Positions 1 through 64,000 of a stretch of DNA of 64,000 nucleotides are shown piece after piece. Positions within the stretch are counted from its first letter, which is position 1, and each line of letters begins with the position of its first letter. The DNA lies in contig OX485805.1 in NCBI GenBank assembly GCA_950295325.1, positions 44,664,758 to 44,728,757 on the forward strand, read 5' to 3'. The DNA is from Polytrichum commune (lineage: Eukaryota > Streptophyta > Polytrichopsida > Polytrichales > Polytrichaceae). The notes under the pieces are model-generated. The model did no database searches, had not been told where the DNA came from, and worked only from the letters and a program-made list of their open reading frames with translations. A program made the translations under genes and the position numbers.

Positions 1-590
1 AATATAAACTAATCAGTCTCAGCCGCAGCTAACCAGCTACCCAAAATACAGTCCCGGCCACAGCCATCCAGCTGCCTCCAATGCAATCACAACCACAGCT
101 AACCAGCTGCCTCCAATGCAATCACAACCACAGCTAACCAGCTGCCTCCTGATACAGTCCCGGCCACAGCTAACCAGCTGCCTCCAATGCAATCACAACC
201 ACAGCTAACCAGCTGCCTCCAATGCAGTCGCAACCACAGCTAACCAGCTGCCTCCGATGCAGTCGCAGCCGCAGTTAACCAGTTGCCTCTTGATACAGTC
301 CCGGCCACAGCTAACCAGCTGCCTCCAATGCAATCACAACCACAGCTAACCAGCTGCCTCCAATGCAGTTGCAACCACAGCTAACCAGCTGCCTCCAATG
401 CAGTCGCAGCCGCAGTTAACCAGTTGCCTCTTGATACAGTCCCGGCCATAGCTAACCAGCTGCCTCCAATGCAATCACAACCACAGCTAACCAGCTGCCT
501 CCAATGCAGTCGCAACCACAGCTAACCAGCTGCCTCCGATGCAGTCGCAGCCGCAGTTAACCAGTTGCCTCTTGATACAGTCTCCCCTAG
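1..590. repeat. Tandem repeat of about 35 bp inside an LTR
   Basis: Roughly sixteen imperfect copies of a 35-bp unit containing CAGCTAACCAGCTGCCTCC, alternating between variants with AATGCAATCACAACCA and TTGATACAGTCCCGGCCA. The array starts before the window edge. A similar but unrelated short repeat (CCCAGCTCCTTCAT) occupies the same relative position in the LTRs of the retrotransposon at 27313-38089, so I read this array as internal to an LTR. Confidence 0.85.
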
Positions 591-1264
591 CCGCTAATCG
601 AGCATTTCCCTAAGTCTTTGTTTTCGATCCTTTACTAATGAATTAATCTAACCCACTAATTCCACTAAATAACTACCTAATCCCCACATGTTGTCTCAAG
701 CTCTAAGAGCTCACTCCACTTGAGAGGAATTGAGAGAGAGAACTTAACTAATTAAATTCACTAAAAACTAATGTCCTACACGCGTAGCTCAAGCTTTTAA
801 GAGCTTGCTCCCTTGAGAGCGCTTGATGAAGAGAGAGAGAAATGAGAGAAAAAACACCTTAAGTAGCAAAGAGGGGGAGAGGGAGAGAGGGGGAAAGAGG
901 TGAGGATAGGGTGAGAGGATTGGCACCTCCAATCACAATCCTTTAACCCTCTCCTCCAAAGTAGGGACTAATCCCCATCCACCAAGCTTCCTTCTTCCCA
1001 AACTACCAAGGTGGATCCAAAAGTGGGCATTTAACTCGCGGAGCTCACCTTGCTTCACCTTACCCCCCACTCACCTAATCAAGGCATCCTCTTATTGAAG
1101 TTAAACCTTGAAATTACTACACAACACATTCTAATGCCTAAACTTAAATCCATACCACACTTCACTCTTTTTATGTTTTGTGAATAATCATAGCACATCA
1201 AAGTCACACTAAAATTGGTTTCGAAGACTTAATCACCACATGTGGGCACCATTTTGGGCTCACA
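1..1264. mobile_element. 3' part of an LTR related to the 27313-38089 element
   Basis: The last bases, GTGGGCACCATTTTGGGCTCACA, split as GTGGGCACC and ATTTTGGGCTCACA, nearly match the LTR end at 29070-29096 (GTGGGCACC then CTTTTGGGCTCACA). The LTR body has the same plan: a short tandem repeat, a stretch rich in GAGAGA, then a segment ending CTCACA. The left end lies outside the window, so solo LTR and full element cannot be told apart. It interrupts the DUF7869-like gene on its right: the open frame on the minus strand runs from gene sequence straight into LTR sequence at 1264 and stops at 1229. Confidence 0.75.
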
Positions 1265-3829
1265 CCCATGCCTTAAAGTAAGGGGTGTATCTTGATGAAG
1301 GTTTGCCAAAGCGCCACGAACACGTGTCCAATATTGTATCCAACTTCCGTAACGAAGCCAACACGATCCACCAATATCCGCTACCCTCAAACTCTCCCAA
1401 TATTGTATGAAGCCTAATATGCCTTTACAAATGTCCTCCAAATTCTTCATTAGTATTGGTTTGCAAGGCTTAGGCTCTCCGTCAGGCAACATCGTCCTTC
1501 CTTCCCCATCAACACGCCATACAAGGAGACCCTCCGGCGGGCTCCAGTCTTGTGATGTGCACAACAACTTGTATTGCATGGCGGGGACACCATCGTCACG
1601 CACGTAGAACCGAAATTGTTGTGCCTTCGTATGCCCGATCAATCGGTGAGCTCCGCTTCGAATATACGGTTCTATAAATGCCTTGAAGTCTGGAACCTCC
1701 TCAATCATATGTGGGATGACGGGAATGTTCTCCAAATCCATGTACGACTTCATCAACAATGGGATTGTTGGAAAATCCTCCTCGCGCAACTTCATGCTCC
1801 ACCGCCCAAAGGACGCATCAATATCATCGTGCATGTGGCCTACCAATAGAAAGGACACAAAAACCTCCTTGAAAATGCCTTTCGCAACCAACAACGACCA
1901 ATATGCAAAAACATATCTACTTTTATTGTCCTTCGCACAATTGTCCAATTGGACACGCAGAGTTGGGGGCAAATTCTTGGCAATCACATCTTCACTTGGT
2001 GGCTCCGGCAATGAGTGCACGCATACATCTCTTCCATCCAAGACCGCTTCATATAGAGGTGTTGATCCCGAGTTTTCAAATAGCAATCTTGATGAATAGG
2101 ACGGCGGTTTCTCCAAATCACGTAAAAGCTTTGCAAATGACCCTATCGTGTGGTTTGAATCCCCCGGATACAAATCAAGAGCATAATGAGCATACTTGAC
2201 ATCTCCATGCCCATGTGCAATCATTCCTGCAAAGGCAACCCAATGGTTTAATATTCAACTATAACACCAAAAAATTCACATGGTGTACATGTATGGCCCC
2301 AAGTACAAACCTAAACGCACAAATTTGTGTTTAGGTAATGCAATGCAATTGTTATCAAAATCACCTGTAACCGAAACAAGAAGCTTAAAAAGGCCGTCCG
2401 TGGCTTTTATTCGATTTGCAAAACATGGTGAGGCTGTTTTGGCATGGTCCATTTTGTCATGGATGATTGTAAGGACTTCCAAAGGCCTGGAGATGGACAA
2501 AGCTCTATTTGTGTAGTAATCATTACGGTGTGCCTCTTGCATGTTCACATGCTTGAAATAGTTCATTTGATGTGCGGCATAGGACTCTGTCCCCATCGTG
2601 TGTGCATCTCGAAGGCGTTTCAACTTCTCGCATTTGGAACAACGGGCAAATTTGTCGCCTCGTCTTTTTGTGATGTATTCGCTAAAGTGAGATTTTTTGA
2701 TAGCACTCAGTTTCGACAACGAAATAGGGTCCAACCCGGCCTTCTCGCCAACTGCGTTTACGTCCAACAATATGTCTTTCCATTTCGTGCCTGTAGGAAG
2801 AACCTTCTCCACAACCTTTTCACCGGTTGCGAGTGTCCGTGTTTTGTGCGGCATTGCATCGGCAAGGGGGACAATGATGGTTGCCAGAGTGGCTGTTGCT
2901 TGTCTCGTTGCTTCTCTTGGTTTCTTTAAGCCCGTGTTCCCATGGTGACGGGCACGGCAGCCTTCATTGGCATACGCGGCTTGTCTATAAAATTCCGCTT
3001 TCGACACACCGTGAATGATGTACCATGCCGTACAACACACGTCTATGCTCTCAAGGGTGATGACCTTGCGACCCGCTCCGTTCACATGTATCGCCCTATG
3101 GACATCAAGCTTTTTGGTAGATCTTAGACGGAAATCTCCAAGCCACATTTCCTCGCGGATGGCCTTCAATTTATCCCTTGGGAACAATTGGCAACAACGA
3201 TGTACACAACAATCCTTTGTGGCAACTTCTCTAATGGACTCCTCACAAAGCAACCTTTGACGTTTACACTCATTTGCAGACGGAGTAGGACGTGCCAATG
3301 TATCGTACTTCCGTAGGCCTTTGCGTGGCCGAATGTTTGCTTGGAGCTCCTGTTGGATTTGGACGTGTCGTCGCTCGTGCTCATGCAAATTAACCCCATC
3401 AATTGTCACATTCCTCAACGGCCACCTTCGCAACGAGAACCTATGAGTTGGATTGACTTCCGAATGTACAAGTGATTCTAATATAACAACTCCAACGTCC
3501 TCGGTGCCAAGGGAGTGTTCATCAATGCAATCTTGTGGATGTGTGTTACGACAAATACCCTCCACCACAGCAACTCCACTGTCATTAACAAGTACCACAT
3601 CCAAATTCACCCATGAAGCTCGTGAAAGCCCCGCACATTCCACAATGGGGCAAAAAGGGTCAGATGGCGAAGGACTCCCCAAATGACCTTCATCTGCACT
3701 GTCATCAAAACTATCCTCCCCGACAATGTCTAGCTCATCCCCAGACAGAGATTGGGTGCTGCCCATGTCTTCAGAGAAGGAATCCCCTCTTCCACCAACT
3801 CCCTCCATTGCGCCTACACAAATGCACAT
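1265..3829 (-). pseudogene. DUF7869-like putative transposase of element A, 3' end cut off by an LTR
   Basis: Two exons: 3829-2365 and 2226-1265, joined by a 138-bp GT-AG intron in phase 1. An alternative start ATG is at 3808. Exon 1 (about 488 residues) has a Cys-rich DCCVHRCCQLFP patch near residue 205 and a possible zinc site, CSKCEK followed by spaced His residues (AAHQ, KHV, EAHR), near residue 396. Exon 2 has IAHGHGDVKYAHY, then LDNCAKDNKSRYVF near residue 578 and VGHMHDDIDASFGRW near residue 616. From memory these match the DUF7869 family of transposon-associated proteins; a D..D..H(M/T)HDDID pattern fits an RNase H-like nuclease core, but that is inference. The B copy carries about 170 further C-terminal residues that are missing here. 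The body is otherwise open, so the break is the LTR insertion. The gene diverges from the ParB gene across the A palindromes. Confidence 0.75.
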
Positions 3830-4008
3830 GAAACCTCAACAAACATGGACACAACGTAAGGGTCCAAAAAAATCAAATATTGGAAAATGCAAAACATCAC
3901 GATAAATGGGGACACTGAGGATCAAGACATTTGCAACACAAATGCAATGTGAGCTCCCAATACTATGCGCCAGTCCACAAAATGTTCCACAAAATATTTT
4001 GGGTGGGA

Positions 4009-5159
4009 GTTTGGGTCGGCCGACCTAAACCCTGTGGCACCAGGGATTGAGGGCCATCCACACCTTGCCCGTGGGATAGGGTCGGGTTCCGGTCGACCGA
4101 CTCAAACCTTGTACAATGATGGGTTGAGGGCCATTTAGAATTCCATCACGCTGTGGGGAAAATTTTGGGTCGACCGACCCAATCCTTGTCATGGTCAACT
4201 ACAACGTCCGAAACTGGGGAAGGGGTTGGGTCGACCGACCCAATCTTTGACGGGGTTAATCCACCCACACTGGATAGGGGTTTGGGTCGGTCGACCCAAA
4301 CTTTCACAGGCTAAATCCATCCACACTGGAAAGGGGTTTGGGTCGACCGACCCAAACTTTCACAGGGTAAACCCACCACACTCGGAAGGGGTTTGGGTCG
4401 GTCGACCCAAACTTTCACAGGGTAAGTCCACCCACACTGGGAAAGGGTTTGGGTCGGTCGACCCAAACTTTCACAGGGTAAGTCCACCCACACTGGGAAA
4501 GGGTTTGGGTCGGTCGACCCAAACTTTCACAGTGTAAATCCACCCACATTGGGATGAGGTTTGGGTCGCTCGACCCAAACATTACATATGATGGGATAAG
4601 GTTCTTACTCTGTCCGTCCAAACCTTCTGAGTACCTTGGGTAAGGGCCATTAACAATTCGTTCACGATGTGCGAAAAAGTTTGGGTCGACCGACCCAAAC
4701 CTTCTGAAAGGTTTTACGATAAACGCCCATAGTGGGGTAGGGGTTTGGGTCGACCGACCCAAATCTCAGAAGGGTCAGACTAGACCCCCCCCCCAACACT
4801 AGTGAAGGGGTTTGGGTCGACCGACCCAAACCTCACAAGGGTCAGACTAGACCCCCCCCCAAACACTAGTGAAGGGGTTTGGGTCGACCGACCCAAACCT
4901 CACAAGGGTCAGACTAGACCCCCCCCCAACACCAGTGAAGGGGTTTGGGTCGATCGACCCAAACCTCACAAGGGTCAGGCTAGACCCCCCCCCCAACACT
5001 AGTGAAGGGGTTTGGGTCGACCGACCCAAACCTCACAAGGGTGAGACTAGAACCCGCCCACACTAGTGGAGGGGTTTGGGTCGATCGACCCAAACCTCAG
5101 AATGGTCAGACTAGAACCCGCCCACACTAGTGGAGGGGTTTGGGTCGACCGACCCAAAC
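4009..5159. repeat. A-family palindrome array (about 18 sites)
   Basis: Each site is 22 bp: arm GTTTGGGTCG, two variable bases (AC, GT, AT, GC or CT), then the reverse complement of the arm. The sites lie in tandem units of about 58 bp (4260-4560, with TTTCACAGGGTAA linkers) and about 67 bp (4740-5160, with linkers containing a C8-C10 run and ACACTAGTGAAGGGG). The array starts about 180 bp upstream of the start of the DUF7869 gene. Linkers drift more than the sites do. Confidence 0.95.
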
Positions 5160-7296
5160 CTCACAAGGGTCAGACTGAAACCCGCCAACACTAGTGTCGA
5201 CCGACGTATAATACAGCGTATAATGCGGCGTATAATGCAGCGGATATTGAGAGGTGTGTGGAATTTCATCTCATTGCAAAGTTCACTGCGGACTTGCATG
5301 CTGTGAATAGGTCCTCATGAACAACAGCGTGAACGAACCTCGAAGTACAGCTCCGACTAAGAGTTCTCTCTACGAATTCAGGAGTGGGAGAAGAGCAAAA
5401 AAGAACCAACTTTTGGGGGGTGCGCCCCTTTATACTATCCACCTCCACTTGCCCGACTTCCTCATTGGATGCCTTTCCCGCCTTGTTATTTCAAACCTCC
5501 TGACAGAATTCCCCGTTTTCTGTTTATTGTAGAAAATGCGCATCTTTCAATGCCCCTCTCATACCCCAGCCGTCATATGTCTTAGTCTATGATATTTAAT
5601 CTTTTTTTGGTTTTGTGTGTATATGACATACGACATTGGGAGGAAGGGTGGCGGCCACATTAATTTTTTCAAGTGTCACAACGGTATATTTTAACCAATA
5701 TGTATACCCAACCACAACTCCATTCAATGCTTTCAAGTGCAAACCTATTTAGGTGGGGTTGGGGCCATTTGGAGGTTGCAATTATGAGAGAGTTTCCAAG
5801 GCTTGAGGCCATTGTCATGATGAATAAAATTATTTATTTGTCTCCCCTAAACCCTAAACCCTAGAACATTGCGGCTCTGTTATCTCGCATGGAAGTGTGG
5901 CAATGATAAACGTATGTGGACGTTGTTAAGGGGATACTAACTAGCAATGTCGCTTTTTGGTTCAATCTTTTAATGTTATTTCAATCCATCCTCAAGTTCA
6001 CTTCAAGTTTACTAATGTGTGTGACCAAAACATCCAAAGTTGGACCCTAAACCCTTATAACATCCACAACATGAAATACGTATTGACAAAATACAAAACC
6101 AATTAGTATATCATGTTTAAACGTCCCAAATAACATATTAACATGATCAAGATTGTATTTACTATAACCTTCCTATTAGACTCTTCTTCATATTATGCAA
6201 ACAATATCTGTTATATCTTTCTCCATTATCCAATACATGTGGAGGGAACAATGAATAAGAACATGATTGCGTGAATGGCTTCATTTGATGTTGTGCTTCT
6301 CTTATTTACTTTTGCATCACATTCCATATATTAAATACATCATGAACCATGGTTTATTGGCGACTATGTGATTCCCTAAAGTGAGCAAAACATCCAAAGT
6401 TGAACCCCTTACCCCTAATAACATCCACAACATTTCATGTTATTTGAAGAAACACAAGACCATTCACTATATCACGTTTAAACGTCCGTAATAACAAATA
6501 AACATAATCAAGATCGTCTTTTCTATTACCTTCCAGTAAAAACCTATTCTCACCAGTAAGTCAATGTTATATGTTAATATTGGATAGATTAATATGTTAT
6601 AAACCTAACTCCTAAACCCTAAACCCTAAACCCTAAATACAAAATTCGTAGTTGTTCACTGCTACCTCCACATACAAACAACATGAACTTTATCTTGCGC
6701 CATTATGTAATATACGTGGAGGGAACATTCAATAACAACATGATTGCGTCAAAGGGCTTCATTTGATGTTGTGGTTCTCCGATTTACTTTTATATCACAT
6801 TCGAAGTACATATATCACGATCCATGGTTTATTGGCGACTATGTGATTCATTCAAGTGAGTATGTAAGGGATTTACTAAAAACTTGAGCATGTTAGCATT
6901 TCGACATAAGGATCATGCAATTCCAAACCCTGAGAAAATGCTCTTGGGGAAGGTATACATTTAGCAAACACATTCAAATATCCTAAATTTCCGAATTTCA
7001 TGTTGGGGGACGGGGGTTATATTTTTTATTCATTGCATATTGTGTGAGTTCTTGGCATCATTGGTAAAGTCTAAATGTCAACGATTACATCGTTAAATGT
7101 CACGCAATTGTATTATTTTTCTAACTTGCTCAAACAAAAGAGAAACCAATGATTTCAACTTGTTTGGGAAATTTAGGTTATGGTGTCATGTGAGTAGGGG
7201 TTAAGTCTTAGTTTTAGCATAACGTTGCGTTGTAAAAATGCATTAGTTGTATAAATGGTTTCATTTTGTAGAATACCGCATTTGATGTGCACCTTA
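5160..7296. other. AT-rich spacer of element A, no gene seen
   Basis: After the last palindrome comes a short run with three related words (GTATAATGCGG type, 5206-5245). I see no protein-like frame. Plant telomere-type CCCTAAA repeats occur at 5844-5863 and 6610-6637. Two diverged direct repeats overlap here and are listed separately. Confidence 0.7.
6010..6862. repeat. Diverged direct repeats in the A spacer
   Basis: 6010-6200 (AAAACATCCAAAGTTGGACC, then CATCCACAACAT and GTTTAAACGTCC) is repeated at about 6385-6560. 6232-6385 (GTGGAGGGAACA, then ATGATTGCGT and TTTATTGGCGACTATGTGATTC) is repeated at 6712-6862. The copies agree well enough to align by eye but carry many substitutions. CCCTAAA telomeric repeats lie between the second pair. 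Confidence 0.7.
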
Positions 7297-7827
7297 TGGG
7301 GCATTCCCACTTGACATTAGTTAGAAGTAGTATTAGTCTAAATGCGGTTTTAGTTATCTAGGTTTCACACATATGGCTCTTTTTAGTGCCGTGCCTAGGT
7401 GGCAAATGATGTGGCATGGCTTAAAAGTGGAGGTTTTAAGCCTCAACCACCGACGCTCCCATCGGTACCTAAACATTAGGCAAGAATATAGGAATTTTAA
7501 AAGTGTCGCCTCCCACCCTTGTGATTGGTTGCTTTTTAGTCTTAGCTATGAGGGCACGAGGAGCTTCATTAACAAAAACCGATGGTAAGATAGGTGAGTA
7601 GTAAGGCATTTGGGGATGGGACAAAAACTACCCAACATTCATTGCTTGGTAGATAAAACCATGAACATGTGTGAAAGCTACTTAACTAAAACCTACTTGA
7701 AAATCTCCGGAGCAAGTTCTTGTAGGTGCATTGGGATAGTTGGATGCCTCCGCTATAACCGAGGGAGCTTTACCCGGTCTTTATAAAATAATGAGGGTCT
7801 TAACTAAAGTCAAGTGGGAATGCCCCA
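7297..7827. mobile_element. Tourist-like (PIF/Harbinger-type) MITE
   Basis: The termini are inverted repeats of about 29 bp with two mismatches, starting TGGGGCATTCCCACTTGAC on the left and ending with its complement on the right. The 531-bp element is flanked by TTA on both sides (7294-7296 and 7828-7830), the 3-bp target duplication typical of PIF/Harbinger elements. It has no coding potential; the 71-codon frame inside has no recognisable features. Confidence 0.75.
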
Positions 7828-7830
7828 TTA

Positions 7831-8822
7831 GGGTACTCCAAAGTGTCTTGAAAATACTAATGCCCGCTAAGGGTTTACAGTTTGGCTTTAGGATTTAGGG
7901 TTCCCCGTAATCCTAATTCCGTTGGTGCCCTAATCCCGTTGGCACCCTATTCGTGCGGTTGGGGGCCAATTCCCGAGGCATACAAAACCCCAGCCGTCAC
8001 AACTTTTCGCTCTTTCTCTCTCTCTCCGCGCCAAGCATTCGCTCCGCGCTTCTTGTGGAAGCGCCGCTTTCGCGAAGCGCCGTGGCGATTCAAGGTGGCG
8101 ATTTTCTTCTCTTCCCTCCCTTCTTGTTGCTTTGGCGCCTACTGATTCTTCTCCTTCCCTCCCTTCTCTTGCTGTAGAAGTTAGGAAGTGTTTGCAATAG
8201 AACAGAAACCTAAGGAGAGAGTTTTAGAGTGCGTGAGAGTTAGTAGAGTGATTGTTGTAGAGTGAAGTAAGTAGAAGATTGTTGAAGGGTTTTCCAACAT
8301 TCTAAGCTTGCGGGTTTTGGAGGCTGTATTGTAGTTGGAGAGTTTGTGAGATTTAGGAGTTCTATAAGATAATCAGGAGGTGTTTGAGAGATACAAAAGT
8401 CATTTGAGAGAGTCAGTCATTGTTTTGAGAGATTCACTTGTTCTTAGGGATTCAGAGGTTGTTTGAAACACTCAATTGTTGTTTGAGAGATACAAAAGTC
8501 ATTTGAGAGAGTCAGTCATTATTTTGAGAGATTCACTTGTTCTTAGGGATTCAGAGGTTGTTTGAAACACTCAATTGTTGTTTGAGAGATATCTAAGTCA
8601 TTTGAGAGAGTCAGTTATTGTTTTGAGAGATTCACTTGTTCTTAGAGATTCAGAGGTTGTTTGAAGTATTGAATTGTTGTTTGAGAGATTCAAAAGAGAT
8701 CTAGGAGTTGTATGAGAGATTGTGGATTTGTGTGAGAGGTTACATTCAACTGTTTCTGTGTTATTGGAAGAAGAACACCTGTTCTAAAGCAACTGTTTAC
8801 AACAACTGCTACATACAACAAA
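7831..8822 (+). promoter_or_regulatory. Probable promoter and untranslated leader of the A ParB gene
   Basis: A GC-richer stretch with a pyrimidine run CTCTTTCTCTCTCTCTCC (about 8010) is followed by purine-rich leader-like sequence. It ends in a good donor at 8822/8823 (ACAAAG then GTATTTT). An acceptor TTTCTTACAG lies directly before the ATG at 9496. The B gene has the same plan: a GAGAG-rich leader, a donor, palindromes, then an acceptor directly before ATG. Transcription start is not determined. Confidence 0.5.
8380..8690 (+). repeat. 99-bp tandem repeat, about 3 copies, in the leader of the A ParB gene
   Basis: The unit begins GTTTGAGAGATACAAAAGTC and contains TCACTTGTTCTTAGGGATTC. Copies start at about 8382, 8481 and 8580, with few differences. 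It lies in the inferred noncoding first exon. Confidence 0.85.
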
Positions 8823-8942
8823 GGTATTTTCTTTTATTATATGCAATAAGTGTTTGTCAATTGAAGGTATTGTAGCATACACAACGCATAAGCATTGTAT
8901 ATGCTACGTGCCAACTTTTAAAAATTACATTAAAATAGGAAA

Positions 8943-9469
8943 GTTTGGGGAGACGACCCAAACACGGCCACAGGTTTGGGTCGGTCGACCCAAACACAGC
9001 CTCTTGTTTGGGTCGACCGACCCAAACACAGTCTCTTGTTTGGGTCGACCGACCCAAACACAAAACAAAGCATCATGTTTGGGTCGACCGACCCAAACAC
9101 AAAACAAAACATCATGTTTGGGCCGAACGACCCAAACATAGCCTCTTGTTTGGGTCGGCCGACCCAAACACAAAACAAAGCATCATGTTTGGGCCGAACG
9201 ACCCAAACAACGTCTTCTAATTATAAACTCATAAAGAAATCCATGATTTTTGCATCAATATAAAATTCACATCCACTAAAAAATAATAATCAAGGAATGT
9301 ATCAAGGAAAAGTATCAAGTAATCCTGCATGTCACAAACAATATAAAATGCAAATCCACCCAATAATCAAAACATTCTTATTATCAATACAAATGATGCT
9401 GAAATATATAAATATACAATCCACCTAAACCTATTCATGTCGTAGATGTTTGGGTCGAACGACCGAAAC
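8943..9469. repeat. A-family palindromes in the leader intron (9 sites)
   Basis: Sites start at 8943, 8973, 9006, 9039, about 9078, 9116, 9148, 9187 and 9448, inside the inferred intron 8823-9495. Several have a decayed left arm (GTTTGGGCCG with AA centre), and the first lacks one base. Linkers of 11-18 bp are themselves repeated (ACAAAACAAAGCATCAT). Confidence 0.93.
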
Positions 9470-9495
9470 TAACATTGCACATTATTTTCTTACAG

Positions 9496-12400
9496 ATGGC
9501 TCCAAAGAAAAGACCCGGCGAAAGGTGGTTCATGCCTGCGCCGGACATGTTGTGGCAGGAGCACGAAACCCCGCAGGATGACTCCTATTCCCCTAAGGAC
9601 GGGCTTGTCCTCGCGTGGTCTATACAAGTGGTTAAGGGTTCGCAATACAAAATGATTTTTGTTGTGAAGGTTGGGACCGTGGAGAAGCACACATGGGCTA
9701 CTCTTACGGGGTGGGAGGTGGCATCGGTTCAGTCTCTTGGAGACTACGTGGATGTCATCCTCGAGAACAACGCTGTCCAGAACGCGCATATGTTTATGCA
9801 CCAGTTCTCCGAACCCTTTGACGCTATCTATGCAAAAGAAACATGTGTAGAACCAGACGTCATCAAACCGGAGTCCATATTCATCGATAACAGTACATCG
9901 AACACAAAGGTGTCGAGCAGATTCACGAAACTAAAGCATGCAATCAGCGTGCTCAACAAAGCCCTGCAGAGCAAAACCAAGTCTCAGCAACCCGTGAGGC
10001 GGAAAGCAACCACAGAGGAAGGAGCAGGGTCGTCAAGACCTCAATCGGTGAGGATGCCGCTACCAGTACCGGCTGACTCGCGTAGGACCACTCCCTCCCA
10101 AACACCTACGAATAGTGAGACCCCTACACCTTCTGGGAGCCGTCAAACAACTCCATCCAAGAGGGCGAGAGAGTCATCTGTGATGACTGACGAGCCAGTC
10201 TCACCGGAGTTGCGCATGCCGAAGCCCGGCGAAGAGGTGGATGCAGGGGAGCTGCAGAAAATCGTGAACAATTTCACGACGAAATGCTCCCACTGTTTTT
10301 TCATGGGCAGGGATTTTAAGTTCGACGTGAACATCAGCCAGTGCCATCTAGCGCCACCGGAGAAGTGTGTCCGGGCAAAGGAGGACGCCTACGTTGACTG
10401 GATAATCGCGCAGATCGTTTGCGAGCAGTTTAAAGACGACAGGCAAACGATAGTAGTGATGCCACAGGGTCTCAAGAAAATGCCTACACCAGAAATGTGG
10501 CCCACAATTCAGAAGGGCGATTTTTGGCTCATAGACGGCCAACACAGCGTGGAGGCATCCAAGAAAATCCAACTCATGAATGAGTGGGATGATCCGAACA
10601 ATCAGAAGGAAAAGCTGAAGGTTTGGAAGGCACTGGTGGTGTGGTCTGACGACGAGACCAAGCTCAGCGACATCTCCCGGTACTTCAATATGGGAAATAA
10701 GAAGAGGGCCTACCAAGCTTCCTGGATAAGGAATATCATGGCCTCGCGGGAGGTGTGGGAGTTCTATGGTAGGCCTCCCAAGGAGAGGGAGAATGCGAAG
10801 GACAAGAATCCCAAATGGGAGGTGAGTATTGTTTAGGTCGACCGACCCAAACTCCTGATGCAGCCTTGTTTATTTAGTTTGGGTCGACCGACCCAAACTC
10901 CTGATGCAGCTAGTTTATTTAGTTTGGGTCGATCGACCCAAACTGTTGTTGCAGATGTTGGTCATGATATGGGTTGGAAATCACATGCACTTAACTAACA
11001 CGCATTCAAATGTTTTGTTTTGTGGACGTGCAGGATTTCAAATACCAAATGATCAACAAATTTTCCTCCATTGATAATTCGAGCCACAAGCAGAAGAAAT
11101 ACAGCGACCTCAAGGGGGAGATTTACTTGATTACAACATCTGACTCAGTTTGGAGGAAGTGGAAAACCGTGTTTGAAAAGCACGAGACGGGGGATTTGAT
11201 CGACCCCGACACTGGCATTTTCTTCAGCCAAACCTCGCGCTTCAAGCAGATGAAGCCTCTCGTGAGAGAGTTCTTTAGAACTCTTCAAGGGCTGTCAGAG
11301 ACGGAGGTGGAGAAGGCGGCATCTCACATCCTGCACGTGGCACCCACGGCGAAGAGGTGTTGGGTGCACCCGAAGATTGTCTTCCAAAAGCCCAAATCCT
11401 TCGTTCCTTCATGCTACACCATGAAGGAATGGACGGATAACAGGAAAAAGAAGACGACTATCGTGCAGGAGCTGCATAAACTAGTGCCAGAGAGGAATAT
11501 TGTCGTGGACGGCGAGGTCCATGAGGCTAACTGGAGAGCATTCAAAGCTGAATATAAGTTCACCAGTGCCTCCATGGTGGCTCTAATAAGGGAAGCGGGG
11601 GACGACTTCTTGCGGGCCAAGATGGTGAAGGGTGGGAAGAACCGGGCGCTTCCGGATCACACAGCGCGTGCGTTCTCGAACTTCATCAAGGAGAAGAAGA
11701 TTGTCCAGTTTGAAGGGGAAGCGTACTTCAACCTTGTCACCGCCGACCCGTTGAAAATTCAGGGCTGGCCAGGTCAAGACGCCAGAATGGCGATAAGGAC
11801 GAAAGCAAGGGACCGCTTTCCTTTTGGGATGATTGATTTCAGGAATATTCCTGGAAGCTCATTTGAGGGCACGATGAGCACCCTCTTCTATGACCCCTTC
11901 CTATCTAAGTTCGTCGATTATGCAAGCCCTAAGTTCAGGGAGGTAGATATCTGGCTTTGGATAGTCGAGGATAGGAGGGCGGAGCAGGTGTACGAGCTTG
12001 TCCGGAAACTGCAGCCGGAGTATGCAGTCTCCAAGTCTCACTACATCGCCGCACCGGCGGAGGGAGCTTACACGACGTTGAGGGACAAGAAGACCAAGTT
12101 CGTCAACGTCTTGTGTTTGTACTTCGTGTACAAAGCGGAGTTGCTGAAGGTGCCGAACCACCCTATATCCCGGATGGACAAACTCTTCCAAGTTCCAGAA
12201 GGGTTGGGTGTCAACAAGTGCCTCTACGACGAGGCTAAATACGCGAACTATCCTTTAGATGAGCTGCGGATGGAATTTTACGTGAGAATGATGAGGACGC
12301 TGACGAGGAGAGGGGATTGCATCTTCAACGTCTTCGGAGGCTCTAAACCTATCTATGCTGCCATGGTAAGCGACTTTCTATAACTCGTGCGCAGTTTGGG

Positions 12401-15400
12401 TCGATCGACCCAAACTAGGCTCTGTGTTGGTTTGGGTCGATCGACCCAAACTAGGCTCTTTGTTGGTTTGGGTCGATCGACCCAAACTAGTCTCTTTGTT
12501 GGTTTGGGTCGATCGACCCAAACTAGGCTCTTTGTTGGTTTGGGTCGATCGACCCAAACTACACATTGTACTTGGTCTTGTTTATGTCCCTCGCCTAATT
12601 CTAATGTCTATATAACTTGGATTGTGTAGATGTCGGGGCTGAGTATATACTCCTACATAGAGGATGGCGATCTGCCATTTTACAGGACGCAGAGATCGTT
12701 GGCGAAGAAGATGGACATCCTCGATTGGATCCCGGGTAGCTACGTCGACGAGGTTGTTCAGGGGGGCGAAAACCCTCTTGATAGGGTGAGGCGCATCAAC
12801 CCGGAGGAAATGGCCATGAGGGCACAACCCAAGAACCCGAACCTCTTGTCGGGTTGCATCCGGGCAATCCGTCCCGCACAGAAGGTGGCGATGTCGAGGA
12901 GGAGGAGGAAGAAGAGGAGCACGAGGAGGCGGAGAAGGAAGGCGACGTGGAGGAAGGGGCAACGGGCTTCACGCAAGAATCCGAAGCCCCTCAACGGAAG
13001 AAGGCGATGCGGGCGGCAACCCCGCAGAGTAAGCTCGTGCCCGTCCTGACGGTGGACGATGCACGGGACATGTACTCCAGGGACGCGACCGCCACGTTCA
13101 GGGAGAGGAGGAAGATGAAGGGGAAGAAGCTGTATGGCGACTACTCCGTGGAGGAGACCATTGCCATAAGTAGTGAGGACGACGATGACATTGAGCTCGC
13201 CAAACGGCTAAGATCAGATCCCCCGTCCCCGACAGCGTTCGCTGGCATGGTTAGGGTGAAGCCCGAGGTCCTGACTGTGGAGGAGGCGAATGAGAAGATG
13301 AGGAGGGACGAGGAGCAGCGAGTCCGCCTGCAGAAGGCTGCCGCGGAAGAACCCTCAATGCGGAACGAGGTAGCAGAGCTAAGGGCTCTCCTGTTGGAGC
13401 AGGAACGACAGAGGGCGATGGCCCAACCTCCGTCCCACGCCGAATTGATATCACAAGTGATACAAGGAATGTGGGCGCAAGGTTTGGTGGTGGCTCCTTC
13501 CAGCTCCTTCCCGCACTTGCCCCCCGGCTTCCATCCGCAGAGCATCCCTCAGCAGCCTGTGCCGCAATCGTCTTTCAGCTTCCAGCATTTGATGCGGCCC
13601 CACCAAGTTCCGTACGCGCCGGTCCAGCAAGTGGATGACCCCAACATCTGGCGCGTCTCTGGAGCCTCCTCCCCTTTGGGCCCTCCACCACTTCGGCCCC
13701 CGATAGTCATGGCGCCCCCTCACCAATCGGACGACCCCAGGATGTTTGGGTCGACCGACCCAAACCCACCATCCACTGGAGTGTCCGAAGGGCCCTCTCC
13801 AGATGCAGGACAGTTTGGGTCGCCCGACCCAAACCCCGTTGCAGCGCAGTCCTCCCTTGACCAACATGGGTGTCAACTAGACACGGCCATGCTAGATGTT
13901 GAAGGCTTGCAAGGGCCTGGTGATACCTCTACTCCTAACCAAATCGATGAACCCATGCATGATGCAAATGCGGAGATTGGTTTAGGACAAGGGCCTGATG
14001 CCGATCGTTTGCAGGAGAAGGTTCCTGACGTCGTCGGAGAAGGCGGTGGCGAGAGAGGCGGGGCAGCGGGGACGGTGGAGGCTTCCACATCGTCGAGACA
14101 TGACCAGGGCGATGTAATACACTGAGCCCTCCCCAGTTTGGGTCGACCGACCCAAACTTCCTGGGTCATTGTCTTGTTGGCGTGGTCGTGTCCCCCTTGC
14201 TAGGAGGAAATGCACACCCCCTGCCCCCCATGCTCTACACTTGCTCCCCCTCCCCCCAACGTGCCCCCCCGCGATCCCCTTCGTTTCACCTGCACTCGAC
14301 TATGCTCGACCTTGGCGGCGCGCAACCAATTTTGTAGATGTAGAATTAGGATAGTGTGAATGCCCTCGTTCACCGCGGTCCCCCCCCCCCCCCCCCAATC
14401 AAATTGTACATAGAGATTTGTAAAAATAAAATTATTATTTTTGGCGCCCATATGTTTGCATCCGTGTCCCAATGTATGTTGTTTGCCTTGTATGTTTTTG
14501 TTGCCACCAATGGTCCAATTCTTCTTGTGTTTGCACAAAATTTCCGTTCTGCTTGAGATGGACATAGCATAACATAGTCCTCGTCCGCCTTCTCTCGCTC
14601 GTCGCCGCAGGGTTCGGAGCATAGCGTCGCGGCTCCCCACCGATCCTCTCCGAGGAGTGTGGAGGACAGCGCGGTGGTCCCCCCGATTTTGCCCTCGCCA
14701 CCTTCGCCTCCCAAGACCCGGTTCCTGGTGCTAGACCTCAACGGGGTCCTTGTCCAGTGCGTGCATTGTCCGAGGGTCCCAACGGTGCCTTTCTGCAAGC
14801 CTGAGGACGCCAACTACGATGGTCCCCCCGCGTACATCAAAAGCAAGCTAGTGTACCTCCGCCCGTGGCTTCGGCGCTTCCTACAGGTCGCCCTATCCAA
14901 ATGGTGGGTGATCGTGTGGAGCTCCATGAAGTCCGAGAACACCCAGGCCGTCGTGGAGTTCATCTTCAAGGGACTCCAACCCCCGTGCTTGGTCCTAGGA
15001 CAGGACTCTTGTAGAACGTTATACACCCCCGAGGGCAGGGTTGTGAAAAAGCCCAACAACCCCGCCGTAAACCAATTTCTTAAGGTCTTGAAGCCAGTCG
15101 TATGGGACCAGCGTCCGACCATGGTCGGCTGTCCCTACGACGTTCGCCCCACCCGTGACAACACGTTGATGGTGGACGACATCGCTTCCAAAAACATTTT
15201 GAACCCGACCTCCAACTTCATAGTTTGCCCCACGTGGACGGTCGAGAAGGTCCGAGACCGCTTTTTGTTAGACCTACTTAAGTACATTCAAACGCTCGTG
15301 GGGAGCGGACTACCCGTGCCCCGGTTCCTTAGTTGTAATCCGATAGGCGAAAGATACATGGATCCGAAGGACTATATGTACAGAGAGTTGTACGCTCACG

Positions 15401-15423
15401 CGAAATATAATAAACTCATTTGA
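9496..15423 (+). CDS. Element A ParB/Srx-like, methyltransferase-like and FCP1/HAD multidomain gene
   Basis: Exons 9496-10821, 11034-12365, 12630-14113 and 14611-15423. All junctions are GT-AG, and exons 1, 2 and 3 end in phase 0. ATG 9496 sits right after an acceptor. Exon 1 (442 residues) has a Ser/Thr/Pro linker, then a ParB/sulfiredoxin-like motif WLIDGQHSVEASKK near residue 346. Exon 2 (444 residues) ends FNVFGGSKPIYAAM, which loosely resembles motif I of beta-class DNA methyltransferases (DPFxGSG), and holds MIDFRNIPG where a DPPY could be; this is weak. Exon 3 encodes an acidic run, a coiled coil and a Pro-rich tail. The last exon is an FCP1/NIF-like HAD domain: LVLDLNGVL, VIVWSSM, VDDIASKNILNP. 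The second Asp of DxD is Asn. Exon 3 changes frame between about 12785 and 12895, so either an indel or an unseen intron is present. HAD could instead be a separate gene; the phases favour one. Confidence 0.65.
10831..10943. repeat. A-family palindromes in intron 1 (3 sites)
   Basis: Sites at 10831, 10877 and 10922, spaced 45-46 bp, fill most of the 212-bp intron 10822-11033. The linker CTCCTGATGCAGC recurs between the copies. Confidence 0.95.
12394..12559. repeat. A-family palindromes in intron 2 (5 sites)
   Basis: Five sites, all with the AT centre, at a regular period of about 36 bp with linker TAGGCTCTTTGTTG. They occupy much of the 264-bp intron 12366-12629. Confidence 0.95.
13744..13834 (+). 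repeat. Two A-family palindromes inside coding exon 3
   Basis: Site 13744-13765 (centre AC) and site 13813-13834 (centre CC). Read in the exon frame they encode FGSTDPN and FGSPDPN inside a Pro/Ser/Gln-rich, probably disordered region. Their presence in coding sequence without frame damage suggests either recent insertion tolerated by disorder or a maintained role. Confidence 0.93.
14114..14610 (+). other. Intron 3 of the A gene with one palindrome and a C17 tract
   Basis: Donor GAT/GTAATACAC at 14113/14114 and acceptor GTCGCCGCAG at 14610. It contains an intact A palindrome at 14136-14157 and an uninterrupted run of about 17 C at 14381-14397. The donor sequence GTAATACA matches the exon 3 donor in element C (44787), which supports the splice call. 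Confidence 0.55.
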
Positions 15424-15542
15424 GATACTACATGGTGTGCCATTGTGTGTGATATATTATGCCTCAATTGTATATCGATTTTCACATGCTCCCCCCTCCC
15501 CCCCTCCCCTTGGGTTTTGTTTTGTTTCCTTTTTTGCGCCAG

Positions 15543-16329
15543 CGTTTGGAGCCCTCGATTGAGATCGTCAACGAATCAAACTTGGGGAGCTTCTTCTACG
15601 AGACCGTCTACGATGCCGCGTCCACCATCGACTACTCCAAGGAGCCTATCGACGCCGGCGTCGTCGATAGCCCCCCACCCAAGCAAATCTTCCGGCCATC
15701 TCCGTCCCCGTCGCCGCTCAAGGGCATAAATCGCAAATGCGTCCGGACGTCCCCCTCTCGGCCCGGCGGCTGCGGATGGACGCTCGGCCCACGAAGAGTG
15801 GCACCCTTCCTATCCCTTTGCGGGATGCCTTGCCCCTCCTCGCCAACTCCGACGGGAACGCCCCCGGTGACAAGGTGAACCCCCCCCCCCCTCAAAAAAA
15901 ACATGGTTAACCACGCATTACAATCATCCCGCACTTAAAAAATGAACGTGTGACACGTTTGGGTCTTCCTCCCTTAACTAACACGTGTGTTCTTGCATTC
16001 ACGCGTTGCAGGTTGCTCCCGCCCGTAAACCTATGCGGGATGATCCGTCCGTCGAGTTGGAGCGTTTCTACTCCATGACCAGAAATGCAAGACAGTCCAC
16101 TTCATCGTATTCAAATTCTTCGTCGTATAATTCGGGCGGCCGACGGAATCCAAAATGTGTTATTGTTGGCTGTCACCCCAAGAATGGCTATAGTCGCGGG
16201 GCGGAGATTTTCAGGAATGTTGAAGCAATGCGAGCAAAAGAAGCCGCAGCAAAAGAAAAAGAGGCAAAAGAAAAAAAAGCAAAAGAAAATGAAGCAAAAG
16301 AAAAAGAGGTAGTCTCCGAGGCTAGATAG
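15543..16329 (+). CDS. Tail exons after the HAD domain in element A (separate small gene or alternative 3' end)
   Basis: Exon 15543-15877 follows acceptor TTTTTGCGCCAG and begins RLEPSIEIVNESNLGSFF. Donor CAAG/GTGAAC at 15878; exon 16012-16329 follows acceptor GCGTTGCAG. The last exon ends in a Lys/Glu/Ala coiled-coil tail (repeats of AKEKEAKEK) and a TAG stop. The frame that fits the final junction (LANSDGNAPGDK into VAPARKPMRD) differs from the frame at the exon start, so there is a small indel near 15720-15735. Element C has a similar two-exon tail (42924-42340) downstream of its HAD exon, also ending in a charged coiled coil. That argues this is a real part of the element, but the HAD frame stops before it. 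Function unknown. Confidence 0.4.
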
Positions 16330-16465
16330 GCCATAGTAGGCGTAGGGTTGTGGGCCATAGGCAAGAACATTTTGGGTCGCACTATCCAATGGATGTGTGG
16401 TGTTAGCATGCTATGCATTTTACATGCCACACTTTGTATGTTTTTTTTGCAATAATATAAGTGTC

Positions 16466-16720
16466 ACATGATTTCCCCTTCCATATGGTCTAAGGTTTGG
16501 ATTGCCCTACCTAAACCATCACAAATATGAGTTTGGAATATTTTGTATGTTATATTATATTGGTTCACATATTTCCCCTTCAATATGATCTATGGTTTGG
16601 ATTGCCCTACCTAAACCATATTCATACAAGTTTTTGTGCGATAATATGAATGTTTTAAGATTTCCCCTTCAACTTGGCCTAAGGTTTGGATTGCCCACCC
16701 TAAACAATCCCAAATATGAG
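16466..16720. repeat. Three decayed A-type palindromes in a ~90-100-bp repeat at the A/B border
   Basis: The word GTTTGGATTGCCCTACCTAAAC, split here as GTTTGGATTGC and CCTACCTAAAC, occurs at 16495 and 16595 and with one change at 16684. Aligned base for base to the 22-bp A palindrome it matches at about 17 positions, and three of the five changes are G-to-A or C-to-T. Each copy is preceded by ATTTCCCCTTC. I interpret them as old A sites that have lost symmetry. A half site (TTTTGGGTCG) is at about 16369. Confidence 0.7.
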
Positions 16721-16865
16721 TTATTAATGGGGTTCTTGTTCTAAACACCCGCTTCAAAGTGTTCGCATCTTACAACTTTCTCCAATATGTGTTCCATTTA
16801 TCCTTGTTCTTATTTTTGTGAATGTCTCAAAATGCCCAAAAAGTCTCAATTTAACGAATATAGTG
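16720..16865. other. Junction between elements A and B
   Basis: AT-rich sequence between the last decayed A site and the stop codon of the B gene. I find no terminal inverted repeat or target duplication here. The two ParB genes converge across it. Confidence 0.4.
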
Positions 16866-17713
16866 TTATACATTATCGCGGGGGCTAAGTGCCGCATTGC
16901 CGATGGGATTGGACCTAACAAAAAATGGGATGCTACCGGCGTGGAGCACGAGCCTTCTAAGGTAGGGGGCTAGCCTATCGACCAAAAATGTGTCTTGCCT
17001 ATCGCTAGTCCAAGTGTCCGGGAAGATGACGTTTCTTGGGGAGTTCAAGACGCTCTTGGTGGGGCTGTCGTCGATGAGGACGGTGTTCTCTGGAGTCGGC
17101 CACCACCCGTGCGGCGTCCCTTGCAGACGGGGGACGCCTCGCCAGAGTCTGGAGCGGAGGACCTTGAGGAACTGTTGTCCTCCGCCCCGACTGCCAAACT
17201 TGGGCACCGGTTGACTTTTCTCGTCGAGCAGCTCGTCGCAGTCCTCTTGGCCGAGGACGAGGCAAGGGCTCAGAAGATCACGGAACAAGAAGTGGATGAT
17301 GGGCTCCGTGTTCTCCATGACCATGGAGCTCCACACAATGACGTGAGCGAACTCGACCACCTCGCGAAGGAAGTCACGCAAGCCGGGACGGGCACGGACA
17401 GCCTTGCGGTTAATGAGGGTGTCGAGCTCGCCGTCGTAGTCCCTTTCGTCGGGGTGACGGAAGGGACGCGTGGGGACCCTTGGGATGTGTTGGGTGTAAC
17501 ACAACACCCCGTTGAGGTCAAAAACGAGGAACGGTTTGTTCCGGGTTCGAGGTCCACTGGTCGAGGGGTTGCGACCAATCTCCGGGGGGTCCTGTGATGA
17601 ACAACTCGACTAGTTTAATTCTATGATCCAATAATGAAATTTTGCGTAGAAAATGAAGACGCTGCATTATGGGAAAAGAGGAGGAAGTAAGGAGGGTGCA
17701 AGGCAAATGTGCA

Positions 17714-17880
17714 CAAGGGCACAATTGCGAACGACCGTTTGTGAATGAAGGCTTTAGGGCGGTGCGCATCATTTACGAACGCTCGTTCGTGAGCGCGGCT
17801 ACACGTACATTTACGAGCGGTCGTTCATGAATGAGGTGGACAGTGGGTCGTACCCTTTCACGAACGACCGCTCGCGAATG
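17714..17880. repeat. B-family palindromes in the intron before the HAD exon (4 sites)
   Basis: Sites near 17714, 17770, 17811 and 17856 with more arm changes than elsewhere (for example ATTTACGAGCGG and TCACGAACGACC). The intact form is arm TTTACGAACG, two variable bases, then the complement. Confidence 0.85.
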
Positions 17881-18159
17881 AGGTGGGTATGCAAGAATGA
17901 ACATAATCTCATCAACATATACAATATACGAGAAGGGGTCGAGGGCAGAGAATTTGAAGCAACGCGATGCAGATAACATAGGCTCATATATTAATCCGTT
18001 GAATATTTACATTTCTCACGTGATAGTCTATCACATTTTCCTAAGGCAAAATGATGCCGTGTCCTACAAAACTGTTCGGCCCTAAGGGGGACCGCTGAAG
18101 AGGGCTCTCGCAAGGCCACTGGATGTCGATGAAGAGAAAAACATCGCGATGTTAGAGAG

Positions 18160-18672
18160 GTTACGAACGCGCGTTCATAAAAAAATGGTATTCTCAGAGG
18201 AGAGTTACCTCGTCATCGGGGGGAGGGGCAGCGGCGCTGGACCGAGCAGCAGGTCCCTCCTCAACGATTAACGAACGCGCGTTCGTAACCTCCGGCCACA
18301 GCTGTAGCCGCCTCTGTCTCCATGGCCTCTGCCTCACGCTCCGGTTGAGACGCCTGTGTCGCCTGGATGCGCAGCGCGTCTTCTTCCTCGGCGCCTAGGT
18401 CGAGCGCGTCCATCCTGACATCCTCCATCCACGCCGCATGGGTTTCTTCCACGTCCATCCCATGCACCCCTGGTGCATCATTGGGGCTCCCCTGCGTGTC
18501 CTCCACAATGACCATGTCAGTGTGTCGCGCAGAATCATCGCCATGTCTGTCTACTACCCTGGGGATGACGGTGAAAGACGACGCATCGGTGTATGAGGGC
18601 AATCCTACCCTTGAAGGGGGAGGGGTGAGGACTGGAGGACCTGAAGATTTACGAACACGCGTTCGTAAATCC
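18160..18672. repeat. B-family palindromes in and near the end of exon 3 (3 sites)
   Basis: Sites at about 18160 (in the following intron), 18267 and 18649. The 18649 site is read through on the coding strand as LRTRVRK within a Pro/Ser-rich stretch. The 18267 site gives ERAFVNR and then a stop, while the neighbouring frame continues as protein-like LIVEEGPAARSS, so this insertion may have caused the frame change. Confidence 0.88.
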
Positions 18673-19672
18673 TCGTCCTCCTGGATGGCCGCCGCCACAG
18701 CATCGTGGGAGGTGGTCGAGGGAACCTCTGGGGGCGGAGGAGTGCCAACAGGCGTAGGGTGGGGCGCCTGCTGGCGGGAAGGCCCTCCGGTGAACATGCC
18801 CAGTGGAGGGGATTGGGAGGGGTATCCTCCAAGGAAGGGGTAGGCCGCCTTGGGGGGCGTCGCGAAGCTCTGCATACGCTGGAGCATGGCGAGGATGGCG
18901 TCCGTCTTCTCGTTGGACTGCCTCAGCTCCTCCTGAATTTCGAACATTTTCTTGGCATTCTCCTCTGCCGCCTTCGCCATGTCCTCCTTCATCTTTTGCT
19001 CGAGCTTGGCGTTAAGCTCGGCGACGGACAACGCCTCCTCTTTGACCCTCTTGTTTTGTCAAAGTCTACTTCCAGCTCGACCACGATCTCCATGTCGCCC
19101 TCGTCATCATTGGAGACCTCGATGATTGCCCCCGGAGGCAGCTCCACGTAGGGGGTCTTCTTCATCCTCCGCCTCGTGTTGCGGTAGTGGTCCAACGTCG
19201 GTCGGGACCGTTGGTCCAGAAGGTCAAGGTTCTCCATCTTGGGAACCACGACCGGCCTGGGCGACACGGATGTCGAGCATCCCCCGGGAGTGCCGAATAC
19301 CTCCGCTCCAGACGTTCTCGCGGGGAGGACATCTTGGGTTGTCCCCGCCGACGACCCCGTGTATCCACCCGGAGTCCCCTGCACGTCGGATGGATTTCCC
19401 GACGGCGCCAAAATGCGTAGAGGAGTGACGTCCAAGGATCGGAGGATCGCCTCGACGTTGTAGGAGGGCGCGGGCTCGTCATCGTCCGTCTCCATGGCGG
19501 GCATGCCTTCGTCGACGGGCATGTTGATGTCCGTCCTTGGGAGGGACATGTCCTCCAGGTCCATCGTGGAGGCCTTCGCCCTGTGCACCTGGAAGTACTC
19601 CTCGTCGATGGCGTCAATGAAGATGTTGATGACCAGCCCCAACATCTGAGATCCAGGCAAATACGTTAGAAT

Positions 19673-19771
19673 ATACGAACGTGCGTTCGTAAACATCAAC
19701 AACGAGAAACAATGCAAGTTTTAATGAAACCTAAACAAGTTGAGGTGAACTTTACGAACGAGCGTTCGTAA
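19673..19771. repeat. B-family palindromes in intron 2 (2 sites)
   Basis: Sites at about 19673 (centre TG) and 19750 (centre AG) inside the intron 19791-19646. Position matches the five A sites in intron 2 of element A. Confidence 0.92.
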
Positions 19772-21150
19772 ATATTAGTTGGAGAGCTTACCATTGCAGC
19801 GTACATGAATTTGCTGCCTCCACAGACGTTGTATACAGTCTCTCCGCTTATTGCCATGCTTTGCAACACGGAGACGTAGAACTCCAACCTGAGTTCCAGC
19901 GTCGGGAAGATAGTGTACAAGGTCTCCTGCAGCAGATCCTTGGGAGGGGGATGGGGGATGCTGTAGATATTCTTGAACGTAGTATTCGCCCTGACAGGGG
20001 CTCGCCCATTCCGAAGCGCGTTGTACGTCAAGAAGACGAGGCTGACCGCCCCCACCTGTTTGTTTCCCCTGGCCTCGTTGATGGCCACGATCCCTTCCGT
20101 CTTGGCGGGCACGTAAATGTTGTAGAAGATGCTGTACTCGAATTTGATCGTCTTCTCGTACAGGTCAACTACAGCAGAGAGCTTCTCCTGCTCGACTATC
20201 CACAGCCAAACGTGAGGCTCCCTCATGTCCAGGGACTTGTGCTCCTTGAACTTGGTCATGAAGGGGTTGTAGAATGGCATGTCCTTCCCCCCCTGCCTCG
20301 ATGCACCCGGGATCCCCCTGAAATCGATCAAGGCAAATGGGCACCCCCGTCGGTCCTCCCTAACCTCGGACCTGCTGATGGTGCCATCCCACTTAGAGAA
20401 AGTTGTTCTCTCTACGGCGGTTGTCACCACACAAAATTTGGCCACTCCCTCGAATGTGGCCAACCTCTTCCGCGCCAAAAACCTTTTGTATTGCTCCACC
20501 TCCTGGGGATCCATCTCGGTTTTCTTTGTCCTCTTGTTCCCCTTCTACTTCAAAATGGAGGCGTGCTCCTTGACAAGGCAACGCATTGAGGCTTCGGAGA
20601 TGTTGTAGTCGACCTTGAACATCTTCCAACTGGCCCAATTAACGTCACTGTCGGCTAAAATGAGTGCGTACTCCGGTATTAGGCCGCTCAACTCCCTCAT
20701 TGCAGCAGTCTTCAGCTTGCGGTGTTCGCACCATTCCTTGATGGAATACGTGCCGGCCTTGTGTCTTGGCCTCTTCAAAAATATCTTCGGTTATGGGATG
20801 GTTCTTCCCACTGTGTTCCCAAGAAGATGCACCGCGCACCTCTGCAACTCGGACTCCGTCAACCCTTGAAGGGACCTAAAGAACTCCCTCAGCAGTGGAG
20901 GGGCCTCCCCGGTCTTTTCTGCGCTATACTTCTCCTCGGTGTCGGGGTTGACAAGATCTCCCGAGCTGTGTGCATCAAAAAACTGGGTCCACAAGTCCCA
21001 AGTGTCCCTGTTGCAGCAAATGAGGCGGAGCTCGCCCTTGAGCTCCAGGACAGACTTGGTTGTTGTGGACTTCATATCGATGGAGGAGAACTTGTCCACC
21101 ATTGCATCGCAAAAAGCCTGAAGAGAAAAACAAAAGTCAGTGATGCACAC

Positions 21151-21226
21151 AATACGAACGCACGTTCGTAAATTTGAATGTAAAAGAACTAGAAATGCGC
21201 CCAACTTTACGAACAAATGTTCGTAA
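21151..21226. repeat. B-family palindromes in intron 1 (2 sites)
   Basis: Sites at about 21151 (centre CA) and 21205 (altered inner arm, ACAAATGT) in the intron 21232-21118. Position matches the three A sites in intron 1 of element A. Confidence 0.9.
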
Positions 21227-22556
21227 ACTCACCTTCCATTGGGGAGATGGGATCTTGGCATTCTCCCTTTCCTTGGGGGGGCACCCGTGGACGACCCAGA
21301 CGTCTCTTACAGCCACTATGTTGGCAGCCCACGACGCCTCGAATGCCTTGATCTTGTTGCCGGAGTTGAGGAAGGTGGAAATCTTCCGCAGCTTGTCCCA
21401 GTCGTCCGACCACACCAGGAACGCCTTCCAGTAGCGCAAATATGCCTTCAGCTCGTGCTGGAAGTTGTTGTCCTTGAGGATAATCTGGGACGCCTCCAAG
21501 CTGTGTTGGCCGTCTATGATCCAGAACTCTCCATTCTGGATCCGTGGCTAGTCCTTCTCCGTCGGACGGGATGTCAGCCCCTTCGGCATGACGCAGACGG
21601 TCTGCCTATCCCACTTTACATTGTTCATGAGATTGTTAATATGCCACCTCACACCACCGCTCTCGCGAGACCGAACCACCCATTTGTTGGGGGACTTCTC
21701 GCACTTGAAGCAGTCCACGTTGAATGTGAAGTGGCGTTCCATGGGCCAGCAATCCTTCGAGTAGTTGTTGAAGTCTCGAAGGATTCTGGTGGCCTTCACA
21801 GCGTATGGGTTCTTGCCCTTTTTCAAGGGGGTAGGCATCAATGGAGGCGAGCTCACCTCCGCGGTATCTGTGACTACCGATTTCTCCATCTCTTCCCTTG
21901 TCCTCTTCGATGGCGTGGAGTGCCTGCTGGGGCCCTCCGTCGCCCTACTCGCGGAAGGGACAGGCCTTGGTGCACTTATTGATCCTCCTGCCCCTGATGT
22001 GGATGGTTTCCTGGGGCTCTTCTTTTTCTTGTTGGCCTTGGTGACCACACTGTTGTACTTCGAGATGTTCAGGGCGAGGGCTGTCAATTTCCTTGCCGTC
22101 CAGTATGGGCTCAAGGCATACTTCGAGAAGAGTGCGTCCAGGTCGAAATGTTTGGCATCTTCCACTACGTTATTGGTGGCGTATTGGTAGGAGAAGGTAT
22201 GTTTTTGGAAATGCAACAAGAGGTTGATATGATCCTTCTTGTTCTTCATGTCAAGAACGACATACTCCCCCTGGGCCTCTATGGACTCTATCTCCCACGT
22301 CTTCATTTGAACCCACTGTTCAGGCTGGTCCACTCTGGTCTCCATCTCATAGGTGAAGCGCATGCAGAAGAGGCCGTCCCCGATCTTCTCTGGCAGTGCC
22401 GTCCACTCCCCCATGAAGTCCTCCTTGGGAACATAGTTGTCGTTGCCGTTATCGTCCAACACCGACTCTGGGAGGCGATCGACCTTCACCGCGAACATTT
22501 CAATGGCGCTTCTGCTTGATCTTGCCATCTACAATAGAATATAAACAATTAGTGAT

Positions 22557-23189
22557 TTTACGAACGAACGTTCGTAAATGACATGCATATCCCACAAACT
22601 GCGCATTGTTAATGCGTCTTTGCAATTGATGTAATTATATTTACGAACGTCCGTTCGTAAATAAGGGGTTGCAAAATAATATAAACTTTTAGTATTGAGT
22701 TTACGAACGAGCGTTCGTAAACGATATGAAGCTCAAAGAGACTACTCGTCATGAATTTATTTGCAATATATTTGGTTATTTTTACGAACGATCGTTCGTA
22801 AAAGATATAGGTTTTCTAGATTTGGTTTTGTTTACAAACGTGCGTTCGTAAGTATGTCCATTTGGTCTATCTTTTCAGACATTTGGTTGATTTAGTTTTC
22901 GTAAGTACATGTGAGTTGTTTTATTGGTGTTTGTAAATTTATATTTGTTCTTTAGTTTTTCGGATAGGTTCATATTAAAGTAAAGGTTCCATCTTAGTGA
23001 TATTTAGAGTATATTTACGAACGTGCGTTCGTAAATATAGAGCATTCCAGAGAACGTGGAGTGCGTATTTACGAACGCACGTTCGTAAATGGAGGTTGGG
23101 TATGCAGTGTATGTCCATTTACGAACGAGCGTTCGTAAATGAAGGTTGGGTATGCAGTGTATGTCCATTTACGAACGAGCGTTCATAAA
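22557..23189. repeat. B-family palindromes in the leader intron (9 sites)
   Basis: Sites start at about 22557, 22639, 22699, 22780, 22829, 23014, 23068, 23117 and 23168. Centres seen include AA, TC, AG, AT, TG and CA. The last three lie in tandem units of about 51 bp (GGAGGTTGGGTATGCAGTG linker). They lie directly upstream of the ATG of the B ParB gene. Confidence 0.95.
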
Positions 23190-24210
23190 TGTGATGGTTT
23201 TGGGATCCCCTGTCCGTACATATACGTATTCATATATATATGAATACGTATATGACTCATTTATTAGCAACCTGCTTGCAGCCATGTCTGCAAATCTTGG
23301 TTAGAATGATGCAAATCTTGAATCAGAACGCAATTGAGATACAGAATGAGATTGAGAATGAAACATGAAGAAGAAAGTGATAATTCACATTGCATGTAAC
23401 AAAACAAATGGAATTCAAGAAGCAACATTTTCAGAATATGAGAGGAGTTGGAAAGGATAACAAATTACATTGAAATGCTACACACTTCAAACCCTGCTTC
23501 TTCTCTTTCTGAAAATCCCAGAAATCCTCACAACTGCACACTCAATTGCCTTTCAAATGCACACTCAGGTTAACTCTCTAATGCAGACCTCAAGCCTTCA
23601 CAGCTTATATACAAACCCTAGCATACTCCCATGTACACAAAACTCAGAAGCTTGTAGCTCTCAAGCTTCTGAACTCTTAAGCAAACCCTTAACTCTGAAG
23701 CTTCCTTAAACTCTGAAGCTTCTAAAGATCACCCTTAAGCTCTCAATCCGAAACTCTGAAGCTTTCCTACTCAAGCTCTCAAGCTTTTGAAACACACAAA
23801 CTCTCACACTGAAAGCTTTCACAAACTCACAAGCTTTCACACTCTCAAGCTTGTAAAACTCTCAAGCTTTCACACTCAAACTTCTGAATCTGAAATCTTT
23901 CTAAACTTGCAACAAAACTAATTTAAAACTTCAAGACTAAAAAAAGCAAGAACTTCGCTCTCTAAGCGCTCCGCTCCTCCTCTCCTCGAAATGACAAATG
24001 AGGAGAAGAGGAAGGGGCGCGGGGAGGTAGGTGCTCCGCTAGGGTTTCCCAGCACCTGCCACGTGGCACAACTCCACTGGCTAGGGTTGGGAGGGAGATA
24101 GGATGGGATGATATGGGAGGTGATGGGAAGGGATGGGATGGGATGGGATGCGATGGGAGATGGTTGTATATTGGAACCCTTCATGTTATACTCATGCTTT
24201 GACATATTTA
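23190..24210 (-). promoter_or_regulatory. Probable leader and promoter of the B ParB gene
   Basis: On the minus strand a stretch rich in GAAGCTTGAGAG words (23500-23900) ends near a possible donor CAAGCAG/GTTGCT at about 23262. This mirrors the GAGAG-rich leader and leader intron of the A gene. A local GGGAT/GGGAG repeat lies at 24090-24165. Transcription start not determined. Confidence 0.4.
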
Positions 24211-26409
24211 TATGTAATGAACGCGTTTAGGGCATTAACTTGAAAAGCTTAGTTCAAATACATGAATTTTACTCGTTCCATTTCCTTAGTATCTCTACAT
24301 TTGGATTCCTTGTAAACATATTTTAGAAAAGTATGCTCAGTTAATTCGTAATAAACAATGCATGTCATTTCCTAGGCTATCAATGTAGAATCCACCCCCA
24401 AAGATATGTATATGGTGTTTTAAAATATAGTTTATGTAAGAGCTAGATATCTTTCAATTAATTCGATGGTTCCTCAAATAAATATTACATGCAAAAAAGA
24501 ATTCATAATATGAGATTGCGGAGAGTTGCTATACGTTAGGATGTCAATTCAAGTTCCAATAGGTGTTAGCTTGAACTAATGCATTTCTAGAGTGGTCGAC
24601 TATTTTGCTAGCATCAACTACGAGCTTGCAATGAATGAAGTTAGTGCAATTACAAGCGTTTTTGTGGAGTCAATATTGTTTGTGTGTGTAATGTATCCTA
24701 GTAACAATCTAAAACCTAAACCCAAATACCACATACACAACGTTCACAAACCCTAAACCCCTAAACCCTACCCCCAAACCCTAACCGTAAACCCTAACCG
24801 CAAACCCTAAACCCTACATCCCTACATCTTTTTATCTTACCAACCTTTCTTATATGTGGCCATGTTGTTGTCTGAGGGCATGTCAAATTGGTATACCAAT
24901 GTTGGTTGGATGGAGAATGCTTAATTCCGTTCATAACAACTATAATAATTGATAATGATGCCAATTGTCATTTTCACATTCAAAATTAATAGATTTGAGA
25001 TAAAACTTTGGTTTAGGTGATAAGTGAAATTTCAAATATTATTCCCTCTTTCACCTTAATAGTTCTGAGTGAAATTTCATCACACAGTCCACGATCTTAT
25101 TATAATAACATGCATGTCTTAAGGCTTCAATTTATATCAACACTTTAAGCTATGATGATGCACATCCTTCTCATAGGATGCAAAACATATATTAATTGTA
25201 AGTACATACTATTGTATGCACCATTCCAAATTAATAGTGCATTTCCCCAAACCCTAAAAGTATATTTCCAATAGGACCTCAACTCATTTAATCAAGTGTC
25301 AACTTAAACTAACAATCGAACAATGCATTCAACTATAAATATCACCAATGATCTAATAAACATTTAACCAATGTGTATCCATACCCTTACAACAAGTGGA
25401 GGAAAATTCATTTTCCAATAGGACGTCAAACACATAATAATTGTAACTATGATTCAACGTTACGGTAACTAGTATGGTTTCAAGTCTCAATGATCATTAC
25501 GCTATCATACTATGCAGCATTACAAATTGATTAATCCTTCCTACTCATGCCATTTTAATTCCTTATTTTCACACCTAGATACCATTTGAAAGAAGACCTA
25601 ACTTACATATATTATTAGGTATAATTAGTTCATAATGTCCTCAATCTACCCTAGTGCAAGCCATTATGGATTAAACTGATTTTTTAGTTGTATTCATGCA
25701 CTTGGTGACCATATTACGGTCATTTTTTGATGTGAAACATATGCTACCTATAATTTTAGGGGCGTCCGCAACATGTTCTTAGCCACTCTGACCTCATTGT
25801 GTGTGTGTGTGTATATGTGTATATATGTATATGTATAGATATAGATATATATATGTATATGTATATGTATAGATATATATATATCTATGACTTCGACATT
25901 CATAACTTTATTAGGCATCAATTGTGAATTAACTTGGACTTCATACCTTAGTCGCAAATCATTAAATTTTCAATGTTATCCATCTTCATATTTAGACATT
26001 ATGTGTATATATATATATATGTATATACATATATTTCGATGAGACGTTGGTCACAACTAAGGTGTGCAACCGATTTATATATTTTCAATATGTTGGCGTG
26101 CATGCAAGGCATGTTCCATACATGATAGTGCTATTTATATAATTCCGCATGGATGGAATGGAAGATTGTTAGGTCAAAGAAGGCGGCGGGAATCCGTTTT
26201 TTAAAGAGCATCCAAGGGATTTTGAACCAGCGGGGTGAAGTACTTAAAGCTCTTCCCCCCACAACAAAGCTCTTTTCAGCGGCACATGCAAGTGTGCGCT
26301 CTACAGACCTCACTGAACGCGCTCAAGCCATTTCGTGTGCGCCAACCCTACACCACCCACGTACAGTACAGGCTGTATCTACCGCATATACCGCCGTAAA
26401 TACCGGAAC
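24211..26409. other. AT-rich spacer of element B, no gene seen
   Basis: No convincing protein-like frame. Contains a degenerate CCCTAAA/CCCTAACC telomeric tract at 24748-24816, a TG/TA microsatellite at 25798-25885 and another TA run near 26008. The segment 26145-26400 is GC-richer and gives a 99-codon frame without recognisable features. Confidence 0.65.
24748..24816. repeat. Interstitial telomere-like repeats
   Basis: Successive AAACCCTAAACCCCTAAACCC and AAACCCTAACCG words, a degenerate plant-type (CCCTAAA) tract, on the same strand as the tracts in spacers A and C. Confidence 0.85.
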
Positions 26410-26860
26410 TTTACGAACGCACGTTCGTAAAGATGAGGAGCTTCAGGTTTAGACAAATGATTCGGACCTGTACATGGCAAGGATTTACGAACGTGCGTTC
26501 GTAAATCCCACATGAGAGCATGTTTTGGATTGAGCTACTTATAGATAGTCACATGCACATAATCCATGGCAATTATTTACGAACGTGCGTTCGTAAATAT
26601 GCCTTCGAGGATCATACATACATATTTGACCCGTATCTATTGGTACCTGATGGTCGGTAATTTACGAACGTGCGTTCGTAAATCCCACATGAGAGCATGT
26701 TCTGTATTGAGCTACTCATATGGTTAGTCACATGCACATAATCCATGACAGTCATTTACGAACGTACGTTCGTGAATATGCCTTCGAGGATCATACATAC
26801 TTATTTGACCCGTATCTATTGGTACCTGATGGTCGGGAATTTACGAACGTGCGTTCGTAA
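26410..26860. repeat. B-family palindromes in a 177-bp tandem unit (6 sites)
   Basis: Sites at about 26410, 26483, 26576, 26660, 26755 and 26838. A unit with two sites (26483-26659) is repeated at 26660-26836 with few changes: linkers CCCACATGAGAGCATGTT and ATGCCTTCGAGGATCATAC recur in order. The palindrome arms are nearly invariant. Confidence 0.93.
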
Positions 26861-26929
26861 ATACATGACATTATTGTCTACGCATCCAACAACACATCTT
26901 CATTCATACACATTAGTATGGCAGTGATA

Positions 26930-27312
26930 TACGAACACATAATAGCAAGAAAAATAAGCTCATGGCTCGTCCGTGAAGGATGTGAACACGGGGTCGCACC
27001 CATTTACGAACGTCCGTTCGTGAATGGGTATGTACGTAAAAGTCAACATAATCAAATTCACAATATGAAGGGGCTCAGTGTTCAAAATATTGTTAGAGCT
27101 GATTCAGGCATCATCTGCAGATTTACTACTTTTGTGCGTATGGACAAATGTTCTCTTGTGATAGTATATCGCGCAGGTTCCTAAGTCAATATGGTACTTT
27201 GACCTACAAAACTGATATTCCTGAGGGTGCTCTCAGATGAGGGATCTCGAAGGCCGCCGGATGCACATGGAGAAGTTAGTGAGGTCACGAACGCGCGTTC
27301 GTAAATGCATGT
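26930..27312 (-). pseudogene. Fragment of a second B-type ParB gene (3' part), interrupted by the LTR element
   Basis: Aligns by eye with 17830-18185 of the B gene: the intron with its palindromes (sites at 27002 and 27284), the short exon (CTACAAAACTG with GGATCTCGAAGGCCGCCGGATG) and the start of the next intron. The remainder continues at 38095-38190 on the other side of the retrotransposon. The two copies are clearly diverged, so this is an old duplication. Confidence 0.7.
27308..27312. repeat. Target site duplication CATGT (left)
   Basis: CATGT at 27308-27312 directly before the left LTR is repeated at 38090-38094 directly after the right LTR. Five bases is the usual Ty3/gypsy duplication. 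Confidence 0.92.
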
Positions 27313-29096
27313 TGTGAGGCCAAACCCCCCACCCTTAAGCGTCCGTAGTCCGAGTAGTGGGTTTGGGCTCACATTCCTCCGCGGTATTGGATTTGGACTT
27401 GGATGAGTCCATAGTGCAAGGTTCACCCTTCAAGTGGTCTTGGATTTAACTTTGGTCTTTGCTTCCTTTGTCTTGCCATCGCGAGAGTGCTCCACATTCT
27501 CCATTAAGTTGTGCACGTGGTTTATTTTTAAAGAGAGGATGCAAGTGTTAAAAAAAACACTATTCTCTATAGTCAATCTCAAATACATTTACTTGTGAAA
27601 GCCACACATAACACTAACTAGCATAATGTAACTAACTACTTGTCTATGAGCTAATTAGGTAGGCTATCTACTAAGCTCCTTCATGAACCCATCTCTTTAC
27701 TTTCTAATTACATAAACCTAGCTCCTTCATAAACCCAGCTCCTTCATAAACCCAGCTCCTTCATGAACCCAGCTCCTTAGCTTCTAACTAAACAAACCCA
27801 GGTCCTTCATAAACCCAGCTCTTTACTTTCTAACTAAACAAACCCAGCTCCTTCATAAACCCAGCTCCTTCATGAACCCACAACTTTGTAGTTGTAATCC
27901 CCAACTACCTCACTAATTATTCAAGCCCTTAACTAATCTTCCTACCTAATTTCCCTAATTCTACTAACAACCCCTTTCTAATCACACAATTCTTCTCTAA
28001 TCCTAAAATCCTAAAATCCTAGAGAGGAGAGGGGGAGAGAGAATTTCCTAACTTCACTAAGACTAACTAATCCACACAAGTATATTTTTGCACTCATCAC
28101 AACATCAAGTGCTCAACTCTTAAACATGGAACTTGCAACCACGTGTATTCAAAACATGAACTTAAAGTACCACAAATTGGAATCATGAATTAACTTTAAA
28201 ATCCTTCACGTCAACACTAATTCTACCAAGAGGTCAAGCCCTCTTCAAGGCTAACAAGCCTTGGCTCTCAAACTAAAAACTAAGCACACACATGTGCTCC
28301 AATATGGCTTCCCACACCCACACTTATAACTCGTGGGGTGCCTTGGAGCACAAAGGAAAGAGAGGATGAGTGAGGGAAGAATGAGGGATTATATAGTAAG
28401 CTTGAGGGGGTGAGCACCCTCAAGGCTCACGATAAGCCCTTGAGATTTCCTCCTACTTAGTAGGCGCCAATCCTATCTTCTAAGCCTTCCTCCCTCAAAT
28501 GATCAACAAGGATCCTAATTCGAACATTTAACTAGCCTTGGCTTTCTACCTACCACACTTTACCAAACTTGGGATGCTTCAACCCAAACTTAGCCTCCTT
28601 CGCTTTCCGCCGCCATAACTTTCTCCCCTTACTTTCCCAAATCGTCGCTCACCACTTAATTCAAACCACGATGCTTAACTCGTGATTTGATTGGTGCTTT
28701 GAGAATTTGCTTATCCTCCACCTTGCATTCTTCCTTGGGCCTTCCCCATTAAGTGGCCATGATGAGGTGGTCCACTTGTGCGCTCCATGTGATCCTCCAT
28801 TCATCCCAATTCGAATGCACTTGCCTCTTGAGTCACTTTGGTTGTCTCCATCCATTTGTACTAGCCTACTCACTAACTACTCAATCCAAGTTCTCCTTAC
28901 CTATCCTCATTCACTCAAATCCTTCCGAAGGTAAAAACACAATAACAACTCACATCCTAGCCTCTTACAACATGGTACTTCTAAGACTAACATTTCACTC
29001 TTTTTATATTTTTGTGAAGTAACATGCTACTTCAAAGTGCATCAACTAACGTTTCAAGGGTCTAAGACTAAATGTGGGCACCCTTTTGGGCTCACA
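27313..29096 (-). repeat. LTR (3' LTR in element orientation)
   Basis: Begins TGTGAGGCC and ends GGGCTCACA, giving 6-bp terminal inverted repeats TGTGAG/CTCACA. It contains a CCCAGCTCCTTCATAAA tandem repeat around 27715-27870 and a GAGAGGAGAGGGGGAGAG stretch. Its offset to the other LTR is constant at 8,993 bp, so there are no indels between them. Confidence 0.95.
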
Positions 29097-29157
29097 TAAT
29101 TGGCGACCATCGGGGGATGAATCCAAACATCTCTTGCTCCAAGGGTAAGTTGCCTAG

Positions 29158-32100
29158 TCAAGCTCGGTACTCCTTACATCTACTTCCCGATGTACGGGTA
29201 GGAAAGAGCTCACCATTCAACGTTTCCAATTGAATTGAATTATTAGGAAAGACCTCATAGACAAGGTAAGGTCCTAACCATACCGCATTGAATTTCGCCG
29301 GAAATTCAAGCTTTCGTGCGTCTTGAATCATGACCATCATTCCCGGTGTTAGGGCCCTTCTCTTATGTCGTTTGTCGAAAGTAATCTTTCTCCTTCTTTG
29401 GATTGCCTCAATATGTTGAGCCGCCATTCTCCTCCCTTCGTCAAGTGCTTCCAAATCGGTTAGTCGATTTCGTAAGGATTGACTTTCGGTAAGTCTCGTA
29501 CTCACGGCCACCCTAAGTGACTCGACTTCATATTCGATTGGTAGTGTCGCTTCAAGACCATAGACTAAGGAAAATGGTGTAGCACGTGTAGTTACCTTAT
29601 AGGTTGTACGGTATGCCCAAAGTGCCGCCGTTAGTTTCGTATCCCAATCCCGCTTCGAGTCTATAACCGTCTTGCGTAGTATACTCACCAAAATTCCGTT
29701 AACCCTTTCCGTTTGTCCATTGGTTTGTGGGTGGTAGGGAGTAGTCTTCCGGTGATCAATTTTAAATTTCTCTGTCATCTCTCGAATCAAGTCATTCAAA
29801 AAGTGAGTACCCCTATCGCTTACTAGGATCTTCGGCACCCCGAACCGCGAAATTATGTTTTCGTACATAAATGTTGCCGCGTGTTCCGCCGTGTCGGTCT
29901 TCACCGCTTTGGCTTCCGCCCACTTGGTGAGGTACTCGGTTGCCACCACAATATATTTCATTCCTTTTGAAGATTGGGGATGGACCTCACCCACATAGTC
30001 GATGCCCCATTTTTCGAAAGGAATTAAGGGTAATGATACATGTAAAGGCATCTCCATTCTAAGGTCGTCTCGGGCATACCGTTGGCAAGCGTCGCATTTC
30101 CTTACATAGTCATGGGCGTCCTTAAATAGTGTAGGCCAAAAGTAGCCCGCTCTAAGTATTTTTTGCCCGGTGAGTTGACCCGAGAAGTGACCGCCGCAAG
30201 CGCTATCGTGGCAAGCGATTAAAATCGCTTCAACCTCCGTTTTTGACACGCATCGTCGTAAAATACCATCGGACCCCCTTCTAAACAACCTATGGCCCAC
30301 TACAACAAATTGCCTACTATTTACCCTCACCTTCCTTCTCTCTTCTTTTGTCCACTCTTTGGGCAACTTGTGGGTTGTTAGAAATTCCACTATGCCCGCA
30401 TACCACTCCGGTGTAGAAGTGACCACAAAGAGGCTATCATCTACTAACATATCATTTACCGGATTTTTTCCTATCTCCTCCGACAACCTAGACAAGTGGT
30501 CCGCTTGTAAATGCATACGACCCGGTTTATATTCCACCGTGTAGTCGAATTCTTCTAATAACAAAACCCACCTAGCTAACCTACCACTTAACTCCGCCTT
30601 GTTAATTAGATACTTGATAGCCATGTGGTCAACAAAAAATACAACCGGGTTGCACATGAGGTAATGCCTAAACTTTTTAACGGAAAACACCATGGCTAGG
30701 CACTCCCTCTCCGTTGTAGAGTAGTTTCTTTCGGCGGGGGTCAATTGCTTACTCGCATAAGCTATGGGTTGATCCTTCTCTTTTTCTCCCGTTGCTTGAC
30801 AAAGCGCACTCCCTATTGCCACATTACTAGCATCACAATAGACGTGAAAAGGTTTACCCCAATTGGGTGGTATCAACACCGGATAGGTGCTCAACCTATC
30901 CCGCAATTCCTCAAAGGCTTTTTGACAAGCATCCGTCCACTCGAATTTGACATCCTTTTTGAGCAAATGGGTAATGGGCACCGCTATCTTTGAAAAATTA
31001 GGAATAAGTTCCCGGTACCATCCCACATGTCCTAACAACTTAGAGATCCCCTTGGAATTGGTTGGAGTTGCCAAGTCGCTTATGGCCGCAATCTTATCCG
31101 GATCGGGTTCTCTACCTTTCTCACTAACAACATAACCCAACAACACTCCCTTATTCACTCCCAAAAATGTCTTATCCGGGTTCAATGCTAACCTCATCTT
31201 CCTACACCTAACCAATGCCTCCCTAACACAATGTAGGTGATCATCCACATTACTTTGTGTGCTAAAATCGTCCACAGAGACGGTCATGGATTTGAACAAC
31301 AAGTCGGTGAAGATATACATTACTAATCGTTGGAAAGTAGCCGGGGCATTACATAACCCAAATGGCATCACTACCCACACAAAAGTACCCCAAGGTGTAG
31401 TAAAAGCCGTTTTATGGATATCTTGGAGGGCTATGGAAATTTGATTATAACCCGCATACCCATCCATAAAGGTATATCGCGAATGACCTCCAACCTCCTC
31501 AAGCAACAAGGTGATAAAAGGTAAGGGGAAGTGATCCTTTTGTGTGCACGAATTCAATTTCCTATAGTCGACACAAACCCTTAATTTCCCATTTTTTTTC
31601 TTTACTAAGACCATAGGAGAAACCCAATCCGTGATTTCCACCGGCTTGATAAACCCGGCCTTCAATAACCTTTCCAATTCCGCTTTCACCAACAATTGCA
31701 ATTGAGGATTCATCCTCCTCTCCTTTTGTCTAATTGGCCTCGCCCCCGGAATTAAAGGAATCCGGTGCTCTACCATTTCCCTAGGAATTCCCTTAAGCTC
31801 ATCGTAGGACCATGCAAAAGTATCACTAAACTCATCCACCAAATTGCTATACTCCCTAACCTCTTTCTCCCCCAATTTGGAGCCCATCTTCATTTGTCGG
31901 GTTTTTCCATTCTTTAATTTCACATCCACGTACCGCCAATCCGCTTCCGACACATGTGCTTGTTCCTCTTTGTTCCGATACCAATCGGAAGGCACATTGG
32001 GGTAATCTTTCACATCTTGACCTACAACTATCCCCGTAGACGTGGTCTTGAAATGTAAAGGCTCCTCCAATTTCGATGACTCAATAATCACATCCTCCTC

Positions 32101-34521
32101 TTGAGTCCCATCTACATGAATTAAACTAACCTCACCCTCTTCCACGTCATCTACCCAAGGTGTTAACCCACCGCTAACCCACTCTTCCTCGGTGAGCACC
32201 TCACATGGCTCCAACAATGAGCCCTCTCCTAAACTAACACTAGGAAATTCACTCCCTAAGCCTACTTGGTGAAATGTAACCATTACATCAACCTCGGACT
32301 CGGGGTACTCCCTTAGCCATTGGGCATAATCCCCATTATCCCCATAATTGTAAAAATTAGGACCTAGACTTCCCGAGCCCGAATCTATAACAACCCTTTG
32401 ACCTTCGGGATGGACGACTCCCACCAATGCCTTGCCAATCTCATTCTCGTTTAAGTCATCAATTTCCTTCTCCAATGGCAAATACATCTCCTTCTCCATC
32501 CATCCTTCTAATGAACCAATGGACACTATGACCCTATTACCCTCCGGACCATAAGTGATGGATGGTTTAGGTCCACCCCAATTGACCATAGCATTCGCCA
32601 TCCGCAACCAAGGCCTACCTAGCAAAATGGGGAAGGTGTCCTTGTTGGAGTGCATTTTAATGACATGGAAGGTGACCAAGTACTCCTCACCTCCCGTAGT
32701 CATTCTACAATCCTTGATCATCCCCAAAGGCGTAGTCGAACTTTGATTTGCCATATTTATGACCAAAGGTGAAGGCCCCGTGAGTCCAAGTCCCAATTTT
32801 TTCATAGTATCCTCCGGTAGTATATTTAGACTACTCCCTCCGTCGACTAGCACATTAGGAACCACCTTATCTACTATAACAACTTCTATTTCTATAGCTT
32901 TCACGTCTCTTCCACCTTGTGATTGGATCCTAGCGGCTATTTTAGCTTTCACATTCCTCATCCTCTTGTGTACCGGCATTCCCTCCTTTAATGTTTTCCT
33001 TGCCGTGGGTGAAATTTCCAATAGTTGGCCGAAAGTAATATCCGCCTTGAGTGTACTAAGGTCCGCCCACAAGTCGTACCCGGTAGATCTTTCCACCTTA
33101 GAATTACCCACTACGTCGAATTCGTCTACGGGAACCCCCGGTCCTTCCCATTCACCCACATCGCTATTATCCAAGTCATGTACCGCATTAGTCCTCTCCC
33201 TATCTTGTAAAATTATATTTTCCCTCTCCACATCCTTAGTAGCTCTTCTAGCTACCCTATCCAACTCGGAGAGATTAATCTCTTCATCCGAAGAGTAATT
33301 TCCTTGCTCTCCTATTCCTACCTCCAACGGGGCATCCCCTCTCCTAGCCCTAGTAGTTACCGCTAGTGCAGGTGCTTCTTCAACCACACCCTTACCCTTC
33401 ACTAACTCATATATAATAGCATTGGTGTGAGGAGGCCATTGACTTTGCTCCTCTCCAATTCTCGTTGGGAGAGGAAGCATGTCATCACATGTGGCCTCCA
33501 ACACTCCATCCATGAACCTAACATCTTGGGAGTGAGATGGTCCCGGATCCGTTGGAGGCGCTTGTCTCCCGTTACTACCATTAGGTGGAACTCCTTGTCT
33601 ATTTTGTATTGGAATGTAACCGGTTGTAGTTTGCAAGCCCGCCGGTGGATGAAAAGTTTGCCTAGCATTACTATGGTCATAGTATAAGTTAGGTGGCCTA
33701 AGTTCATTGGCCGGTACTCCTTGTGGCCTAGCACCTCGCATATTATCCCTTGCTTGTTGTTGTGGATTAGCCACCGGGTAAGGCACATTAATTATTTTGT
33801 CCGGTTGGCGACACGTATCCGAGGGATGACTTCCTCCACAATTGCTACAATTAAACTCTTGACCTTCGGACCAACATTGTCCTTGAGCGTGCCACCTTCC
33901 ACAAAAGGGATGAAATTCCTTCTTCTCTAAATTTTGGCCACCTTGCCCTCTAGGTTGTGGTCCTCTATTGCTTCCATTTCCATAGTGAGGTGGCGCTTGA
34001 CCTCGTTGATTTTGTTGAGGTGGGTTACCGTTTCCTCTTTGGTCACGGTTTTGTCCACTTCTACAAAATTGACGCGTGTGGCCCGGTTGGCCACATTGGA
34101 CACACCATAATCCGGAAGAATGCCTACCCGACTCAACCGGGGGTGGAGGCCCCGGTTGTTGACTCCGGATCATTAATGACATTTGATCCGTGAGGCTTTG
34201 CATTTGTTTTATCATAGCCTCTTGGAATCCTAGTTGGCTAGCACCTAGTCTTCTCTCAACCTCCTCCAAGTGTGGATCCGTTCTAGGGGCCGGTAGTGCC
34301 AAAAGAGGTGCCGGTTCCCTAACCGCTAAAGGTCGGGGACCGGTGTCCACAATGGCATATGGAATTTGGTTCTCATACTTAGCGGGTTCTACCGCTACCA
34401 CCCTAGGGCGTATGGGGATGAATTGTGGGATCAATTCATCCTCCCTTCTCCATAGCCTTTCGTGATCTTTATCCAAGTTTTCAATATCTCTAGCCGCACG
34501 CTTGGCATCCGCCAAGGTCAA
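29158..34521 (-). CDS. Ty3/gypsy pol polyprotein
   Basis: About 1,787 codons without a stop. In order: zinc knuckle WCVQCGQPGHTRQFC near residue 139, protease VDGGSSLNILP near 557, reverse transcriptase with SVDDF in place of the common YVDD near 1080, RNase H starting VYCDAS near 1229, integrase with HDSACGGH and KCDACQR zinc site near 1440, GIDYVG and SDRGTHF as catalytic Asp positions, and QTNGQTERVNG for the Glu, ending in a GPYLVYE C-terminal motif near 1755. No chromodomain or envelope frame follows. The listed first residue is a TTG; the frame really continues from gag. The gag frame ends with TAG at 34533 and the pol frame is offset by one, with LERNPLTLADAK following. This looks like a single-base deletion in one gag-pol frame, though a programmed shift cannot be excluded. 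Confidence 0.95.
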   Translation of the reverse strand: MTLADAKRAARDIENLDKDHERLWRREDELIPQFIPIRPRVVAVEPAKYENQIPYAIVDTGPRPLAVREPAPLLALPAPRTDPHLEEVERRLGASQLGFQEAMIKQMQSLTDQMSLMIRSQQPGPPPPVESGRHSSGLWCVQCGQPGHTRQFCRSGQNRDQRGNGNPPQQNQRGQAPPHYGNGSNRGPQPRGQGGQNLEKKEFHPFCGRWHAQGQCWSEGQEFNCSNCGGSHPSDTCRQPDKIINVPYPVANPQQQARDNMRGARPQGVPANELRPPNLYYDHSNARQTFHPPAGLQTTTGYIPIQNRQGVPPNGSNGRQAPPTDPGPSHSQDVRFMDGVLEATCDDMLPLPTRIGEEQSQWPPHTNAIIYELVKGKGVVEEAPALAVTTRARRGDAPLEVGIGEQGNYSSDEEINLSELDRVARRATKDVERENIILQDRERTNAVHDLDNSDVGEWEGPGVPVDEFDVVGNSKVERSTGYDLWADLSTLKADITFGQLLEISPTARKTLKEGMPVHKRMRNVKAKIAARIQSQGGRDVKAIEIEVVIVDKVVPNVLVDGGSSLNILPEDTMKKLGLGLTGPSPLVINMANQSSTTPLGMIKDCRMTTGGEEYLVTFHVIKMHSNKDTFPILLGRPWLRMANAMVNWGGPKPSITYGPEGNRVIVSIGSLEGWMEKEMYLPLEKEIDDLNENEIGKALVGVVHPEGQRVVIDSGSGSLGPNFYNYGDNGDYAQWLREYPESEVDVMVTFHQVGLGSEFPSVSLGEGSLLEPCEVLTEEEWVSGGLTPWVDDVEEGEVSLIHVDGTQEEDVIIESSKLEEPLHFKTTSTGIVVGQDVKDYPNVPSDWYRNKEEQAHVSEADWRYVDVKLKNGKTRQMKMGSKLGEKEVREYSNLVDEFSDTFAWSYDELKGIPREMVEHRIPLIPGARPIRQKERRMNPQLQLLVKAELERLLKAGFIKPVEITDWVSPMVLVKKKNGKLRVCVDYRKLNSCTQKDHFPLPFITLLLEEVGGHSRYTFMDGYAGYNQISIALQDIHKTAFTTPWGTFVWVVMPFGLCNAPATFQRLVMYIFTDLLFKSMTVSVDDFSTQSNVDDHLHCVREALVRCRKMRLALNPDKTFLGVNKGVLLGYVVSEKGREPDPDKIAAISDLATPTNSKGISKLLGHVGWYRELIPNFSKIAVPITHLLKKDVKFEWTDACQKAFEELRDRLSTYPVLIPPNWGKPFHVYCDASNVAIGSALCQATGEKEKDQPIAYASKQLTPAERNYSTTERECLAMVFSVKKFRHYLMCNPVVFFVDHMAIKYLINKAELSGRLARWVLLLEEFDYTVEYKPGRMHLQADHLSRLSEEIGKNPVNDMLVDDSLFVVTSTPEWYAGIVEFLTTHKLPKEWTKEERRKVRVNSRQFVVVGHRLFRRGSDGILRRCVSKTEVEAILIACHDSACGGHFSGQLTGQKILRAGYFWPTLFKDAHDYVRKCDACQRYARDDLRMEMPLHVSLPLIPFEKWGIDYVGEVHPQSSKGMKYIVVATEYLTKWAEAKAVKTDTAEHAATFMYENIISRFGVPKILVSDRGTHFLNDLIREMTEKFKIDHRKTTPYHPQTNGQTERVNGILVSILRKTVIDSKRDWDTKLTAALWAYRTTYKVTTRATPFSLVYGLEATLPIEYEVESLRVAVSTRLTESQSLRNRLTDLEALDEGRRMAAQHIEAIQRRRKITFDKRHKRRALTPGMMVMIQDARKLEFPAKFNAVWLGPYLVYEVFPNNSIQLETLNGELFPTRTSGSRCKEYRA

Positions 34522-34532
34522 GGGATTCCTTT

Positions 34533-35396
34533 CTAGAACACCCTAATAGTTCCGGACTTAAAAAACCCTTGAATGAAAAATTGCTTTAGCGTATCGTCGT
34601 TGAGCATGGTACCCACAAATCTAGTGCACACTAAATCAAACCTCCTAATGTAAGCCGAAATTTCTTCCTCCCTTCCTTGCTTCAATGACGACAATGCCCT
34701 TAATGCGGTACTTTGACCCACTTCCGGCCTAAATTCGTTAACAAACTCCCTTTGTAATTGTTCCCATCCCCTAAAATGTCCCTCGGCATGATCCCGATAC
34801 CATTCATAGGCTTCCCCCTCTAGAGTGGTAGGAAACCACACTAACCAATAACCCGGGTCGGTTATGAGGAAGCTAGCCAACCGTTCGATATACCGTTCCA
34901 TGTGCCGAGAGGGGTCCTCATCCTTGGTCCCATAAAATTTAGGGAGATGAGATGGCATATCCATCGCCGCTAAATTTTGTGGAACCACAATTGGTAGGCC
35001 TCTTGGCCTAACCAATGGGTCTATTGGAGGTATAGGAGGTATGGGCGGAATTGGGGGTATGGGTGGTGGATCCATCCCCCGTTCCTCGGCCATGGTGACC
35101 GGTGAACTATTCAACAATCCCCTATCAACTTCTACCGGGAATTCTTCTCTAAGTGTGTAATTTTCCGAAGAAGTTTCACCACTCAATTTGGAGGGAGTGA
35201 TCTCCTCTTCAAGTTGAGCTCCAAGTTCTAAGGTGTCTAGAATTGACCTAGTCCTAGGTTCGACGTTCAAACAACTCTCTATTCTAACATTATCTTGTTC
35301 TAATCTATCACTGATTTTAGAGGACCGCCTCTTTCGAGTAGATTTCTCTAGTCCTACTATCAAACTTGGTTTTTGTGAGCGAGTCCTACCTTGCAT
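34533..35396 (-). CDS. Ty3/gypsy gag (capsid) frame
   Basis: 287 codons from ATG 35396. The first third is charged and probably disordered, then comes a Pro-Ile repeat (PPIPPIPPI) and a typical retrotransposon gag core: MPSHLPKFYGTKDEDPSRHM, LEGEAYEWYRDH, LQREFVNEFRP, LSSLKQGREEEISAYIRRF and FIQGFFKS. The frame ends eight residues before the conserved continuation into pol. The core motifs appear intact. Confidence 0.9.
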   Translation of the reverse strand: MQGRTRSQKPSLIVGLEKSTRKRRSSKISDRLEQDNVRIESCLNVEPRTRSILDTLELGAQLEEEITPSKLSGETSSENYTLREEFPVEVDRGLLNSSPVTMAEERGMDPPPIPPIPPIPPIPPIDPLVRPRGLPIVVPQNLAAMDMPSHLPKFYGTKDEDPSRHMERYIERLASFLITDPGYWLVWFPTTLEGEAYEWYRDHAEGHFRGWEQLQREFVNEFRPEVGQSTALRALSSLKQGREEEISAYIRRFDLVCTRFVGTMLNDDTLKQFFIQGFFKSGTIRVF

Positions 35397-36305
35397 TCCA
35401 TAAGAATCGATCGACCCTCACTTGACCACACATAATCCTAGCAATTCCCCTCTTAATATTTTCACTTGTCTTGGTGTGGTTATAATTTTTTTAGGAGGTG
35501 AGGAAAAGAACCTGCAAGCCCACTTAGGTGAAAGAATCCCAATAGGGGATAGGCATGTTCATGTTAATTTTTTGGTTAAGTCGGAGCATCACCTCCGCAC
35601 CTTCCCGCAAATTAACACTCACCACAATACCGATTGTGAGGGGGTGACCTTCCGAGTAGATTATGTTAAAAGTCGAGGCTTCACCCTTCAACTTCTCACA
35701 CCATCCACAATTCGGGAATTACCCTCTACAACGGATAACAACAATCACGAGTACAAAAGACATTCCTTAATTAGTTAATGAGTTCACTTTGAAGAAATAA
35801 ACATACCTTGAGCAATCGCATCCCCCTGTGACTTAGCACTCCCCTCAATCGTGACTCAATGTAACAACACCATAAACTTTGTGAAATATTAATTTAATCT
35901 AGAGCATGAAATGACAACTCCTAAAACTTTGAGACTCACCCCGAGGTGAGTGTCAAAGTTCAATGTCCTAAGGTGAATTTACCCTCTAATGTTTTAATGA
36001 GCTACTCGGTTATAGGTTCCTTTTAAGTTCTTAGCAAATCCCCAAAAAGGTTGAGGACGTACCTTCGCCGCGCTCCTTCCTCAAAAATGAATTTGCGTAA
36101 TTGACAATGCAATTCATTCCAAGGAATAGTTGAAATACAATTAATTCAAATGTAACCCAAAGAGAGAATACTTACCGAGTTTCGGGTGCTCCTTCCCTTC
36201 TCTCAAGTTTGTGTCTCCAATTTTTCCTAGTTGCCTCCAAGTCTCCTAGTCGCCTCCAAGTCTTGTAACTACCTTCCGCTTCGCTCCCGGCGGACGCACC
36301 AATTA
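35397..36305 (-). other. Retrotransposon untranslated leader with primer binding site
   Basis: No gene seen in this 909-bp leader. Four bases inside the right LTR, the minus strand reads TGGTGCGTCCGCCGGG (36301-36286). It has the 5' TGG expected for pairing with the CCA end of a tRNA, and its position fits a primer binding site. I did not assign the tRNA. Confidence 0.7.
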
Positions 36306-38089
36306 TGTGAGGCCAAACCCCCCACCCTTAAGCGTCCGTAGTCCGAGTAGTGGGTTTGGGCTCACATTCCTCCGCGGTATTGGATTTGGACTTGGATGAG
36401 TCCATAGTGCAAGGTTCACCCTTCAAGTGGTCTTGGATTTAACTTTGGTCTTTGCTTCCTTTGTCTTGCCATCGCGAGAGTGCTCCACATTCTCCATTAA
36501 GTTGTGCACGTGGTTTATTTTTAAAGAGAGGATGCAAGTGTTAAAAAAAACACTATTCTCTATAGTCAATCTCAAATACATTTACTTGTGAAAGCCACAC
36601 ATAACACTAACTAGCATAATGTAACTAACTACTTGTCTATGAGCTAATTAGGTAGGCTATCTACTAAGCTCCTTCATGAACCCATCTCTTTACTTTCTAA
36701 TTACATAAACCTAGCTCCTTCATAAACCCAGCTCCTTCATAAACCCAGCTCCTTCATGAACCCAGCTCCTTAGCTTCTAACTAAACAAACCCAGGTCCTT
36801 CATAAACCCAGCTCTTTACTTTCTAACTAAACAAACCCAGCTCCTTCATAAACCCAGCTCCTTCATGAACCCACAACTTTGTAGTTGTAATCCCCAACTA
36901 CCTCACTAATTATTCAAGCCCTTAACTAATCTTCCTACCTAATTTCCCTAATTCTACTAACAACCCCTTTCTAATCACACAATTCTTCTCTAATCCTAAA
37001 ATCCTAAAATCCTAGAGAGGAGAGGGGGAGAGAGAATTTCCTAACTTCACTAAGACTAACTAATCCACACAAGTATATTTTTGCACTCATCACAACATCA
37101 AGTGCTCAACTCTTAAACATGGAACTTGCAACCACGTGTATTCAAAACATGAACTTAAAGTACCACAAATTGGAATCATGAATTAACTTTAAAATCCTTC
37201 ACGTCAACACTAATTCTACCAAGAGGTCAAGCCCTCTTCAAGGCTAACAAGCCTTGGCTCTCAAACTAAAAACTAAGCACACACATGTGCTCCAATATGG
37301 CTTCCCACACCCACACTTATAACTCGTGGGGTGCCTTGGAGCACAAAGGAAAGAGAGGATGAGTGAGGGAAGAATGAGGGATTATATAGTAAGCTTGAGG
37401 GGGTGAGCACCCTCAAGGCTCACGATAAGCCCTTGAGATTTCCTCCTACTTAGTAGGCGCCAATCCTATCTTCTAAGCCTTCCTCCCTCAAATGATCAAC
37501 AAGGATCCTAATTCGAACATTTAACTAGCCTTGGCTTTCTACCTACCACACTTTACCAAACTTGGGATGCTTCAACCCAAACTTAGCCTCCTTCGCTTTC
37601 CGCCGCCATAACTTTCTCCCCTTACTTTCCCAAATCGTCGCTCACCACTTAATTCAAACCACGATGCTTAACTCGTGATTTGATTGGTGCTTTGAGAATT
37701 TGCTTATCCTCCACCTTGCATTCTTCCTTGGGCCTTCCCCATTAAGTGGCCATGATGAGGTGGTCCACTTGTGCGCTCCATGTGATCCTCCATTCATCCC
37801 AATTCGAATGCACTTGCCTCTTGAGTCACTTTGGTTGTCTCCATCCATTTGTACTAGCCTACTCACTAACTACTCAATCCAAGTTCTCCTTACCTATCCT
37901 CATTCACTCAAATCCTTCCGAAGGTAAAAACACAATAACAACTCACATCCTAGCCTCTTACAACATGGTACTTCTAAGACTAACATTTCACTCTTTTTAT
38001 ATTTTTGTGAAGTAACATGCTACTTCAAAGTGCATCAACTAACGTTTCAAGGGTCTAAGACTAAATGTGGGCACCCTTTTGGGCTCACA
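36306..38089 (-). repeat. LTR (5' LTR in element orientation)
   Basis: Same sequence and length as 27313-29096. Followed directly by CATGT at 38090-38094, the right copy of the target duplication. The promoter for the gag-pol transcript should lie here. Confidence 0.95.
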
Positions 38090-38094
38090 CATGT

Positions 38095-38190
38095 GGTGTT
38101 CTCGGATTTGTGATTTCGTCGTCGGTTGTATGGGCACAGGTGCTGGTCTGAACAGCAGGGCCCTCCTGGACGATTAACGATTGTTCTCCT
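38095..38190 (-). pseudogene. Remainder of the B-type ParB gene fragment
   Basis: Aligns with 18186-18275 of the B gene: TCGTCGTCGG, GTGCTGGTCTGAACAGCAGGGCCCTCCTGGACGATTAACGA (here in two parts, GTGCTGGTCTGAACAGC and AGGGCCCTCCTGG) against the exon 3 end. Together with 26930-27312 it forms one fragment split by the retrotransposon. Confidence 0.65.
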
Positions 38191-38543
38191 CTTTGTCCAT
38201 GTATTGTTTACATACGGTCCTCAATCATACGTGGGGGTGTACGCACAACCCTCAATTGTTGACCTTCTTCTGCCCTCTTTATCGTTTCCTTTATCAATAA
38301 GATTTTTGGTTTGTGCATTCGATTATGTTTTCTTCCATCTATAGCATTAGTGAGGCTCCTAGACGTATGCTTAAAACGTTTTTTTGGAATGCGCGTTCGT
38401 CTTTGTGCGTGAGGTTCTCCAATGGTGCACCAAAATTTGTTTGTCAATTTTGGGCCATGTATCTCCACATATATTCTATCCTCTCTTGTATGCATTGCGG
38501 TGGTGGTTGGGTTGATCATTTCCTGGTGGTTGGTCTAGGTGGT

Positions 38544-41500
38544 ATGGCGTTGCATGTGGGTGATAGTTCATTGGAGTTGTCGACGTATGCATCGTCATCC
38601 GATGCTGAATGTGAACTGTCTTCCCCGTCGGCAGATAGTAATGGTGTGCCAAACGTGAGGGGGTTGTTTGTGGATACATCCTCCCATGAATCTTTGGAAG
38701 TCCACGAACAATCTCTACATTCCGGAGATGACCACGATGACATTCCGTTGTGTGCCGGTTTCGGGAGGGAGCAATGGGTTGGCCTTGATGTCGTTCTACT
38801 CAACGAGGTTGGTGTCCCGGTGGCAGATGGCATATGTAGAAACTCCAATCCCCGTGATTGTGTCGATGCCAACGCCCTAGGTCTCGATGATGTTGGCGTG
38901 TGCATCTTGAACTTTTTGCTTCCGCTAGAGGTCCCGGTGACATGGAGATTTTCCTTGCGTCGATGGCCACTTCATCAAATTCTACATGAGGAAGTGAGTT
39001 TGTGGGATCATGAGCGGCGGCATAAGCAAACACAATTAGCTTGTTGGCCAAAACATGTCCTCGCAAAGGCCTCCGTAGATATAATTCAAACCGTGTGCCT
39101 CGCGGAGATAAGGAGCGTCGATGGGATCGGCTTTTGGGGGACGAATCTATCCGTCTAGTGTCTGGCAATGATTGTTGCGTGAGGAAATGTTGCCAATTTT
39201 TCCCGTGGGAGAAAATTAGGTCTCTGCGTCAAGAGATGTGGCTTGCGGATTTTCGTATGAGGTCGGCTAAGAAACTCGAGGTCCACAGAAATTTGCACCT
39301 TGATACCCATGGGCATAAGGTGGTGACACTTGAGAATGTTGATGTGTGTTGTACAGTGTGGTATACCATCCACGCCGTCTCCAAGGCTGACTTTTATAGG
39401 TTTCGAAAGTATTCATCGTTGGGTCGCCTCTCTCGATTTCATGGCAACTCGGGCACAAAGAAACCTAGGGAGGCTACACTGCAAGCGTCCGCGACACTAT
39501 CCACCATCATAGTGCCATTGGCCGATGCAATGCCCCACAAGACGAGGACATTGTCGTCAGGGGAGAAGGTTGTTCAAATGGTGTTGCCCACGGGCACAAA
39601 ATGGAAGAACATCTTAACGGACATCAATGAAGTGGGTCGCATAGCGGAATGTGGGCCCATTTCTTTGTCCAAGTTGAGTGTGATTAAAACCAGCAGTTTG
39701 CGGAATACATTTTGAAAAAACCCGGGGACAAGTTCGCAAGGTGTACGACGTGTGAAAAATACAAAGGTCTTCGAGACGCCCACCCCATAGGCACTGAATC
39801 TCATTCCAGACACCAGAAAAAATATATTGAGCATGTCAACAATCAAGAGGCACACCGTCAAGATTACTATAAGAATCGTGCTCTATCCATAATGAGGCCC
39901 ATAGAGGTTCTAACAGTCATCCATGATAAAATGAACCACGCCAAAACCGCATGCCCTTGTTATGCACGCAAAATAAAGGCCACGGATGGTCTCTTCAAGT
40001 TGCCCGTAGCTGTCACAGGTTTGTATGAAATCACAACTACGTGTTTAAAGTCTATCCAATTTTCTTGGGTGTGTTTGACAAATGTCCAACTCCATACATC
40101 CGTTTAGTGGTTATTTGATTATTTTGTTCACGCATCGTTTGTTTTTTCCAGGTATTATTGCCCACGGCCATGGGGACGTAAAGTATGCCCATTATGGTTT
40201 GGATTTTTACCCTGGGGATGCTAACCACACGGTGGGTTCATTTGCAAGATTCTTGCGCGATCTTGAGAAGCCACCGGTACATTCTTTCCGTGCATTTTTT
40301 GATGGTTGTGGAACCACATCCCTTTATGAGGCAGTGCTTGCGGGGAAGGAGGTTTGTATGTCGTCATTGCCAGAACCACCCGCAGAATCCATTTGTGCAA
40401 AACCATTGCCTCCAACTCTCCACGTTCAACTTGATAATTGTGCGAAGGACAATAAATGTCGATACGTATTTTATTTTTGGTCATTGCTCGTAGCGAAAGG
40501 AATCTTCAAGGAGGTGTTTGTGTCTTTTTTAATGGTGGGACATACACACGACAACATTGATGCATCATTCGGACGGTGGAGCATGAAGTTGCATGAAGAA
40601 GATTTTCCAACCATACCTCTTCTTATGAAATCGTATATGGATTTGGACCATATGCCAGTAATTCCGCACATGATTGAGGAAATACCAGATTTCAAGGCCT
40701 TCATCAACTCATACATGTTGAAGGGAGGGGACCGTTTGGTGGGGCACACCAAAGCACAACAATTCCGATTTTATATGAGAAATGATGGTCTCCCAGCGAT
40801 GCAATTCAAGCTTTTGTGCACATCTCCTAATTGGGGCCCGGATGATGGTATACTCATATGACGTCAAGACAATGATGGCAAATGTTTGCTTCTGGATGGG
40901 GATCCAAAGCCTTGCAAACCCGACCCCATGAGGAATGGGCCGGAAATCATCAAAGGCATATCCGGATTCATTGAATATTGGAAAGAGTTGTGTGAGGAGG
41001 ACATCACTAGACGTGTTAGAGATACTTATGAACCTTTGATTGCGTATTGGGATCGCATTCGCTCGGCCCTAATGACACTTGGTGGCGACACCCGTACAAC
41101 TTTAACACAAGGGTTTTGGCCACAAAGCCGTTTAACGGTCCGACACCATGTTTTTTAGCAATGGAGACGTTCGTGAAGAGTTCGCAATGGACGAGCATTA
41201 CGTTGGCCCTGCCCGCAATCGACCGGCACCGTCGTTTCGTGTAGGTGCTGATTGCCATGAAGGTTATTTGGTCCTTGTACGAGCAGGGGATGAGGAACAT
41301 CCCAAGCCAATTTGGTTGGTGAAAGCATTGTTTTCACCCAATTTTGTTCGAATTAGCCCCAATTTTCGTGAAATTGAGGTGGAATATTGTCGTCCAAGCA
41401 CTAAAGACCAAAACGTGCTACGCACTTATTTAGGTTGGGACACCAAAAAGAATTTGAAGTGGACAATGGACTTAGCGTACATACCGGTTTGGATAAACAC

Positions 41501-41663
41501 GGATACTATACTCTGTGCTTGGAAGCCGCGTAAAGGTTCCAAAACAGAAACAATGACCATCCCCCAAAAACATATAGATTTTGCCAAAGACAACTTGGCA
41601 CGTATTGCAGCGGCAGAAAATGACGTCGAGAATGGATATGAAGTGGAAGATGGAGATCCCTAA
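38544..41663 (+). pseudogene. DUF7869-like putative transposase of element B, frameshifted
   Basis: ATG 38544 follows an acceptor-like TGGTCTAG. The intron 40019-40151 is at the same place and phase as in copy A. Shared features: FSLRRWPL, DCCVRKCCQFFP, PHKTRTLSSGEKV, PTGTKWKNIL, IIAHGHGDVKYAHY, LDNCAKDNKCRYVF and VGHTHDDIDASFGRW. It keeps a C-terminal part lost from A (EHYVGPARNRP to the TAA stop), about 170 residues with LRTYLGWDTKKNLKW. Breaks: a frameshift near 39050, another near 39695, in-frame TGA at 40859-40861 where copy A has Trp, and a frame change near 41140 that could be an intron. Too many breaks for an active enzyme. Its upstream region held the B palindromes before the retrotransposon separated them. 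Confidence 0.75.
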
Positions 41664-42339
41664 ACATAACATAGGTGGGAATGGGGATATTAACTAAAAT
41701 GAGCCAATTGGGCCATTATGAGACAATTCGTACCAATGGGAACGTGCATTGGGAACGTGGTTCACGAGTAAATATCCGTGAATTGCCATCATTGACAAGG
41801 TTTAGAACAAGAGGAAGGTCATCAACATAGACTAGGGCACTATTTCATGCACATTGGTGTATATATATAAGCTAAAATAATGCTTATTCTAGCCCACATA
41901 AAAACTTAGCCCAGTTGTCACCATGGGTGTTCACTCGTGACCAACCAACACCCCGCAACAGATGAGCCTAGTATATCCATAATACAACATAAGTCGATAC
42001 CACTAAGGAACAACCATGCGCATGTCAACAACTGGATGCAAATATAATGGGCCTAATCATAAAAGCTATCATGGGCACTTAATACTACTCAGAGAATACA
42101 AATACATCTAACCACGAGTGAACGCCCGTGACCAATCAACGCCATGCAACACACGATGCAAGATCCATAACACATGAAGGAAGGTCTACATGTCATATCC
42201 GACTACACAAATGAGGGTCAAAAAATCATTTGATTGAATCATAGATGCCACAGTGGGCACAAAAAATGTGAACAAAGTATATGAATTGTTGTATCCACGG
42301 GTGAACACCCGTGGAAAATCTATCACCATAAAGGTCCGG
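41664..42339. other. Junction between elements B and C
   Basis: No gene seen. Two decayed C-type sites at about 41931 (CCATGGGTGTTCACTCGTGA) and 42116, each followed by CCAA(C/T)CAAC(A/G)CC, form a loose direct repeat of about 185 bp. An intact C site is at 42294-42315. I found no terminal inverted repeat marking either element. Confidence 0.6.
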
Positions 42340-42924
42340 CTATCTACAAGAGGAGTATGAATCCTTAATCATTTTCAACATCTTGTCATGAGGTTGTCTT
42401 TGAGCTATAGTACATTGCTTGCGCTTGACTTCTTCAAGCCGTTTTTTCTCCTCCATCAAAACTGTAGCTTCTCGAAGTTGTTTCACCCTTGCAGCCACGT
42501 AATCAGACATGGATGAGGTGGTATTGGGTGAACTACACCTCCAACATCCAGAACTATTTCCCGAGCCCGTGGGCTCATTGGGGTGAGTGGTTTGGAGAGA
42601 AAGGTGTCTCTTCACCCGAGCGCGTGTGACCGGACCCGCAACATCGACCGGAACAGCCTCCTCAACCGCGACCGGAACAGCCACCGCAACCGCGAGCGCA
42701 ACATCGTGTGTTTGGAGCATATGTGTCTACCACAACAAACGACAAATTGATATTAGAATCCCTGGGATGAAACACAACTAAAAAAATTGGGATTCATGTG
42801 GAAAATGAATTACCTTAGGGCATGGAGATGTCACTTCGGCGAAGTCGGCGTTAGCATCCGGAGGACGTTGTCGACATGGTGGACTGGCAATATAGTTCTT
42901 AGGTCGCGTTTGGAATGGGGAATG
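42340..42924 (-). CDS. Tail exons after the HAD domain in element C
   Basis: Exon 42924-42814 (111 nt, HSPFQTRPKNYIASPP start) follows acceptor TATCCTAACAG and ends at donor CTAAG/GTAATT. Exon 42726-42340 follows acceptor TTGTGGTAG, is in frame, and ends TAG. The product has an Ala/Val/Pro stretch (AVAVAVPVAVEEAVPV), then a Ser-rich CWRC segment and a charged coiled coil (VAARVKQLREATVLMEEKK). It corresponds in position and style to 15543-16329 in element A. It may be a separate small gene or an alternative end of the ParB gene, whose HAD frame stops at 43409. Function unknown. Confidence 0.45.
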
Positions 42925-43144
42925 CTGTTAGGATACAATAACATAAGAGTCCATGGAAGAAGGACATTATGTGCAAGAGGAGCCCGTCCGTTGCCCTTTA
43001 GTAAAGATGAACATGTTCAAAACATATGAATTATAGCCGACTAAGTCCTACATATTAAAATTCGCTATGACAACCATAATTCCCAAAAACACAACTAACA
43101 TTGTCCAAGTGGCCTGATACATTCATTGAATCAACTACCACATT

Positions 43145-43166
43145 GCCACGGGTGAACACCCGTGGG
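43145..43166. repeat. C-family palindrome downstream of the HAD exon
   Basis: One C site with an outer mismatch (GCCACGGGTG arm), centre AA, between the HAD exon and the tail exons. Confidence 0.9.
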
Positions 43167-44451
43167 ACAATGCCAGACATTCACTGTGGTCGGAAATAGT
43201 CGGGTATTCTCTAACACCGCAGTGTTGCAAAGTAGTAGACTCTCAGTGAGATACATTCATGACCATGACATGTTTGCATGAAGAAAATCCACAAAACCAA
43301 AACAAGTTTCAAATGAAGTTGAAAGGCAACAAAGTTTCAGATCCACTCATTTCAAATACAATGTACCGATAGTGCAAATGTGCACTATAGGCGGCCCCAA
43401 TAGGGAATCTACATTAACATCTGAGCCTCTGGAACCATACGGGCAGAAGTCAGTATTTTATGTCTAACTAATGATTGCTTATAAATCAGAGAACTTGGCA
43501 GCTCTAGATTGAAGGGTCCCTGTCCCGATGGATAAGGGTTGCTCCCCACAAAATCTGGCACATACTGTTGAGAACTCAAGAGCCTTTGCAGGTAACTATG
43601 CAGAGTATCCAAGCTTTGGTTTGACATAAATGGTACAGGGTTAATGTAGCTCCCAGGAGGGTTTGGGATGCATTTGTAAGGGGAGTCATCAACAAGTAAT
43701 GTAGTCCTATGACTGGGTTGCTTCGTATGCGGCACTGGATGCGTCCGGCTCCACTCAAAAAATGCGCACAGGTCTTTCATGAAGAAGCTTGAATCAGCAT
43801 TCATAGGACTAGGAAGAACTTGTCCTCTCTCATCCTTCAGAGTGTGACACAATTCTTGCCCAAACACATACTCTGGATGTCTACAACCATTGAAGAAGTG
43901 CCGGACAATTGGCTGAAGATTCTTCATAAGCTTCGACGACCAGATGACAACATGGAAGTTTGAGAGAACAAAACGCAGAAAGCGTCCCAGTCCTCTCCTA
44001 GGTATGAGGGCACTATATGGGAGAAAGAGTGGAACCAACTCCCCAGTTATCTGAGGGCTATGTTGTGATTCAAGAGTCTTCCTGGTGTTGACATTGTCGC
44101 ACTTTGTTGACCTCACCAGGATCCCGTTCACATCCAGCACTAACCATATCTTCTCTCTCCGATGGACAACAGTGGTTGGAGAGGTGAGGATCTGGCGATG
44201 ACAAAATTGAAAGTCATTGTAAAGAATTTCTATCTAAGGAAAAAGTATATTCTACATGATTTTTATCGAATGAAACAACACGTTGGGTACACATGAGTAT
44301 GCAAGATAAAAGAATGCCTCCACATTTATGGATTAGTTTTGCGAGATCGAGGAAAATATCGTACCGAAGGTGGTATTCCGGCAGTGGCTGTATGACCTAT
44401 GACCACATGCACACATGACTTATGAGATCCACACGCTCAAACCCATAATCT

Positions 44452-44576
44452 CCCACGGGTGAACACCCGTGGGCACAATATCAAAAGTCCCTTATATAAA
44501 TATTACTCGAGAGATAACAATTTGTATGGAAATTGAAAAGTATAAACAGGTGGTCCCACGGGTGTTCACCCGTGGG
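44452..44576. repeat. C-family palindromes in the intron before the HAD exon (2 sites)
   Basis: Sites 44452-44473 (centre AA) and 44555-44576 (centre TT), both perfect: arm CCCACGGGTG, two bases, complement. The intron corresponds to the one holding four B sites in element B. Confidence 0.95.
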
Positions 44577-46063
44577 ACCAATTGCATTCAAATAACACTA
44601 TATATGATACCTTGAGCTTGGCTTAGGGGGGGATCCCCACCATGTGCAGGGTCGTCATGAGAACTCGGTGGAATGACATCCCGTTCTGCCGCAACCAACA
44701 CCTGTTGCAAAGACACTTTTAGAAATCTTGACGAGTTTGCTTCCACCGCCAAACACAATATAGCATTGGAAAGGGAGTATGTATTACCATTTCGGACGAT
44801 GCCGGTTGACCCTCAGCAACACGTTCGACATGAGGGCTTGAGGACTCCGCAACTGCAACATCGACTTCCCTCCTTGGAGACTCTGGCACTCCAGTAATGT
44901 CAATGATCTCCAACGTAGAGTCCACAACACTGCCGGCTTGAGCGGCCGAGGACCCCGCGAATTGACCTCGTTCATCACGATGTTTGGGAGCTTCGAACGC
45001 TGTCCATCTCTTTCTCATTTTCTTTAATGCAGCGGCATGAAGAATATGTTTCACCTTCACTGCTTCACAAAACGCTGGTGTGGAGAGATAAGCGAACATC
45101 TTGTGATAGTCGTACGACGTGTCCAAATGCGCAAGATTCAATCGCACGTTCTCGGGCACATCTACCAAGTATTTGTCCACAAATGGGGCAAAATGCACCT
45201 TGTCCTTCCCATCCGATTCCTTGCCCATGTCAGGTCTCCCAGCAAACACCGGGTGAGGGTCATCAACAAAGTTGAGTTTCACTCTGTTGTACCCAGGCTT
45301 CCCATAATCCTCATCCTCGGAATCATCCGTCATGTAGTCCGCAAACGTCCCCCGAACCCGATGTGGAACTCGATCTCTCACCTTCACCCTCACGTCTAGT
45401 TCTACGCATCTTTCGGGCACATCGTCATCACTATCCAAGCATATGACTTCGGTTCGAATAACCTCCTCTGCTTCATTGGATGGTGCCGCTACAGTAGGCT
45501 CTTCTGCAACCACAACACCAGGTGAATCACGATTTGATCGCCCATGTCCTAGCACCTCGAGAACGGCAGCGGCAACGTCCTCAACAGGTGAGCTGACGTT
45601 CAAATCTGTGTTTGTCCCTTCAACATGCACAGCTTCAGACATGATTGCATCCCGCGGAACATCCGCTTGGCCAGATTCAACCTCGCGATAAAGACCAGAA
45701 TGCTCCGTTGCCTCCGAAGACCGCGAGTGATCTCCAACTCTAGCAGGACGTAGAGATGACCTTCCCCTTCGAGGAGCTTTCATTTTCTTTCTTGCAGTCG
45801 GTTTCGATGCAGACCTTGCAGCAGGATTAGCTGACTGCGGACGCTCATCCTCCTCATATTCTTCCATAGGTTGAACATCTAGTTGTTCTTGACTTCGTCT
45901 AGATGTGTCAAACTGTGCAAACCCGCGGCCGGGTGTAGATGGGATCCCAGACGAGAAAGATCCCACAGGGTGATGGACACTGTGCTCGGCTTGTGGACGA
46001 CCAACTTCCTCTAAGTTGGAAGCATCCTCTTGCCGCTCCTCCTCACCCTCCCCCTCCCCCTCC

Positions 46064-46085
46064 CCCACGGGTGAACACCCGTGGG
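46064..46085. repeat. C-family palindrome inside coding exon 3
   Basis: Perfect site, centre AA. On the coding strand it reads PHGCSPVG within an acidic, low-complexity region (next to GEGEGEGEE). This parallels the in-frame palindromes in exon 3 of A and B. Confidence 0.93.
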
Positions 46086-46714
46086 GAACCTGCTCCGGGG
46101 ACATGGCCTCCAAAGAGGCCTCCGCCATGGCTGACGCCTTGTAATTGAAGGCCTCCTCCTCCACCTCTGCCATGACCTCCGCCAGTGCGTCGTCCATGAC
46201 CACCTCTTCTTCCTCTTCCTCTTCCTCTTCCTCTTCCTCTTCGTCGGCCACTTCCTCTTCCTCCGCAGACTCCCCTAGGACAACAACTGGGTCATCTTCC
46301 TCCTCCTCCTCCTCCTCCTCTACGTCCTCTTCATTTATGTCATTCGCACGCTTTCTTCCAATCTCGCGCTCAATGATGGAATCCACATCGATACGCCCTT
46401 CTTCCTCTTCCAAATCCTGGGCAGCGAATTTTCCTTCCTCATTCCACCTTTGTATGCTCCAGTCAACTGCGGCAATCATCTTCGTCTTCGCCACCTCTAG
46501 CATCTCTGCAGGCACAATATTCAACACCTTCATACCCAATGCCTGCAAAAACCAAGGCATGAGATAAATAACTTCTCAATCAAATTAGTCTACATCCAAA
46601 AGCGAATAGAATTAAACCAATAGTCCCAACTATTTGTCTACCAACTAATTGTCAGGAAAGCTATCGAGAAGGTGGCTATCAACCAGGTGGATATAAAGCA
46701 GGTGGATGTCTAGG

Positions 46715-46736
46715 CCCACGGGTGTTCACCCGTGGG
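46715..46736. repeat. C-family palindrome in intron 2
   Basis: Perfect site, centre TT, in the intron 46841-46543. Confidence 0.95.
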
Positions 46737-48186
46737 CCTCCCAACCTGGTTTATGGTTAGGTTATCCAAAACACCATCCAAACCAACGATAATATTCAGA
46801 AATTCAAAAACCACTTAGGGGAAAAGATGCTCATTACTTACATGTGCCACTATGTGCGCCTTATTGCCTCCACAAATATTGAGAAAAGAAGACCCCTCAA
46901 GACATGAAGGCTTGATGATATCTATGTAGGTCTGCATCCTCAACTCCCCCTTGAATAAACACTTGGCCTCCTCATTGGAATACGCCCTTTTCACTGAATA
47001 ACGTTTATATCGCCCCGGGTCATGGACGTCCAACATCTTCCGGCCTCCACAGAGCCGCACAGCCACCTCCGAACTTGATTCGCCCCTATTGGGAAAAATG
47101 TAGTTTGTAACCCGAAGAGCATTTGATTCGAAGAAGCAATCGCGAGATGCAATTTTCTCCTCTTTAGTGCCATGGTATAAGGCGTCACAAAATCTGGCGT
47201 TGCTCGGAAGGTGCGCCTTCAGCACATTGTGAATGAAATGCCGATCCGGATATTCTGAAATCACAGTCCACAATTGGGGGGAGTTTAAAATGCCTGGGAA
47301 ATCACGACGAAGACCTTGCAGAGTGGAATCCATACACTCCTTCACACGCCCCCCAGTGTCTTTTCCCGCCTGGACTCCGGGGAGAAACCTTGTGTCCATG
47401 TACGCGTGCAGGACTGGTGCAAGCACTGTCCCACCACTGATCTTGTAGTTGTTGTCAATAGACAACACGACATGCTCGGGTGTAACCTCGGTGTTATGTG
47501 TACCTAAAATGTTCCTCACTCCTTCTTTAAACCGGTCCGGAATAGGTACTCTCTTCCTTGTGGGGTTCATAGCGCCAAGAAGGTACTCCGCTCCAAGCAA
47601 GTCTACAAGTCGTTCTCGCTGGAGTTTACCAAACTTATTCGCATACTTCCATACTCTCCAACAATCACGATCAATGGTCTCTTTCTGATCGACGTGGACA
47701 ATGTACAATGGAGTCGGGTCTAGACACTGTGCCATCGCGATATAAGTTTCATTCTTCTTTTTCCTGTTCATCGCCCAATCGCGCACAGTCTTCAAGGTAT
47801 GTCGAGGGTGCTCCTCTCCATCTCTGGTGGTGAGGATTTGATTCGCTGCCATGTCGAGCTCCATCTCTGTCAAGCCCCGAAATTGTTTCAGGTCGTTCTT
47901 GACCACCTTCTTCGACTTAAACCCCTTTGTCTCTTTCATAAGAGCTCCGGTCTTCGGGTCTACATAGTCACCACTCTCGTAATCCTTGAATATCCGCTCT
48001 CACTTCCTCCATATGTCATCGCCCAATACAGGCAAGACGTGCTCCATGATCAGGTTGGTCTCCTTCTCCACGCGGAACGTCCACATGACGCACGTAATAA
48101 ATGCCTGTATCAAACACCGGCAATGTATCAATCTCTATGAAAAAACCTCCATGTATTTCCAGCAATCACCAACAACATGATAGTCG

Positions 48187-48208
48187 CCCACGGGTGAACA
48201 CCCGTGGG
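48187..48208. repeat. C-family palindrome in intron 1
   Basis: Perfect site, centre AA, in the intron 48253-48105. Confidence 0.95.
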
Positions 48209-49867
48209 AGTCACAGAAATGAGAAATTCAAAAGTCACAGGTTTGAAAAATACCTTCCACTTCTTAAAAGCTTCCGTGTTGCTGGCCTTCTCGCGTACAG
48301 TTCGGTCAGGTCTTCCTCGCCTAATCCAGGTCTTCCTAGCGTGCTGAATGCACTCCGTAAATGACGGAAAGTGCTTCCTGTACTCACTATCCAGGTTCAG
48401 AACACCAGAGAGGTGGAACAGAGGGTCGTCATCACCTTCAGGGGCCCAGACCACATTACAAGGCCATTTCGAGAAAAACCTCTTCACCTCATCTGTGCTG
48501 CTAGGGTCATTCACATACTCGAGACAGGCTGCTAACGTGTGCTGTCCATTTACCACGTGGAACGATTTGTCCTTCACCTCCTCAAAATTGAATGGTTTAG
48601 TTCGCCTATCCGAAGGAACGATTGTCAAGAAGTTGGGATGAATATTCGGAATGAAGGCATAGTTGAATAACCATGTCTTGATCTCCTTCAAATGCGCCTC
48701 GGATATGGGTCGGCAATTATACCCTGCATCTCCCCGCTCTATATTGTCAATATTGACATAGCCATTCACGCCTTCACCGAATATCCACACCCTTTGGTAC
48801 TTGTTCTTGAACAACTCCATATCCATCAACCTGTCTCCAACCGATTTGTCTGGAGGCCCATGCATTGATCGCTTGGGAATCTTCTCGAGTTCAAGAAATG
48901 GACTATCCTCAGGTGTTTTCTTCTTGCCTCTCTTGGAGACAACATCCTGGCCGTCAGTGTCTTCGACAATCAGTGGTTGTCCTTCATCGGGTCTCGTCTT
49001 CTTCCTAGACGAGGTGGCACGTACATCAGCAAGATCCTTCCTCTTGCCATCGCGGATTTCCTTCTTCTTCAAAGATGCTTCCAACCTTGCCGCCTTTGCC
49101 TCCTCAACTATAACCTTCACTCGTGCTAGAGCAGACTTGTAGTCCTGCTCGATCATTACTGACCTCTCCTCCACGGACTTCGTGTGCACATTGGTCTCGC
49201 AATATAGTATACAATAGGTGAGGAAATCACCGTTCAATAAGCGGATGTTCTCTCCCTCATTGTTGAGCTCTTCATTCACATCCGCATATGAGAAAGTCTC
49301 CACGAGTGCTGCAACCTTGAAGTCCTTCTTCCGTTCAGGCGACTTGCACATTATCAATACCCGGCTCCCATCCGCTTGAATGTCCAGTACATGTTTTGCC
49401 TTCATGTACTTTCTCCATGTGGAATTGGGCCCAGTCCTCGTGTAAAGCGAGAGCACCGTTGTCTCTCCGAAACCACTATACTGCATGAACCATTGCAAAT
49501 CTGGGTCCAAAACTTCAACATCGTAATTCACCCGTCTGCCCACACCTCCCGATACTGCAGAAGACAATGCACATGTAAGTACTCAGCATAGCCCAATATT
49601 ATCACGGATTCTATAACTCATATAACATTGACGTGCACATAGGTATTGTGGTTATACCTTTACGGGCTGTTTGCTTAGTTCTTGCCATCTCAATTCAAAT
49701 GAGAGAACACTTCGACACCTCTATGTACCTGAATGAAACACCAACTGTCTATCACATGTTTATGTCTAAAACCTTCAAATGCTTACAGAGACACACCAAA
49801 TTTGTCTACATAGAAAATCAAAAAGACATTTATCAAACAAAATCTCCCACCCAGGTGAGTGCAAAGG

Positions 49868-50255
49868 CTCACGGGTGAACACCCGTGGGCACTCCTAACC
49901 AGGTGAGGGCAAAGGCCCACGGGTGAACACCCGTGGGCACTCCTAACCAGGTGAGTGCAAAGGCCCACGGGTGAACACCCGTGGGCACTTTCAACCAGAT
50001 GAGGGGAGAGGCCCACGGGAGGGCTGATTTTTCACAAAGTTTTAGCTCGTCCACGTCCAAAAACCTTGAATTGAAAGGCAAAAAAAATCTCAACCCATCC
50101 CGAAACCGGTAATATCTATACAAGTTAAGTCTCCCTCAAGTTGGTACAAAATTAGGAAAAAAGAACAGAAAAAAACGAAGATGTCGACATGTGACCACGG
50201 ACATGTTAGGGACCTTGTGAAGAATCACCACTACCCACGGGTGTTCACCCGTGGG
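49868..50255. repeat. C-family palindromes upstream of the ParB gene (4 sites)
   Basis: Sites at 49868, about 49917, about 49965 and 50234. The first three are in a 48-bp tandem unit with linker CACTCCTAACCAGGTGAG. A half site (CCCACGGGAGGGC) lies at about 50012. They fall in the region that is a leader intron in A and B. Confidence 0.93.
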
Positions 50256-51270
50256 CACTTCAAATATCCACTTTCAGATAACCGCGTTCACACTAACAGA
50301 AAAACTGGGATTTATGTAATGGACACTCACCAGGGTTCTTTGGGGGGACCATGTCAAAATTCTTTCAATACGAATGTGGTTTCCTGCACAAAACAAAACA
50401 CAAGAGCTATTGTTTCAAACTATGCCTACATGTGCAATACATTCATACTCTCAAACATCTCAATAGGTAAATTCTTCCCTCACATTCTTCTTGCAATCTG
50501 GTCTCACATTTTTATGAACATAACCTCTTGTCATTCATCTTGCATTCTGATTTGAGCATTTTTCTCACATTTCAATCAACTCTTCACACCCAAACATCAC
50601 ACAACTCACATGCAAATCTCTAGTATTTCTGGGTTTGAAATTCTTCAAGCAATTCAAACCCTAGTGCACCAGAAATTTGAAATGCAAGCAAGAGGAAGAA
50701 TGCAAGCAAGAGGAGGAATGCATGCAAGAGGAAGAATGCATGCAAGAGGAAGAATGAAATTGAAAGAGAAAGCAAAAGAGTGAAAGAGAGTGCAAAACAT
50801 TGAAAGAGTTCAGAAACTTACAAGCTTGTGGGTTCTCAATTCTTCATGATTGGAACTTCCCTCCACTTGCTTCAAGGTCGCCTTCCTCTTCTCCACATCT
50901 CACCTCTACCACATGCTGGATTGAGCAAGAAACAACTATGTTCACCAAGAAACTATCACATATTCCAAGAAAATGCACACTGAATCTATTCCAGGGTTTT
51001 CTTGAGAAGAGAATCAAGACAAGGAGTACAATAATTGAATGAAGAGAAGAGAATGAAGAGAATGAAGAGAAGCAAAGCAAGTTCAGAATTGTGGGAGAAG
51101 AGTTTTGCAAGAGCATTCCAGAAAAGTGGAGAGTGGTGAAGGAAAGAGAGAAAGAATTGGGAGAGGAGAATGAGAGAGAGGGAGAGAGAGGGAGAGAGAG
51201 GGTGCGAAATGTTGCCATAATGACGAGCGGGTGGAAGTCGCATGTCACATAATGCCTCATTAGTACGAAG
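50256..51270 (-). promoter_or_regulatory. Probable leader and promoter of the C ParB gene
   Basis: Repeats of GCAAGAGGAAGAATGCAT (50690-50750) and GAGAGA-rich sequence (51110-51200) resemble in character the GAGAG-rich leaders of the A and B genes, although the sequences differ. No protein-like frame. Start and splice sites are not resolved. Confidence 0.35.
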
Positions 51271-51364
51271 GGACATGATGGAGGAAATCTCGGGACGCGA
51301 AGAGATATGCGATTTGGCGGCTAAAGTACGTTTTGAGGAGGGATGGGCGGTATGATGGTATTAG

Positions 51365-51900
51365 GACGTAGCGATAAAAAATTATTGGTACTTTGTAAGG
51401 TTCGCCCTATTGGTATGATAATTATTAGTACTTAGTAAGATATCTAAGTATTAGTGAGATAATTATTAGTACTTAGTAAGATATCTAAGTATTAGTAAGA
51501 CAATTATTAGTAATTAGTAAGATAACTGCGTATTAGTAAGATAATTATCAGTACTTAGTAGGATAACTCATATTAGTAAGTTCATTATTAGTACTTATTA
51601 AGATAACTCATATTAGTATGATTGATATTATTTTTATTGTTAGTAAATTGTCATATTCACTCTATTGTTAATATTAGTAATATTAGTAAAAATGATTTAT
51701 AGTGATTAATAGTAATTACCAGTAATAGTAACTAATAGTAACTAATAGTGACTAGTAGTGAATAATAGTGAATGCTAGTGCTTCATAGGTCATTATAGTC
51801 ATTAATAATGTTTAATAGTGATTAATAATTATGAATTACTAATGGCTGACTAGTAGTGATTTATAGTAATAATAATAATCACTTTCAATCGATAAATGGT
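51365..51900. repeat. AT-rich tandem repeat built on ATTAGTA
   Basis: Units of about 41 bp (ATAATTATTAGTACTTAGTA, then AGATATCTAAGTATTAGT) from 51415 to 51650, decaying into shorter AGTAATAGTAACTAATAGTG words up to about 51880. Confidence 0.85.
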
Positions 51901-53529
51901 AATAGTATTGATAATGCTTAAAATAGGTTCATATTATAACATAGATTCCATACTTTAACATTCTACTCTGTAACATAGATTCCTATTATAACATACCAAA
52001 GTCAATTGCACATTCTCATAATATGCGTGTAAGATGCTCAATCGCGCTTGACATCAAGCATAGCTATGATTTCCAATTCCTTATTGATGAAGTCGTGAGC
52101 ATCCATAATAGGCCCACTTTCACCTTAGCCCATGAACTCAAGTTCGATTGTTCTCTTGTTTTCTCTTGGACTATGAACCATTAGAGTTCCAAGAATTCAA
52201 AATTTTAAATATAACATATATTATGGCAACGAAAATAATGGCATGACATAAGAAGCGGCCATGGATACTTATAAAGCATCAAAGTTGCTGGCCATTAGAA
52301 ATCATCACACATAATACTTGCCGCGCATAATGGGTACATGCCCACCTCCCATACCCAATAAACCCTACTGGATAGGTAAATACTACTAGGAATGAACATA
52401 AATCGTTTAACATAAAAAAAAAAATTAGGCAATTTTAGCATAAATCTCTTTGTGGCTTTGCCCTCACCCCCATGCATTGAGAATCACTTCATAACTTGGT
52501 TTTAAAGTCATTCTCCTAGCGTTTATTCTTGTAATTGTATCTTAAGTTATATTATTACTAGATTCATTATGTGCTCTTCATTGGCTAAGATTTTTGACGT
52601 TCATAGTCGACATCTAATATGAACACACATGCTTGCGATAACACAAATTCAAGAATGACCTTCTCAAAGGCACTAGAGTTATCATTTATCCCACTCAAAT
52701 TTTTGGGTGGGGGTTGGTTGTTTTGCATGCAACACATATGGACTTAGCCAAAATTAGCGGTCAACTAAAGAGAAAGGACTTTGGAAACTAACATATTGAA
52801 GTACAAGGTGATATGCAAGGCCGCGGGAGACATCGGAATCGAAATCATATTGAGAGGATGACAAAGGAGGTGGCCAACGAGTGGGCCACATCAAGCACCA
52901 CATGAATCTCGAGCAATATTAAGATTGCATCTCCATAACCATACCTCATCGATTAAAGGGAATTCTAAATGATGGCATAAGATTTACGGAAATGAGAACT
53001 TGAATAGGAAATGGGTCAAACACTTCAATGAATGAATTCATGTAAATCATGTGTACTCTATGAATTGAATGGTTTGTGGAATCTCGTAAAGATACTTTAG
53101 CGAGGAGTAGGTTAGGAATACATAAAGTCTTGAGACTCTTTCAAATTGAAATATTGAAATATAATTGAATAGAGGAAGAATAATACGTAGGTCATTCAAT
53201 CCATGAAAGAGATAAAAATAACTCCATAAGTTATTAGAGATGAGAATGATTTACATGCATGAACACTTAGCTTTGACATTAATGTCTTAGGGACTCGGGG
53301 GGGGGGGGGGCACTGGCGAAAAATGTAGGAACTACGTGCGATAAAATATAGGGTCTTGTATAAAATTTGGCGTAAAATTTGTAAAATTATTAGATGTAGT
53401 ATAGGGTGCTTTGGGATTGTGAAACATGATTATATGTAATATAGCATTTGACAAAACATGATTAAATTACCTAAGTGGTACATATAAAATAGCATGGACA
53501 AAAAGCGATAGTTTCAAAAATTAAATACT

Positions 53530-53826
53530 TTGCCACCAAAATATGGCATGTTCTATATAGGAAGGGTTCAAAAGATAAGGGTGAAGGTTGGTACTAAGTG
53601 GGGCAATTGTTGGCAACCCATTGACTTGATGAAACGTGCAGTCCAGAACGGAAATAGAGAGACGCTCTTCCCAACTACTATGGCTTACCTCCATTGGTTA
53701 AAAAAACAGCTGGGTCTCAACAAATATAAGTATGTTGAGAGTGATTGTGTGTGGGTTGATGTGGATGCTATTCTCTCAACAGTGTCTCTAGTAACAATGA
53801 ATCAACTAGCAAAATCTACACCTTAG
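53530..53826 (+). CDS. Short protein-like frame, possibly an exon or remnant
   Basis: About 98 codons ending in TAG, with good amino-acid composition: FYIGRVQKIRVKVGTKWGNC, then LFPTTMAYLHWLKKQLGL and CVWVDVDAILSTVSLVTMN. The first codon is TTG, so a real start is not seen, and no obvious splice acceptor marks the left edge. I do not recognise the family. It stands alone in the C spacer and could be the C-terminal piece of a transposon protein. Confidence 0.25.
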   Translation: MPPKYGMFYIGRVQKIRVKVGTKWGNCWQPIDLMKRAVQNGNRETLFPTTMAYLHWLKKQLGLNKYKYVESDCVWVDVDAILSTVSLVTMNQLAKSTP

Positions 53827-55257
53827 ATGAGGTAGATGCAAACTCATTGAATGAGTTCATTTCAAATAAAAAATAAAACCTGTTAAATTTGTACTATCTC
53901 ACACATGTGGAGATATAATTTGGAGAAAGGGTTGAATGATCATTAGTATACCTTGAAATCTGTAGTAGCCATTTCAGTTCGATTACCCTCATATCTCCCA
54001 CATGTGTAAATGGTAGCCTAGCTAGTTTAGGTGGATTTTGCTTGCATGGCGTGGGATTTTCTACCAATGTGTAGGATTGGAAGATCAAGGCATCAATTGT
54101 AGGGCTTCTGCAAACCTTGTAAATGTGACTTTGAGACACATGTGGCTGGCCTGTTCCCTAAGACCTCAAGGTTTCTAACTGTGTTATCCAACACAACTTT
54201 CATTCGTTGGCTCGTGTTGCTTAATGACATGTAATTGCAATCTTTTGTTGTTATTGTTTAGTGTTTTGCTTTGCCCGGACTTCAGTGTGACCCTGAACCC
54301 TAAACCCTAGTAAATGTTTGTTTCTCTTACTTTGTACACGTGCTTCTAACGAGAATTCTACTGTATCATACACTTTAAGGAATGGGGGCAATCAGGGGGG
54401 AAAAATTGCATATAAGTAATATAGGGTACCATAAAATCAACCATCCAAGAATTTATAATTACCAATAGGGTGCAAATAATCACAACAATTTACCATTATT
54501 TCAAAAATTAGCATCCCTTATAATCCTTTCTCATAGGTAAATAGCCCCCATTTTAATAGATCATTATCGCAGGTGTATGCAAAATATACAAGGGAATGCC
54601 CCCCCCCCCCCCGAGCTTAGGGAACATCAACTTGAATTCTAAAGGCACTGACTCACTTAAGAATTATTGGACAAGGATATCATATTGAGATTGGAAATTA
54701 GTAAACATATGATCACAGATCCTCAACATAGTTCACATGCCAACCCATACCCCATTGTATGCCAGACTATCTCTTCATATGTGAACGCTACATGAGGTAT
54801 AACTTAGAGCCATGTCATGATGATGGATGAGTTCATCCATTGACCTTCTCATGTTAGCAACTTGTGATGCAACATTGTCATGGATGATTGCTATATTGTC
54901 TACTGTGATATAGTGATAACGTACATGTTCATATTAAACGGTTTTGTTAATTCCCACTACATTCCCAAGGGTAAGATGCTTAAGCTCACTATTGGCAAGT
55001 GTCATGTGTTTCATTTTAATATTTAAGAGGAATACATCCTTAAGCATACTAATGGCATGTCATGTCAAGATTTTAATAAGTGCACTCAAACACCCAGTGT
55101 CATGTGACGACACTTACGGTGTTGTTGTTAATCTGCAATATAACATAGCATACCCTTCAAAATAGGGGTTTCCATTACTGTGGGTTTTTCATCTGTATAT
55201 TTGGATGAAAATCCAATGTAAGGCAACGAAAGTACAATAATATTACAGTGGGCCACA

Positions 55258-55775
55258 CTAAAAATGAACAACAGGACTTAGAATAATATAAGGTTTCAAA
55301 AATGGCAATGGACATCTTTAAAGTACTATAGGGTATGGAAGAATATGTAATTTGGAATTATATGAAATGCAAGGCTTTTTCTATTAACCCAAGGTTGAAA
55401 ATGCTAATGAAATAAATAACCCTAAACCCTAAACCCTAAACCCTAAACCCATTAGTGTGGTAGTCCACTTAGTGTTGGACCTTACTAGTTGCTCGCCATC
55501 TATTTGTGTCCTACTCATATGCAATTAGGAGTCTAGCAACAACTAATTCTCTTTTATCGCGCATCCATGTGCAAACAACCACTATTTTATATGGGGTTAT
55601 TACTTTCAATTTTTTTCTTCACATGCTATGATTATGTAGTTTTCTTAGTCGGGTTAGTAGAAAAGGGCCTTGCATTAATTACAAATCCAAATAATCGATT
55701 TGTTCCATACCCTATAGTACTTTAATGATGCCCAGTGTCATTTTTGACACCCCATATTATATTTGCTTTAACATG
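55258..55775. repeat. Inverted repeat around telomere-like sequence
   Basis: Left arm 55258-55390 (AAATGGCAATGGACATC, then TTTAAAGTACTATAGGGTATGG) has an inverted, diverged copy at about 55650-55775 (CCATACCCTATAGTACTTTAA). The CCCTAAA tract 55419-55450 lies in the loop. A related pair is at 59101-61450. Confidence 0.75.
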
Positions 55776-58700
55776 GGCGGACGTTAAATACCCCCTCACG
55801 AACTTTTGGAGGTATCTAATCTGGGTTGGGGCAATCTTGTAGAGAAAATTTCTAAACCCGACCAAAAATTGCATTCTTGAAGGCCGCTTGACTACAAATC
55901 CCATATTGAGTGCACTAAAATCCGCTTGACTTACCATAAATAACTTATATTTGTCATTCTAATGATAGATTAGTGCAAGTGTTTATAAGAGAATAAGGTA
56001 TAAATAAATGATATGTTATTTGGAATTAGACTCGTGGGACAATGTTATAGATGGGGTATATATTACTGAGAAAATCATAAGTTTCTGACTATAGCCTATC
56101 TGAATTATTTAATAATTTATCCTCATCACATATTGTATTATCTTTCAAATCACATAGTGTATAACCGTTACTTTTAAATAAATATAATTATATGATACTA
56201 ATACTAATACTAATACTATTATGCAAATACTAATAATAACAATACTAATACTAATATTGAATTGAGTTTTTTAGTTCACCAATTTATCATAAGGTGATAT
56301 ATATTATTGTGCCATATTACAAATGTTTGAACAATCACACATGTGCAAAATAAATGAATTATGAACAAAAAGATGTCTATGACAACACTTCATAATTATA
56401 TATTGCACACATTGATATCTTACAATATTTATCAAAATAACCATGTGAAATTCAAAGCCACATCATGGCCTTGGAAACATCTCATGGGAGGTTGGAAAAT
56501 AGGCTTAGAGCATCCAAGGCCACATCATTGCCCCTTGCCAACAAATTAATATTTATAAAATAACTATGAGGGAGAAAGTAGGTCTTACATGCCAACTCGG
56601 AGGTATTTCACTAAAGTAAGCTCCATCCGAGCTTCTTGATGGACTCATCCGATTTTTGTTACCGGATGACTTTACTTGAGTGCCACGAATCCCCGGCCAT
56701 TTCAAGTGGGCTTGTACGGTTAAGGTATTTGTTGACTTTCATATTTACGGCCTCGAATGTCCTTCCCAAAGTGCACATCTAAGGGTACTCATGTAAGTAT
56801 AACCATGCTATCACATAGAGCCTTATTATAACCTAACATAGTCAATCGCACACTCTCAAAATATTTTCGGTCATTGTAGGGTCGATAGTGCACATGGATT
56901 GACAACCTAAGTACCAAAGTACTAAATTTGAGCAACAACAAATCCCACATGGATGCAACATCTATGGCTACACGGTCCAAAATTGAGCTTTTATATTCTC
57001 CTTAAAGGTGATTTCAAAAATACTTTATGGCAAGTCCACAAGTCATACCCATGGATTGGAGCATGACATTATGGAAAGGTTACTTAAAGGTTACTCAAAG
57101 GTATTTGACCCCGATTTTAAAGAGTAGTTTAATAATCTCTAAATAGAAATCTCTAGTCCTATTGTTACCAATGCTTTCGACTTCCCCTCCCTTGGTCTCC
57201 CTCCCCTTAGTAGATGTTGTATTGAATCATCCCATGATACCTACCTATGGTGCAACAATTAGAGTTTATTGCATTGAGTACTGACTGTTGTTTTGAGAGC
57301 TCACATGCTACATAACTAAATAAATTCATTTTTTATTTTAGCAATTAGTTAAAAAAGACAATTAGTTAACAAAGATAATAAATTCATTTTTTTATTTTTT
57401 TTCCCAAAGCGGGTCACGGGTGCTTATGAGTGGGGCTATGTGCGTACATGCACATGAAGGTTTTACAGGGGCATGGGCATATGGTTTGCAAGGGTTAATG
57501 TATGTGGTTGGGTTCATGCAAGATATGAACCCAAAATGATTCATACGGACTGGTGTAATGGGTCAGGATGGCACATGCCCAAACTAATAAGGTATGTGGG
57601 GCTCATTGATAGTTGTAGTTTGAGGAGGGAAACTTGACTAGGTTGGTATTCTAGCACATGGAAATTGATTTTCATTTGAGCGGAGAAACCTTGGTTTTTA
57701 TATACATTGTTAGTGTGAACCATAATTTGTTGTATTTACATTGAGAGTTCATGATGCCATGTTCTTACTATTCAAACCTTGCCCAAAGTTTTCTTAATTT
57801 ATGGAGATTTTGTTTTTCATTTTTCTAGCATCCCATGATTAAAAATCAATCAGTCTAGTCAATCAACAACTAAAGTGCGTCAGTACAAGGATGGCCACGT
57901 TTCAACTTGTGTTTTGGGCAACGAGCCGAATCTGCTACCCCCCCCCCCCCAACCACCATTGCCACTCCACATGGGAGTGCTCAGTCCAAAAGATGCTTGA
58001 AGATACCGGCAAAACCTTCACCAACGTCAGAGAACTCTATTTTGTTTCACCAAAACGATTGGTACATGAAAGTGTGCCCTAACTTGGGCTAGACTAATTT
58101 GGGGTCAATTCAACTAAATAGGGTTTCCAATAAACTTTGAAAAATAACCTCCTTACTACATACTAGTTTAAAGTTTCATTGTTGGATGAATGAGAGTAAT
58201 ATGCTCGTATGCGATAATCCCATTTCGTTGGCCAAAAAAACATTGATATGTATATAGGGCCTCACATTAGAAGCCCAAGCCCTTGAGGATGTAAATGCTA
58301 TCACAAATTCCCCATGCGTAGGCAAAGCCTATCAATCCGAGGGCAAAGACAAGAAAACATGCTCACATACAAGCACACCCAACATTCATCCAAAAACATT
58401 TTATTTAAAAATTCAATTGGTTTGACACCGTAATTAGCTTCAAAGTTACGGAATTAGTCTAAACCAAGGGGGTTTAGTTTTATATTTTCTGTCGGATCGA
58501 TGAGAGGTACTCTTGAATGTGAGGTTTTTCTCCACATATGGAAGAGCACATCCTGAAAAGGGGAAGAAATTTTTATTAGGAAAAATTGAGTATGTTTGCT
58601 CTATAATGTACATGAGTTTGGGGGTGGTGGGGGGGGGGGGGGCTCATTATAGGGCTTATTGCCTTCCTTTTGGAAGCCGGGCTATGTTGGGTGCAACTAT

Positions 58701-59100
58701 CTATTTGGGGCATCCAAGTTTGGGAAGAGGGGGTTGACATTGCAACCATTGTATCTCATTGCATCTATTAAGGGGTTGTATGTGTTTGTTTTGTATTGTT
58801 GTTTCAATGTATGTGTTGTGGCATAAGGTTTAGGTTAAGGAGTATATGTCCTCTAGCTGCATTGGGAGTTCCAATCACACACGTGGTGTCCAAACTAAGT
58901 CTACCCAAACATGTGCATTATCCAAGGACATGTCAAATGATTGGAGTCGCGTTTTTCTACAGCCTTGTCGATCGGTCAGCCTTAACCATCATTTCGACAT
59001 GGGATCTCAAAACGGTCATCCAAAGGGCATAAGTGGTGGGCCCATAAGTATATAGCGTAAAACCTAGGAAGTGCAGCTAGAAATGTAGTGGACACATACC

Positions 59101-61450
59101 GGGGGGGGGGGGTTGTGATGTATTGGAGTAGAAATATACGTGCGAAAAATTGAGAGGGTATATGGGGACGTAAAATGAACAAAATGATTTAGAATAATAT
59201 AGGGTGTCAAAAATGGCGTTGGACATCTTTAAAGTACTATAGGGTTTGAAATAATAGGTAACTTGGAAATATAAGTAATGCAAGGCCCTATCCTACTAAC
59301 CCAGAGCTGAAAATGCTAAGGAAATAAATAACCTTAAACCCTAAACCCTAAACCCTAAACCGGTTTATAAATGGATCAACATCTCTAGCGTAGTGCTATA
59401 AATTTGATGATTTCCCCAGTGTAAATAGGGCATTGACGCCCGAGTTGGCCACATATATATATATATGTATATATATATACATACATACATACATATAGAC
59501 ACACACACACATATTTGTGGCAAAGGAACTCTATGGTATGTTGCTACATGTCCAACATCATGATTGATAAGAATGACAAGTGATGCTAAAAGTTGAAAAA
59601 TGGGTTGTGCAAATCAAAGAGGTGCCATGAAAATGGACTCTCTCTCCCTCTCTCTCTCTCTTTGGTGGCATTTTGCATGTTTCAGTCAATACATGCAAAT
59701 TCATTTTGTAACATGTGGCGCTTTCAAGTCAAAGATGGATTAACCCTAGGCTTGAGCTATTGGGAGAAGGGTCGAATTGTCAAATTGTGTATAATGCCAT
59801 AGTAGGAGTCTAGGTAGGTATTGAGTCATCACATCCTATATCATACTATTAATGGGGGTGGGCGAGGCAAGGTTGTGGCAAGTTGACAAGGCTGGGCATG
59901 GTCACAAATCATTGGTGCTAAATTTGAGGTCACATGAGAAAGTTATTAAATGGGCATCTTGGATAACTTAACTTGATAAAACCACCACAAGCCATTGTGA
60001 ACCGTTGATGATGAGGTTGAGGTTGTTTGGGAAGAGTGTTCAACAATCATCTTGGATAACTTAACTTGAAAAAACTGCCGTGAACCATCGGGGTTTAGGT
60101 TGAGTTTGAGGTTAAGGTTGAGATTGTTTGGGAAAGGTGGTCCACTTAACTTCATAATTATAAATTCAAGGTTTTATGTTTTGATGTAATAATTCTCAAT
60201 GGTCATCTTCGATAACTTAAGTACATGATTGTGACCTTAGGGTTTTGATGTTTAATGTTTCAAAGTTGTGAACAAAACCAAGAGGTTTATAAAGGAAAGT
60301 GACACATACTCCTTTGGTAAGATGAATCCACAAAAGTGCAAACTCAAATTCATGATTTAACAAAGCAATTTAGCGATAGGTTCTTCCAATTTCATTGGAA
60401 ATATGAACCAAGTTCATTATTTAAACAACCAATTTCAGTACATGTTGTGAACAATTTCATGATTTGGTACCCATATTCAAAACTTCACAAAATCAATTTT
60501 AGGAAATGCATAACTCTATTTCACAAAGAACATTACATCATGTATAGGATTATCCTAGTAAACAAATTGCTCCCTATTCCGCACAACTATACACTACACT
60601 CCAAAAACGTTATGCGCTTTGCTCACGCTACCAACACTCTTCCTATAATCAAACCCCCAACTACACTACGTACACTCTCAAACCCATGAGATTACGCACT
60701 CCAACTATGTTGGGTATGAGTTGTTTGCTTTGATGTACAATAATCAAAGACCAAAGGAAAAATGACATTGCTTGCTTCTAACTTCAAGGTAGTGTAATGA
60801 AGACCAAAGAAAATTTGACATCAAGGCTAGAGGCTTCCAAGTAAATACAAAACAATGAGAAGGCAAAGAATGCGAAATGAGGCGGCGAGAATTTGAGAAA
60901 TAAAAAAACCATAAAGTGTGAACTTGATATGGAAGATTCACAAAGTTGATAAAGATAAATGTCCACTATCATGAAATTGAGGTGTGCCACATGTCAAGTC
61001 GGTTAAGAAGAATGATCATGGGGATACAACAAAACATTTGCTCATGAAATACAACATTGGACAATGGGGTGGAGCGAGGCAAGTTGACAAGGCTAGGAAA
61101 GTATAAGTATCTTGGGGGGGGGGGGCAGTGTGTTAAAAAGTTAAGGATATAGGTGCGAACAACCATTATTTTATAGGGGGGGTGTTACTTTCAATTCTCT
61201 TATTTTTCTCACAATGATGCTATCATTATGTAAATTTCTACTTTGGGTTAATAGAAAAATGGCTTGCATTACTTATAATTCCAAATTACCTATTATTCCA
61301 TACCCTATAGGACTTTAAAGCTGTCGAGCATACTGGTTGATACCCTATATTACTCTTAACTCCATTTATAATTTTTAGCCCCCATGTTTTTAAAATACCC
61401 TATCATTTGTTCGCACGTATATTGCTACTCCAACCAATGACTACCCCCCC
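59101..61450. mobile_element. 2.35-kb element with long inverted repeats, noncoding
   Basis: Left arm 59101-59305 begins with a G12 run and contains GGAGTAGAAATATACGTGCG, then GGACATCTTTAAAGTACTAT. The right arm, about 61240-61450, carries the inverted words CGCACGTATATTGCTACTCC and ends in a C7 run. The arms are diverged. Inside are a CCCTAAA tract, AT microsatellites and no coding frame. Looks like a foldback-type or MITE-related element; class not determined. Confidence 0.6.
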
Positions 61451-62177
61451 TCGAGAGAAGTATATGAAACTATTCCGAAGTTGCAACACAATGGGCCACA
61501 ATGCTAGTTGCTCTAAAAGGAGCAGGCTAGTGTTGAGCTTCAAACCTTGAATTTGGGTGCAATCATATTCCCAAATTAGACTGCAATCATGAAAGATAAT
61601 AGTAGCTTTGACCGGGTTATCCTTGCACCTTGCCCACAAAATAGGCATCCTATTCACAATTATAAAATATAAAGGAACTATAACTCTGGTGAGAGAATCC
61701 CATGTCGTTGTTAACTCTTGCGGATGAAACAATACCTAACCTTCATACTATTCATTTTGCAAGGGTGCCCATCATAAGTGGTGGACCTGTTATGTGTGCA
61801 CATGTCCTTATGTAATTTTGGCATGAGTATGCTTGGTAGTGGTATGAGGTGTATGCAAAGGTTATCCAATGATCATTGGTACCGCAAAGACTCTCCTTCG
61901 CCTTGTAACAAATTTTCACTCCATGTACATACGATGTAGAACCCCACTACCGAAGGTCATCATTATTCAATATGAGGAAGGTTAGAACGTGATTAGCTAA
62001 TAGCGATAGGAATTGGAGGGAATGACGTCTATGTACTTACGAATTTGGAGGGAATGCCTTGTACTTCCTCATGAGAAGTTGATGGCCATGCTCACGACCT
62101 ATATAAAGGCCACCATTTGGAGGGTCATTTCTTTCTCCTCATTTGAGTCCACCCCCCTTCACCCTTGAGGAGCAACC

Positions 62178-64000
62178 ATGGAGAGCGTGCCTCACATGAG
62201 TGAAGAGGTTGGTTTTATAACCCCAATGTGCATCCACTTTCCCACGGGTGCACCCGTGACAACACTCTGGCCGTACCCCTCCTGTACGGCCAGTCTGCCA
62301 CGGGTGTTCACCCGTGGGAGACTCTGGTACCGGGTTTGGGGCCCCCACGGGTGTTCACCCGTGGGAGCTTATGGTTTTTATTTCGGTTATCCTAGCATAT
62401 GTCAGAATAGAAGTTATCCATATGCTCATGTGTGTGACAAACTTCTAGTAGTAGATGTCAGCATGGTAGCCTCCCACGGGTGTTCACCCGTGGCAGTTCA
62501 TGATTTGTATTTTAGTTCTCCCTACATATGTGTGGTTATAAGATAGGCATGTATCATGTGTGTGACATACTCAATAGTTGTATATGCAATTATGCTTATT
62601 TGTAAATTTCCTGCTGAGTATGTGAAATATGTTGTCAATGGGTAATTGGTACATATTATTACGAGTTGGGAGTTTCGTGATGCATTATGATAAATGATGA
62701 CGATGATATTCGTTAAACTGGAATGTTGACACTATCCTGAATGGCAACTATTTCGCTAGCACTTGGGCCAGCAGATGTGACACCTACATGCATAGTAATA
62801 ATTGTACACAAGTAAGTGTTAGGGGTGATAGTTTTGGTGTTTGGGCTTTGTGGAAACTGGTAATAAGGGTCATTCTCCCAATGGGGATATGATAAGTAAC
62901 ACATACTTCACTTGAGTTGTGTGAAGTGAGGTGTAAAGCTCACCCCTATATGAATGTAAATATTCTGTTGAGATGTCAATGTTGTCCCCCACGGGTGAAC
63001 ACCCGTGAGCTTCTGGTCAATGTGTGTTGACATACTTTGATATCGATGTTCAGATTCCACATTACATTGGACTGTCGAGGACGGACTTGAAGGGGAAGGC
63101 CGTTGTGCTCTTTGATGATGAGGGCCATGCTTTGTGTGATGGATTGATTTGCAACACAAATCCGTTGGATTGTGTTGACAATAGCATCCTAGGGGCTGAG
63201 GATGTTGGAGTTATTATCTTGAACCCAACTGACAATGTTATTTCGCAAGATTGGGAGAATACGCTGCACCGATGGCCACTTTCACTCACCAAATTTGAAG
63301 GACATACATTAGCGGAAATATTGTTGGTCCATCATAATGCGACCCGCGAAGTTCAAAGTCATCGGCGCTTGCTTGGAAAACGCCAATACAACACTGTGAG
63401 GATGTGTGCACCTCGGCCACCTGGGAAGAAAATTTGGGGAGCCACTGAGGAGCATGCGCGGATGTTATCAGCGGTGGATTGTTGTTCCGAGCATTGTTGC
63501 CAGGTATTCCCAAGGCCTTTGTTGATGAGTATTCGGGAACACTACTTCGCATTGCCATTCAATGCTCGGAAGCTCATAGCCCTGTCGGTGTTCCAATCGA
63601 TCCAGAAACATGAGCACAACGGACGTGAAATGGTGCAGTTGGAAGGGAGAACAATATGCACTCGAGCATGGATGAACATCTATATGATATCAAGGGCACA
63701 ATATAATAGGAACAAGGCTGAAAGCTTGATGGGGGTTAGATCTCGAGATCATGGAAATACAGGAACTAGAAAACCACGGGCGAATACAGTGCAAACACGA
63801 GCCACCCTTGGAGTATTGGTTGAGGGTAGGGCGGACGCCATGCCCCATATGACTCGGACTCTTCCAACTGGTGAGAAGATAGGGACGGAGATGCTCCCTG
63901 TGGGAACAACGTGGTGCAACCTATTGCAGGAAGTGAACAACTTGGACGGAGACCTAGGGTACACGCCTATCTCCACGTCCACCTTCAGCCGCCTACATCG
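62178..64000 (+). CDS. DUF7869-like putative transposase of element C, partial (runs off the window)
   Basis: The main exon starts after acceptor CGATGTTCAG at 63053 and stays open for 315 codons to the window edge, with no stop. Matches to copy A in order: IGLSRTDLKGKAVVLFDD, GLICNTNPLDCVD, GAEDVGVIIL, LHRWPLS, DCCSEHCCQVFPRP, DHGNTGTRKPRA, DAMPHMTRTLPTGEKIG and PVGTTWCNLLQEVN. The zinc site and catalytic-like half lie beyond the window. A first exon may start at ATG 62178 (MESVPHMSEEVG, compare MEGVGGRGDSF in copy A), with an intron that holds the C palindromes; its donor is not fixed. It diverges from the C ParB gene across the spacer. This is the only DUF7869 copy with no visible lesion. 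Confidence 0.7.
62241..63009. repeat. C-family palindromes upstream of the C DUF7869 gene (5 sites)
   Basis: Sites at 62241, 62297, 62344, 62473 and 62988. The 62241 site lacks the 2-bp centre: its two arms abut and the right arm is incomplete. The others have TT or AA centres. These link the right-hand DUF7869 gene to the ParB gene 13 kb to the left. Confidence 0.93.

Follow-up and report, generated by a model that had tools for sequence, protein, structure and literature searches.

Family-specific palindromic words and a candidate self-recognition protein in three adjacent elements of Polytrichum commune

Three adjacent elements (A, B and C) in a 64-kb stretch of DNA, hereafter the window, each carry many copies of their own palindromic word, and the question is what recognizes these words and why they differ from one element to the next. 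The first-pass annotation had counted about 38, 28 and 16 sites by eye, each with a 10-bp arm, a 2-bp centre and a complementary 10-bp arm. A scan of the window with at most 2 mismatches and a free centre found 36 A sites (4009-14136), 25 B sites (17772-27284) and 15 C sites (42294-62988). A looser pass (at most 4 mismatches) gave 39, 28 and 15, close to the counts made by eye, and the 10-2-10 geometry was borne out for all three families, whereas ten Markov shuffles of the window contained no site of any family at up to 4 mismatches. Arms carry ~1.7 bits per position, compared with 0.01-0.14 in the flanks. The centre dinucleotide is free in B, mostly AC, AT or GT in A (29/36 sites), and AA or TT in 15/15 window sites of C, with AT in a further C site (L011:1150). 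The arms had been described as completely different between families, but they differ at 5 of 10 positions between A and B, 7 between A and C and 6 between B and C, and the arm of a fourth family, D, links these words (1 position from B, 4 from A and 5 from C). The absence of cross-family sites held within the window at up to 4 mismatches; just outside it, however, one A-like string with 4 mismatches occurs in the C element (66584). A C-like string with 5 mismatches lies at 21270, in the window but outside the C element.

All three elements share one plan, in which a DUF7869 gene is divergent from a three-exon gene, which is followed by a NIF-phosphatase-like gene. In the three-exon gene, exon 1 is ParB-like, exon 2 corresponds to a degenerate methyltransferase and exon 3 is of low complexity. 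Words are located upstream of both the DUF7869 and the ParB-like gene, and within the latter they occupy both introns and exon 3; others lie downstream. Many form tandem arrays, and others are single or within exon 3; sites from separate arrays have no common flank. The features of A are as follows (strand in brackets).

-1534 to 16867 (-): element A, starting outside the window; 28-bp perfect terminal inverted repeats (TIRs) with ATAC on either flank
1229-3835 (-): DUF7869 gene, two main exons (PF25273, E 9.3e-41 for 1229-2254)
4009-5159: 17 words (at most 2 mismatches) upstream of the DUF7869 gene, spaced mostly 56 and 64-67 bp
8974-9469: 8 words upstream of the ParB-like gene
9496-10821 (+): exon 1, ParB-like, with a GQH motif
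10831-10943: 3 words in intron 1, the first ~10 bp after the GTGAGT donor
11034-12365 (+): exon 2; residues 226-444 have a predicted amino-DNA-methyltransferase fold with motif IV replaced
12394-12559: 5 words in intron 2, 36-bp spacing
12630-14125 (+): exon 3, low complexity, with words at 13744 and 13813
14136-14157: word downstream of exon 3
14578-15423 (+): NIF-phosphatase-like gene (PF03031, E 1.4e-12), motif DLNG

The TIR of A recurs inverted at 16840-16867, homology with a second A copy (contig C6) begins at the TIR (-1534), and the left flanks of the two copies are unrelated. A is a TIR DNA transposon of demonstrated mobility, with ATAC as its target site duplication. Its earlier limits (4009-14157, decayed to 16705) were too small, and the supposedly decayed copies at 16495, 16595 and 16684 (4-5 mismatches) lie just inside its right end. 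The last exon of its DUF7869 gene was located by tblastn to the left of the window (L010:3758-4306), and 2276-3835 is homologous to the first exons of the B and C DUF7869 genes. In B, the following features were found.

16866-17609 (-): NIF-phosphatase-like gene (PF03031, E 1.5e-15)
17772-18289: words downstream of exon 3 and in its last part, at 17772, 18160 and 18268
18261-19658 (-): exon 3 region, low complexity, with a word at 18648
19672-19772: words in intron 2, at 19672 and 19751
19783-21130 (-): exon 2, methyltransferase-like
21151-21227: words in intron 1, at 21151 and 21206, one beginning 5 bp inside the donor
21237-22528 (-): exon 1, ParB-like, one in-frame stop
22557-23189: 9 words upstream of the ParB-like gene
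26410-27305: 8 words on the DUF7869 side
27313-38089 (-): young LTR retrotransposon, Gypsy-type by eye; identical 1784-bp LTRs, target site duplication CATGT
38301-41663 (+): DUF7869 gene (PF25273, E 3.3e-40 for 40079-40861)

B is split by a retrotransposon that is not part of the system, and the limits proposed for it before (17714-27305) were too narrow. Its ends were not found; a 12-bp inverted match (16735/41800) was dropped as a candidate because 16735 is within A as defined by its TIR. An outer TIR pair, with AGTG on both flanks, is present at -3055/66885. C likewise outgrew its earlier limits (41931-63009), as it extends past the window, with sites at 65150 and 66269.

42294-44576: words around the NIF-like gene, at 42294, 43145, 44452 and 44555
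43409-44233 (-): NIF-phosphatase-like gene (PF03031, E 4.6e-11)
44719-46575 (-): exon 3, low complexity, with a word at 46064
46715-46736: word in intron 2
46833-48127 (-): exon 2, methyltransferase-like
48187-48208: word in intron 1
48250-49525 (-): exon 1, ParB-like
49868-50255: 4 words upstream of the ParB-like gene
62297-63009: 4 words upstream of the DUF7869 gene
63009-64000 (+): first part of the DUF7869 gene, which continues in L011, where the further word at 1150 lies

The ParB-like label of exon 1 is based on the GQH motif and a weak match of one of 10 members to the PHROG 'ParB-like partition protein' (E 0.0075); exon 1 matched no Pfam family in scans of window ORFs and aligned members. 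The exon 2 product has a predicted amino-DNA-methyltransferase fold that is catalytically degenerate. The catalytic motif of these enzymes is [DNS]PP[YFW], but the 32-row alignment, with the motif placed by eye, has DxRxxP instead, with D268-x-R270-x-x-P273 invariant, and the SAM-loop region retains only part of its pattern. Identity to M.BceJIV, CcrM and M.RsrI (PDB 9c3s, 6pbd and 1eg2) is 9-13% in the rows for these structures, and unlike in these enzymes motif IV is lost here. PDB sequence searches gave no useful match. The NIF domain (PF03031) is above cut-off in A, B and C; NIF/FCP1-like phosphatases use a catalytic DxD, whereas by eye DxN was found in A, B and C and DLNG in L002.

The word and the gene clade co-segregate in what was sampled. 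Among 216 metagenome homologues, a word within one arm change was present in 55, and it was the word of the own clade in 55/55, with B and D, whose words are one base apart in the arm, pooled as one class. A variants also occur among these homologues, and the uniformity of the C clade is thinly covered, with a C word in only 4/35 C-clade homologues. In the same genome, words and genes occurred together in 3/20 sampled 10-kb windows and were family-matched in 3/3. Word D was predicted from the word-clade association and later found as DNA, and three loci of another assembly contain two further words, with 10-1-10 spacing, at the same gene positions as in A, B and C. Within this sampling, the earlier expectation that words follow gene clades was supported, and further families do exist. 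That families are unmixed was true of the homologues and sampled elements but not of the nearest sisters, as the 8 sites of the D element that match D with at most 2 mismatches include one exact B word, so these sister families are not fully isolated. An A-like word with 2 arm changes in P0061 was put down to chance. The query for C exon 1 (48170-49525) reached into intron 1, and translation of the C word appeared in one row of the first search profile. A viral origin was rejected, as searches of viral_contigs turned up neither an exact A or C word nor relatives of exon 1 or DUF7869; in genome_contigs, the exact A word was absent.

We consider it fairly probable that these are DNA transposons whose second gene encodes a predicted dimeric product that recognizes a single palindrome of 21-22 bp, copies of which are scattered through the non-coding DNA of the same element. 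In this scheme, the second gene would sit beside a transposase-like DUF7869 gene. The presumed binder, encoded by the second gene (ParB-like exon 1 plus a catalytically degenerate methyltransferase fold), would contact the palindrome as a symmetric dimer. Binding may allow the element to recognize itself, so that it and its sister copies would stay expressible against host silencing in a VANC-like manner, and/or it may regulate the two divergent genes. A new word would originate when both arms change together, and would then spread through the element by tandem duplication and conversion, leaving a private recognition code in each clade. A dimeric protein that co-evolves with its own sites, as the first-pass annotation proposed, is supported at the sequence level by words following gene clades, although the B/D sisters are imperfectly separate. 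Several observations count against self-recognition. In the window sites, one-sided arm changes outnumber complementary two-sided ones (46 versus 3, with 3 more two-sided but non-complementary), which is what plain decay would give. Large AT-rich stretches at 5.2-8.95, 23.2-26.4 and 50.3-62.25 kb had no sites in the window scan. In addition, the DUF7869 and NIF genes also travel with the words, which argues against singling out the ParB/methyltransferase product as the binder.

An unlikely alternative is that the palindromes are transposition sites, bound by the DUF7869 protein or a helper that builds the transposition complex, on the model of Spm/En and Ac, which carry subterminal motifs. In A, B, C, L008 and the second copy of A, words do occur on the upstream side of the DUF7869 gene, and they differ by clade; however, many occupy internal positions in promoters, introns and exon 3, which puts them many kb from the ends of A (-1534 and 16867), and DUF7869 is the more conserved of the two proteins. 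Slightly less likely still is plain transcription control, in which an element-coded dimeric factor would regulate the two divergent genes only. It overlaps the regulatory option of the preferred reading and agrees with the site clusters upstream of both genes in A, B and C, but would require neither 17 sites before one gene nor the many further ones within introns, in exon 3 and downstream.

We regard as very improbable a methyltransferase-like protein that has stayed active and modifies its own palindromes to mark self from non-self: many N6/N4 amino-methyltransferases are among its fold matches, but the catalytic motif is replaced and the SAM-loop pattern partial, as described above. Equally improbable are intronic RNA hairpins or functionless tandem repeats (neutral satellite), in spite of the many sites in introns and arrays. 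A centre of 2 or 1 nt is too short for a loop on full arms, and sites also occur upstream of genes. Further counterevidence is the lack of a common flank between arrays and the recurrence of the same positions with new words in the loci of the other assembly. Sites also have fewer substitutions than the surrounding non-coding DNA, a comparison biased by near-consensus picks in one copy and by repeats aligning on sites; in the same comparison, gap positions are commoner in sites (71/720 versus 272/5451 in other non-coding DNA).

How a DNA-binding protein and its sites, dispersed and numbering in the tens, change specificity together is an old question; four or more families (A-D) in one genome, with intermediates in related sequences, mean that the path can be followed. 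A broader and more tentative proposal, to which we give slightly less than even chances, is that of a large land-plant transposon superfamily that uses a bacterial-type ParB-like plus dead-methyltransferase protein as an evolvable self-recognition code. At least six private words (A-F, in two spacings) would belong to this code, and as the protein changed, each would have been rewritten at its many sites, in many families that share a nucleus without cross-recognition. Sequence-specific anti-silencing of transposons would then have originated a second time, independently.

In bacterial ParB-parS, a dimeric protein acts on palindromic sites. Palindromic sites, a putative dimeric binder and the GQH motif of exon 1 resemble this system, whereas the sites here belong to a nuclear transposon and extend into its introns, the genes described include no partner ATPase and Pfam ParB is lacking. 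KDZ/Zisupton and other large eukaryotic DNA transposons are large and have accessory chromatin-related genes; the present elements are similar in build. DUF7869 was found in no paper of the open-licence literature searched, which also yielded no description of a palindrome/ParB-like transposon system. VANDALs are MULEs, and VANC causes a sequence-specific loss of DNA methylation. According to two Arabidopsis studies (PMC5735166, PMC10398659), VANDALs encode a protein, VANC, that diverges faster than the transposase, their short motifs (8-9 nt: YAGTATTAY; AGTTGTCC/AC) lie in non-coding DNA, often in tandem, and differ between related families, and VANC-motif co-evolution has been proposed; the stem palindrom* occurs in neither main text. 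The motifs described here are likewise short and tandemly repeated in non-coding DNA (some single or in exon 3), vary between related families and follow the protein. Unlike in VANDALs, they are 21-22-bp palindromes that accompany DUF7869 and a protein with a ParB-like part and a degenerate methyltransferase part; DUF1985, the VANC domain, was absent in Pfam scans of the 20 window ORFs and the 34, 32 and 10 aligned members. The earlier statement that no described plant element has this pattern may hold, within the open-licence literature, for the palindromes and proteins, but family-specific short motifs with a fast-evolving element protein have a plant precedent in VANDAL/VANC. Were anti-silencing their role, the strategy known from Arabidopsis VANDALs would have arisen at least twice, from unrelated proteins. 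The preferred reading is a self-recognition system that co-evolves with its sites and most resembles VANDAL/VANC anti-silencing, although built from proteins of another kind.

The three families of 10-2-10 palindromes (10-bp arm, 2-nt centre, complementary 10-bp arm) reported by the first-pass annotation were present as claimed, with 36 A, 25 B and 15 C sites at ≤2 mismatches, and at this threshold no site of one family was found in another element of the window. Ten Markov shuffles of the window gave no sites, even at 4 mismatches. Information per arm position was 1.76 (A), 1.69 (B) and 1.73 bits (C), and 0.01–0.14 bits in the flanks, as computed from 12 A, 19 B and 13 C sites picked to thin out tandem copies; thus, the repeated unit is the 22-bp word and not the surrounding tandem repeat. 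Repeat units around A sites vary by array (56, 64–67, 32/39, 45 and 36 bp), and the word is constant.

Elements A, B and C share a plan, in which a DUF7869 gene is divergent from a gene that has three main exons and lies ahead of a NIF-phosphatase-like gene. Exon borders (GT-AG introns) came from reading by eye and homology. Exon 1 contains a ParB-like GQH motif (and, in B, one in-frame stop), the end of exon 2 is methyltransferase-like, and exon 3 is of low complexity. In all three elements, words occur upstream of both genes, in introns 1 and 2 (in intron 1 about 10, 5 and 45 bp past the donor in A, B and C, respectively), in exon 3 and downstream. The conserved exons, which account for 43% (A), 44% (B) and 20% (C) of the spans examined, contained no sites, except that site 62988 overlaps a nominal ORF start by 1 bp. 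The site is sharply bounded, symmetric and spread over non-coding parts. The words inside exon 3 are:

13744 and 13813, element A
18648, element B
46064, element C

Here, part of the protein is dictated by the palindrome (FGSTDPN and FGSPDPN in A). In each of the three elements, the divergent genes are separated by an AT-rich, wordless stretch of 3 to 12 kb (5200–8950, 23200–26400 and 50300–62250), whose longest ORF has at most 158 codons. Four copies of a 141-bp unit (93% match) form a tandem array at 14–582 in the DUF7869 gene region of A, probably an intron.

Three protein searches returned 216 homologues, for the most part ORFs from short ena, jgi and lgn contigs. P0212 and P0213 carry the name Physcomitrium patens, and P0018 (JGI source) is 100% identical to C exon 1 over 383 columns. 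Predicted ORFs often read through the splice donor, so that an intronic word shows up in their translation; we tested every palindrome within 2 arm changes of words A, B, C and D, the last being a fourth word described below. At ≤1 arm change, the proteins with a word numbered 43 in the A clade (n = 154), 8 in the B/D clade (n = 16; words B and D pooled) and 4 in the C clade (n = 35). Every one of these words belonged to the protein's own family, and none of the 11 proteins outside these clades had a word. The sole exception at ≤2 changes, an A-like string in P0061, is at chance level (shuffled-protein control: 0–0.2 proteins per family at one change, 0.6 at two). In what was sampled, the word co-segregates with the gene clade.

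A sister clade of B comprises twelve exon-1 homologues, whose exon 1 is 37–40% identical to that of B. Several of their tails contain TTTACGGACG or a near form, which differs from the B word at one arm base and also at its pairing partner; the change is seen in both arms in P0200 and P0204. The D word was predicted from these tails and then found in DNA of the genome from which the window comes: L015, a sampled locus, has two exact and two near D words next to a D-clade gene that matches P0205 at 88% identity over 185 residues. Of the 8 sites ≤2 mismatches from D in 20 kb at this locus, L032:793 matches the B word exactly. Here, mixing is real and involves the two closest families, B and D.

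The assembly has 408 Mb in 64 contigs, of which C1–C7 sum to 406 Mb; taken with the Physcomitrium homologues, this points to a moss, and n=7 would fit Polytrichaceae. Twenty 10-kb windows were sampled at set coordinates, 5 of them no more than about 0.7 Mb away from our window and the other 15 far off. Words (≤3 mismatches) occurred in three of them, L015 (D), L023 (B) and L030 (A), and tblastn with the window's exons and three D proteins found family-matched genes in the same three, in agreement with the proposed co-localisation of each word with its own gene clade. L015 and L030 are on contigs other than the window's. In L030, the sampled gene is the DUF7869 one (94% to A). L023, about 60 kb from the window, has 3 B sites (≤2 mismatches) in 20 kb and looks like a partial element. 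Contig C6 contains a second copy of A with the same plan, 29 A sites (≤2 mismatches) and none of the other five words in 20 kb. The two A copies mismatch at 3.4% of site positions, 4.9% of exon positions and 16.0% of the remaining non-coding positions. This difference in substitutions between sites and non-coding DNA is overstated, because the sites were selected for closeness to the consensus in one copy and the repeats align on sites; positions in gaps were 71/720 and 272/5451 for sites and other non-coding DNA. Two other repeated 10-2-10 palindromes were seen in the sampled windows, some without these genes:

L023:9359, L026:1508, L026:8801 and L032:9173, arm GGACTTCCAT
L026:8325 and L029:9575, arm GGCGCTGTCC

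Most changes within the window sites were one-sided (46, versus 3 complementary pairs), and one-sided changes occur among homologues too (e.g., P0019, P0063 and P0163). Thus, decay is common, and paired change was observed chiefly as a fixed between-clade difference. Both arms were visibly changed in the peptides of P0118 (two sites, arm GTTTGGGCCG), P0115 (GTTTCGGGCG), P0117 (GTTTCGGTCG) and P0202 (LRPRGRK), as well as in D versus B. P0024, P0025 and P0026, whose visible left arm is GTTTCGGGCG, form one clade with P0021 (SH-aLRT 99).

A scan of prokaryote assemblies detected three contigs (L001–L003) coding for distant members, 28–29% identical. Since their genes are spliced, these contigs, filed under a cyanobacterial MAG, are presumably plant contamination; L008 of the same MAG (assembly of CADCWO010000269/243/074) also appears to be a contaminating plant contig. 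The word of L001 and L002 is TTCAGCTCGA-N-TCGAGCTGAA (8 sites each) and that of L003 is TTATCCTCGA-N-TCGAGGATAA (5 sites), both at ≤3 mismatches and with Markov controls of 0.0; at this threshold, each word is absent from the window and from the contigs of the other. Their centre is 1 nt, and the superfamily therefore has no single exact spacing. Within each contig's reach, the words again occur upstream, in both introns, past exon 3 and in the vicinity of the NIF gene. Of 16 sites of the L001/L002 word in the entire 4.8-Mb assembly (≤2 mismatches; backward control, 1 match), 15 were on those two contigs, and the 16th, with paired arm change TTTAGCTCGA, is upstream of a gene that is DUF7869-like by eye.

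Homology between the two A copies begins exactly at AACACTATATTCGTTAAATTGAGACTTT, at −1534 (left of the window), and the DNA to the left of this point is unrelated in the two places. The same 28 bp is inverted at 16840–16867, and ATAC is present on both flanks of A. Element A is mobile. A second inverted pair with the 13-bp tip of A, at −3055 (L010/L009 side) and 66885 (L011) in the flanking DNA, has AGTG on both flanks, which suggests that A, and probably B, is nested inside the element carrying C's genes. Ends of B were looked for and none were found. B is cut by an insertion that is very recent:

27313–38089, full-length LTR retrotransposon, Gypsy-type by eye, identical 1784-bp LTRs, 5-bp TSD CATGT

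A dimer of the ParB/methyltransferase product probably binds the word, and such binding would serve self-recognition against silencing. The odds of this reading and its rivals overlap, regulation being part of both this reading and one rival. The closest known system is VANDAL/VANC of Arabidopsis, in which, according to two reports, related VANC proteins act on family-specific 8–9-nt motifs repeated in non-coding DNA, leading to methylation loss (PMC5735166, PMC10398659). By protein family, these moss elements are not VANDALs.
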